Positions 1 through 64,000 of a DNA stretch of 64,000 bases are shown piece after piece. The first letter of the stretch is position 1; the number at the start of each line of letters is the position of its first letter. Source of the DNA: Sipunculus nudus (lineage: Eukaryota > Annelida > Sipuncula > Golfingiida > Sipunculidae); NCBI GenBank assembly GCA_026874595.1, contig CM049311.1, positions 16,211,676 to 16,275,675 of the forward strand. Direction: 5' to 3'. Under the pieces are notes generated by a model, which was not told where the DNA came from, ran no database searches, and worked only from the letters and a program-made list of their open reading frames with translations. A program made the position numbers and the translations under genes.

Positions 1-991
1 TGCAGGTATTATGTTTGTAAAGAAATCACGTTACCGCATAAGGGTAGATCATGAATAGAATATTTTCTGTCTACCAATTTTTGCCTCCATGTACCTTATA
101 CAGACTTGAAATAAGAATTGTTGATACTTGCATTTAGCAGACAAATGAAACATTACATTCTACTGATCGAACTGCTTATTAGCCATTGAGTGTGAACTGT
201 AAGGCTTCTATGCTCTCTATTTTCTTGTTAAACGGATTTTAAAAAAAATTGAAATTTGAATAAAATGTAGTGGAAGTATTTCTCGGATATACTAGTCATG
301 ACGTGGTTTCCCCTACGAGTTTGCTAGTACATTATTAATGGCTGACAACGCTCACGAGCACGAAAAGGGTAACCGAGACTCGTCAGGACCGAATATTCTA
401 TTCTGCGGAAAGTGAAGTCAAATTCAATTTGAATTATGAGGTCTATCAGGATATCGACCGCAGGGGTTTTTTGAATAATTGCCTGCTGCCCTGTCCGGAG
501 TTATATTTATATATGCTTTCTTTATTTGAAATAGGGATTGAAACTGTTTTGTTTTTGCAGGCTAGGAATAACGGAATAATTGTTATATGAATGAGATTAA
601 AGATACTCTCAATTGCGGAGTGCTTCTACTTGAAACTGGGATGGTCTCTTGTATTCTTTTGAAAGCACTGGGAATGAATGTTTATTATTTTACGAGTGAT
701 TATGGGGACATTTAGTTCGAAAAATTACTGAATATTATACGCAAGGCAAGGGATAGATGACTGTCTCAGGTCTAAATTCCAATATGATGCTGTGGATTGT
801 GTCCCTGAACTGATCATCTAAAAATAAAAGAAAGTTAAAAAAATATACATTCTACAACCGCCTTGCCCCGAAATCCATGCCCTTTTTCACGGTTGAAGTT
901 AGGAAAAAATGTGAAGTTAGAAGGGTCATATCTATCAAATAAAAGACTCACTTTTTGCATGAAAGGGGATTACAAATTTATTATATTTCAG
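1..991. other. Left-edge intron sequence without a supported exon
   Basis: It starts at the acceptor of an F-type element whose reading frame stops early (TAG where other copies have TGG). It then runs through module backbone shared by all units, including the cryptic acceptor-like site ending at 560, to the A exon at 992. AATAAA strings occur near 258 and 822 but follow no supported exon. Confidence 0.7.
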
Positions 992-3900
992 TGGCTCCGA
1001 CGACAACTCCAGCTACCACCGTGGCTCCAACCACAACTCCAGCGACAACTGGTAAGCATAGTACAAGGCGAATTGGACCGATGGGACGTGACAACAATTT
1101 TCTATTTTGAATAAAAAAACTATTGTCTAAAATTGTTTCAAACAAAAAAACATTCCGGATTCGTAACACCACTTTATTTAAAAAGGTGTTCCCTGTTTCA
1201 TGCAGGGATTTTGTTTGTAAAGAAATCAAGTTACCGCATAAGGGTGGAACACGAATGGAATATTTTCTGTCTACCAATTTTTGTCTCCATGTACCTTATT
1301 TAGACTTGAATTAGGAATTCTTGACACTTGCATTTAGCAGACAAATGGAGCATTACATTCTACTGATCCAACTGCTTATTAGCCATTAAGTTTGAACTGT
1401 AAGGCTTCTATGCATCTATTGTCTTGTTAAACGGATTTAATGTTGTTTTCGGGGAACAAGTAGGAAAAACGAATTAGAGATACCATAACTTTAAGGGATT
1501 TACTTCAAATGTTTTCAATCAAACATTTTTGTATGTATATTATTCTTCAGTGGCTCCAACGACTACTCCGGCCACCACCGTTGCTCCAACCACACCTGCA
1601 GCAACAACAGGTAAGCAGGATTCATGACTCATTTAGGTATTAACTAATTACACTTTGATCAATGCCAATTGCAGGTTCCTCCACTAAGAGAAAAAAAAAA
1701 TAGAATCAGATAGAATCTCAGATAGTTTCGAAATCAATTTAACCTTTGACGCTACCGGGAACAAAACGTCCCTTCTGTGTCATGCGAATGTTATATTAGA
1801 TACAAATGATATAGGTAAACCCGAAAGAGCAAAAGTCGAGTGTTTACGTATTTTCAATATTTGATGCCTGTTTCTTTTCGGCGTTCTTTGTATGAATTTT
1901 GGACGTGAAATGTAGTTGATTCCGTTTAGCATCAACCATGTGAAATTAGCGAATGAAGGAATTCGGTTCTATGACTACATATCGATACATAGATTTAGAA
2001 CGGGTGACTTTGTATGCTGTTTACTTTTCGATCTTACAATGTTTTTTCTTACAGTGCTGATAGATCCTGTATAATTGGAACAAAAATTTTTTTTCTCTCC
2101 ACATCGTTTAACTTGTATCTTATCGAATTCCCCTTCTGATTTTACAACACGCATCACCTTTAAGCTCCTCTATGAAAGGTTTTCTTCTTTTCTTCGATCA
2201 TATTTCATTTAGCTGAATTGTATATTATTTTAACATGCGCCCAAAACAGTACCCTACTTCTGCGTTTGGGTTAAGCTTGGCAAGCTAGTATTGAGAAAGA
2301 TGGACATGATCGTCCAGCGGAATCTCTTGGGTGCAGAAAGTGAAATAATGATGCATTTTATGCGCTCAGGTTTTCCTGATCATTAAAATCCCTTACAGTA
2401 AAAAAATGGAAATTTTAATCAAATGTAGTGGAAGAATTGCTTGGATATACTAGTCCTGCTTTGGTTTCCCCTGAGACTATGCCAGTAAATTAATAATGGC
2501 TGACAACGATCGCGAGCACGAAAAGGGGTACCGAGGCACGTCAGGACCGAATATTCTATTATGGGGAAAAAGAAGTCAAAGGCAATTTAAAACATAAGGT
2601 CTATAATTAATTAGTTCATTATTGTGTTTGGCCAAAGATAATTTTACGGATATTTTGCTTTAGTGATCCCGATGACAACACTAGCCACAAACGTGGCTCC
2701 AACACACAACTCCAGTAACATCCGGTAAGCAAGATAGTGTCGTATTAAGGTTTAATTGATTAATCTCTGATTACGACCCATGTTCTAGACAACTTGGTCT
2801 TCACCTTATTGAACACTTTTCAGCATGATTTTTTGTAATTAGTTTCAAACGGAAAGTAAAATCGGGTCCGTTCCCATACCGGAGTTTTAGCGGTCTGTCC
2901 TTTTTCATGCGAAGGTTGTGTTTGATGGTTAATCAGAAATCGATCGCATCGGTCTTTATAATAATTGCCAGCTGCCCTGTCCGGAGCTATATAACTGCTT
3001 TCTTTATTTAAAATGTGAATGGAATCTGTTTTGTTTTTGCAGGCTAGGAATACAGAAATATTTCTTATATAAATGAGATTATCGATACTCACAATGCGGA
3101 GTGCTTCTACTTGAAACTGGGATGGTCTCTTGTATCCTTTAGAAAGCAATGGGAATGAATGTAAATTTTAAATGTTGACAACACTTTTCTAATTTGAAAA
3201 AAAACTATTGTCTAAAACTGTTTCAAACAAAAAACATTCCGTATTCGTTACCCCTCTTGATTTAAAAAGGTGTTCCCTCTTTCATGCAGGTATTATGTTT
3301 GTAAAGAAATCACGTTACCGCATAAGGGTAGATCATGAATAGAATATTTTCTGTCTACCAATTTTTGCCTCCATGTACCTTATACAGACTTGAAATAAGA
3401 ATTGTTGATACTTGCATTTAGCAGACAAATGAAACATTACATTCTACTGATCGAACTGCTTATTAGCCATTGAGTGTGAACTGTAAGGCTTCTATGCTCT
3501 CTATTTTCTTGTTAAACGGATTTTAAAAAAAAATGAAATTTGAATAAAATGTAGTGGAAGTATTTCTCGGATATACTAGTCATGACGTGGTTTCCCCTAC
3601 GAGTTTGCTAGTACATTATTAATGGCTGACAACGCTCACGAGCACGAAAAGGGTAACCGAGACTCGTCAGGACCGAATATTCTATTCTGCGGAAAGTGAA
3701 GTCAAATTCAATTTGAATTATGAGGTCTATCAGGATATCGACCGCAGGGGTTTTTTGAATAATTGCCTGCTGCCCTGTCCGGAGTTATATTTATATATGC
3801 TTTCTTTATTTGAAATAGGGATTGAAACTGTTTTGTTTTTGCAGGCTAGGAATAACGGAATAATTGTTATATGAATGAGATTAAAGATACTCTCAATTGC

Positions 3901-6900
3901 GGAGTGCTTCTACTTGAAACTGGGATGGTCTCTTGTATTCTTTTGAAAGCACTGGGAATGAATGTTTATTATTTTACGAGTGATTATGGGGACATTTAGT
4001 TCGAAAAATTACTGAATATTATACGCAAGGCAAGGGATAGATGACTGTCTCAGGTCTAAATTCCAATATGATGCTGTGGATTGTGTCCCTGAACTGATCA
4101 TCTAAAAATAAAAGAAAGTTAAAAAAATATACATTCTACAACCGCCTTGCCCCGAAATCCATGCCCTTTTTCACGGTTGAAGTTAGGAAAAAATGTGAAG
4201 TTAGAAGGGTCATATCTATCAAATAAAAGACTCACTTTTTGCATGAAAGGGGATTACAAATTTATTATATTTCAGTGGCTCCGACGACAACTCCAGCTAC
4301 CACCGTGGCTCCAACCACAACTCCAGCGACAACTGGTAAGCATAGTACAAGGCGAATTGGACCGATGGGACGTGACAACAATTTTCTATTTTGAATAAAA
4401 AAACTATTGTCTAAAATTGTTTCAAACAAAAAAACATTCCGGATTCGTAACACCACTTTATTTAAAAAGGTGTTCCCTGTTTCATGCAGGGATTTTGTTT
4501 GTAAAGAAATCAAGTTACCGCATAAGGGTGGAACACGAATGGAATATTTTCTGTCTACCAATTTTTGTCTCCATGTACCTTATTTAGACTTGAATTAGGA
4601 ATTCTTGACACTTGCATTTAGCAGACAAATGGAGCATTATATTCTACTGATCCAACTGCTTATTAGCCATTAAGTTTGAACTGTAAGGCTTCTATGCATC
4701 TATTGTCTTGTTAAACGGATTTAATGTTGTTTTCGGGGAACAAGTAGGAAAAACGAATTAGAGATACCATAACTTTAAGGGATTTACTTCAAATGTTTTC
4801 AATCAAACATTTTTTATGTATATTATTCTTCAGTGGCCCCAACGACTACTCCGGCCACCACCGTTGCTCCAACCGCACCTGCAGCAACAACAGGTAAGCA
4901 GGATTCATGACTCATTTAGGTATTAACTAATTACACTTTGATCAATGCCAATTGCAGGTTCCTCCACTAAGAGAAAAAAAATAGAATCAGATAGAATCTC
5001 AGATAGTTTCGAAATCTATCTAACCTTTGACGCTACCTGGAACAAAACGTCCCTTCTGTGTCATGCGAATGTTATATTAGATACAAATGATATAGGTAAA
5101 CCCGAAAGAGCAAAGGTCGAGTGTTTACGTGTTTTCAATATTTGATGCTTGTTTCTTTTCGGAGTTCTTTGTATGAATTTTGGACGTGAAATGTAGTTGA
5201 TTCCGTTTAGCATCAACCATGTGAAATTAGCGAATGAAGGAATTCGGTTCTATGACTACATATCGATACATAGATTTAGAACGGGTGACTTTGTATGCTG
5301 TTTACTTTTCGATCTTACAATGTTTTTTCTTACAGTGCTGATAGATACTGTATAATTGGAACAACAAGTTTTTTTCTCTCCACATCGTTTTACTTGTATC
5401 AAATCTGAATTCCCCTTCTGAATTTACAACACGCATCACCGTTAAGCTCCTCTATGAAAGGTTTTCTTCTTTTCTTCGATCATATTTCATTTAGCTGAAT
5501 TGTATATTATTTTAACATGCGCCCAAAACAGTACCCTACTTCTGTGTTTGGGTTGAGCTTGGCTAGCTAGTATTGAGAAAGTTGACATGATCGTCCAGCG
5601 GAATCTCTTGGGTGCAGAAAGTGAAATAATGATGCATTTTATGCGCTCAGGTTTTCCTGATCATTAAAATCCCTTACAGTAAAAAAATGGAAATTTTAAT
5701 CAAATGTAGTGGAAGAATTGCTTGGATATACTGGTCCTGGCTTGGTTTCCCCTGACACTATGCCAGTAAATTAATAATGGCTGACAACGATTGCGAGCAC
5801 GAAAAGGGGTATCGAGGCTCGTCAAGACCGAATATTCTATTCTGGGGAAAAAGAAGTCAAAGGCAATTAAAACATAAGGTCTATAATTAATTAGTTCATT
5901 ATTGTTTTTGGCCAAAGATAATTTTACGGATATTTTGCTTTAGTGATCCCGAGGACAACACTAGCCACAAACGTGGCTCCAACACACAACTCCAGTAACA
6001 TCCGGCAAGCAAGATAGTGTCGTATTAAGGTTTAATTGATTAATCTCTGATTACGACCCATGTTCTAGACAACTTGGTCTTCACCTTATTGAACACTTTT
6101 CAGCATGATTTTTTGTAATTAGTTTCAAACGGAAAGTAAAATCGGGTCCGTTCCCATACCGGAGTTTTAGCGGTCTGTACTTTTTCATGCGAAGGTTGTG
6201 TTTGATGGTTAATCAGAAATCGATCGCATCGGTCTTTATAATAATTGCCAGCTGCCCTGTCCGGAGCTATATAACTGCTTTCTTTATTTAAAATGTGAAT
6301 GGAATCTGTTTTGTTTTTGCAGGCTAGGAATACAGAAATATTTCTTATATAAATGAGATTATCGATACTCACAATGCGGAGTGCTTCTACTTGAAACTGG
6401 GATGGTCTCTTGTATCCTTTAGAAAGCAATGGGAATGAATGTAAATTTTAAATGTTGACAACACTTTTCTAATTTGAAAAAAAACTATTGTCTAAAACTG
6501 TTTCAAACAAAAAACATTCCGTATTCGTTACCCCTCTTGATTTAAAAAGGTGTTCCCTCTTTCATGCAGGTATTATGTTTGTAAAGAAATCACGTTACCG
6601 CATAAGGGTAGATCATGAATAGAATATTTTCTGTCTACCAATTTTTGCCTCCATGTACCTTATACGGACTTGAAATAAGAATTGTTGATACTTGCATTTA
6701 GCAGACAAGTGAAACATTACATTCTACTGATCGAACTGCTTATTAGCCATTAAGTGTGAACTGTAAGGCTTCTATGCTCTCTATTTTCTTGTTAAACGGA
6801 TTTTAAAAAAAATTGAAATTTGAATAAAATGTAGTGGAAGTATTTCTCGGATATACTAGTCATGACGTGGTTTCCCCTACGAGTTTGCTAGTACATTATT

Positions 6901-9900
6901 AATGGCTGACAACGCTCACGAGCACGAAAAGGGTAACCGAGACTCGTCAGCACCGAATATTCTATTCTGCGGAAAGTGAAGTCAAATTCAATTTGAATTA
7001 TGAGGTCTATCAGGATATCGACCGCAGGGGTTTTTTGAATAATTGCCTGCTGCCCTGTCCGGAGTTATATTTATATATGCTTTCTTTATTTGAAATAGGG
7101 ATTGAAACTGTTTTGTTTTTGCAGGCTAGGAATAACGGAATAATTGTTATATGAATGAGATTAAAGATACTCTCAATTGCGGAGTGCTTCTACTTGAAAC
7201 TGGGATGTTCTCTTGTATTCTTTTGAAAGCACTGGGAATGAATGTTTATTATTTTACGAGTGATTATGGGGACATTTAGTTCGAAAAATTACTGAATATT
7301 ATACGCAAGGCAAGGGATAGATGACTGTCTCAGGTCTAAATTCCAATATGATGCTGTGGATTGTGTCCCTGAACTGATCATCTAAAAATAAAAGAAAGTT
7401 AAAAAAATATACATTCTACAACCGCCTTGCCCCGAAATCCATGCCCTTTTTCACGGTTGAAGTTAGGAAAAAATGTGAAGTTAGAAGGGTCATATCTATC
7501 AAATAAAAGACTCACTTTTTGCATGAAAGGGGATTACAAATTTATTATATTTCAGTGGCTCCGACGACAACTCCAGCTACCACCGTGGCTCCAACCACAA
7601 CTCCAGCGACAACTGGTAAGCATAGTACAAGGCGAATTGGACCGATGGGACGTGACAACAATTTTCTATTTTGAATAAAAAAACTATTGTCTAAAATTGT
7701 TTCAAACAAAAAAACATTCCGGATTCGTAACACCACTTTATTTAAAAAGGTGTTCCCTGTTTCATGCAGGGATTTTGTTTGTAAAGAAATCAAGTTACCG
7801 CATAAGGGTGGAACACGAATGGAATATTTTCTGTCTACCAATTTTTGTCTCCATGTACCTTATTTAGACTTGAATTAGGAATTCTTGACACTTGCATTTA
7901 GCAGACAAATGGAGCATTACATTCTACTGATCCAACTGCTTATTAGCCATTAAGTTTGAACTGTAAGGCTTCTATGCATCTATTGTCTTGTTAAACGGAT
8001 TTAATGTTGTTTTCGGGGAACAAGTAGGAAAAACGAATTAGAGATACCATAACTTTAAGGGATTTACTTCAAATGTTTTCAATCAAACATTTTTGTATGT
8101 ATATTATTCTTCAGTGGCCCCAACGACTACTCCGGCCACCACCGTTGCTCCAACCACACCTGCAGCAACAACAGGTAAGCAGGATTCATGACTCATTTAG
8201 GTATTAACTAATTACACTTTGATCAATGCCAATTGCAGGTTCCTCCACTAAGAGAAAAAAAATAGAATCAGATACAATCTCAGATAGTTTCGAAATCTAT
8301 CTAACCTTTGACGCTACCTGGAACAAAACGTCCCTTCTGTGTCATGCGAATGTTATATTAGATACAAATGATATAGGTAAACCCGAAAGAGCAAAGGTCG
8401 AGTGTTTACGTGTTTTCAATATTTGATGCTTGTTTCTTTTCGGAGTTCTTTGTATGAATTTTGGACGTGAAATGTAGTTGATTCCGTTTAGCATCAACCA
8501 TGTGAAATTAGCGAATGAAGGAATTCGGTTCTATGACTACATATCGATACATAGATTTAGAACGGGTGACTTTGTATGCTGTTTACTTTTCGATCTTACA
8601 ATGTTTTTTCTTACAGTGCTGATAGATCCTGTATAATTGGAACAAAAATTTTTTTTCTCTCCACATCGTTTTACTTGTATCAAATCTGAATTCCCCTTCT
8701 GAATTTACAACACGCATCACCGTTAAGCTCCTCAATGAAAGGTTTTCTTCTTTTCTTCGATCATATTTCATTTAGCTGAATTGTATATTATTTTAACATG
8801 CGCCCAAAACAGTACCCTACTTCTGTGTTTGGGTTAAGCTTGGCTAGCTAGTATTGAGAAAGTTGACATGATCGTCCAGCGGAATCTCTTGGGTGCAGAA
8901 AGTGAAATAATGATGCATTTTATGCGCTCAGGTATTCCTGATCATTAAAATCCCTTACAGTAAAAAAATGGAAATTTTAATCAAATGTAGTGGAAGAATT
9001 GCTTGGATATACTGGTCCTGCCTTGGTTTCCCCTGACACTATGCCAGTAAATTAATAATGGCTGACAACGATTGCGAGCACGAAAAGGGGTATCGAGGCT
9101 CGTCAAGACCGAATATTCTATTCTGCAGAAAAAGAAGTCAAAGGCAATTAAAACATAAGGTCTATAATTAATTAGTTCATTATTGTTTTTGGCCAAAGAT
9201 AATTTTACGGATATTTTGCTTTAGTGATCCCGAGGACAACACTAGCCACAAACGTGGCTCCAACACACAACTCCAGTAACATCCGGCAAGCAAGATAGTG
9301 TCGTATTAAGGTTTAATTTATTAATCTCTGATTACAACCCATGTTCTAGACAACTTGGTCTTCACCTTATTGAACACTTTTCGGCATGTTTTTTGTAATT
9401 AGTTTCAAACGGAAAGTAAAATCAGGTCCGTTCCCATACCGGAGTTTTAGCGGTCTGTCCTTTTTCATGAGAAGTTTGTGTTTGTAGAGTATTATGATGG
9501 TTAATCAGAAATCGATCGCATGGGTCTTTAGAATAATTGCCAGCTGCCCTGTCCGGAACTATATAACTGCTTTCTTTATTTAAAATGTGAATGGAATCTG
9601 TTTTGTTTTTGCAGGCTAGGAATACAGAAATATTTCTTATATAAATGAGATTATCGATACTCACAATGCGGAGTGCTTCTACTTCAAACTGGGATGGTCT
9701 CTTGTATCCTTTAGAAAGCAATGGGAATTAATGTAAATTTTAAATGTTGACAACACTTTTCTAATTTGAAAAAAAACTATTGTCTAAAACTGTTTCAAAC
9801 AAAAAACATTCCGTATTCGTTACCCCTCTTGATTTAAAAAGGTGTTCCCTCTTTCATGCAGGTATTATGTTTGTAAAGAAATCACGTTACCGCATAAGGG

Positions 9901-12900
9901 TAGATCATGAATAGAATATTTTCTGTCTACCAATTTTTGCCTCCATGTACCTTATACAGACTTGAAATAAGAATTGTTGATACTTGCATTTAGCAGACAA
10001 ATGAAACATTACATTCTACTGATCGAACTGCTTATTAGCCATTAAGTGTGAACTGTAAGGCTTCTATGCTCTCTATTTTCTTGTTAAACGGATTTTAAAA
10101 AAAAATGAAATTTGAATAAAATGTAGTGGAAGTATTTCTCGGATATACTAGTCATGACGTGGTTTCCCCTACGAGTTTGCTAGTACATTATTAATGGCTG
10201 ACAACGCTCACGAGCACGAAAAGGGTAACCGAGACTCGTCAGCACCGAATATTCTATTCTGCGGAAAGTGAAGTCAAATTCAATTTGAATTATGAGGTCT
10301 ATCAGGATATCGACCGCAGGGGTTTTTTGAATAATTGCCTGCTGCCCTGTCCGGAGTTATATTTATATATGCTTTCTTTATTTGAAATAGGGATTGAAAC
10401 TGTTTTGTTTTTGCAGGCTAGGAATAACGGAATAATTGTTATATGAATGAGATTAAAGATACTCTCAATTGCGGAGTGCTTCTACTTGAAACTGGGATGG
10501 TCTCTTGTATTCTTTTGAAAGCACTGGGAATGAATGTTTATTATTTTACGAGTGATTATGGGGACATTTAGTTCGAAAAATTACTGAATATTATACGCAA
10601 GGCAAGGGATAGATGACTGTCTCAGGTCTAAATTCCAATATGATGCTGTGGATTGTGTCCCTGAACTGATCATCTAAAAATAAAAGAAAGTTAAAAAAAT
10701 ATACATTCTACAACCGCCTTGCCCCGAAATCCATGCCCTTTTTCACGGTTGAAGTTAGGAAAAAATGTGAAGTTAGAAGGGTCATATCTATCAAATAAAA
10801 GACTCACTTTTTGCATGAAAGGGGATTACAAATTTATTATATTTCAGTGGCTCCGACGACAACTCCAGCTACCACCGTGGCTCCAACCACAACTCCAGCG
10901 ACAACTGGTAAGCATAGTACAAGGCGAATTGGACCGATGGGACGTGACAACAATTTTCTATTTTGAATAAAAAAACTATTGTCTAAAATTGTTTCAAACA
11001 AAAAAACATTCCGGATTCGTAACACCACTTTATTTAAAAAGGTGTTCCCTGTTTCATGCAGGGATTTTGTTTGTAAAGAAATCAAGTTACCGCATAAGGG
11101 TGGAACACGAATGGAATATTTTCTGTCTACCAATTTTTGTCTCCATGTACCTTATTTAGACTTGAATTAGGAATTCTTGACACTTGCATTTAGCAGACAA
11201 ATGGAGCATTACATTCTACTGATCCAACTGCTTATTAGCCATTAAGTTTGAACTGTAAGGCTTCTATGCATCTATTGTCTTGTTAAACGGATTTAATGTT
11301 GTTTTCGGGGAACAAGTAGGAAAAACGAATTAGAGATACCATAAATTTAAGGGATTTACTTCAAATGTTTTCAATCAAACATTTTTGTATGTATATTATT
11401 CTTCAGTGGCCCCAACGACTACTCCGGCCACCACCGTTGCTCCAACCACACCTGCAGCAACAACAGGTAAGCAGGATTCATGACTCATTTAGGTATTAAC
11501 TAATTACACTTTGATCAATGCCAATTGCAGGTTCCTCCACTAAGAGAAAAAAAATAGAATCAGATACAATCTCAGATAGTTTCGAAATCTATCTAACCTT
11601 TGACGCTACCTGGAACAAAACGTCCCTTCTGTGTCATGCGAATGTTATATTAGATACAAATGATATAGGTAAACCCGAAAGAGCAAAGGTCGAGTGTTTA
11701 CGTGTTTTCAATATTTGATGCTTGTTTCTTTTCGGAGTTCTTTGTATGAATTTTGGACGTGAAATGTAGTTGATTCCGTTTAGCATCAACCATGTGAAAT
11801 TAGCGAATGAAGGAATTCGGTTCTATGACTACATATCGATACATAGATTTAGAACGGGTGACTTTGTATGCTGTTTACTTTTCGATCTTACAATGTTTTT
11901 TCTTACAGTGCTGATAGATCCTGTATAATTGGAACAAAAATTTTTTTTCTCTCCACATCGTTTTACTTGTATCAAATCTGAATTCCCCTTCTGAATTTAC
12001 AACACGCATCACCGTTAAGCTCCTCTATGAAAGGTTTTCTTCTTTTCTTCGATCATATTTCATTTAGCTGAATTGTATATTATTTTAACATGCGCCCAAA
12101 ACAGTACCCTACTTCTGTGTTTGGGTTAAGCTTGGCTAGCTAGTATTGAGAAAGTTGACATGATCGTCCAGCGGAATCTCTTGGGTGCAGAAAGTGAAAT
12201 AATGATGCATTTTATGCGCTCAGGTTTTCCTGATCATTAAAATCCCTTACAGTAAAAAAATGGAAATTTTATTCAAATGTAGTGGAAGAATTGCTTGGAT
12301 ATACTGGTCCTGCCTTGGTTTCCCATGACACTATGCCAGTAAATTAATAATGGCTGACAACGATTGCGAGCACGAAAAGGGGTATCGAGGCTCGTCAAGA
12401 CCGAATATTCTATTCTGGGGAAAAAGAAGTCAAAGGCAATTAAAACATTAGGTCTATAATTAATTAGTTCATTATTGTTTTTGGCCAAAGATAATTTTAC
12501 GGATATTTTGCTTTAGTGATCCCGAGGACAACACTAGCCACAAACGTGGCTCCAACACACAACTCCAGTAACATCCGGCAAGCAAGATAGTGTCGTATTA
12601 AGGTTTAATTTATTAATCTCTGATTACAACCCATGTTCTAGACAACTTGGTCTTCACCTTATTGAACACTTTTCGGCATGTTTTTTGTAATTAGTTTCAA
12701 AAGGAAAGTAAAATCAGGTCCGTTCCCATACCGGAGTTTTAGCGGTCTGTCCTTTTTCATGAGAAGTTTGTGTTTGTAGAGTATTATGATGGTTAATCAG
12801 AAATCGATCGCATGGGTCTTTAGAATAATTGCCAGCTGCCCTGTCCGGAACTATATAACTGCTTTCTTTATTTAAAATGTGAATGGAAGCTGTTTTGTTT

Positions 12901-15900
12901 TTGCAGGCTAGGAATAAAGAAATATTTCTTATATGAATGAGATTATCGATACTCACAATGCGGAGTGCTTCTACTTGAAACTGGGATGGTCTCTTGTATC
13001 CTTTAGAAAGCAATGGGAATGAATGTAAAGTTTTTTACGAGTGGTTATGGAGACATTCAGTTCGAAAAATTATTGCAAATTATATGCAAGGCAAAGGAAA
13101 GATGACTGTCTCAGTTCTAAATTCAAAAATATACATTCTACAATAGCCTTGCCCTGAAATCTATGCCCTTTGTCCCGGTTGAAGTTAGGAAAAAAAGTGA
13201 AGTTAGAAGGGTCATATCTATCAAATTAAAGACTCAGTTTTTGCATGAAAGGGGATTACAAATTTATTATATTTCAGTGGCTCCGACCACAACACCAGCT
13301 ACCACCGAGGCTCCAACCACAACTCCAGCGACAACTGGTAAGCATAGTACAAGGCGAATTGGACCGATTGGAAGTGACAACACTTTTCTATTTTGAAAAA
13401 AAAAACTATTGTCTAAAATTGTTTCAAACAAAAAAACATTCCGTTTTCTTAACACCTCTTTATTTAAAAAGGTGTTCCCTGTTTAATGCAGGTATTATGT
13501 TTGTAAAGAAATCAAGTTACCGCATAAAGGTGGAACACGAATGGAATATTTTCTGTCTACCAATTTTTGTCTCCATGTACCTTATTTAGACTTGAATTAG
13601 GAATTCTTGACACTTGCATTTAGCAGACAAATGGAGCATTACATTCTACTGATCCAACTGCTTATTAGCCATTAAGTTTGAACTGTAAGGCTTCTATGCA
13701 TCTATTGTCTTGTTAAACGGATTTAATGTTGTTTTCGGGGAACAAGTAGGAAAAACGAATTAGAGATACCATAACTTTAAGGGATTTACTTCAAATGTTT
13801 TCAATCAAACATTTTTGTATGTATATTATTCTTCAGTGGCCCCAACGACTACTCCGGCCACCACCGTTGCTCCAACCACACCTGCAGCAACAACAGGTAA
13901 GCAGGATTCATGACTCATTTAGGTATTAACTAATTACACTTTGATCAATGCCAATTGCAGGTTCCTCGACTAAGAGAAAAAAAATAGAATCAGATACAAT
14001 CTCAGATAGTTTCGAAATCTATCTAACCTTTGACGCTACCTGGAACAAAACGTCCCTTCTGTGTCATGCGAATGTTATATTAGATACAAATGATATAGGT
14101 AAACCCGAAAGAGCAAAGGTCGAGTGTTTACGTGTTTTCAATATTTGATGCTTGTTTCTTTTCGGAGTTCTTTGTATGAATTTTGGACGTGAAATGTAGT
14201 TGATTCCGTTTAGCATCAACCATGTGAAATTAGCGAATGAAGGAATTCGGTTCTATGACTACATATCGATACATAGATTTAGAACGGGTGACTTTGTATG
14301 CTGTTTACTTTTCGATCTTACAATGTTTTTTCTTACAGTGCTGATAGATCCTGTATAATTGGAACAAAAATTTTTTTTCTCTCCACATCGTTTTACTTGT
14401 ATCACATCTGAATTCCCCTTCTGAATTTACAACACGCATCACCGTTAAGCTCCTCTATGAAAGGTTTTCTTCTTTTCTTCGATCATATTTCATTTAGCTG
14501 AATTGTATATTATTTTAACATGCGCCCAAAACAGTACCCTACTTCTGTGTTTGGGTTAAGCTTGGCTAGCTAGTATTGAGAAAGATTGACATGATCGTCC
14601 AGCGGAATCTCTTGGATGCAGAAAGTGAAATAATGATGCATTTTATGCGCTCAGGTTTTCCTGATCATTAAAATCCCTTACAGTAAAAAAATGGAAATTT
14701 TAATCAAATGTAGTGGAAGAATTGCTTGGATATACTGGTCCTGCCTTGGTTTCCCCTGACACTATGCCAGTAAATTAATAATGGCTGACAACGATTGCGA
14801 GCAGGAAAAGGGGTATCGAGGCTCGTCAAGACCGAATATTCTATTCTGGGGAAAAAGAAGTCAAAGGCAATTTAAAACATAAGGTCTATAATTAATTAGT
14901 TCATTATTGTATTTGGCCAAAGATAATTTTACGGATATTTTGCTTTAGTGATCCCGAGGACAACACTAGCCACAAACGTGGCTCCAACACACAACTCCAG
15001 TAACATCCGGCAAGCAAGATAGTGTCGTATTAAGGTTTAATTTATTAATCTCTGATTACAACCCATGTTCTAGACAACTTGGTCTTCACCTTATTGAACA
15101 CTTTTCGGCATGTTTTTTGTAATTAGTTTCAAAAGGAAAGTAAAATCAGGTCCGTTCCCATACCGGAGTTTTAGCGGTCTGTCCTTTTTCATGAGAAGTT
15201 TGTGTTTGTAGAGTATTATGATGGTTAATCAGAAATCGATCGCATGGGTCTTTAGAATAATTGCCAGCTGCCCTGTCCGGAACTATATAACTGCTTTCTT
15301 TATTTAAAATGTGAATGGAAGCTGTTTTGTTTTTGCAGGATAGGAATAAAGAAATATTTCTTATATGAATGAGATTATCGATACTCACAATGCGGAGTGC
15401 TTCTACTTGAAACTGGGATGGTCTCTTGTATCCTTTAGAAAGCAATGGGAATGAATGTAAAGTTTTTTACGAGTGGTTATGGAGACATTCAGTTCGAAAA
15501 ATTATTGCAAATTATATGCAAGGCAAAGGAAAGATGACTGTCTCAGTTCTAAATTCAAAAATATACATTCTACAATAGCCTTGCCCTGAAATCTATGCCC
15601 TTTGTCCCGGTTGAAGTTAGGAAAAAAAGTGAAGTTAGAAGGGTCATATCTATCAAATTAAAGACTCAGTTTTTGCATGAAAGGGGATTACAAATTTATT
15701 ATATTTCAGTGGCTCCGACCACAACACCAGCTACCACCGAGGCTCCAACCACAACTCCAGCGACAACTGGTAAGCATAGTACAAGGCGAATTAGACCGAT
15801 TGCAATGTGACAACACTTTTCTATTTTGAAAAATAAACAATTGTCTAAAACTGTTTCAAACAAAAAAACATTCCGTATTCGTTACCCTACTGGATTTAAA

Positions 15901-18900
15901 AAGGTATTCCCTTTTTCATGCAGGTATTATATTTGTAAAGAAATCACGTTACCGCATAAGGGTAGATCATGAATAGAATATTTTCTGTCTACCAATTTTT
16001 GCCTCCATGTACCTTATTTAGACTTGAAATAATAATTGTTGATACTTGCATTTAGCAGACAAATGAAACATTACATTCTACTTATCAAACTGCTAATTAG
16101 CCATTAAGTGTGAACTGTAAGGCTTCTATGCTCTCTATTTTCTTGTTAAACGGATTTAAAAAAAATTGAAATTTGAATAAAATGTAGTGGAAGTATTGCT
16201 CGGATATACTAGTCCTGACGTTGTTTCCCCTACGACTTTGCTGGTACATTAATAATGGCTGACAAAGCTCACGAGCCCGAAAAGGGTAACCGAGGCTCGT
16301 CAGCACCGAATATTCTATTCTGCGGAAAGGGAAGTCAAAGGCAATTTGAATTATGAGGTCTATCAGGATATCGACCGCAGGGGTTTTTTGAATAATTGCC
16401 TGTTGCCCTCTCCGGAGTTATCTATATGCTTTCTTTATTTGAAATAGGGATTGAAACTGTTTTGTTTTTGCAGGCTAGGAATAACGGAATAATTGTTATA
16501 TGAATGAGATTAAAGATACTCTCAATTGCGGAGTGCTTCTACTTGAAACTGGGATGGTCTCTTGTATTCTTTTGAAAGCACTGGGAATGAATGTTTATTA
16601 TTTTACGAGTGATTATGGGGACATTTAGTTCGAAAAATTACTGAATATTATACGCAAGGCAAGGGATAGATGACTGTCTCAGGTCTAAATTCCAATATGA
16701 TGCTGTGGATTGTGTCCCTGAACTGATCATCTAAAAATAAAAGAAAGTTAAAAAAATATACATTCTACAACCGCCTTGCCCCGAAATCCATGCCCTTTTT
16801 CACGGTTGAAGTTAGGAAAAAATGTGAAGTTAGAAGGGTCATATCTATCAAATAAAAGACTCACTTTTTGCATGAAAGGGGATTAAAAATTTATTATATT
16901 TCAGTGGCTCCGACGACAACTCCAGCTACCACCGTGGCTCCAACCACAACTCCAGCGACAACTGGTAAGCATAGTACAAGGCGAATTGAACCGATGGGAC
17001 GTGACAACAATTTTCTATTTTGAATAAAAAAACTATTGTCTAAAATTGTTTCAAACAAAAAAACATTCCGGATTCGTAACACCACTTTATTTAAAAAGGT
17101 GTTCCCTGTTTCATGCAGGGATTTTGTTTGTAAAGAAATCAAGTTACCGCATAAGGTTGGAACACGAATGGAATATTTTCTGTCTACCAATTTTTGTCTC
17201 CATGTACCTTATTTAGACTTGAATTAGGAATTCTTGACACTTGCATTTAGCAGACAAATGGAGCATTACATTCTACTGATCCAACTGCTTATTAGCCATT
17301 AAGTTTGAACTGTAAGGCTTCTATGCATCTATTGTCTTCTTAAACGGATTTAATGTTGTTTTCGGGGAACAAGTTGGAAAAACGAATTAGAGATACCATA
17401 ACTTTAAGGGATTTACTTCAAATGTTTTCAATCAAACATTTTTGTATGTATATTATTCTTCAGTGGCCCCAACGACTACTCCGGCCACCACCGTTGCTCC
17501 AACCACACCTGCAGCAACAACAGGTAAGCAGGATTCATGACTCATTTAGGTATTAACTAATTACACTTTGATCAATGCCAATTGCAGGTTCCTCGACTAA
17601 GAGAAAAAAAATAGAATCAGATAGAATCTCAGATAGTTTCGAAATCTATCTAACCTTTGACGCTACCTGGAACAAAACGTCCCTTCTGTGTCATGCGAAT
17701 GTTATATTAGATACAAATGATATAGGTAAACCCGAAAGAGCAAAGGTCGAGTGTTTACGTGTTTTCAATATTTGATGCTTGTTTCTTTTCGGAGTTCTTT
17801 GTATGAATTTTGGACGTGAAATGTAGTTGATTCCGTTTAGCATCAACCATGTGAAATTAGCGAATGAAGGAATTCGGTTCTATGACTACATATCGATACA
17901 TAGATTTAGAACGGGTGACTTTGTATGCTGTTTACTTTTCGATCTTACAATGTTTTTTCTTACAGTGCTGATAGATACTGTATAATTGGAACAAAAATTT
18001 TTTTTCTCTCCACATCGTTTTACTTGTATCAAATCTGAATTCCCCTTCTGAATTTACAACACGCATCACCGTTAAGCTCCTCAATGAAAGGTTTTCTTCT
18101 TTTCTTCGATCATATTTCATTTAGCTGAATTGTATATTATTTTAACATGCGCCCAAAACAGTACCCTACTTCTGTGTTTGGGTTAAGCTTGGCTAGCTAG
18201 TATTGAGAAAGTTGACATGATCGTCCAGCGGAATCTCTTGGGTGCAGAAAGTGAAATAATGATGCATTTTATGCGCTCAGGTATTCCTGATCATTAAAAT
18301 CCCTTACAGTAAAAAAATGGAAATTTTAATCAAATGTAGTGGAAGAATTGCTTGGATATACTGGTCCTGCCTTGGTTTCCCCTGACACTATGCCAGTAAA
18401 TTAATAATGGCTGACAACGATTGCGAGCACGAAAAGGGGTATCGAGGCTCGTCAAGACCGAATATTCTATTCTGGGGAAAAAGAAGTCAAAGGCAATTAA
18501 AACATAAGGTCTATAATTAATTAGTTCATTATTGTTTTTGGCCAAAGATAATTTTACGCATATTTTGCTTTAGTGATCCCGAGGACAACACTAGCCACAA
18601 ACGTGGCTCCAACACACAACTCCAGTAACATCCGGCAAGCAAGATAGTGTCGTATTAAGGTTTAATTTATTAATCTCTGATTACAACCCATGTTCTAGAC
18701 AACTTGGTCTTCACCTTATTGAACACTTTTCGGCATTTTTTTTGTAATTAGTTTCAAACGGAAAGTAAAATCAGGTCCGTTCCCATACCGGAGTTTTAGC
18801 GGTCTGTCCTTTTTCATGAGAAGTTTGTGTTTGTAGAGTATTATGATGGTTAATCAGAAATCGATCGCATGGGTCTTTAGAATAATTGCCAGCTGCCCTG

Positions 18901-21900
18901 TCCGGAACTATATAACTGCTTTCTTTATTTAAAATGTGAATGGAAGCTGTTTTGTTTTTGCAGGTTAGGAATAAAGAAATATTTCTTATATGAATGAGAT
19001 TATCGATACTCACAATGCGGAGTGCTTCTACTTGAAACTGGGATGGTCTCTTGTATCCTTTAGAAAGCAATGGGAATGAATGTAAAGTTTTTTACGAGTG
19101 GTTATGGAGACATTCAGTTCGAAAAATTATTGCAAATTATATGCAAGGCAAAGGAAAGATGACTGTCTCAGTTCTAAATTCAAAAATATACATTCTACAA
19201 TAGCCTTGCCCTGAAATCTATGCCCTTTGTCCCGGTTGAAGTTAGGAAAAAAAGTGAAGTTAGAAGGGTCATATCTATCAAATTAAAGACTCAGTTTTTG
19301 CATGAAAGGGGATTACAAATTTATTATATTTCAGTGGCTCCGACCACAACACCAGCTACCACCGAGGCTCCAACCACAACTCCAGCGACAACTGGTAAGC
19401 ATAGTACAAGGCGAATTAGACCGATTGCAATGTGACAACACTTTTCTATTTGAAAAATAAACAATTGTCTAAAACTGTTTCAAACAAAAAAACATTCCGT
19501 ATTCGTTACCCTACTGGATTTAAAAAGGTATTCCCTTTTTCATGCAGGTATTATATTTGTAAAGAAATCACGTTACCGCATAAGGGTAGATCATGAATAG
19601 AATATTTTCTGTCTACCAATTTTTGCCTCCATGTACCTTATTTAGACTTGAAATAATAATTGTTGATACTTGCATTTAGCAGACAAATGAAACATTACAT
19701 TCTACTTATCAAACTGCTAATTAGCCATTAAGTGTGAACTGTAAGGCTTCTATGCTCTCTATTTTCTTGTTAAACGGATTTAAAAAAAATTGAAATTTGT
19801 ATAAAATGTAGTGGAAGTATTGCTCGGATATACTAGTCCTGACGTTGTTTCCCCTACGACTTTGCTGGTACATTAATAATGGCTGACAAAGCTCACGAGC
19901 CCGAAAAGGGTAACCGAGGCTCGTCAGCACCGAATATTCTATTCTGCGGAAAGGGAAGTCAAAGGCAATTTGAAATATGAGGTCTATCAGGAAATCGACC
20001 GCAGGGGTCTTTTGAATAATTGCCTGCTGCCCTGTGCGGAGTTATCTATATGCTTTCTTAATTTGAAATAGGGATTGAAACTGTTTTGTTTTTGCAGGCT
20101 AGGAATATCGGAATAATTGTTACATGAATGAGATTATAGATACTCTCATTTGCGGAGTGCTTCTACTTGAAACTGGGATGGTCTCTTGTATTCTTTTGAA
20201 AGAACAGGAATGAATGTTTATTTTTTTACGAGTGATTATGGGGACATTAAGTTAAAAAAATTACTGAATATTATACGCAAGGCAAGGGATAGATGACTGT
20301 CTCAGGTCTAAATTCAAATATGATGCTGTGGATTGTGTCCCTGAACTGATCATCTAAAAATAAAAGAAAGTTAAAATAAATATACATTCTACAACCGCCT
20401 TGCCCCAAAATCCATGCCGTTTGTCACGGTTGAAGTTAGGAAAAAATGTGAAGTTAAAAGGGTCATATCTATCAAATTAAAGACTCAGTTTTTGCATGAA
20501 AGGGGATTACAAATTTATTATATTTCAGTGGCTCCGACCACAACACCAGCTACCACCGTGGCTCCAACCACAACTCCAGCGACAACTGGTAAGCATAGTA
20601 CAAGGCGAATTAGACCGATTGAAAGTGACAACACTTTTCTATTTTGAAAAATAAACTATTTCTAAAACTGTTTCAAACAAAAAAACATTCCGTATTCGTT
20701 ACTCTACTGGATTTAAAAAGGTATTCCCTTTTTCATGCAGGTATTATATTTGTAAAGAAATCATGTTACCGCATAAGGGTAGATCATGAATAGAATATTT
20801 TCTGTCTACCAATTTTTGCCTCCATGTACCTTATTTAGACTTGAAATAAGAATTGTTGATACTTGCATTTAGCAGACAAATGAAACATTACATTCTACTT
20901 ATCAAACTGCTTATTAGCCATTATGTGTGAACTGTAAGGCTTCTATGCTCTCTATTTTCTTGTTAAACGGATTTAAAAAAAATTGAAATTTGAATAAAAT
21001 GTAGTGGAAGTATTGCTCGGATATACTAGTCCTGACGTTGTTTCCCCTACGACTTTGATAGTACATTAATAATGGCTGACAAAGCTCACGAGCCCGAAAA
21101 GGGTAACCGAGGCTCGTCAGCACCGAATATTCTATTCTGCGGAAAGGGAAGTCAAAGGCAATTTGAAATATGAGGTCTATCAGGAAATCGACCGCAGGGG
21201 TCTTTTGAATAATTGCCTGCTGCCCTCTCCGGAGTTATATATATGCTTTCTTTTTTTGAAATAGGGATTGAAACTGTTTTGTTTTTGCAGGCTAGGAATA
21301 ACGAAATAATTGTTATATGAATGAGATTATAGATACTCTCAATTGCGGAGTGCTTCTACTTGAAACTGAGATGGTCTCTTGTATTCTTTTGAAAGCACTT
21401 GGAATGAATGTTTATTTTTTTACGAGTGATTATGGGGACATTAAGTTCAAAAAATTACTGAATATTATACGCAAGGCAAGGGATAGATGACTGTCTCAGG
21501 TCTAAATTCAAATATGATGCTGTGGATTGTGTTCCTGTACTGATCATCTAAAAATAAAAGAAAGTTAACAAAATATACATTCTACAACCGCCTTGCCCCG
21601 AAATCGATGCCCTTTGTCACGCTTGAAGTTAGGAAAAAATGTGAAGTTAGAAGGGTCATATCTATCAAATAAGAGACTCACTTTTTGCATGAAAGGGGAT
21701 TACAAATTTATTATATTTCAGTGGCTCCGACCACAACACCAGCTACCACCGTGGCCCCAACCACAACTCCAGCGACAACTGGTAAGCATAGTACAAGGCG
21801 AATTAGACCGATTGGAAGTGACAACACTTTTCTATTTTGAAAAAAAGCTATTGTCGAAAACTGTTTCAAACAAAAAACATTCCGTATTCGTTACCCCACT

Positions 21901-24900
21901 GGATTTAAAAAGGTATCCCCTTTTTCATGCAGGTATTATATTTGTAAAGAAGTCACGTTACCGCATAAGGGTAGATCATGAATAGAATATTTTCTGTCTA
22001 TCAATTTTTGCCTCCATGTACTTTATTTACACTTGAAATAAGAATTGTTGATACTTGCATTTAGCAGACAAATGAAACATTACATTCTACTGATCCAACT
22101 GCTTATTAGCCATTAAAGGTGAACTGTAAGGCTTCTATGCATCTATTGTCTTGTTAAACAGATTTAATGTTGTTTTCAGGGAACAAGTAGGAAAAACGAA
22201 TTAGAGATACCATAACTTTAAGGGATTTACTTCAAATGTTTTCAATCAAACATTTTTGTATGTATATTATTCTTCAGTGGCTCCAACGACTATTCCGGCC
22301 ACCACCGTTGCTCCAACCACACCTGCAGCAACAACAGGTAAGCAGGATTCATGACTCATTTAGGTATTAACTAATTACACTTTGATCAATGCCAATTGCA
22401 GGTTCCTCCACTAAGAGAAAAAAAAATAGAATCAGATAGAATCTCAGATAGTTTCGAAATCAATCTAACCTTTGACGCTACCTGGAACAAAACGTCCCTT
22501 CTGTGTCATGCGAATGTTATATTAGATACAAATGATATAGGTAAACACGAAAGAGCAAAAGTCGAGTGTTTACGTATTTTCAATATTTGATGCCTGTTTC
22601 TTTTCGGCGTTCTTTGTATGAATTTTGGACGTGAAATGTAGTTGATTCCGTTTAGCATCAACCATGTGAAATTAGCGAATGAAGGAATTCGGTTCTATGA
22701 CTACATATCGATACATAGATTTAGAACGGGTGACTTTGTATGCTGTTTACTTTTCGATCTTACAATGTTTTTTCTTACAGTGCTGATAGATCCTGTATAA
22801 TTGGAACAAAAATTTTTTTTCTCTCCACATCGTTTTACTTGTATCTTATCGAATTCCCCTTCTGATTTTACAACACGCATCACCTTTAAGCTCCTCTATG
22901 AAAGGTTTTCTTCTTTTCTTCAATCATATTTCATTTAGCTGAATTGTATATTATTTTAACATGCGCCCAAAACAGTACCCTACTTCTGCGTTTGGGTTAA
23001 GCTTGGCAAGCTAGTATTGAGAAAGATGGACATGATCGTCCAGCGGAATCTCTTGGGTGCAGAAAGTGAAATAATGATGCATTTTATGCGCTCAGGTTTT
23101 CCTGATCATTAAAATCCCTTACAGTAAAAAAATGGAAATTTTAATCAAATGTAGTGGAAGAATTGCTAGGATATACTGGTCCTGCTTTGGTTTCCCCTGA
23201 GACTATGCCAGTAAATTAATAATGGCTGACAACGATCTCGAGCACGAAAAGGGGTACCGAGGCACGTCAGGACCGAATATTCTATTATGGGGAAAAAGAA
23301 GTCAAAGGCAATTTAAAACATAAGGTCTATAATTAATTAGTTCATTATTGTGTTTGGCCAAAGATTATTTTACGGATATTTTGCTTTAGTGATCCCGAGG
23401 ACAACACTAGCCACAAACGTGGCTCCAACACACAACTCCAGTAACATCCGGCAAGCAAGATAGTGTCGTATTAAGGTTCAATTGATTAATCTCTGATTAC
23501 GACCCATGTTCTAGACAACTTGGTCTTCACCTTATTGAACACTTTTCAGCATGATTTTTTGTAATTAGTTTCAAACGGAAAGTAAAATCGGGTCCGTTCC
23601 CATACCGGAGTTTTAGCGGTCTGTCCTTTTTCATGCGAAGGTTGTGTTTGATGGTTAATCAGAAATCGATCGCATCGGTCTTTATAATAATTGCCAGCTG
23701 CCCTGTCCGGAGCTATATAACTGCTTTCTTTATTTAAAATGTGAATGGAGTCTGTTTTGTTTTTGCAGGCTAGGAATAAAGAAATATTTCTGATATAAAT
23801 GAGATTATCGATACTCACAATGCGTAGTGCTTCTACTTGAAACTGGGATGGTCTCTTGTTTCCTTTAGAAAGCAATGGGAATGAATGTAAAGTTTTTTAC
23901 GAGTGGTTATGGAGACATTCAGTTCGAAAAATTATTGCAAATTATATGCAAGGCAAAGGAAAGATGACTGTCTCAGTTCTAAATTCAAAAATATACATTC
24001 TACAATAGCCTTGCCCTGAAATCTATGCCCTTTGTCCCGGTTGAAGTTAGGAAAAAAAGTTAAGTTAGAAGGGTCATATCTATCAAATTAAAGACTCAGT
24101 TTTTGCATGAAAGGGGATTACAAATTTATTATATTTCAGTGGCTCCGACCACAACACCAGCTACCACCGAGGCTCCAACCACAACTCCAGCGACAACTGG
24201 TAAGCATAGTACAAGGCGAATTGGACCGATTGGAAGTGACAACACTTTTCTATTTTGAAAAAAAAAACTATTGTCTAAAATTGTTTCAAACAAAAAAACA
24301 TTCCGTTTTCTTAACACCTCTTTATTTAAAAAGGTGTTCCCTGTTTAATGCAGGTATTATGTTTGTAAAGAAATCAAGTTACCGCATAAAGGTGGAACAC
24401 GAATGGAATATTTTCTGTCTACCAATTTTTGTCTCCATGTACCTTATTTAGACTTGAATAAGGAATTCTTGACACTTGCATTTAGCAGACAAATGGAGCA
24501 TTACATTCTACTGATCCAACTGCTTATTAGCCATTAAGTTTGAACTGTAAGGCTTCTATGCATCTATTGTCTTGTTAAACGGATTTAATGTTGTTTTCGG
24601 GGAACAAGTAGGAAAAACGAATTAGAGATACCATAACTTTAAGGGATTTACTTCAAATGTTTTCAATCAAACATTTTTGTATGTATATTATTCTTCAGTG
24701 GCCCCAACGACTACTCCGGCCACCACCGTTGCTCCAACCACACCTGCAGCAACAACAGGTAAGCAGGATTCATGACTCATTTAGGTATTAACTAATTACA
24801 CTTTGATCAATGCCAATTGCAGGTTCCTCCACTAAGAGAAAAAAAATAGAATCAGATACAATCTCAGATAGTTTCGAAATCTATCTAACCTTTGACGCTA

Positions 24901-27900
24901 CCTGGAACAAAACGTCCCTTCTGTGTCATGCGAATGTTATATTAGATACAAATGATATAGGTAAACACGAAAGAGCAAAGGTCGAGTGTTTACGTGTTTT
25001 CAATATTTGATGCTTGTTTCTTTTCGGAGTTCTTTGTATGAATTTTGGACGTGAAATGTAGTTGATTCCGTTTAGCATCAACCATGTGAAATTAGCGAAT
25101 GAAGGAATTCGGTTCTATGACTACATATCGATACATAGATTTAGAACGGGTGACTTTGTATGCTGTTTACTTTTCGATCTTACAATGTTTTTCTTACAGT
25201 GCTGATAGATCCTGTATAATTGGAACAAAAATTTTTTTTCTCTCCACATCGTTTTACTTGTATCAAATCTGAATTCCCCTTCTGAATTTACAACACGCAT
25301 CACCGTTAAGCTCCTCTATGAAAGGTTTTCTTCTTTTCTTCGATCATATTTCATTTAGCTGAATTGTATATTATTTTAACATGCGCCCAAAACAGTACCC
25401 TACTTCTGTGTTTGGGTTAAGCTTGGCTAGCTAGTATTGAGAAAGATTGACATGATCGTCCAGCGGAATCTCTTGGATGCAGAAAGTGAAATAATGATGC
25501 ATTTTATGCGCTCAGGTTTTCCTGATCATTAAAATCCCTTACAGTAAAAAAATGGAAATTTTAATCAAATGTAGTGGAAGAATTGCTTGGATATACTGGT
25601 CCTGCCTTGGTTTCCCCTGACACTATGCCAGTAAATTAATAATGGCTGACAACGATTGCGAGCAAGAAAAGGGGTATCGAGGCTCGTCAAGACCGAATAT
25701 TCTATTCTGGGGAAAAAGAAGTCAAAGGCAATTTAAAACATAAGGTCTATAATTAATTAGTTCATTATTGTATTTGGCCAAAGATAATTTTACGGATATT
25801 TTGCTTTAGTGATCCCGAGGACAACAGTAGCCACAAACGTGGCTCCAACAAACAACTCCAGTAACATCCGGCAAGCAAGATAGTGTCGTATTAAGGTTTA
25901 ATTTATTAATCTCTGATTACAACCCATGTTCTAGACAACTTGGTGTTCACCTTATTGAACACTTTTCGGCATGTTTTTTGTAATTAGTTTCAAACGGAAA
26001 GTAAAATCAGGTCCGTTCCCATACCGGAGTTTTAGCGGTCTGTCCTTTTTCATGAGAAGTTTGTGTTTGTAGAGTATTATGATGGTTAATCAGAAATCGA
26101 TCGCATGGGTCTTTAGAATAATTGCCAGCTGCCCTGTCCGGAACTATATAACTGCTTTCTTTATTTAAAATGTGAATGGAAGCTGTTTTGTTTTTGCAGG
26201 CTAGGAATAAAGAAATATTTCTTATATGAATGAGATTATCGATACTCACAATGCGGAGTGCTTCTACTTGAAACTGGGATGGTCTCTTGTATCCTTTAGA
26301 AAGCAATGGGAATGAATGTAAAGTTTTTTACGAGTGGTTATGGAGACATTCAGTTCGAAAAATTATTGCAAATTATATGCAAGGCAAAGGAAAGATGACT
26401 GTCTCAGTTCTAAATTCAAAAATATACATTCTACAATAGCCTTGCCCTGAAATCTATGCCCTTTGTCCCGGTTGAAGTTAGGAAAAAAAGTGAAGTTAGA
26501 AGGGTCATATCTATCAAATTAAAGACCCAGTTTTTGCATGAAAGGGGATTACAAATTTATTATATTTAAGTGGCTCCGACCACAACACCAGCTACCACCG
26601 AGGCTCCAACCACAACTCCAGCGACAACTGGTAAGCATAGTACAAGGCGAATTGGACCGATGGGAAGTGACAACACTTTTCTATTTTGAAAAAAAAAACT
26701 ATTGTCTAAAATTGTTTCAAACAAAAAAACATTCCGTTTTCTTAACACCTCTTTATTTAAAAAGGTGTTCCCTGTTTAATGCAGGTATTATGTTTGTAAA
26801 GAAATCAAGTTACCGCATAAAGGTGGAACACGAATGGAATATTTTCTGTCTACCAATTTTTGTCTCCATGTACCTTATTTAGACTTGAAATAATAATTGT
26901 TGATACTTGCATTTAGCAGACAAATGAAACATTACATTCTACTTATCAAACTGCTAATTAGCCATTAAGTGTGAACTGTAAGGCTTCTATGCTCTCTATT
27001 TTCTTGTTTAACGGATTTAAAAAAAATTGAAATTTGAATAAAATGTAGTGGAAGTATTGCTCGGATATACTAGTCCTGACGTTGTTTCCCCTACGACTTT
27101 GCTGGTACATTAATAATGGCTGACAAAGCTCACGAGCCCGAAAAGGGTAACCGAGGCTCGTCAGCACCGAATATTCTATTCTGCGGAAAGGGAAGTCAAA
27201 GGCAATTTGAAATATGAGGTCTATCAGGAAATCGACCGCAGGGGTCTTTTGAATAATTGCCTGCTGCCCTGTGCGGAGTTATCTATATGCTTTCTTAATT
27301 TGAAATAGGGATTGAAACTGTTTTGTTTTTGCAGGCTAGGAATAACGGAATAATTGTTACATGAATGAGATTATAGATACTCTCAATTGCGGAGTGCTTC
27401 TACTTGAAACTGGGATGGTCTCTTGTATTCTTTTGAAAGAACAGGAATGAATGTTTATTTTTTTACGAGTGATTATGGGGACATTAAGTTAAAAAAATTA
27501 CTGAATATTATACGCAAGGCAAGGGATAGATGACTGTCTCAGGTCTAAATTCAAATATGATGCTGTGGATTGTGTCCCTGAACTGATCATCTAAAAATAA
27601 AAGAAAGTTAAAATAAATATACATTCTACAACCGCCTTGCCCCAAAATCCATGCCGTTTGTCACGGTTGAAGTTAGGAAAAAATGTGAAGTTAGAAGGGT
27701 CATATCTATCAAATTAAAGACTCAGTTTTTGCATGAAAGGGGATTACAAATTTATTATATTTCAGTGGCTCCGACCACAACACCAGCTACCACCGTGGCT
27801 CCAACCACAACTCCAGCGACAACTGGTAAGCATAGTACAAGGCGAATTAGACCGATTGAAAGTGACAACACTTTTCTATTTTGAAAAATAAACTATTTCT

Positions 27901-30900
27901 AAAACTGTTTCAAACAAAAAAACATTCCGTATTCGTTACTCTACTGGATTTAAAAAGGTATTCCCTTTTTCATGCAGGTATTATATTTGTAAAGAAATCA
28001 TGTTACCGCATAAGGGTAGATCATGAATAGAATATTTTCTGTCTACCAATTTTTGCCTCCATGTACCTTATTTAGACTTGAAATAAGAATTGTTGATACT
28101 TGCATTTAGCAGACAAATGAAACATTACATTCTACTTATCAAACTGCTTATTAGCCATTATGTGTGAACTGTAAGGCTTCTATGCTCTCTATTTTCTTGT
28201 TAAACGGATTTAAAAAAAATTGAAATTTGAATAAAATGTAGTGGAAGTATTGCTCGGATATACTAGTCCTGACGTTGTTTCCCCTACGACTTTGATAGTA
28301 CATTAATAATGGCTGACAAAGCTCACGAGCCCGAAAAGGGTAACCGAGGCTCGTCAGCACCGAATATTCTATTCTGCGGAAAGGGAAGTCAAAGGCAATT
28401 TGAAATATGAGGTCTATCAGGAAATCGACCGCAGGGGTCTTTTGAATAATTGCCTGCTGCCCTCTCCGGAGTTATCTATATGCTTTCTTTTTTTGAAATA
28501 GGGATTGAAACTGTTTTGTTTTTGCAGGCTAGGAATAACGAAATAATTGTTATATGAATGAGATTATAGATACTCTCAATTGCGGAGTGCTTCTACTTGA
28601 AACTGAGATGGTCTCTTGCATTCTTTTGAAAGCACTTGGAATGAATGTTTATTTTTTTACGAGTGATTATGGGGACATTAAGTTCAAAAAATTACTGAAT
28701 ATTATACGCAAGGCAAGGGATAGATGACCGGCTCAGGTCTAAATTCAAATATGATGCTGTGGATTGCATTCCTGTACTGATCATCTAAAAATAAAAGAAA
28801 GTTAACAAAATATACATTCTACAACCGCCTTGCCCCGAAATCGATGCCCTTTGTCACGCTTGAAGTTAGGAAAAAATGTGAAGTTAGAAGGGTCATATCT
28901 ATCAAATAAGAGACTCACTTTTTGCATGAAAGGGGATTACAAATTTATTATATTTCAGTGGCTCCGACCACAACACCAGCTACCACCGTGGCCCCAACCA
29001 CAACTCCAGCGACAACTGGTAAGCATAGTACAAGGCGAATTAGACCGATTGGAAGTGACAACACTTTTCTATTTTGAAAAAAAGCTATTGTCGAAAACTG
29101 TTTCAAACAAAAAACATTCCGTATTCGTTACCCCACTGGATTTAAAAAGGTATCCCCTTTTTCATGCAGGTATTATATTTGTAAAGAAGTCACGTTACCG
29201 CATAAGGGTAGATCATGAATAGAATATTTTCTGTCTATCAATTTTTGCCTCCATGTACTTTATTTACACTTGAAATAAGAATTGTTGATACTTGCATTTA
29301 GCAGACAAATGAAACATTACATTCTACTGATCCAACTGCTTATTAGCCATTAAAGGTGAACTGTAAGGCTTCTATGCATCTATTGTCTTGTTAAACAGAT
29401 TTAATGTTGTTTTCAGGGAACAAGTAGGAAAAACGAATTAGAGATACCATAACTTTAAGGGATTTACTTCAAATGTTTTCAATCAAACATTTTTGTATGT
29501 ATATTATTCTTCAGTGGCTCCAACGACTATTCCGGCCACCACCGTTGCTCCAACCACACCTGCAGCAACAACAGGTAAGCAGGATTCATGACTCATTTAG
29601 GTATTAACTAATTACACTTTGATCAATGCCAATTGCAGGTTCCTCCACTAAGAGAAAAAAAAATAGAATCAGATAGAATCTCAGATAGTTTCGAAATCAA
29701 TCTAACCTTTGACGCTACCTGGAACAAAACGTCCCTTCTGTGTCTTGCGAATGTTATATTAGATACAAATGATATAGGTAAACACGAAAGAGCAAAAGTC
29801 GAGTGTTTACGTATTTTCAATATTTGATGCCTGTTTCTTTTCGGCGTTCTTTGTATGAATTTTGGACGTGAAATGTAGTTGATTCCGTTTAGCATCAACC
29901 ATGTGAAATTAGCGAATGAAGGAATTCGGTTCTATGACTACATATCGATACATAGATTTAGAACGGGTGACTTTGTATGCTGTTTACTTTTCGATCTTAC
30001 AATGTTTTTTCTTACAGTGCTGATAGATCCTGTATAATTGGAACAAAAATTTTTTTTCTCTCCACATCGTTTTACTTGTATCTTATCGAATTCCCCTTCT
30101 GATTTTACAACACGCATCACCTTTAAGCTCCTCTATGAAAGGTTTTCTTCTTTTCTTCAATCATATTTCATTTAGCTGAATTGTATATTATTTTAACATG
30201 CGCCCAAAACAGTACCCTACTTCTGCGTTTGGGTTAAGCTTGGCAAGCTAGTATTGAGAAAGATGGACATGATCGTCCAGCGGAATCTCTTGGGTGCAGA
30301 AAGTGAAATAATGATGCATTTTATGCGCTCAGGTTTTCCTGATCATTAAAATCCCTTACAGTAAAAAAATGGAAATTTTAATCAAATGTAGTGGAAGAAT
30401 TGCTAGGATATACTGGTCCTGCTTTGGTTTCCCCTGAGACTATGCCAGTAAATTAATAATGGCTGACAACGATCTCGAGCACGAAAAGGGGTACCGAGGC
30501 ACGTCAGGACCGAATATTCTATTATGGGGAAAAAGAAGTCAAAGGCAATTTAAAACATAAGGTCTATAATTAATTAGTTCATTATTGTGTTTGGCCAAAG
30601 ATTATTTTACGGATATTTTGCTTTAGTGATCCCGAGGACAACACTAGCCACAAACGTGGCTCCAACACACAACTCCAGTAACATCCGGCAAGCAAGATAG
30701 TGTCGTATTAAGGTTCAATTGATTAATCTCTGATTACGACCCATGTTCTAGACAACTTGGTCTTCACCTTATTGAACACTTTTCAGCATGATTTTTTGTA
30801 ATTAGTTTCAAACGGAAAGTAAAATCGGGTCCGTTCCCATACCGGAGTTTTAGCGGTCTGTCCTTTTTCATGCGAAGGTTGTGTTTGATGGTTAATCAGA

Positions 30901-33900
30901 AATCGATCGCATCGGTCTTTATAATAATTGCCAGCTGCCCTGTCCGGAGCTATATAACTGCTTTCTTTATTTAAAATGTGAATGGAATCTGTTTTGTTTT
31001 TGCAGGCTAGGAATAAAGAAATATTTCTGATATAAATGAGATTATCGATACTCACAATGCGTAGTGCTTCTACTTGAAACTGGGATGGTCTCTTGTTTCC
31101 TTTAGAAAGCAATGGGAATGAATGTAAAGTTTTTTACGAGTGGTTATGGAGACATTCAGTTCGAAAAATTATTGCAAATTATATGCAAGGCAAAGGAAAG
31201 ATGACTGTCTCAGTTCTAAATTCAAAAATATACATTCTACAATAGCCTTGCCCTGAAATCTATGCCCTTTGTCCCGGTTGAAGTTAGGAAAAAAAGTGAA
31301 GTTAGAAGGGTCATATCTATCAAATTAAAGACTCAGTTTTTGCATGAAAGGGGATTACAAATTTATTATATTTCAGTGGCTCCGACCACAACACCAGCTA
31401 CCACCGAGGCTCCAACCACAACTCCAGCGACAACTGGTAAGCATAGTACAAGGCGAATTGGACCGATTGGAAGTGACAACACTTTTCTATTTTGAAAAAA
31501 AAAACTATTGTCTAAAATTGTTTCAAACAAAAAAACATTCCGTTTTCTTAACACCTCTTTATTTAAAAAGGTGTTCCCTGTTTAATGCAGGTATTATGTT
31601 TGTAAAGAAATCAAGTTACCGCATAAAGGTGGAACACGAATGGAATATTTTCTGTCTACCAATTTTTGTCTCCATGTACCTTATTTAGACTTGAATTAGG
31701 AATTCTTGACACTTGCATTTAGCAGACAAATGGAGCATTACATTCTACTGATCCAACTGCTTATTAGCCATTAAGTTTGAACTGTAAGGCTTCTATGCAT
31801 CTATTGTCTTGTTAAACGGATTTAATGTTGTTTTCGGGGAACAAGTAGGAAAAACGAATTAGAGATACCATAACTTTAAGGGATTTACTTCAAATGTTTT
31901 CAATCAAACATTTTTGTATGTATATTATTCTTCAGTGGCCCCAACGACTACTCCGGCCACCACCGTTGCTCCAACCACACCTGCAGCAACAACAGGTAAG
32001 CAGGATTCATGACTCATTTAGGTATTAACTAATTACACTTTGATCAATGCCAATTGCAGGTTCCTCGACTAAGAGAAAAAAAATAGAATCAGATACAATC
32101 TCAGATAGTTTCGAAATCTATCTAACCTTTGACGCTACCTGGAACAAAACGTCCCTTCTGTGTCATGCGAATGTTATATTAGATACAAATGATATAGGTA
32201 AACCCGAAAGAGCAAAGGTCGAGTGTTTACGTGTTTTCAATATTTGATGCTTGTTTCTTTTCGGAGTTCTTTGTATGAATTTTGGACGTGAAATGTAGTT
32301 GATTCCGTTTAGCATCAACCATGTGAAATTAGCGAATGAAGGAATTCGGTTCTATGACTACATATCGATACATAGATTTAGAACGGGTGACTTTGTATGC
32401 TGTTTACTTTTCGATCTTACAATGTTTTTTCTTACAGTGCTGATAGATCCTGTATAATTGGAACAAAAATTTTTTTTCTCTCCACATCGTTTTACTTGTA
32501 TCACATCTGAATTCCCCTTCTGAATTTACAACACGCATCACCGTTAAGCTCCTCTATGAAAGGTTTTCTTCTTTTCTTCGATCATATTTCATTTAGCTGA
32601 ATTGTATATTATTTTAACATGCGCCCAAAACAGTACCCTACTTCTGTGTTTGGGTTAAGCTTGGCTAGCTAGTATTGAGAAAGATTGACATGATCGTCCA
32701 GCGGAATCTCTTGGATGCAGAAAGTGAAATAATGATGCATTTTATGCGCTCAGGTTTTCCTGATCATTAAAATCCCTTACAGTAAAAAAATGGAAATTTT
32801 AATCAAATGTAGTGGAAGAATTGCTTGGATATACTGGTCCTGCCTTGGTTTCCCCTGACACTATGCCAGTAAATTAATAATGGCTGACAACGATTGCGAG
32901 CAGGAAAAGGGGTATCGAGGCTCGTCAAGACCGAATATTCTATTCTGGGGAAAAAGAAGTCAAAGGCAATTTAAAACATAAGGTCTATAATTAATTAGTT
33001 CATTATTGTATTTGGCCAAAGATAATTTTACGGATATTTTGCTTTAGTGATCCCGAGGACAACACTAGCCACAAACGTGGCTCCAACACACAACTCCAGT
33101 AACATCCGGCAAGCAAGATAGTGTCGTATTAAGGTTTAATTTATTAATCTCTGATTACGACCCCTGTTCTAGACAACTTGGTCTTCACCTTATTGAACAC
33201 TTTTCAGCATGTTTTTTTGTAATTAGTTTCAAAAGGAAAGTAAAATCAGGTCCGTTCCCATACCGGAGTTTTAGCGGTCTGTCCTTTTTCATGAGAAGTT
33301 TGTGTTTGTAGAGTATTATGATGGTTAATCAGAAATCGATCGCATGGGTCTTTAGAATAATTGCCAGCTGCCCTGTCCGGAACTATATAACTGCTTTCTT
33401 TATTTAAAATGTGAATGGAAGCTGTTTTGTTTTTGCAGGATAGGAATAAAGAAATATTTCTTATATGAATGAGATTATCGATACTCACAATGCGGAGTGC
33501 TTCTACTTGAAACTGGGATGGTCTCTTGTATCCTTTAGAAAGCAATGGGAATGAATGTAAAGTTTTTTACGAGTGGTTATGGAGACATTCAGTTCGAAAA
33601 ATTATTGCAAATTATATGCAAGGCAAAGGAAAGATGACTGTCTCAGTTCTAAATTCAAAAATATACATTCTACAATAGCCTTGCCCTGAAATCTATGCCC
33701 TTTGTCCCGGTTGAAGTTAGGAAAAAAAGTGAAGTTAGAAGGGTCATATCTATCAAATTAAAGACTCAGTTTTTGCATGAAAGGGGATTACAAATTTATT
33801 ATATTTCAGTGGCTCCGACCACAACACCAGCTACCACCGAGGCTCCAACCACAACTCCAGCGACAACTGGTAAGCATAGTACAAGGCGAATTAGACCGAT

Positions 33901-36900
33901 TGCAATGTGACAACACTTTTCTATTTTGAAAAATAAACAATTGTCTAAAACTGTTTCAAACAAAAAAACATTCCGTATTCGTTACCCTACTGGATTTAAA
34001 AAGGTATTCCCTTTTTCATGCAGGTATTATATTTGTAAAGAAATCACGTTACCGCATAAGGGTAGATCATGAATAGAATATTTTCTGTCTACCAATTTTT
34101 GCCTCCATGTACCTTATTTAGACTTGAAATAATAATTGTTGATACTTGCATTAAGCAGACAAATGAAACATTACATTCTACTTATCAAACTGCTAATTAG
34201 CCATTAAGTGTGAACTGTAAGGCTTCTATGCTCTCTATTTTCTTGTTAAACGGATTTAAAAAAAATTGAAATTTGAATAAAATGTAGTGGAAGTATTGCT
34301 CGGATATACTAGTCCTGACGTTGTTTCCCCTACGACTTTGCTGGTACATTAATAATGGCTGACAAAGCTCACGAGCCCGAAAAGGGTAACCGAGGCTCGT
34401 CAGCACCGAATATTCTATTCTGCGGAAAGGGAAGTCAAAGGCAATTTGAATTATGAGGTCTATCAGGATATCGACCGCAGGGGTTTTTTGAATAATTGCC
34501 TGTTGCCCTCTCCGGAGTTATCTATATGCTTTCTTTATTTGAAATAGGGATTGAAACTGTTTTGTTTTTGCAGGCTAGGAATAACGGAATAATTGTTATA
34601 TGAATGAGATTAAAGATACTCTCAATTGCGGAGTGCTTCTACTTGAAACTGGGATGGTCTCTTGTATTCTTTTGAAAGCACTGGGAATGAATGTTTATTA
34701 TTTTACGAGTGATTATGGGGACATTTAGTTCGAAAAATTACTGAATATTATACGCAAGGCAAGGGATAGATGACTGTCTCAGGTCTAAATTCCAATATGA
34801 TGCTGTGGATTGTGTCCCTGAACTGATCATCTAAAAATAAAAGAAAGTTAAAAAAATATACATTCTACAACCGCCTTGCCCCGAAATCCATGCCCTTTTT
34901 CACGGTTGAAGTTAGGAAAAAATGTGAAGTTAGAAGGGTCATATCTATCAAATAAAAGACTCACTTTTTGCATGAAAGGGGATTAAAAATTTATTATATT
35001 TCAGTGGCTCCGACGACAACTCCAGCTACCACCGTGGCTCCAACCACAACTCCAGCGACAACTGGTAAGCATAGTACAAGGCGAATTGAACCGATGGGAC
35101 GTGACAACAATTTTCTATTTTGAATAAAAAAACTATTGTCTAAAATTGTTTCAAACAAAAAAACATTCCGGATTCGTAACACCACTTTATTTAAAAAGGT
35201 GTTCCCTGTTTCATGCAGGGATTTTGTTTGTAAAGAAATCAAGTTACCGCATAAGGTTGGAACACGAATGGAATATTTTCTGTCTACCAATTTTTGTCTC
35301 CATGTACCTTATTTAGACTTGAATTAGGAATTCTTGACACTTGCATTTAGCAGACAAATGGAGCATTACATTCTACTGATCCAACTGCTTATTAGCCATT
35401 AAGTTTGAACTGTAAGGCTTCTATGCATCTATTGTCTTCTTAAACGGATTTAATGTTGTTTTCGGGGAACAAGTTGGAAAAACGAATTAGAGATACCATA
35501 ACTTTAAGGGATTTACTTCAAATGTTTTCAATCAAACATTTTTGTATGTATATTATTCTTCAGTGGCCCCAACGACTACTCCGGCCACCACCGTTGCTCC
35601 AACCACACCTGCAGCAACAACAGGTAAGCAGGATTCATGACTCATTTAGGTATTAACTAATTACACTTTGATCAATGCCAATTGCAGGTTCCTCGACTAA
35701 GAGAAAAAAAATAGAATCAGATAGAATCTCAGATAGTTTCGAAATCTATCTAACCTTTGACGCTACCTGGAACAAAACGTCCCTTCTGTGTCATGCGAAT
35801 GTTATATTAGATACAAATGATATAGGTAAACCCGAAAGAGCAAAGGTCGAGTGTTTACGTGTTTTCAATATTTGATGCTTGTTTCTTTTCGGAGTTCTTT
35901 GTATGAATTTTGGACGTGAAATGTAGTTGATTCCGTTTAGCATCAACCATGTGAAATTAGCGAATGAAGGAATTCGGTTCTATGACTACATATCGATACA
36001 TAGATTTAGAACGGGTGACTTTGTATGCTGTTTACTTTTCGATCTTACAATGTTTTTTCTTACAGTGCTGATAGATACTGTATAATTGGAACAAAAATTT
36101 TTTTTCTCTCCACATCGTTTTACTTGTATCAAATCTGAATTCCCCTTCTGAATTTACAACACGCATCACCGTTAAGCTCCTCAATGAAAGGTTTTCTTCT
36201 TTTCTTCGATCATATTTCATTTAGCTGAATTGTATATTATTTTAACATGCGCCCAAAACAGTACCCTACTTCTGTGTTTGGGTTAAGCTTGGCTAGCTAG
36301 TATTGAGAAAGTTGACATGATCGTCCAGCGGAATCTCTTGGGTGCAGAAAGTGAAATAATGATGCATTTTATGCGCTCAGGTATTCCTGATCATTAAAAT
36401 CCCTTACAGTAAAAAAATGGAAATTTTAATCAAATGTAGTGGAAGAATTGCTTGGATATACTGGTCCTGCCTTGGTTTCCCCTGACACTATGCCAGTAAA
36501 TTAATAATGGCTGACAACGATTGCGAGCACGAAAAGGGGTATCGAGGCTCGTCAAGACCGAATATTCTATTCTGGGGAAAAAGAAGTCAAAGGCAATTAA
36601 AACATAAGGTCTATAATTAATTAGTTCATTATTGTTTTTGGCCAAAGATAATTTTACGCATATTTTGCTTTAGTGATCCCGAGGACAACACTAGCCACAA
36701 ACGTGGCTCCAACACACAACTCCAGTAACATCCGGCAAGCAAGATAGTGTCGTATTAAGGTTTAATTTATTAATCTCTGATTACAACCCATGTTCTAGAC
36801 AACTTGGTCTTCACCTTATTGAACACTTTTCGGCATTTTTTTTGTAATTAGTTTCAAACGGAAAGTAAAATCAGGTCCGTTCCCATACCGGAGTTTTAGC

Positions 36901-39900
36901 GGTCTGTCCTTTTTCATGAGAAGTTTGTGTTTGTAGAGTATTATGATGGTTAATCAGAAATCGATCGCATGGGTCTTTAGAATAATTGCCAGCTGCCCTG
37001 TCCGGAACTATATAACTGCTTTCTTTATTTAAAATGTGAATGGAAGCTGTTTTGTTTTTGCAGGTTAGGAATAAAGAAATATTTCTTATATGAATGAGAT
37101 TATCGATACTCACAATGCGGAGTGCTTCTACTTGAAACTGGGATGGTCTCTTGTATCCTTTAGAAAGCAATGGGAATGAATGTAAAGTTTTTTACGAGTG
37201 GTTATGGAGACATTCAGTTCGAAAAATTATTGCAAATTATATGCAAGGCAAAGGAAAGATGACTGTCTCAGTTCTAAATTCAAAAATATACATTCTACAA
37301 TAGCCTTGCCCTGAAATCTATGCCCTTTGTCCCGGTTGAAGTTAGGAAAAAAAGTGAAGTTAGAAGGGTCATATCTATCAAATTAAAGACTCAGTTTTTG
37401 CATGAAAGGGGATTACAAATTTATTATATTTCAGTGGCTCCGACCACAACACCAGCTACCACCGAGGCTCCAACCACAACTCCAGCGACAACTGGTAAGC
37501 ATAGTACAAGGCGAATTAGACCGATTGCAATGTGACAACACTTTTCTATTTGAAAAATAAACAATTGTCTAAAACTGTTTCAAACAAAAAAACATTCCGT
37601 ATTCGTTACCCTACTGGATTTAAAAAGGTATTCCCTTTTTCATGCAGGTATTATATTTGTAAAGAAATCACGTTACCGCATAAGGGTAGATCATGAATAG
37701 AATATTTTCTGTCTACCAATTTTTGCCTCCATGTACCTTATTTAGACTTGAAATAATAATTGTTGATACTTGCATTTAGCAGACAAATGAAACATTACAT
37801 TCTACTTATCAAACTGCTAATTAGCCATTAAGTGTGAACTGTAAGGCTTCTATGCTCTCTATTTTCTTGTTAAACGGATTTAAAAAAAATTGAAATTTGT
37901 ATAAAATGTAGTGGAAGTATTGCTCGGATATACTAGTCCTGACGTTGTTTCCCCTACGACTTTGCTGGTACATTAATAATGGCTGACAAAGCTCACGAGC
38001 CCGAAAAGGGTAACCGAGGCTCGTCAGCACCGAATATTCTATTCTGCGGAAAGGGAAGTCAAAGGCAATTTGAAATATGAGGTCTATCAGGAAATCGACC
38101 GCAGGGGTCTTTTGAATAATTGCCTGCTGCCCTGTGCGGAGTTATCTATATGCTTTCTTAATTTGAAATAGGGATTGAAACTGTTTTGTTTTTGCAGGCT
38201 AGGAATATCGGAATAATTGTTACATGAATGAGATTATAGATACTCTCAATTGCGGAGTGCTTCTACTTGAAACTGGGATGGTCTCTTGTATTCTTTTGAA
38301 AGAACAGGAATGAATGTTTATTTTTTTACGAGTGATTATGGGGACATTAAGTTAAAAAAATTACTGAATATTATACGCAAGGCAAGGGATAGATGACTGT
38401 CTCAGGTCTAAATTCAAATATGATGCTGTGGATTGTGTCCCTGAACTGATCATCTAAAAATAAAAGAAAGTTAAAATAAATATACATTCTACAACCGCCT
38501 TGCCCCAAAATCCATGCCGTTTGTCACGGTTGAAGTTAGGAAAAAATGTGAAGTTAAAAGGGTCATATCTATCAAATTAAAGACTCAGTTTTTGCATGAA
38601 AGGGGATTACAAATTTATTATATTTCAGTGGCTCCGACCACAACACCAGCTACCACCGTGGCTCCAACCACAACTCCAGCGACAACTGGTAAGCATAGTA
38701 CAAGGCGAATTAGACCGATTGAAAGTGACAACACTTTTCTATTTTGAAAAATAAACTATTTCTAAAACTGTTTCAAACAAAAAAACATTCCGTATTCGTT
38801 ACTCTACTGGATTTAAAAAGGTATTCCCTTTTTCATGCAGGTATTATATTTGTAAAGAAATCATGTTACCGCATAAGGGTAGATCATGAATAGAATATTT
38901 TCTGTCTACCAATTTTTGCCTCCATGTACCTTATTTAGACTTGAAATAAGAATTGTTGATACTTGCATTTAGCAGACAAATGAAACATTACATTCTACTT
39001 ATCAAACTGCTTATTAGCCATTATGTGTGAACTGTAAGGCTTCTATGCTCTCTATTTTCTTGTTAAACGGATTTAAAAAAAATTGAAATTTGAATAAAAT
39101 GTAGTGGAAGTATTGCTCGGATATACTAGTCCTGACGTTGTTTCCCCTACGACTTTGATAGTACATTAATAATGGCTGACAAAGCTCACGAGCCCGAAAA
39201 GGGTAACCGAGGCTCGTCAGCACCGAATATTCTATTCTGCGGAAAGGGAAGTCAAAGGCAATTTGAAATATGAGGTCTATCAGGAAATCGACCGCAGGGG
39301 TCTTTTGAATAATTGCCTGCTGCCCTCTCCGGAGTTATATATATGCTTTCTTTTTTTGAAATAGGGATTGAAACTGTTTTGTTTTTGCAGGCTAGGAATA
39401 ACGAAATAATTGTTATATGAATGAGATTATAGATACTCTCAATTGCGGAGTGCTTCTACTTGAAACTGAGATGGTCTCTTGTATTCTTTTGAAAGCACTT
39501 GGAATGAATGTTTATTTTTTTACGAGTGATTATGGGGACATTAAGTTCAAAAAATTACTGAATATTATACGCAAGGCAAGGGATAGATGACTGTCTCAGG
39601 TCTAAATTCAAATATGATGCTGTGGATTGTGTTCCTGTACTGATCATCTAAAAATAAAAGAAAGTTAACAAAATATACATTCTACAACCGCCTTGCCCCG
39701 AAATCGATGCCCTTTGTCACGCTTGAAGTTAGGAAAAAATGTGAAGTTAGAAGGGTCATATCTATCAAATAAGAGACTCACTTTTTGCATGAAAGGGGAT
39801 TACAAATTTATTATATTTCAGTGGCTCCGACCACAACACCAGCTACCACCGTGGCCCCAACCACAACTCCAGCGACAACTGGTAAGCATAGTACAAGGCG

Positions 39901-42900
39901 AATTAGACCGATTGGAAGTGACAACACTTTTCTATTTTGAAAAAAAGCTATTGTCGAAAACTGTTTCAAACAAAAAACATTCCGTATTCGTTACCCCACT
40001 GGATTTAAAAAGGTATCCCCTTTTTCATGCAGGTATTATATTTGTAAAGAAGTCACGTTACCGCATAAGGGTAGATCATGAATAGAATATTTTCTGTCTA
40101 TCAATTTTTGCCTCCATGTACTTTATTTACACTTGAAATAAGAATTGTTGATACTTGCATTTAGCAGACAAATGAAACATTACATTCTACTGATCCAACT
40201 GCTTATTAGCCATTAAAGGTGAACTGTAAGGCTTCTATGCATCTATTGTCTTGTTAAACAGATTTAATGTTGTTTTCAGGGAACAAGTAGGAAAAACGAA
40301 TTAGAGATACCATAACTTTAAGGGATTTACTTCAAATGTTTTCAATCAAACATTTTTGTATGTATATTATTCTTCAGTGGCTCCAACGACTATTCCGGCC
40401 ACCACCGTTGCTCCAACCACACCTGCAGCAACAACAGGTAAGCAGGATTCATGACTCATTTAGGTATTAACTAATTACACTTTGATCAATGCCAATTGCA
40501 GGTTCCTCCACTAAGAGAAAAAAAAATAGAATCAGATAGAATCTCAGATAGTTTCGAAATCAATCTAACCTTTGACGCTACCTGGAACAAAACGTCCCTT
40601 CTGTGTCATGCGAATGTTATATTAGATACAAATGATATAGGTAAACACGAAAGAGCAAAAGTCGAGTGTTTACGTATTTTCAATATTTGATGCCTGTTTC
40701 TTTTCGGCGTTCTTTGTATGAATTTTGGACGTGAAATGTAGTTGATTCCGTTTAGCATCAACCATGTGAAATTAGCGAATGAAGGAATTCGGTTCTATGA
40801 CTACATATCGATACATAGATTTAGAACGGGTGACTTTGTATGCTGTTTACTTTTCGATCTTACAATGTTTTTTCTTACAGTGCTGATAGATCCTGTATAA
40901 TTGGAACAAAAATTTTTTTTCTCTCCACATCGTTTTACTTGTATCTTATCGAATTCCCCTTCTGATTTTACAACACGCATCACCTTTAAGCTCCTCTATG
41001 AAAGGTTTTCTTCTTTTCTTCAATCATATTTCATTTAGCTGAATTGTATATTATTTTAACATGCGCCCAAAACAGTACCCTACTTCTGCGTTTGGGTTAA
41101 GCTTGGCAAGCTAGTATTGAGAAAGATGGACATGATCGTCCAGCGGAATCTCTTGGGTGCAGAAAGTGAAATAATGATGCATTTTATGCGCTCAGGTTTT
41201 CCTGATCATTAAAATCCCTTACAGTAAAAAAATGGAAATTTTAATCAAATGTAGTGGAAGAATTGCTAGGATATACTGGTCCTGCTTTGGTTTCCCCTGA
41301 GACTATGCCAGTAAATTAATAATGGCTGACAACGATCTCGAGCACGAAAAGGGGTACCGAGGCACGTCAGGACCGAATATTCTATTATGGGGAAAAAGAA
41401 GTCAAAGGCAATTTAAAACATAAGGTCTATAATTAATTAGTTCATTATTGTGTTTGGCCAAAGATTATTTTACGGATATTTTGCTTTAGTGATCCCGAGG
41501 ACAACACTAGCCACAAACGTGGCTCCAACACACAACTCCAGTAACATCCGGCAAGCAAGATAGTGTCGTATTAAGGTTCAATTGATTAATCTCTGATTAC
41601 GACCCATGTTCTAGACAACTTGGTCTTCACCTTATTGAACACTTTTCAGCATGATTTTTTGTAATTAGTTTCAAACGGAAAGTAAAATCGGGTCCGTTCC
41701 CATACCGGAGTTTTAGCGGTCTGTCCTTTTTCATGCGAAGGTTGTGTTTGATGGTTAATCAGAAATCGATCGCATCGGTCTTTATAATAATTGCCAGCTG
41801 CCCTGTCCGGAGCTATATAACTGCTTTCTTTATTTAAAATGTGAATGGAATCTGTTTTGTTTTTGCAGGCTAGGAATAAAGAAATATTTCTGATATAAAT
41901 GAGATTATCGATACTCACAATGCGTAGTGCTTCTACTTGAAACTGGGATGGTCTCTTGTTTCCTTTAGAAAGCAATGGGAATGAATGTAAAGTTTTTTAC
42001 GAGTGGTTATGGAGACATTCAGTTCGAAAAATTATTGCAAATTATATGCAAGGCAAAGGAAAGATGACTGTCTCAGTTCTAAATTCAAAAATATACATTC
42101 TACAATAGCCTTGCCCTGAAATCTATGCCCTTTGTCCCGGTTGAAGTTAGGAAAAAAAGTTAAGTTAGAAGGGTCATATCTATCAAATTAAAGACTCAGT
42201 TTTTGCATGAAAGGGGATTACAAATTTATTATATTTCAGTGGCTCCGACCACAACACCAGCTACCACCGAGGCTCCAACCACAACTCCAGCGACAACTGG
42301 TAAGCATAGTACAAGGCGAATTGGACCGATTGGAAGTGACAACACTTTTCTATTTTGAAAAAAAAAACTATTGTCTAAAATTGTTTCAAACAAAAAAACA
42401 TTCCGTTTTCTTAACACCTCTTTATTTAAAAAGGTGTTCCCTGTTTAATGCAGGTATTATGTTTGTAAAGAAATCAAGTTACCGCATAAAGGTGGAACAC
42501 GAATGGAATATTTTCTGTCTACCAATTTTTGTCTCCATGTACCTTATTTAGACTTGAATTAGGAATTCTTGACACTTGCATTTAGCAGACAAATGGAGCA
42601 TTACATTCTACTGATCCAACTGCTTATTAGCCATTAAGTTTGAACTGTAAGGCTTCTATGCATCTATTGTCTTGTTAAACGGATTTAATGTTGTTTTCGG
42701 GGAACAAGTAGGAAAAACGAATTAGAGATACCATAACTTTAAGGGATTTACTTCAAATGTTTTCAATCAAACATTTTTGTATGTATATTATTCTTCAGTG
42801 GCCCCAACGACTACTCCGGCCACCACCGTTGCTCCAACCACACCTGCAGCAACAACAGGTAAGCAGGATTCATGACTCATTTAGGTATTAACTAATTACA

Positions 42901-45900
42901 CTTTGATCAATGCCAATTGCAGGTTCCTCCACTAAGAGAAAAAAAATAGAATCAGATACAATCTCAGATAGTTTCGAAATCTATCTAACCTTTGACGCTA
43001 CCTGGAACAAAACGTCCCTTCTGTGTCATGCGAATGTTATATTAGATACAAATGATATAGGTAAACACGAAAGAGCAAAGGTCGAGTGTTTACGTGTTTT
43101 CAATATTTGATGCTTGTTTCTTTTCGGAGTTCTTTGTATGAATTTTGGACGTGAAATGTAGTTGATTCCGTTTAGCATCAACCATGTGAAATTAGCGAAT
43201 GAAGGAATTCGGTTCTATGACTACATATCGATACATAGATTTAGAACGGGTGACTTTGTATGCTGTTTACTTTTCGATCTTACAATGTTTTTTCTTACAG
43301 TGCTGATAGATCCTGTATAATTGGAACAAAAATTTTTTTTCTCTCCACATCGTTTTACTTGTATCTTATCGAATTCCCCTTCTGATTTTACAACACGCAT
43401 CACCTTTAAGCTCCTCTATGAAAGGTTTTCTTCTTTTCTTCAATCATATTTCATTTAGCTGAATTGTATATTATTTTAACATGCGCCCAAAACAGTACCC
43501 TACTTCTGCGTTTGGGTTAAGCTTGGCAAGCTACTATTGAGAAAGATGGACATGATCGTCCAGCGGAATCTCTTGGGTGCAGAAAGTAAAATAATGATGC
43601 ATTTTATGCGCTCAGGTTTTCCTGATCATTAAAATCCCTTACAGTAAAAAAATGGAAATTTTAATCAAATGTAGTGGAAGAATTGCTAGGATATACTGGT
43701 CCTGCTTTGGTTTCCCCTGAGACTATGCCAGTAAATTAATAATGGCTGACAACGATCTCGAGCACGAAAAGGGGTACCGAGGCACGTCAGGACCGAATAT
43801 TCTATTATGGGGAAAAAGAAGTCAAAGGCAATTTAAAACATAAGGTCTATAATTAATTAGTTCATTATTGTGTTTGGCCAAAGATTATTTTACGGATATT
43901 TTGCTTTAGTGATCCCGAGGACAACACTAGCCACAAACGTGGCTCCAACACACAACTCCAGTAACATCCGGCAAGCAAGATAGTGTCGTATTAAGGTTCA
44001 ATTGATTAATCTCTGATTACGACCCATGTTCTAGACAACTTGGTCTTCACCTTATTGAACACTTTTCAGCATGATTTTTTGTAATTAGTTTCAAACGGAA
44101 AGTAAAATCGGGTCCGTTCCCATACCGGAGTTTTAGCGGTCTGTCCTTTTTCATGCGAAGGTTGTGTTTGATGGTTAATCAGAAATCGATCGCATCGGTC
44201 TTTATAATAATTGCCAGCTGCCCTGTCCGGAGCTATATAACTGCTTTCTTTATTTAAAATGTGAATGGAATCTGTTTTGTTTTTGCAGGCTAGGAATAAA
44301 GAAATATTTCTGATATAAATGAGATTATCGATACTCACAATGCGTAGTGCTTCTACTTGAAACTGGGATGGTCTCTTGTTTCCTTTAGAAAGCAATGGGA
44401 ATGAATGTAAAGTTTTTTACGAGTGGTTATGGAGACATTCAGTTCGAAAAATTATTGCAAATTATATGCAAGGCAAAGGAAAGATGACTGTCTCAGTTCT
44501 AAATTCAAAAATATACATTCTACAATAGCCTTGCCCTGAAATCTATGCCCTTTGTCCCGGTTGAAGTTAGGAAAAAAAGTTAAGTTAGAAGGGTCATATC
44601 TATCAAATTAAAGACTCAGTTTTTGCATGAAAGGGGATTACAAATTTATTATATTTCAGTGGCTCCGACCACAACACCAGCTACCACCGAGGCTCCAACC
44701 ACAACTCCAGCGACAACTGGTAAGCATAGTACAAGGCGAATTGGACCGATTGGAAGTGACAACACTTTTCTATTTTGAAAAAAAAAACTATTGTCTAAAA
44801 TTGTTTCAAACAAAAAAACATTCCGTTTTCTTAACACCTCTTTATTTAAAAAGGTGTTCCCTGTTTAATGCAGGTATTATGTTTGTAAAGAAATCAAGTT
44901 ACCGCATAAAGGTGGAACACGAATGGAATATTTTCTGTCTACCAATTTTTGTCTCCATGTACCTTATTTAGACTTGAATTAGGAATTCTTGACACTTGCA
45001 TTTAGCAGACAAATGGAGCATTACATTCTACTGATCCAACTGCTTATTAGCCATTAAGTTTGAACTGTAAGGCTTCTATGCATCTATTGTCTTGTTAAAC
45101 GGATTTAATGTTGTTTTCGGGGAACAAGTAGGAAAAACGAATTAGAGATACCATAACTTTAAGGGATTTACTTCAAATGTTTTCAATCAAACATTTTTGT
45201 ATGTATATTATTCTTCAGTGGCCCCAACGACTACTCCGGCCACCACCGTTGCTCCAACCACACCTGCAGCAACAACAGGTAAGCAGGATTCATGACTCAT
45301 TTAGGTATTAACTAATTACACTTTGATCAATGCCAATTGCAGGTTCCTCCACTAAGAGAAAAAAAATAGAATCAGATACAATCTCAGATAGTTTCGAAAT
45401 CTATCTAACCTTTGACGCTACCTGGAACAAAACGTCCCTTCTGTGTCATGCGAATGTTATATTAGATACAAATGATATAGGTAAACACGAAAGAGCAAAG
45501 GTCGAGTGTTTACGTGTTTTCAATATTTGATGCTTGTTTCTTTTCGGAGTTCTTTGTATGAATTTTGGACGTGAAATGTAGTTGATTCCGTTTAGCATCA
45601 ACCATGTGAAATTAGCGAATGAAGGAATTCGGTTCTATGACTACATATCGATACATAGATTTAGAACGGGTGACTTTGTATGCTGTTTACTTTTCGATCT
45701 TACAATGTTTTTCTTACAGTGCTGATAGATCCTGTATAATTGGAACAAAAATTTTTTTTCTCTCCACATCGTTTTACTTGTATCAAATCTGAATTCCCCT
45801 TCTGAATTTACAACACGCATCACCGTTAAGCTCCTCTATGAAAGGTTTTCTTCTTTTCTTCGATCATATTTCATTTAGCTGAATTGTATATTATTTTAAC

Positions 45901-48900
45901 ATGCGCCCAAAACAGTACCCTACTTCTGTGTTTGGGTTAAGCTTGGCTAGCTAGTATTGAGAAAGATTGACATGATCGACCAGCGGAATCTCTTGGATGC
46001 AGAAAGTGAAATAATGATGCATTTTATGCGCTCAGGTTTTCCTGATCATTAAAATCCCTTACAGTAAAAAAATGGAAATTTTAATCAAATGTAGTGGAAG
46101 AATTGCTTGGATATACTGGTCCTGCCTTGGTTTCCCCTGACACTATGCCAGTAAATTAATAATGGCTGACAACGATTGCGAGCAAGAAAAGGGGTATCGA
46201 GGCTCGTCAAGACCGAATATTCTATTCTGGGGAAAAAGAAGTCAAAGGCAATTTAAAACATAAGGTCTATAATTAATTAGTTCATTATTGTATTTGGCCA
46301 AAGATAATTTTACGGATATTTTGCTTTAGTGATCCCGAGGACAACAGTAGCCACAAACGTGGCTCCAACAAACAACTCCAGTAACATCCGGCAAGCAAGA
46401 TAGTGTCGTATTAAGGTTTAATTTATTAATCTCTGATTACAACCCATGTTCTAGACAACTTGGTGTTCACCTTATTGAACACTTTTCGGCATGTTTTTTG
46501 TAATTAGTTTCAAACGGAAAGTAAAATCAGGTCCGTTCCCATACCGGAGTTTTAGCGGTCTGTCCTTTTTCATGAGAAGTTTGTGTTTGTAGAGTATTAT
46601 GATGGTTAATCAGAAATCGATCGCATGGGTCTTTAGAATAATTGCCAGCTGCCCTGTCCGGAACTATATAACTGCTTTCTTTATTTAAAATGTGAATGGA
46701 AGCTGTTTTGTTTTTGCAGGCTAGGAATAAAGAAATATTTCTTATATGAATGAGATTATCGATACTCACAATGCGGAGTGCTTCTACTTGAAACTGGGAT
46801 GGTCTCTTGTATCCTTTAGAAAGCAATGGGAATGAATGTAAAGTTTTTTACGAGTGGTTATGGAGACATTCAGTTCGAAAAATTATTGCAAATTATATGC
46901 AAGGCAAAGGAAAGATGACTGTCTCAGTTCTAAATTCAAAAATATACATTCTACAATAGCCTTGCCCTGAAATCTATGCCCTTTGTCCCGGTTGAAGTTA
47001 GGAAAAAAAGTGAAGTTAGAAGGGTCATATCTATCAAATTAAAGACCCAGTTTTTGCATGAAAGGGGATTACAAATTTATTATATTTAAGTGGCTCCGAC
47101 CACAACACCAGCTACCACCGAGGCTCCAACCACAACTCCAGCGACAACTGGTAAGCATAGTACAAGGCGAATTGGACCGATGGGAAGTGACAACACTTTT
47201 CTATTTTGAAAAAAAAAACTATTGTCTAAAATTGTTTCAAACAAAAAAACATTCCGTTTTCTTAACACCTCTTTATTTAAAAAGGTGTTCCCTGTTTAAT
47301 GCAGGTATTATGTTGGTAAAGAAATCAAGTTACCGCATAAAGGTGGAACACGAATGGAATATTTTCTGTCTACCAATTTTTGCCTCCATGTACCTTATTT
47401 AGACTTGAAATAATAATTGTTGATACTTGCATTTAGCAGACAAATGAAACATTACATTCTACTTATCAAACTGCTAATTAGCCATTAAGTGTGAACTGTA
47501 AGGCTTCTATGCTCTCTATTTTCTTGTTTAACGGATTTAAAAAAAATTGAAATTTGAATAAAATGTAGTGGAAGTATTGCTCGGATATACTAGTCCTGAC
47601 GTTGTTTCCCCTACGACTTTGCTGGTACATTAATAATGGCTGACAAAGCTCACGAGCCCGAAAAGGGTAACCGAGGCTCGTCAGCACCGAATATTCTATT
47701 CTGCGGAAAGGGAAGTCAAAGGCAATTTGAAATATGAGGTCTATCAGGAAATCGACCGCAGGGGTCTTTTGAATAATTGCCTGCTGCCCTGTGCGGAGTT
47801 ATCTATATGCTTTCTTAATTTGAAATAGGGATTGAAACTGTTTTGTTTTTGCAGGCTAGGAATAACGGAATAATTGTTACATGAATGAGATTATAGATAC
47901 TCTCAATTGCGGAGTGCTTCTACTTGAAACTGGGATGGTCTCTTGTATTCTTTTGAAAGAACAGGAATGAATGTTTATTTTTTTACGAGTGATTATGGGG
48001 ACATTAAGTTAAAAAAATTACTGAATATTATACGCAAGGCAAGGGATAGATGACTGTCTCAGGTCTAAATTCAAATATGATGCTGTGGATTGTGTCCCTG
48101 AACTGATCATCTAAAAATAAAAGAAAGTTAAAATAAATATACATTCTACAACCGCCTTGCCCCAAAATCCATGCCGTTTGTCACGGTTGAAGTTAGGAAA
48201 AAATGTGAAGTTAGAAGGGTCATATCTATCAAATTAAAGACTCAGTTTTTGCATGAAAGGGGATTACAAATTTATTATATTTCAGTGGCTCCGACCACAA
48301 CACCAGCTACCACCGTGGCTCCAACCACAACTCCAGCGACAACTGGTAAGCATAGTACAAGGCGAATTAGACCGATTGAAAGTGACAACACTTTTCTATT
48401 TTGAAAAATAAACTATTTCTAAAACTGTTTCAAACAAAAAAACATTCCGTATTCGTTACTCTACTGGATTTAAAAAGGTATTCCCTTTTTCATGCAGGTA
48501 TTATATTTGTAAAGAAATCATGTTACCGCATAAGGGTAGATCATGAATAGAATATTTTCTGTCTACCAATTTTTGCCTCCATGTACCTTATTTAGACTTG
48601 AAATAAGAATTGTTGATACTTGCATTTAGCAGACAAATGAAACATTACATTCTACTTATCAAACTGCTTATTAGCCATTATGTGTGAACTGTAAGGCTTC
48701 TATGCTCTCTATTTTCTTGTTAAACGGATTTAAAAAAAATTGAAATTTGAATAAAATGTAGTGGAAGTATTGCTCGGATATACTAGTCCTGACGTTGTTT
48801 CCCCTACGACTTTGATAGTACATTAATAATGGCTGACAAAGCTCACGAGCCCGAAAAGGGTAACCGAGGCTCGTCAGCACCGAATATTCTATTCTGCGGA

Positions 48901-51900
48901 AAGGGAAGTCAAAGGCAATTTGAAATATGAGGTCTATCAGGAAATCGACCGCAGGGGTCTTTTGAATAATTGCCTGCTGCCCTCTCCGGAGTTATCTATA
49001 TGCTTTCTTTTTTTGAAATAGGGATTGAAACTGTTTTGTTTTTGCAGGCTAGGAATAACGAAATAATTGTTATATGAATGAGATTATAGATACTCTCAAT
49101 TGCGGAGTGCTTCTACTTGAAACTGAGATGGTCTCTTGTATTCTTTTGAAAGCACTTGGAATGAATGTTTATTTTTTTACGAGTGATTATGGGGACATTA
49201 AGTTCAAAAAATTACTGAATATTATACGCAAGGCAAGGGATAGATGACCGGCTCAGGTCTAAATTCAAATATGATGCTGTGGATTGCATTCCTGTACTGA
49301 TCATCTAAAAATAAAAGAAAGTTAACAAAATATACATTCTACAACCGCCTTGCCCCGAAATCGATGCCCTTTGTCACGCTTGAAGTTAGGAAAAAATGTG
49401 AAGTTAGAAGGGTCATATCTATCAAATAAGAGACTCACTTTTTGCATGAAAGGGGATTACAAATTTATTATATTTCAGTGGCTCCGACCACAACACCAGC
49501 TACCACCGTGGCCCCAACCACAACTCCAGCGACAACTGGTAAGCATAGTACAAGGCGAATTAGACCGATTGGAAGTGACAACACTTTTCTATTTTGAAAA
49601 AAAGCTATTGTCGAAAACTGTTTCAAACAAAAAACATTCCGTATTCGTTACCCCACTGGATTTAAAAAGGTATCCCCTTTTTCATGCAGGTATTATATTT
49701 GTAAAGAAGTCACGTTACCGCATAAGGGTAGATCATGAATAGAATATTTTCTGTCTATCAATTTTTGCCTCCATGTACTTTATTTACACTTGAAATAAGA
49801 ATTGTTGATACTTGCATTTAGCAGACAAATGAAACATTACATTCTACTGATCCAACTGCTTATTAGCCATTAAAGGTGAACTGTAAGGCTTCTATGCATC
49901 TATTGTCTTGTTAAACAGATTTAATGTTGTTTTCAGGGAACAAGTAGGAAAAACGAATTAGAGATACCATAACTTTAAGGGATTTACTTCAAATGTTTTC
50001 AATCAAACATTTTTGTATGTATATTATTCTTCAGTGGCTCCAACGACTATTCCGGCCACCACCGTTGCTCCAACCACACCTGCAGCAACAACAGGTAAGC
50101 AGGATTCATGACTCATTTAGGTATTAACTAATTACACTTTGATCAATGCCAATTGCAGGTTCCTCCACTAAGAGAAAAAAAAATAGAATCAGATAGAATC
50201 TCAGATAGTTTCGAAATCAATCTAACCTTTGACGCTACCTGGAACAAAACGTCCCTTCTGTGTCATGCGAATGTTATATTAGATACAAATGATATAGGTA
50301 AACACGAAAGAGCAAAAGTCGAGTGTTTACGTATTTTCAATATTTGATGCCTGTTTCTTTTCGGCGTTCTTTGTATGAATTTTGGACGTGAAATGTAGTT
50401 GATTCCGTTTAGCATCAACCATGTGAAATTAGCGAATGAAGGAATTCGGTTCTATGACTACATATCGATACATAGATTTAGAACGGGTGACTTTGTATGC
50501 TGTTTACTTTTCGATCTTACAATGTTTTTTCTTACAGTGCTGATAGATCCTGTATAATTGGAACAAAAATTTTTTTTCTCTCCACATCGTTTTACTTGTA
50601 TCTTATCGAATTCCCCTTCTGATTTTACAACACGCATCACCTTTAAGCTCCTCTATGAAAGGTTTTCTTCTTTTCTTCAATCATATTTCATTTAGCTGAA
50701 TTGTATATTATTTTAACATGCGCCCAAAACAGTACCCTACTTCTGCGTTTGGGTTAAGCTTGGCAAGCTAGTATTGAGAAAGATGGACATGATCGTCCAG
50801 CGGAATCTCTTGGGTGCAGAAAGTGAAATAATGATGCATTTTATGCGCTCAGGTTTTCCTGATCATTAAAATCCCTTACAGTAAAAAAATGGAAATTTTA
50901 ATCAAATGTAGTGGAAGAATTGCTAGGATATACTGGTCCTGCTTTGGTTTCCCCTGAGACTATGCCAGTAAATTAATAATGGCTGACAACGATCTCGAGC
51001 ACGAAAAGGGGTACCGAGGCACGTCAGGACCGAATATTCTATTATGGGGAAAAAGAAGTCAAAGGCAATTTAAAACATAAGGTCTATAATTAATTAGTTC
51101 ATTATTGTGTTTGGCCAAAGATTATTTTACGGATATTTTGCTTTAGTGATCCCGAGGACAACACTAGCCACAAACGTGGCTCCAACACACAACTCCAGTA
51201 ACATCCGGCAAGCAAGATAGTGTCGTATTAAGGTTCAATTGATTAATCTCTGATTACGACCCATGTTCTAGACAACTTGGTCTTCACCTTATTGAACACT
51301 TTTCAGCATGATTTTTTGTAATTAGTTTCAAACGGAAAGTAAAATCGGGTCCGTTCCCATACCGGAGTTTTAGCGGTCTGTCCTTTTTCATGCGAAGGTT
51401 GTGTTTGATGGTTAATCAGAAATCGATCGCATCGGTCTTTATAATAATTGCCAGCTGCCCTGTCCGGAGCTATATAACTGCTTTCTTTATTTAAAATGTG
51501 AATGGAATCTGTTTTGTTTTTGCAGGCTAGGAATAAAGAAATATTTCTGATATAAATGAGATTATCGATACTCACAATGCGTAGTGCTTCTACTTGAAAC
51601 TGGGATGGTCTCTTGTTTCCTTTAGAAAGCAATGGGAATGAATGTAAAGTTTTTTACGAGTGGTTATGGAGACATTCAGTTCGAAAAATTATTGCAAATT
51701 ATATGCAAGGCAAAGGAAAGATGACTGTCTCAGTTCTAAATTCAAAAATATACATTCTACAATAGCCTTGCCCTGAAATCTATGCCCTTTGTCCCGGTTG
51801 AAGTTAGGAAAAAAAGTTAAGTTAGAAGGGTCATATCTATCAAATTAAAGACTCAGTTTTTGCATGAAAGGGGATTACAAATTTATTATATTTCAGTGGC

Positions 51901-54900
51901 TCCGACCACAACACCAGCTACCACCGAGGCTCCAACCACAACTCCAGCGACAACTGGTAAGCATAGTACAAGGCGAATTGGACCGATTGGAAGTGACAAC
52001 ACTTTTCTATTTTGAAAAAAAAAACTATTGTCTAAAATTGTTTCAAACAAAAAAACATTCCGTTTTCTTAACACCTCTTTATTTAAAAAGGTGTTCCCTG
52101 TTTAATGCAGGTATTATGTTTGTAAAGAAATCAAGTTACCGCATAAAGGTGGAACACGAATGGAATATTTTCTGTCTACCAATTTTTGTCTCCATGTACC
52201 TTATTTAGACTTGAATTAGGAATTCTTGACACTTGCATTTAGCAGACAAATGGAGCATTACATTCTACTGATCCAACTGCTTATTAGCCATTAAGTTTGA
52301 ACTGTAAGGCTTCTATGCATCTATTGTCTTGTTAAACGGATTTAATGTTGTTTTCGGGGAACAAGTAGGAAAAACGAATTAGAGATACCATAACTTTAAG
52401 GGATTTACTTCAAATGTTTTCAATCAAACATTTTTGTATGTATATTATTCTTCAGTGGCCCCAACGACTACTCCGGCCACCACCGTTGCTCCAACCACAC
52501 CTGCAGCAACAACAGGTAAGCAGGATTCATGACTCATTTAGGTATTAACTAATTACACTTTGATCAATGCCAATTGCAGGTTCCTCCACTAAGAGAAAAA
52601 AAATAGAATCAGATACAATCTCAGATAGTTTCGAAATCTATCTAACCTTTGACGCTACCTGGAACAAAACGTCCCTTCTGTGTCATGCGAATGTTATATT
52701 AGATACAAATGATATAGGTAAACACGAAAGAGCAAAGGTCGAGTGTTTACGTGTTTTCAATATTTGATGCTTGTTTCTTTTCGGAGTTCTTTGTATGAAT
52801 TTTGGACGTGAAATGTAGTTGATTCCGTTTAGCATCAACCATGTGAAATTAGCGAATGAAGGAATTCGGTTCTATGACTACATATCGATACATAGATTTA
52901 GAACGGGTGACTTTGTATGCTGTTTACTTTTCGATCTTACAATGTTTTTTCTTACAGTGCTGATAGATCCTGTATAATTGGAACAAAAATTTTTTTTCTC
53001 TCCACATCGTTTTACTTGTATCTTATCGAATTCCCCTTCTGATTTTACAACACGCATCACCTTTAAGCTCCTCTATGAAAGGTTTTCTTCTTTTCTTCAA
53101 TCATATTTCATTTAGCTGAATTGTATATTATTTTAACATGCGCCCAAAACAGTACCCTACTTCTGCGTTTGGGTTAAGCTTGGCAAGCTACTATTGAGAA
53201 AGATGGACATGATCGTCCAGCGGAATCTCTTGGGTGCAGAAAGTAAAATAATGATGCATTTTATGCGCTCAGGTTTTCCTGATCATTAAAATCCCTTACA
53301 GTAAAAAAATGGAAATTTTAATCAAATGTAGTGGAAGAATTGCTAGGATATACTGGTCCTGCTTTGGTTTCCCCTGAGACTATGCCAGTAAATTAATAAT
53401 GGCTGACAACGATCTCGAGCACGAAAAGGGGTACCGAGGCACGTCAGGACCGAATATTCTATTATGGGGAAAAAGAAGTCAAAGGCAATTTAAAACATAA
53501 GGTCTATAATTAATTAGTTCATTATTGTGTTTGGCCAAAGATTATTTTACGGATATTTTGCTTTAGTGATCCCGAGGACAACACTAGCCACAAACGTGGC
53601 TCCAACACACAACTCCAGTAACATCCGGCAAGCAAGATAGTGTCGTATTAAGGTTCAATTGATTAATCTCTGATTACGACCCATGTTCTAGACAACTTGG
53701 TCTTCACCTTATTGAACACTTTTCAGCATGATTTTTTGTAATTAGTTTCAAACGGAAAGTAAAATCGGGTCCGTTCCCATACCGGAGTTTTAGCGGTCTG
53801 TCCTTTTTCATGCGAAGGTTGTGTTTGATGGTTAATCAGAAATCGATCGCATCGGTCTTTATAATAATTGCCAGCTGCCCTGTCCGGAGCTATATAACTG
53901 CTTTCTTTATTTAAAATGTGAATGGAATCTGTTTTGTTTTTGCAGGCTAGGAATAAAGAAATATTTCTGATATAAATGAGATTATCGATACTCACAATGC
54001 GTAGTGCTTCTACTTGAAACTGGGATGGTCTCTTGTTTCCTTTAGAAAGCAATGGGAATGAATGTAAAGTTTTTTACGAGTGGTTATGGAGACATTCAGT
54101 TCGAAAAATTATTGCAAATTATATGCAAGGCAAAGGAAAGATGACTGTCTCAGTTCTAAATTCAAAAATATACATTCTACAATAGCCTTGCCCTGAAATC
54201 TATGCCCTTTGTCCCGGTTGAAGTTAGGAAAAAAAGTTAAGTTAGAAGGGTCATATCTATCAAATTAAAGACTCAGTTTTTGCATGAAAGGGGATTACAA
54301 ATTTATTATATTTCAGTGGCTCCGACCACAACACCAGCTACCACCGAGGCTCCAACCACAACTCCAGCGACAACTGGTAAGCATAGTACAAGGCGAATTG
54401 GACCGATTGGAAGTGACAACACTTTTCTATTTTGAAAAAAAAAACTATTGTCTAAAATTGTTTCAAACAAAAAAACATTCCGTTTTCTTAACACCTCTTT
54501 ATTTAAAAAGGTGTTCCCTGTTTAATGCAGGTATTATGTTTGTAAAGAAATCAAGTTACCGCATAAAGGTGGAACACGAATGGAATATTTTCTGTCTACC
54601 AATTTTTGTCTCCATGTACCTTATTTAGACTTGAATAAGGAATTCTTGACACTTGCATTTAGCAGACAAATGGAGCATTACATTCTACTGATCCAACTGC
54701 TTATTAGCCATTAAGTTTGAACTGTAAGGCTTCTATGCATCTATTGTCTTGTTAAACGGATTTAATGTTGTTTTCGGGGAACAAGTAGGAAAAACGAATT
54801 AGAGATACCATAACTTTAAGGGATTTACTTCAAATGTTTTCAATCAAACATTTTTGTATGTATATTATTCTTCAGTGGCCCCAACGACTACTCCGGCCAC

Positions 54901-57900
54901 CACCGTTGCTCCAACCACACCTGCAGCAACAACAGGTAAGCAGGATTCATGACTCATTTAGGTATTAACTAATTACACTTTGATCAATGCCAATTGCAGG
55001 TTCCTCCACTAAGAGAAAAAAAATAGAATCAGATACAATCTCAGATAGTTTCGAAATCTATCTAACCTTTGACGCTACCTGGAACAAAACGTCCCTTCTG
55101 TGTCATGCGAATGTTATATTAGATACAAATGATATAGGTAAACACGAAAGAGCAAAGGTCGAGTGTTTACGTGTTTTCAATATTTGATGCTTGTTTCTTT
55201 TCGGAGTTCTTTGTATGAATTTTGGACGTGAAATGTAGTTGATTCCGTTTAGCATCAACCATGTGAAATTAGCGAATGAAGGAATTCGGTTCTATGACTA
55301 CATATCGATACATAGATTTAGAACGGGTGACTTTGTATGCTGTTTACTTTTCGATCTTACAATGTTTTTCTTACAGTGCTGATAGATCCTGTATAATTGG
55401 AACAAAAATTTTTTTTCTCTCCACATCGTTTTACTTGTATCAAATCTGAATTCCCCTTCTGAATTTACAACACGCATCACCGTTAAGCTCCTCTATGAAA
55501 GGTTTTCTTCTTTTCTTCGATCATATTTCATTTAGCTGAATTGTATATTATTTTAACATGCGCCCAAAACAGTACCCTACTTCTGTGTTTGGGTTAAGCT
55601 TGGCTAGCTAGTATTGAGAAAGATTGACATGATCGTCCAGCGGAATCTCTTGGATGCAGAAAGTGAAATAATGATGCATTTTATGCGCTCAGGTTTTCCT
55701 GATCATTAAAATCCCTTACAGTAAAAAAATGGAAATTTTAATCAAATGTAGTGGAAGAATTGCTTGGATATACTGGTCCTGCCTTGGTTTCCCCTGACAC
55801 TATGCCAGTAAATTAATAATGGCTGACAACGATTGCGAGCAAGAAAAGGGGTATCGAGGCTCGTCAAGACCGAATATTCTATTCTGGGGAAAAAGAAGTC
55901 AAAGGCAATTTAAAACATAAGGTCTATAATTAATTAGTTCATTATTGTATTTGGCCAAAGATAATTTTACGGATATTTTGCTTTAGTGATCCCGAGGACA
56001 ACAGTAGCCACAAACGTGGCTCCAACAAACAACTCCAGTAACATCCGGCAAGCAAGATAGTGTCGTATTAAGGTTTAATTTATTAATCTCTGATTACAAC
56101 CCATGTTCTAGACAACTTGGTGTTCACCTTATTGAACACTTTTCGGCATGTTTTTTGTAATTAGTTTCAAACGGAAAGTAAAATCAGGTCCGTTCCCATA
56201 CCGGAGTTTTAGCGGTCTGTCCTTTTTCATGAGAAGTTTGTGTTTGTAGAGTATTATGATGGTTAATCAGAAATCGATCGCATGGGTCTTTAGAATAATT
56301 GCCAGCTGCCCTGTCCGGAACTATATAACTGCTTTCTTTATTTAAAATGTGAATGGAAGCTGTTTTGTTTTTGCAGGCTAGGAATAAAGAAATATTTCTT
56401 ATATGAATGAGATTATCGATACTCACAATGCGGAGTGCTTCTACTTGAAACTGGGATGGTCTCTTGTATCCTTTAGAAAGCAATGGGAATGAATGTAAAG
56501 TTTTTTACGAGTGGTTATGGAGACATTCAGTTCGAAAAATTATTGCAAATTATATGCAAGGCAAAGGAAAGATGACTGTCTCAGTTCTAAATTCAAAAAT
56601 ATACATTCTACAATAGCCTTGCCCTGAAATCTATGCCCTTTGTCCCGGTTGAAGTTAGGAAAAAAAGTGAAGTTAGAAGGGTCATATCTATCAAATTAAA
56701 GACCCAGTTTTTGCATGAAAGGGGATTACAAATTTATTATATTTAAGTGGCTCCGACCACAACACCAGCTACCACCGAGGCTCCAACCACAACTCCAGCG
56801 ACAACTGGTAAGCATAGTACAAGGCGAATTGGACCGATGGGAAGTGACAACACTTTTCTATTTTGAAAAAAAAAACTATTGTCTAAAATTGTTTCAAACA
56901 AAAAAACATTCCGTTTTCTTAACACCTCTTTATTTAAAAAGGTGTTCCCTGTTTAATGCAGGTATTATGTTGGTAAAGAAATCAAGTTACCGCATAAAGG
57001 TGGAACACGAATGGAATATTTTCTGTCTACCAATTTTTGTCTCCATGTACCTTATTTAGACTTGAAATAATAATTGTTGATACTTGCATTTAGCAGACAA
57101 ATGAAACATTACATTCTACTTATCAAACTGCTAATTAGCCATTAAGTGTGAACTGTAAGGCTTCTATGCTCTCTATTTTCTTGTTTAACGGATTTAAAAA
57201 AAATTGAAATTTGAATAAAATGTAGTGGAAGTATTGCTCGGATATACTAGTCCTGACGTTGTTTCCCCTACGACTTTGCTGGTACATTAATAATGGCTGA
57301 CAAAGCTCACGAGCCCGAAAAGGGTAACCGAGGCTCGTCAGCACCGAATATTCTATTCTGCGGAAAGGGAAGTCAAAGGCAATTTGAAATATGAGGTCTA
57401 TCAGGAAATCGACCGCAGGGGTCTTTTGAATAATTGCCTGCTGCCCTGTGCGGAGTTATCTATATGCTTTCTTAATTTGAAATAGGGATTGAAACTGTTT
57501 TGTTTTTGCAGGCTAGGAATAACGGAATAATTGTTACATGAATGAGATTATAGATACTCTCAATTGCGGAGTGCTTCTACTTGAAACTGGGATGGTCTCT
57601 TGTATTCTTTTGAAAGAACAGGAATGAATGTTTATTTTTTTACGAGTGATTATGGGGACATTAAGTTAAAAAAATTACTGAATATTATACGCAAGGCAAG
57701 GGATAGATGACTGTCTCAGGTCTAAATTCAAATATGATGCTGTGGATTGTGTCCCTGAACTGATCATCTAAAAATAAAAGAAAGTTAAAATAAATATACA
57801 TTCTACAACCGCCTTGCCCCAAAATCCATGCCGTTTGTCACGGTTGAAGTTAGGAAAAAATGTGAAGTTAGAAGGGTCATATCTATCAAATTAAAGACTC

Positions 57901-60900
57901 AGTTTTTGCATGAAAGGGGATTACAAATTTATTATATTTCAGTGGCTCCGACCACAACACCAGCTACCACCGTGGCTCCAACCACAACTCCAGCGACAAC
58001 TGGTAAGCATAGTACAAGGCGAATTAGACCGATTGAAAGTGACAACACTTTTCTATTTTGAAAAATAAACTATTTCTAAAACTGTTTCAAACAAAAAAAC
58101 ATTCCGTATTCGTTACTCTACTGGATTTAAAAAGGTATTCCCTTTTTCATGCAGGTATTATATTTGTAAAGAAATCATGTTACCGCATAAGGGTAGATCA
58201 TGAATAGAATATTTTCTGTCTACCAATTTTTGCCTCCATGTACCTTATTTAGACTTGAAATAAGAATTGTTGATACTTGCATTTAGCAGACAAATGAAAC
58301 ATTACATTCTACTTATCAAACTGCTTATTAGCCATTATGTGTGAACTGTAAGGCTTCTATGCTCTCTATTTTCTTGTTAAACGGATTTAAAAAAAATTGA
58401 AATTTGAATAAAATGTAGTGGAAGTATTGCTCGGATATACTAGTCCTGACGTTGTTTCCCCTACGACTTTGATAGTACATTAATAATGGCTGACAAAGCT
58501 CACGAGCCCGAAAAGGGTAACCGAGGCTCGTCAGCACCGAATATTCTATTCTGCGGAAAGGGAAGTCAAAGGCAATTTGAAATATGAGGTCTATCAGGAA
58601 ATCGACCGCAGGGGTCTTTTGAATAATTGCCTGCTGCCCTCTCCGGAGTTATCTATATGCTTTCTTTTTTTGAAATAGGGATTGAAACTGTTTTGTTTTT
58701 GCAGGCTAGGAATAACGAAATAATTGTTATATGAATGAGATTATAGATACTCTCAATTGCGGAGTGCTTCTACTTGAAACTGAGATGGTCTCTTGTATTC
58801 TTTTGAAAGCACTTGGAATGAATGTTTATTTTTTTACGAGTGATTATGGGGACATTAAGTTCAAAAAATTACTGAATATTATACGCAAGGCAAGGGATAG
58901 ATGACCGGCTCAGGTCTAAATTCAAATATGATGCTGTGGATTGCATTCCTGTACTGATCATCTAAAAATAAAAGAAAGTTAACAAAATATACATTCTACA
59001 ACCGCCTTGCCCCGAAATCGATGCCCTTTGTCACGCTTGAAGTTAGGAAAAAATGTGAAGTTAGAAGGGTCATATCTATCAAATAAGAGACTCACTTTTT
59101 GCATGAAAGGGGATTACAAATTTATTATATTTCAGTGGCTCCGACCACAACACCAGCTACCACCGTGGCCCCAACCACAACTCCAGCGACAACTGGTAAG
59201 CATAGTACAAGGCGAATTAGACCGATTGGAAGTGACAACACTTTTCTATTTTGAAAAAAAGCTATTGTCGAAAACTGTTTCAAACAAAAAACATTCCGTA
59301 TTCGTTACCCCACTGGATTTAAAAAGGTATCCCCTTTTTCATGCAGGTATTATATTTGTAAAGAAGTCACGTTACCGCATAAGGGTAGATCATGAATAGA
59401 ATATTTTCTGTCTATCAATTTTTGCCTCCATGTACTTTATTTACACTTGAAATAAGAATTGTTGATACTTGCATTTAGCAGACAAATGAAACATTACATT
59501 CTACTGATCCAACTGCTTATTAGCCATTAAAGGTGAACTGTAAGGCTTCTATGCATCTATTGTCTTGTTAAACAGATTTAATGTTGTTTTCAGGGAACAA
59601 GTAGGAAAAACGAATTAGAGATACCATAACTTTAAGGGATTTACTTCAAATGTTTTCAATCAAACATTTTTGTATGTATATTATTCTTCAGTGGCTCCAA
59701 CGACTATTCCGGCCACCACCGTTGCTCCAACCACACCTGCAGCAACAACAGGTAAGCAGGATTCATGACTCATTTAGGTATTAACTAATTACACTTTGAT
59801 CAATGCCAATTGCAGGTTCCTCCACTAAGAGAAAAAAAAATAGAATCAGATAGAATCTCAGATAGTTTCGAAATCAATCTAACCTTTGACGCTACCTGGA
59901 ACAAAACGTCCCTTCTGTGTCTTGCGAATGTTATATTAGATACAAATGATATAGGTAAACACGAAAGAGCAAAAGTCGAGTGTTTACGTATTTTCAATAT
60001 TTGATGCCTGTTTCTTTTCGGCGTTCTTTGTATGAATTTTGGACGTGAAATGTAGTTGATTCCGTTTAGCATCAACCATGTGAAATTAGCGAATGAAGGA
60101 ATTCGGTTCTATGACTACATATCGATACATAGATTTAGAACGGGTGACTTTGTATGCTGTTTACTTTTCGATCTTACAATGTTTTTTCTTACAGTGCTGA
60201 TAGATCCTGTATAATTGGAACAAAAATTTTTTTTCTCTCCACATCGTTTTACTTGTATCTTATCGAATTCCCCTTCTGATTTTACAACACGCATCACCTT
60301 TAAGCTCCTCTATGAAAGGTTTTCTTCTTTTCTTCAATCATATTTCATTTAGCTGAATTGTATATTATTTTAACATGCGCCCAAAACAGTACCCTACTTC
60401 TGCGTTTGGGTTAAGCTTGGCAAGCTAGTATTGAGAAAGATGGACATGATCGTCCAGCGGAATCTCTTGGGTGCAGAAAGTGAAATAATGATGCATTTTA
60501 TGCGCTCAGGTTTTCCTGATCATTAAAATCCCTTACAGTAAAAAAATGGAAATTTTAATCAAATGTAGTGGAAGAATTGCTAGGATATACTGGTCCTGCT
60601 TTGGTTTCCCCTGAGACTATGCCAGTAAATTAATAATGGCTGACAACGATCTCGAGCACGAAAAGGGGTACCGAGGCACGTCAGGACCGAATATTCTATT
60701 ATGGGGAAAAAGAAGTCAAAGGCAATTTAAAACATAAGGTCTATAATTAATTAGTTCATTATTGTGTTTGGCCAAAGATTATTTTACGGATATTTTGCTT
60801 TAGTGATCCCGAGGACAACACTAGCCACAAACGTGGCTCCAACACACAACTCCAGTAACATCCGGCAAGCAAGATAGTGTCGTATTAAGGTTCAATTGAT

Positions 60901-63900
60901 TAATCTCTGATTACGACCCATGTTCTAGACAACTTGGTCTTCACCTTATTGAACACTTTTCAGCATGATTTTTTGTAATTAGTTTCAAACGGAAAGTAAA
61001 ATCGGGTCCGTTCCCATACCGGAGTTTTAGCGGTCTGTCCTTTTTCATGCGAAGGTTGTGTTTGATGGTTAATCAGAAATCGATCGCATCGGTCTTTATA
61101 ATAATTGCCAGCTGCCCTGTCCGGAGCTATATAACTGCTTTCTTTATTTAAAATGTGAATGGAATCTGTTTTGTTTTTGCAGGCTAGGAATAAAGAAATA
61201 TTTCTGATATAAATGAGATTATCGATACTCACAATGCGTAGTGCTTCTACTTGAAACTGGGATGGTCTCTTGTTTCCTTTAGAAAGCAATGGGAATGAAT
61301 GTAAAGTTTTTTACGAGTGGTTATGGAGACATTCAGTTCGAAAAATTATTGCAAATTATATGCAAGGCAAAGGAAAGATGACTGTCTCAGTTCTAAATTC
61401 AAAAATATACATTCTACAATAGCCTTGCCCTGAAATCTATGCCCTTTGTCCCGGTTGAAGTTAGGAAAAAAAGTGAAGTTAGAAGGGTCATATCTATCAA
61501 ATTAAAGACTCAGTTTTTGCATGAAAGGGGATTACAAATTTATTATATTTCAGTGGCTCCGACCACAACACCAGCTACCACCGAGGCTCCAACCACAACT
61601 CCAGCGACAACTGGTAAGCATAGTACAAGGCGAATTGGACCGATTGGAAGTGACAACACTTTTCTATTTTGAAAAAAAAAACTATTGTCTAAAATTGTTT
61701 CAAACAAAAAAACATTCCGTTTTCTTAACACCTCTTTATTTAAAAAGGTGTTCCCTGTTTAATGCAGGTATTATGTTTGTAAAGAAATCAAGTTACCGCA
61801 TAAAGGTGGAACACGAATGGAATATTTTCTGTCTACCAATTTTTGTCTCCATGTACCTTATTTAGACTTGAATTAGGAATTCTTGACACTTGCATTTAGC
61901 AGACAAATGGAGCATTACATTCTACTGATCCAACTGCTTATTAGCCATTAAGTTTGAACTGTAAGGCTTCTATGCATCTATTGTCTTGTTAAACGGATTT
62001 AATGTTGTTTTCGGGGAACAAGTAGGAAAAACGAATTAGAGATACCATAACTTTAAGGGATTTACTTCAAATGTTTTCAATCAAACATTTTTGTATGTAT
62101 ATTATTCTTCAGTGGCCCCAACGACTACTCCGGCCACCACCGTTGCTCCAACCACACCTGCAGCAACAACAGGTAAGCAGGATTCATGACTCATTTAGGT
62201 ATTAACTAATTACACTTTGATCAATGCCAATTGCAGGTTCCTCCACTAAGAGAAAAAAATAGAATCAGATACAATCTCAGATAGTTTCGAAATCTATCTA
62301 ACCTTTGACGCTACCTGGAACAAAACGTCCCTTCTGTGTCATGCGAATGTTATATTAGATACAAATGATATAGGTAAACCCGAAAGAGCAAAGGTCGAGT
62401 GTTTACGTGTTTTCAATATTTGATGCTTGTTTCTTTTCGGAGTTCTTTGTATGAATTTTGGACGTGAAATGTAGTTGATTCCGTTTAGCATCAACCATGT
62501 GAAATTAGCGAATGAAGGAATTCGGTTCTATGACTACATATCGATACATAGATTAAGAACGGGTGACTTTGTATGCTGTTTACTTTTCGATCTTACAATG
62601 TTTTTCTTACAGTGCTGATAGATCCTGTATAATTGGAACAAAAATTTTTTTTCTCTCCACATCGTTTTACTTGTATCAAATCTGAATTCCCCTTCTGAAT
62701 TTACAACACGCATCACCGTTAAGCTCCTCTATGAAAGGTTTTCTTCTTTTCTTCGATCATATTTCATTTAGCTGAATTGTATATTATTTTAACATGCACC
62801 CAAAACAGTACCCTACTTCTGTGTTTGGGTTAAGCTTGGCTAGCTAGTATTGAGAAAGATTGACATGATCGTCCAGCGGAATCTCTTGGATGCAGAAAGT
62901 GAAATAATGATGCATTTTATGCGCTCAGGTTTTCCTGATCATTAAAATCCCTTACAGTAAAAAAATGGAAATTTTAATCAAATGTAGTGGAAGAATTGCT
63001 TGGATATACTGGTCCTGCCTTGGTTTCCCCTGACACTATGCCAGTAAATTAATAATGGCTGACAACGATTGCGAGCAAGAAAAGGGGTATCGAGGCTCGT
63101 CAAGACCGAATATTCTATTCTGGGGAAAAAGAAGTCAAAGGCAATTTAAAACATAAGGTCTATAATTAATTAGTTCATTATTGTATTTGGCCAAAGATAA
63201 TTTTACGGATATTTTGCTTTAGTGATCCCGAGGACAACAGTAGCCACAAACGTGGCTCCAACAAACAACTCCAGTAACATCCGGCAAGCAAGATAGTGTC
63301 GTATTAAGGTTTAATTTATTAATCTCTGATTACAACCCATGTTCTAGACAACTTGGTGTTCACCTTATTGAACACTTTTCGGCATGTTTTTTGTAATTAG
63401 TTTCAAACGGAAAGTAAAATCAGGTCCGTTCCCATACCGGAGTTTTAGCGGTCTGTCCTTTTTCATGAGAAGTTTGTGTTTGTAGAGTATTATGATGGTT
63501 AATCAGAAATCGATCGCATGGGTCTTTAGAATAATTGCCAGCTGCCCTGTCCGGAACTATATAACTGCTTTCTTTATTTAAAATGTGAATGGAAGCTGTT
63601 TTGTTTTTGCAGGCTAGGAATAAAGAAATATTTCTTATATGAATGAGATTATCGATACTCACAATGCGGAGTGCTTCTACTTGAAACTGGGATGGTCTCT
63701 TGTATCCTTTAGAAAGCAATGGGAATGAATGTAAAGTTTTTTACGAGTGGTTATGGAGACATTCAGTTCGAAAAATTATTGCAAATTATATGCAAGGCAA
63801 AGGAAAGATGACTGTCTCAGTTCTAAATTCAAAAATATACATTCTACAATAGCCTTGCCCTGAAATCTATGCCCTTTGTCCCGGTTGAAGTTAGGAAAAA

Positions 63901-64000
63901 AAGTGAAGTTAGAAGGGTCATATCTATCAAATTAAAGACCCAGTTTTTGCATGAAAGGGGATTACAAATTTATTATATTTAAGTGGCTCCGACCACAACA
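1..64000 (+). CDS. Interior of a giant mucin-like gene built from tandem symmetric exons (partial at both ends)
   Basis: Seen: 51 copies (50 complete) of a 60-nt exon (types A and B), each preceded by a pyrimidine/T-rich tract ending in AG and followed by GTAAGC. All enter after codon base 1 and leave after codon base 1, so they join freely in frame. Each encodes two 10-residue units rich in Thr, Pro and Ala. Known: such tracts are typical of secreted or membrane mucins and mucin-like surface proteins that carry dense O-glycans on Thr. Inferred: the window is one transcription unit read left to right, giving about 1,000 residues of repeat if only A and B exons are joined. C, D, E and F elements lie in the introns and may be relics or alternative exons. 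No start, signal peptide, anchor or polyadenylation site can be assigned. A run of separate short genes is possible but unlikely, because no promoter or first exon recurs. Confidence 0.72.
992..1051 (+). CDS. Exon A copy 1, mucin-like 60-nt exon
   Basis: The acceptor is TATATTTCAG and the donor is G|GTAAGC. Read in phase 1 it gives V-APTTTPATT followed by V-APTTTPATT. The two 30-nt halves are themselves duplicates. The intron to the next B exon is 499 nt. The VV form of residues 1 and 11 marks this lineage, shared with copies 2–4, 7 and 17. Confidence 0.82.
1052..1550 (+). other. A-to-B intron (representative, 499 nt)
   Basis: A GT–AG intron. It contains the F element (acceptor GCAG at 1202–1205, candidate segment 1206–1303) and an AATAAA near 1110. 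Every A-to-B intron in the window is 496–499 nt, so the length is tightly kept across lineages. Confidence 0.75.
1206..1303 (+). other. F element: candidate exon or relic ending in a stop
   Basis: It begins at an acceptor (TTCATGCAG) 155 nt after exon A. In phase 1 it reads 32 residues, ending in a hydrophobic run (IFCLPIFVSMYLI) and a TAG stop. The same reading is open after A copies 1–5, 7, 11, 12, 15, 17, 21–23, 26–28 and 31. In the other modules TGG is TAG and it ends after 17 residues. No donor is needed if it is terminal. Substitutions between lineages are mostly amino-acid changing, which favours a relic. Confidence 0.25.
1551..1610 (+). CDS. Exon B copy 1, mucin-like 60-nt exon
   Basis: The acceptor is ATTCTTCAG and the donor is G|GTAAGC. 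It encodes V-APTTTPATT then V-APTTPAATT in phase 1–1. Relative to exon A, 7 of 9 base differences are synonymous. The D element starts 65 nt further on; the next A is 2,665 nt away if C and D are skipped. Confidence 0.82.
1675..1814 (+). pseudogene. Element D copy 1, frameshifted (10-A run)
   Basis: The acceptor is AATTGCAG and the donor is G|GTAAAC. The A run after AGAG has 10 bases instead of 8, so phase-1 reading meets TAG within about nine codons. It also carries private changes: TGG to GGG, CTA to TTA, and AAT in place of TAT. Confidence 0.45.
1815..2663 (+). other. D-to-C spacer (representative, 849 nt)
   Basis: It holds the E acceptor-led segment at 2055 and module backbone. The right part (from about 2,430) is homologous to the backbone at about 260–440. 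I see no other exon-like element on the + strand. Minus-strand ORFs here are not supported. Confidence 0.6.
2055..2074 (+). other. E element: acceptor followed by six codons and a stop
   Basis: A strong acceptor (TTTTTTCTTACAG) precedes TG CTG ATA GAT CCT GTA TAA. In the shared phase 1 this would add V-L-I-D-P-V and stop. It recurs 240–241 nt after the end of every D whose spacing I measured (5336, 8617, 11909, 14339, 25200). It could be a terminal exon joined to D, but no clear polyadenylation signal follows within several hundred bases. Confidence 0.22.
2664..2724 (+). pseudogene. Element C copy 1, decayed relative of exon A
   Basis: 61 nt after a GCTTTAG acceptor. It starts like A (V-I-P-M-T-T) but has one extra base in the second half, which breaks the 60-nt phase symmetry. 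This is the only C copy with a GT donor (TCCG|GTAAGC) and with ATG rather than AGG at codon 4. Confidence 0.65.
3161..3176. other. Deletion junction that removed an A exon (first copy)
   Basis: Compared with 13025–13375, about 335 bp including an entire A exon and its splice sites is missing between GAATGTAAA and TGACAACAC. The short string AATGT lies near both ends of the lost segment, which fits a microhomology or slippage deletion. Confidence 0.75.
4276..4335 (+). CDS. Exon A copy 2
   Basis: VV form, identical in residues to copy 1. TTTCAG acceptor, GTAAGC donor. The intron to B copy 2 is 498 nt (one T fewer before that B). Confidence 0.82.
4834..4893 (+). CDS. Exon B copy 2
   Basis: The second half reads V-APTAPAATT because ACA is GCA, a private Thr-to-Ala change. 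The first alanine codon is followed by CCC, not CCA, as in most B copies. The intron to the next A is 2,662 nt. Confidence 0.8.
4958..5095 (+). CDS. Candidate exon D copy 2, intact (8-A run)
   Basis: 138 nt, phase 1–1. It reads G-S-S-T-K-R-K-K-I-E-S-D-R..., then FEIYLTFDATWNKTSLLCHA and NVILDTNDI before a G|GTAAAC donor. It has one N-glycosylation sequon (NKT) and one cysteine. The pattern LTF-x-A...SLLCHA loosely resembles the E–F strands of an Ig-like domain; this is only a motif-level guess. If the donor is ignored, the frame runs on to TGA at 5143–5145. Seven sister copies are frameshifted, so constitutive use is doubtful. Confidence 0.38.
5944..6004 (+). pseudogene. Element C copy 2
   Basis: 61 nt with a GC donor (TCCG|GCAAGC). 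It reads VIPRTTLATNVAPTHNSSNI and then loses phase. Confidence 0.65.
6441..6456. other. Deletion junction that removed an A exon (second copy)
   Basis: Same junction sequence as at 3161, so the deletion predates amplification of the 3.28-kb unit. Confidence 0.75.
7556..7615 (+). CDS. Exon A copy 3
   Basis: VV form, TTTCAG acceptor, GTAAGC donor, 499-nt intron to B copy 3. Confidence 0.82.
8115..8174 (+). CDS. Exon B copy 3
   Basis: V-APTTTPATT then V-APTTPAATT. Standard splice sites. 2,673 nt to the next A exon. Confidence 0.82.
8239..8376 (+). CDS. Candidate exon D copy 3, intact
   Basis: 8-A run, open across 138 nt. Residue 13 is Thr (ACA) where copy 2 has Arg (AGA). Confidence 0.38.
9225..9285 (+). 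pseudogene. Element C copy 3
   Basis: 61 nt, GC donor, same reading as copy 2. Confidence 0.65.
9731..9748. other. Deletion junction that removed an A exon (third copy)
   Basis: Same junction as at 3161 and 6441. It is absent from the following cassette, where the A exon at 13278 is retained. Confidence 0.75.
10848..10907 (+). CDS. Exon A copy 4
   Basis: VV form, last of the 3.28-kb lineage. 499-nt intron to B copy 4. Confidence 0.82.
11407..11466 (+). CDS. Exon B copy 4
   Basis: V-APTTTPATT then V-APTTPAATT. 1,811 nt to the next A, shorter than for B copies 1–3 because the A-less module is absent. Confidence 0.82.
11531..11668 (+). CDS. Candidate exon D copy 4, intact
   Basis: 8-A run, Thr at residue 13, open to the G|GTAAAC donor. 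Confidence 0.38.
12517..12577 (+). pseudogene. Element C copy 4
   Basis: 61 nt, GC donor, frame lost in the second half. Confidence 0.65.
13278..13337 (+). CDS. Exon A copy 5 (V/E form)
   Basis: Residue 11 is Glu (GAG) instead of Val. The first half uses ACC ACA ACA codons instead of ACG ACA ACT, all synonymous. This V/E form dominates the rest of the window. 499-nt intron to B copy 5. Confidence 0.82.
13837..13896 (+). CDS. Exon B copy 5
   Basis: V-APTTTPATT then V-APTTPAATT, standard splice sites. 1,813 nt to the next A. Confidence 0.82.
13961..14098 (+). CDS. Candidate exon D copy 5, intact
   Basis: 8-A run. The third codon is TCG (synonymous), a marker shared with copies 6, 10 and 11. 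Thr at residue 13. Confidence 0.38.
14949..15009 (+). pseudogene. Element C copy 5
   Basis: 61 nt, GC donor. Confidence 0.65.
15010..15709 (+). other. C-to-A spacer (representative, 700 nt)
   Basis: It starts like the intron after exon A and contains a decayed counterpart of the F element. At the F acceptor position CAG is disrupted (TCATGAGAAG), and no open phase-1 segment follows. Further on is the cryptic acceptor string found in every module. No supported exon. Confidence 0.6.
15710..15769 (+). CDS. Exon A copy 6 (V/E form)
   Basis: TTTCAG acceptor, GTAAGC donor. The next exon is another A, 1,135 nt away, with no B/D/C between. The F element after this copy is truncated by TAG. Confidence 0.82.
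15770..16904 (+). other. A-to-A intron of an A-only module (representative, 1,135 nt)
   Basis: It contains a stop-containing F element, the backbone with the cryptic acceptor-like string, and AATAAA strings. Relative to an ABDC cassette it lacks the B-D-E-C segment entirely, and I see no remnant of B. Confidence 0.65.
16905..16964 (+). CDS. Exon A copy 7 (VV form)
   Basis: Belongs to the lineage of copies 1–4. Upstream it reads GATTAAAAATTT rather than GATTACAAATTT, a change in a possible branch-point area. 499-nt intron to B copy 6. Confidence 0.8.
17464..17523 (+). CDS. Exon B copy 6
   Basis: V-APTTTPATT then V-APTTPAATT. 1,811 nt to the next A. Confidence 0.82.
17588..17725 (+). CDS. Candidate exon D copy 6, intact
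   Basis: 8-A run, TCG third codon, Arg at residue 13. Confidence 0.38.
18574..18634 (+). pseudogene. Element C copy 6
   Basis: 61 nt, GC donor. Confidence 0.65.
19335..19394 (+). CDS. Exon A copy 8 (V/E form)
   Basis: First of three A exons in a row. 1,134-nt intron to copy 9. Confidence 0.82.
20529..20588 (+). CDS. Exon A copy 9 (VV form)
   Basis: Uses the ACC ACA ACA codons of the V/E lineage but has GTG at residue 11, so it is intermediate between lineages. 1,133-nt intron to copy 10. Confidence 0.82.
21722..21781 (+). CDS. Exon A copy 10 (VV form)
   Basis: GCC instead of GCT at residue 12 (synonymous) marks this lineage (copies 10, 14, 20, 25, 30). 496-nt intron to B copy 7. Confidence 0.82.
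22278..22337 (+). CDS. Exon B copy 7 (Thr-to-Ile form)
   Basis: First half V-APTTIPATT because ACT is ATT. This variant is always followed by a 9-A frameshifted D. 1,802 nt to the next A. Confidence 0.8.
22402..22540 (+). pseudogene. Element D copy 7, frameshifted (9-A run)
   Basis: 139 nt. In phase 1 the extra A leads to AAT AGA ATC AGA TAG, a stop about 12 codons in. Asn replaces Tyr in the ancestral frame (ATC AAT CTA). Confidence 0.45.
23390..23450 (+). pseudogene. Element C copy 7
   Basis: 61 nt, GC donor. Confidence 0.65.
24140..24199 (+). CDS. Exon A copy 11 (V/E form)
   Basis: Standard sites. 499-nt intron to B copy 8. The F element after it is open for 32 codons. Confidence 0.82.
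24699..24758 (+). CDS. Exon B copy 8
   Basis: V-APTTTPATT then V-APTTPAATT. 1,812 nt to the next A. Confidence 0.82.
24823..24960 (+). CDS. Candidate exon D copy 8, intact
   Basis: 8-A run, Thr at residue 13. After the donor the sequence is GTAAACAC, where copies 2–6 have GTAAACCC. Confidence 0.38.
25810..25870 (+). pseudogene. Element C copy 8 (variant)
   Basis: 61 nt, GC donor. It has GTA for CTA and AAC for CAC, markers shared with copies 14, 17 and 19. Confidence 0.65.
26571..26630 (+). CDS. Exon A copy 12 (V/E form) with an AAG acceptor
   Basis: The acceptor is TATATTTAAG, with the usual C at -3 changed to A. AAG acceptors are the weaker kind, so this exon may be skipped often; because it is symmetric, skipping keeps the frame. 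1,135-nt intron to copy 13. Confidence 0.7.
27766..27825 (+). CDS. Exon A copy 13 (VV form)
   Basis: Duplicate of copy 9 within the 7,237-bp repeat. 1,133-nt intron to copy 14. Confidence 0.82.
28959..29018 (+). CDS. Exon A copy 14 (VV form)
   Basis: Duplicate of copy 10 with the GCC marker. 496-nt intron to B copy 9. Confidence 0.82.
29515..29574 (+). CDS. Exon B copy 9 (Thr-to-Ile form)
   Basis: V-APTTIPATT first half. 1,802 nt to the next A. Confidence 0.8.
29639..29777 (+). pseudogene. Element D copy 9, frameshifted (9-A run)
   Basis: 139 nt. It carries CTT for CAT (His to Leu in the ancestral frame), a marker shared only with copy 18. Confidence 0.45.
30627..30687 (+). pseudogene. Element C copy 9
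   Basis: 61 nt, GC donor. Confidence 0.65.
31377..31436 (+). CDS. Exon A copy 15 (V/E form)
   Basis: Opens the second 18.1-kb copy; counterpart of copy 5. 499-nt intron to B copy 10. Confidence 0.82.
31936..31995 (+). CDS. Exon B copy 10
   Basis: Standard V-APTTTPATT then V-APTTPAATT. 1,814 nt to the next A. Confidence 0.82.
32060..32197 (+). CDS. Candidate exon D copy 10, intact
   Basis: 8-A run, TCG third codon, Thr at residue 13. Same as copy 5. Confidence 0.38.
33048..33108 (+). pseudogene. Element C copy 10
   Basis: 61 nt, GC donor. Confidence 0.65.
33810..33869 (+). CDS. Exon A copy 16 (V/E form)
   Basis: Counterpart of copy 6. 1,135-nt intron to copy 17. Confidence 0.82.
35005..35064 (+). 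CDS. Exon A copy 17 (VV form)
   Basis: Counterpart of copy 7, with the same GATTAAAAATTT change upstream. 499-nt intron to B copy 11. Confidence 0.8.
35564..35623 (+). CDS. Exon B copy 11
   Basis: Standard form. 1,811 nt to the next A. Confidence 0.82.
35688..35825 (+). CDS. Candidate exon D copy 11, intact
   Basis: 8-A run, TCG third codon, Arg at residue 13. Same as copy 6. Confidence 0.38.
36674..36734 (+). pseudogene. Element C copy 11
   Basis: 61 nt, GC donor. Confidence 0.65.
37435..37494 (+). CDS. Exon A copy 18 (V/E form)
   Basis: Counterpart of copy 8. 1,134-nt intron to copy 19. Confidence 0.82.
38629..38688 (+). CDS. Exon A copy 19 (VV form)
   Basis: Counterpart of copy 9. 1,133-nt intron to copy 20. 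Confidence 0.82.
39822..39881 (+). CDS. Exon A copy 20 (VV form)
   Basis: Counterpart of copy 10, with the GCC marker. 496-nt intron to B copy 12. Confidence 0.82.
40378..40437 (+). CDS. Exon B copy 12 (Thr-to-Ile form)
   Basis: V-APTTIPATT first half. 1,802 nt to the next A. Confidence 0.8.
40502..40640 (+). pseudogene. Element D copy 12, frameshifted (9-A run)
   Basis: 139 nt, early TAG in phase 1. Keeps CAT, unlike copies 9 and 18. Confidence 0.45.
41490..41550 (+). pseudogene. Element C copy 12
   Basis: 61 nt, GC donor. Confidence 0.65.
42240..42299 (+). CDS. Exon A copy 21 (V/E form)
   Basis: First A of the extra 2,420-bp cassette. 499-nt intron to B copy 13. Confidence 0.82.
42799..42858 (+). 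CDS. Exon B copy 13
   Basis: Standard form. 1,801 nt to the next A. Confidence 0.82.
42923..43060 (+). CDS. Candidate exon D copy 13, intact
   Basis: 8-A run, Thr at residue 13, GTAAACAC after the donor as in copy 8. Downstream sequence switches to the 9-A lineage, making this a recombinant cassette. Confidence 0.38.
43910..43970 (+). pseudogene. Element C copy 13
   Basis: 61 nt, GC donor. Confidence 0.65.
44660..44719 (+). CDS. Exon A copy 22 (V/E form)
   Basis: 2,420 bp after copy 21. 499-nt intron to B copy 14. Confidence 0.82.
45219..45278 (+). CDS. Exon B copy 14
   Basis: Standard form. 1,812 nt to the next A. Confidence 0.82.
45343..45480 (+). CDS. Candidate exon D copy 14, intact
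   Basis: 8-A run, Thr at residue 13. Confidence 0.38.
46330..46390 (+). pseudogene. Element C copy 14 (variant)
   Basis: 61 nt, GC donor, GTA and AAC markers as in copy 8. Confidence 0.65.
47091..47150 (+). CDS. Exon A copy 23 (V/E form) with an AAG acceptor
   Basis: Acceptor TATATTTAAG, as in copy 12. 1,135-nt intron to copy 24. The following F element has a private TTT-to-TTG change (GTTGGTAAAG) shared with the copy after A 28. Confidence 0.7.
48286..48345 (+). CDS. Exon A copy 24 (VV form)
   Basis: Counterpart of copy 13. 1,133-nt intron to copy 25. Confidence 0.82.
49479..49538 (+). CDS. Exon A copy 25 (VV form)
   Basis: Counterpart of copy 14, with the GCC marker. 496-nt intron to B copy 15. 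Confidence 0.82.
50035..50094 (+). CDS. Exon B copy 15 (Thr-to-Ile form)
   Basis: V-APTTIPATT first half. 1,802 nt to the next A. Confidence 0.8.
50159..50297 (+). pseudogene. Element D copy 15, frameshifted (9-A run)
   Basis: 139 nt, early TAG. Has CAT where copies 9 and 18 have CTT. Confidence 0.45.
51147..51207 (+). pseudogene. Element C copy 15
   Basis: 61 nt, GC donor. Confidence 0.65.
51897..51956 (+). CDS. Exon A copy 26 (V/E form)
   Basis: Opens the second 9,657-bp copy. 499-nt intron to B copy 16. Confidence 0.82.
52456..52515 (+). CDS. Exon B copy 16
   Basis: Standard form. 1,801 nt to the next A. Confidence 0.82.
52580..52717 (+). CDS. Candidate exon D copy 16, intact
   Basis: 8-A run, Thr at residue 13. 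Same as copy 13. Confidence 0.38.
53567..53627 (+). pseudogene. Element C copy 16
   Basis: 61 nt, GC donor. Confidence 0.65.
54317..54376 (+). CDS. Exon A copy 27 (V/E form)
   Basis: 2,420 bp after copy 26. 499-nt intron to B copy 17. Confidence 0.82.
54876..54935 (+). CDS. Exon B copy 17
   Basis: Standard form. 1,812 nt to the next A. Confidence 0.82.
55000..55137 (+). CDS. Candidate exon D copy 17, intact
   Basis: 8-A run, Thr at residue 13. Confidence 0.38.
55987..56047 (+). pseudogene. Element C copy 17 (variant)
   Basis: 61 nt, GC donor, GTA and AAC markers. Confidence 0.65.
56748..56807 (+). CDS. Exon A copy 28 (V/E form) with an AAG acceptor
   Basis: Acceptor ATTTAAG, as in copies 12 and 23. 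1,135-nt intron to copy 29. Confidence 0.7.
57943..58002 (+). CDS. Exon A copy 29 (VV form)
   Basis: Counterpart of copy 24. 1,133-nt intron to copy 30. Confidence 0.82.
59136..59195 (+). CDS. Exon A copy 30 (VV form)
   Basis: Counterpart of copy 25, with the GCC marker. 496-nt intron to B copy 18. Confidence 0.82.
59692..59751 (+). CDS. Exon B copy 18 (Thr-to-Ile form)
   Basis: V-APTTIPATT first half. 1,802 nt to the next A. Confidence 0.8.
59816..59954 (+). pseudogene. Element D copy 18, frameshifted (9-A run)
   Basis: 139 nt, early TAG. Carries the CTT marker of copy 9, 30,177 bp away. Confidence 0.45.
60804..60864 (+). pseudogene. Element C copy 18
   Basis: 61 nt, GC donor. Confidence 0.65.
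61554..61613 (+). CDS. Exon A copy 31 (V/E form)
   Basis: Last complete A. 499-nt intron to B copy 19. Confidence 0.82.
62113..62172 (+). CDS. Exon B copy 19
   Basis: Standard form. 1,811 nt to the next A. Confidence 0.82.
62237..62373 (+). pseudogene. Element D copy 19, frameshifted (7-A run)
   Basis: 137 nt. One A too few gives AGA AAA AAA TAG, a stop within nine codons. Thr codon (ACA) at residue 13 places it in the otherwise intact lineage, so this loss is independent of the 9-A and 10-A copies. Confidence 0.45.
63223..63283 (+). pseudogene. Element C copy 19 (variant)
   Basis: 61 nt, GC donor, GTA and AAC markers. Confidence 0.65.
63984..64000 (+). CDS. Exon A copy 32, partial at window edge, AAG acceptor
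   Basis: Only the first 17 bases are present, after TATATTTAAG. Position and acceptor match copies 12, 23 and 28. Confidence 0.65.

Follow-up and report, generated by a model that had tools for sequence, protein, structure and literature searches.

The stretch of DNA analysed here (hereafter the window) is 64,000 bases long and spans positions 16211676-16275675 of contig C6 (CM049311.1) of the Sipunculus nudus assembly, which comprises 1.43 Gb in 153 contigs and in which bacterial contigs are also present. In this assembly a globin exon has its best PDB matches in the molluscan entries 'Nerve hemoglobin' and 'Hemoglobin II/III'; molluscan haemocyanin yielded no match, with an equally silent control for that family, and the bacterial cytochrome oxidase reached 52-58% identity among 80 retained loci, from which records close to this genome may be absent. 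The window carries a regular array of short exons on its plus strand (Table 1). A first-pass annotation had proposed 50 complete phase 1-1 exons of 60 nt flanked by AG and GTAAGC, the first at position 992, each encoding two 10-residue units and together accounting for about 5% of the DNA, and our analysis agrees on every one of these points. A search for AG-N60-GTAAGC returned 50 matches on the plus strand, all of them the repeat exon, and 0 on the minus strand, whereas 100 first-order Markov simulations of the window yielded a mean of 0.43 chance matches and a maximum of 3. All 50 exons start with TGG, are in phase 1-1 and encode two 10-residue units, and their coding share is 4.7% (50 x 60 = 3,000 of 64,000 bases). 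A similarity scan free of any splice-site requirement found 69 plus-strand copies, of which 50 are intact and 19 are decayed; the minus strand had none.

Table 1. Exon array features within the window (window positions; complete exons run to 62172)
Feature	Position	Strand	Remark
Exon array portion inside window	992-64000	+	Whole array on C6: 16134276 or earlier to 16305528
A exon	992-1051	+	
B exon	1551-1610	+	
Degenerate c copy	2664-2724	+	61 nt, GT donor
A exon	4276-4335	+	
B exon	4834-4893	+	
c copy	5944-6004	+	GC donor
A exon	7556-7615	+	
B exon	8115-8174	+	
c copy	9225-9285	+	GC donor
A exon	10848-10907	+	
B exon	11407-11466	+	
c copy	12517-12577	+	GC donor
A exon	13278-13337	+	
B exon	13837-13896	+	
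c copy	14949-15009	+	GC donor
A exon	15710-15769	+	
A exon	16905-16964	+	
B exon	17464-17523	+	
c copy	18574-18634	+	GC donor
A exon	19335-19394	+	
A exon	20529-20588	+	
A exon	21722-21781	+	
B exon	22278-22337	+	
c copy	23390-23450	+	GC donor
A exon	24140-24199	+	
B exon	24699-24758	+	
c copy	25810-25870	+	GC donor
A exon	26571-26630	+	AAG acceptor
A exon	27766-27825	+	
A exon	28959-29018	+	
B exon	29515-29574	+	
c copy	30627-30687	+	GC donor
A exon	31377-31436	+	
B exon	31936-31995	+	
c copy	33048-33108	+	GC donor
A exon	33810-33869	+	
A exon	35005-35064	+	
B exon	35564-35623	+	
c copy	36674-36734	+	GC donor
A exon	37435-37494	+	
A exon	38629-38688	+	
A exon	39822-39881	+	
B exon	40378-40437	+	
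c copy	41490-41550	+	GC donor
A exon	42240-42299	+	
B exon	42799-42858	+	
c copy	43910-43970	+	GC donor
A exon	44660-44719	+	
B exon	45219-45278	+	
c copy	46330-46390	+	GC donor
A exon	47091-47150	+	AAG acceptor
A exon	48286-48345	+	
A exon	49479-49538	+	
B exon	50035-50094	+	
c copy	51147-51207	+	GC donor
A exon	51897-51956	+	
B exon	52456-52515	+	
c copy	53567-53627	+	GC donor
A exon	54317-54376	+	
B exon	54876-54935	+	
c copy	55987-56047	+	GC donor
A exon	56748-56807	+	AAG acceptor
A exon	57943-58002	+	
A exon	59136-59195	+	
B exon	59692-59751	+	
c copy	60804-60864	+	GC donor
A exon	61554-61613	+	
B exon	62113-62172	+	
c copy	63223-63283	+	GC donor
51st exon (A)	63984-64000	+	Truncated by window end; AAG acceptor

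The intact exons are of two types, A (31 of 50, donor GTAAGCATA) and B (19 of 50, donor GTAAGCAGG); the acceptor is AAG rather than CAG in 3 of the 50. Only 8 distinct sequences occur among them, so that their uniformity stems partly from recent copying and the 50 exons do not amount to 50 independent observations. The predicted 20-residue forms are VAPTTTPATTVAPTTTPATT (16 exons), VAPTTTPATTEAPTTTPATT (15 exons), VAPTTTPATTVAPTTPAATT (13 exons) and VAPTTIPATTVAPTTPAATT (5 exons), plus one further variant. The first-pass annotation named the unit VAPTTTPATT, which does not hold throughout for the second unit: 15 of the 50 exons read EAPTTTPATT there and 19 read VAPTTPAATT or VAPTAPAATT. Thr, Ala, Pro and Val make up 47.5%, 22%, 20% and 8.5% of the 1,000 predicted residues, and Ser and Cys are absent. 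Thr/Ala/Pro-rich compositions of this sort are typical of O-glycosylated mucin domains, and in its Thr/Pro-rich tandem repeats the predicted protein resembles mucins in the broad sense. No Pfam family matched the repeat at the cut-off, nor did any PDB chain with E up to 1; judged by its residues, it would probably provide a dense scaffold for O-glycosylation.

Joined without the decayed copies, the 50 A and B exons contain no stop in any of the three frames, and an open frame alone is consequently weak evidence of coding. Long ORFs that repeat with the units (up to 138 aa on the plus strand and 116 aa on the minus strand) were considered and set aside as chance ORFs: four that were scanned had no Pfam match, and those on the plus strand cross the A exons in a different frame. 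No Rfam family and no tRNA were found in the window.

The 19 decayed copies, absent from the first-pass annotation, form a third class, which we call c. Each is 61 nt long and has a TAG acceptor (19 of 19), and the donor position reads GCAAGC in 18 of the 19, GTAAGC being found only in the copy at 2664. When all c copies are joined with the 50 exons, each frame acquires 18 to 21 stops, so that they must be skipped if the array codes. The c copies would then be former exons that are necessarily left out of the message. The earlier statement that any change in copy number or splicing always yields an in-frame product accordingly applies to the 50 A and B exons; were the 19 c copies of 61 nt spliced in, it would fail.

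The array extends beyond the window on both sides, from 16.134 to 16.306 Mb of C6, and the window is its middle. At least 121 repeat exons were counted over 171 kb, 74 of them fully read and 47 recognised by junction match. The 74 are the intact repeat exons of 108,325 contiguous bases (16211676-16320000); they consist of 72 exons with 60 nt and a single 57-nt exon, all recovered by pattern, and one exon at 16298814 with donor GTAAAC, which lies outside the regular expression and was added by hand. The 47 left-hand exons are known as junctions only, except where sequence was read, and correspond to exon-donor junction matches from 16134324 to 16209992 among the matches listed (100 of 160); the junction pattern gave 160 matches as against 0 for its reversed control. 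Five further matches to the first-half pattern within the array, with no donor-pattern match, were left out of the exon count. Upstream on C6, exons of 54 nt were detected at 16105998, 16106560, 16107454, 16108359 and 16119221 by a scan that required phase 1-1, and further exons of the same type lie near 15.87 Mb. The upstream 54-nt exons and the 15.87 Mb cluster are possibly part of the same gene as the array. The scans for 54-nt exons and for last repeat exons required both phase 1-1 and a Thr/Pro-rich reading, so that the phase of these exons is not independent support.

Copies within the window follow a strict order, in which at least one A exon is followed by B, then c, then A again. Their spacings are nearly constant (556-559 bp from A to B, 1110-1113 from B to c, 1193-1195 from A to A), and c is separated from the next A by either 750-762 or 1612-1623 bp. 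Superimposed on this order are higher-order copies, with 99.83% identity over about 15 kb at a lag of 9,657 bp and 99.84% identity over about 10 kb at a lag of 18,100 bp. Such near-identical larger blocks point to recent expansion via duplication or unequal exchange. Units up to 99.8% identical are also a known assembly hazard, and an artefact that inflated their number could mimic such an expansion. We hold this to be very improbable, as distinct marker variants define 11 copy types whose order changes along the array, the fully read 108 kb contain no N, and units at the array edges diverge more than inner ones. If the blocks are genuine, the array would grow or shrink through recombination or duplication within its long introns. 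Such events leave the frame unchanged, since all working exons are phase-symmetric and a multiple of 3 nt long.

Do these exons code for protein? Related exons were found on C2, C6, C15 and C17, with one pattern match on C13, using a 35-place pattern over the first 33 exon bases that gave 448 matches, some exons matching twice, as against 6 for the reversed control. Of the 100 listed matches, 40 remain once the main array is set aside except for its left edge, and 31 of these were read unfiltered, including the one at 16134274 on the left edge; left out were 6 of the 10 places on C17 and 3 places on C2 where the pattern had matched the second unit. None of the 31 exons has a stop codon in the expected frame. 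A GT stands exactly 60 nt on in 30 of them, at a position outside the pattern, the exception being the C13 exon, which has 54 nt and a weak donor; the AG acceptor is missing in one (C6 15974208). The exons on C15 use the donor GTTAGT and had been overlooked by an earlier pattern scan.

Since codon statistics for the first half of the exon are biased by the search pattern, we relied on the pattern-free half. Across the 31 exons the mean difference per site in that half is 0.405 at third codon positions, as against 0.165 and 0.138 at first and second positions, respectively. A set of 19 exons, hand-chosen and filtered for Thr/Pro-rich readings, with several members from one cluster, gave 0.336, 0.115 and 0.077 at third, first and second positions of the pattern-free half (pN/pS 0.29), and 0.454, 0.113 and 0.071 over the whole exon, where the pattern distorts the values. 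This set excludes near-identical copies, 54- and 57-nt exons, fragments and the last repeat exons at 16.80 and 16.88 Mb. Between loci, the intron flanks match at 0.752 and 0.750, compared with 0.746 after shuffling. The excess of third-position differences, together with introns that can no longer be aligned, argues for translation of the exons as judged from their sequences.

Diversity within the window is less telling. A exons have a pi of 0.024 as against 0.070-0.076 in the flanking introns, whereas B exons (0.016) are no less diverse than the adjacent introns (0.009-0.015 in three adjacent stretches, 0.071 in a fourth further off), and the presumably dead c copies are themselves somewhat reduced (0.013 as against 0.019-0.034 around them). 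Because the copies are homogenised, we give little weight to this test. A formerly coding array that now spreads like a satellite, its exons unexpressed or untranslated, would account for the B exon values, as well as for the presence of only 8 sequences among 50 exons, the 99.8% identity of the higher-order copies, the amplification of 19 decayed copies alongside intact ones and the lack of a 5' end among our findings. Such a pseudogene array is nevertheless unlikely in view of the third-position bias between loci with unalignable introns, the intactness of 50 of the 69 copies found with no splice-site requirement, the other 19 being a single decayed class, and the terminal 3' exons kept at seven loci.

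These terminal exons lie to the right of the window. The last repeat exon of the array has 57 nt (16305472-16305528). The exon that follows it, at 16305985-16306011, is 27 nt long and in phase 1-1, and its donor is GTAAGTCT. The pattern of this short exon occurs 6 times genome-wide as against 0 for the reversed control, namely at 16.306, 16.399, 16.801, 16.876 and 16.911 Mb of C6 and at 93.875 Mb of C2, and a 33-nt form exists at 19.091 Mb of C6. At all seven loci, a Thr-rich exon of 57-60 nt precedes the 27- or 33-nt exon, whose donor is GTAAGTCT throughout, in a scan that required phase 1-1. A generic splice-site search for further 3' exons was weak since the matrix used gives A acceptors low scores, and comparison of paralogues worked better. 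It yielded two candidate cysteine exons, one of 62 nt at 16307107-16307168 (phase 1 to 0), reading EPCNQEHVGLCYQLGNGTVQF including the split codon, and one of 84 nt at 16307500-16307583, reading LADYRNCILLEDDDYKTANSVSCSDTNA. Copies of both exist at 19.09 Mb, and the 16.80 Mb locus has the first one as well, with 52% residue identity, so that in stretches of 4-5 kb at the 6 other loci the first is present at 2 and the second at 1; neither was seen in such stretches at 16.40, 16.88 and 16.91 Mb or on C2. As the residue identities between two copies (86% and 79% for the two exons) are not clearly above the 79% DNA identity over the surrounding 1.5 kb, we treat the cysteine exons as no more than candidates. 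The intron that separates them from the 27-nt exon holds a dispersed repeat, with 49 of the 52 listed matches at other loci.

Gel-forming mucins are characterised by VWD, CysD or cystine-knot domains. No domain emerged from a translated Pfam search of 8.8 kb and 10 kb of 3' flanking sequence at the C6 and C17 arrays, and the Pfam matches of the joined candidate 3' peptide all stayed below the curated cut-off. A terminal domain common to both arrays was also sought by comparing the C6 and C17 flanks and was discarded: the matches listed consist of repeat units and dispersed repeats.

The array could also comprise several separate genes, each using part of the exons, as might be suggested by its sub-blocks, by the other exon clusters on the same contig and by the fact that no promoter or 5' exon was found. 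We find this division doubtful. The only 27-nt exon near the array is the one at 16305985, the next being at 16399360, and none occurs between 15.87 and 16.30 Mb even with up to 2 mismatches. Additionally, a 1.6-kb probe from the 3' end, for which 40 of 99 candidates were scored, has 52 listed matches, of which only those at the array end and at the 19.09 Mb locus of C6 extend beyond query position 817.

Taken on its sequence, the window is quite likely the middle of a single plus-strand mucin-like gene from a dispersed family, with one repeat pair per exon. The first-pass annotation had put forward a gene of phase-symmetric, mucin-like coding exons, a model strengthened by the third-position bias, the unalignable introns and the two-exon 3' ending at seven loci. 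Such a gene would be transcribed and spliced as one continuous unit, in which each 60-nt phase 1-1 exon would add 20 residues, that is, two units of approximately VAPTTTPATT; at least 121 repeat exons would precede the 27-nt exon, probably followed by the cysteine-containing 3' exons. Scanning of four stretches (63.7 kb) gave 0 candidates for a signal-peptide or 5' exon, and we consequently only infer that the product is secreted. A glycosylated product of this kind may serve in mucus or in a surface coat, and its number of repeats may vary.

Schistosome micro-exon genes code mainly through symmetric exons of up to about 36 nt. The repeat exons described here (54-60 nt) exceed that size, and only the 27-33 nt exon of the 3' end falls within it. 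The nearest plan returned by a literature search on exon-encoded mucin repeats, conducted outside subscription papers, is that of SmPoMuc from Schistosoma mansoni. The 27-bp exon 2 of SmPoMuc is repeated with its flanking introns in units of about 1 kb, in up to about 20 copies (PMC2576457). SmPoMuc exons average 60 bp and are under purifying selection, the genes form a multigene family at several loci with concerted evolution, and transcripts carrying 1 to 100 repeats as well as variation between individuals have been shown (PMC2576457). Both systems have a short exon for a Thr/Pro-containing repeat (Ser/Thr/Pro in SmPoMuc) in tandem exon-intron units, several loci and, to judge from the near-identical blocks within the present array, concerted evolution of the repeats. 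They differ in the repeat itself and in exon length (60 nt encoding two 10-residue units as against 27 nt), in copy number (at least 121 as against about 20 at most, or about six times) and in the higher-order blocks of the present array. The array may thus follow the working principle of SmPoMuc with another repeat and more exons, a likeness that we take as architectural only. The designation of the system as undescribed was only partly right in this light (PMC2576457). The five repeat strings were absent from the non-subscription literature searched. With so clear a precedent for this mode of growth, the surprise is limited.

Other comparisons are more distant. Spider silk genes, to which the SmPoMuc account likens its own genes, also spread their protein repeats over tandem exon-intron units whose introns are homogenised (PMC2576457), but silk repeats are not of mucin type, and the coding share of the present array is only about 5%. 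A 2026 preprint states in its abstract that all mucins harbour a large VNTR exon (PMC13345508). Human VNTR mucins likewise have a tandem-repeat region that varies by copying, yet within one large exon, whereas in the present array every repeat pair has an exon to itself. The Xenopus integumentary mucins FIM-A.1 and FIM-C.1 carry trefoil domains, in contrast to the array 3' flanks scanned, which have no Pfam domain; FIM-C.1 is described as highly polymorphic by alternative splicing (PMC7177656).

A bolder reading, to which we give little credence, would have a giant locus (171 kb or more with no fewer than 121 exons, possibly over 430 kb if it reaches 15.87 Mb) encode a surface or mucus coat of hypervariable length. 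Unequal exchange between intron blocks and skipping of any number of exons would then generate lengths specific to individuals and cells, always in frame, and the c copies would be exons expelled through loss of their donor.

If expressed, the array would be an extreme case in which a repeat pair per exon takes the place of one long repeat exon. Such a locus could serve to test how introns keep changes in copy number from causing frameshifts, and in what way more than 100 near-identical introns are spliced in order within one gene. As their 60-nt exons lie scattered among about 95% intron, genes of this kind may be missed or fragmented by gene predictors.

Each B exon in the window is followed by a decayed copy of the 60-nt exon (c), so that the amplifying unit itself preserves, in these c copies, a trace of the exons it has lost. 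Eighteen of the 19 carry a GC donor, the sole GT donor being that of the first copy in the window. A c3-type copy precedes all four of the A exons that have an AAG acceptor in place of CAG. When the window's 50 intact A and B exons are joined, all three frames are open, the alternative ones reading WLRPQHQLPP... and GSDHNTSYHR....

Features of the array and its surroundings on contig C6
Feature	Location	Strand	Remark
Decayed c copies (n=19)	window 2664-2724 (first) to 63223-63283 (last)	+	
A exons with AAG acceptor	window 26571, 47091, 56748, 63984	+	
Five 54-nt exons	C6 16105998-16119274 (L117 998-3412 and L001 4221-4274)		read phase 1-1; scan asked for phase 1-1
Dispersed repeat in 3' intron of array	C6 16306104-16306776 (L005 6104-6776)		probe search
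Separate repeat, common to contig C17	near C6 16307.5-16308.4 kb		
Inverted paralogue of array's 3' end	C6 19080801-19103100 (L113, L108, L115, L109)	-	

Upstream of the 60-nt array, the 54-nt exons encode a shorter Thr/Pro/Ala/Ser repeat, and four of the five are spaced about 0.6-0.9 kb. At the other end, where the dispersed 3'-intron repeat lies, a 1.6-kb probe from the 3' end of the array had 49 of its 52 listed matches at other loci (40 scored of 99 candidates). The inverted paralogue consists of DNA blocks mostly about 73-80% identical over about 9 kb and holds few repeat exons. On contig C15, six exons of a cluster (L095, C15 54252458-54259649) have a GTTAGT donor and the two other exons read have GTAAGT.

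The assembly also holds bacterial contigs. Cytochrome oxidase gave near-equal matches, nine in all, on eight contigs (C60 [L007], C61 [L008], C62, C66, C72, C74, C75 and C89, two of which were read); these matches suggest that several strains of one bacterium were co-assembled with the animal. The hits to named genomes that this search retained share only 52-58% identity with the bacterial cytochrome oxidase.
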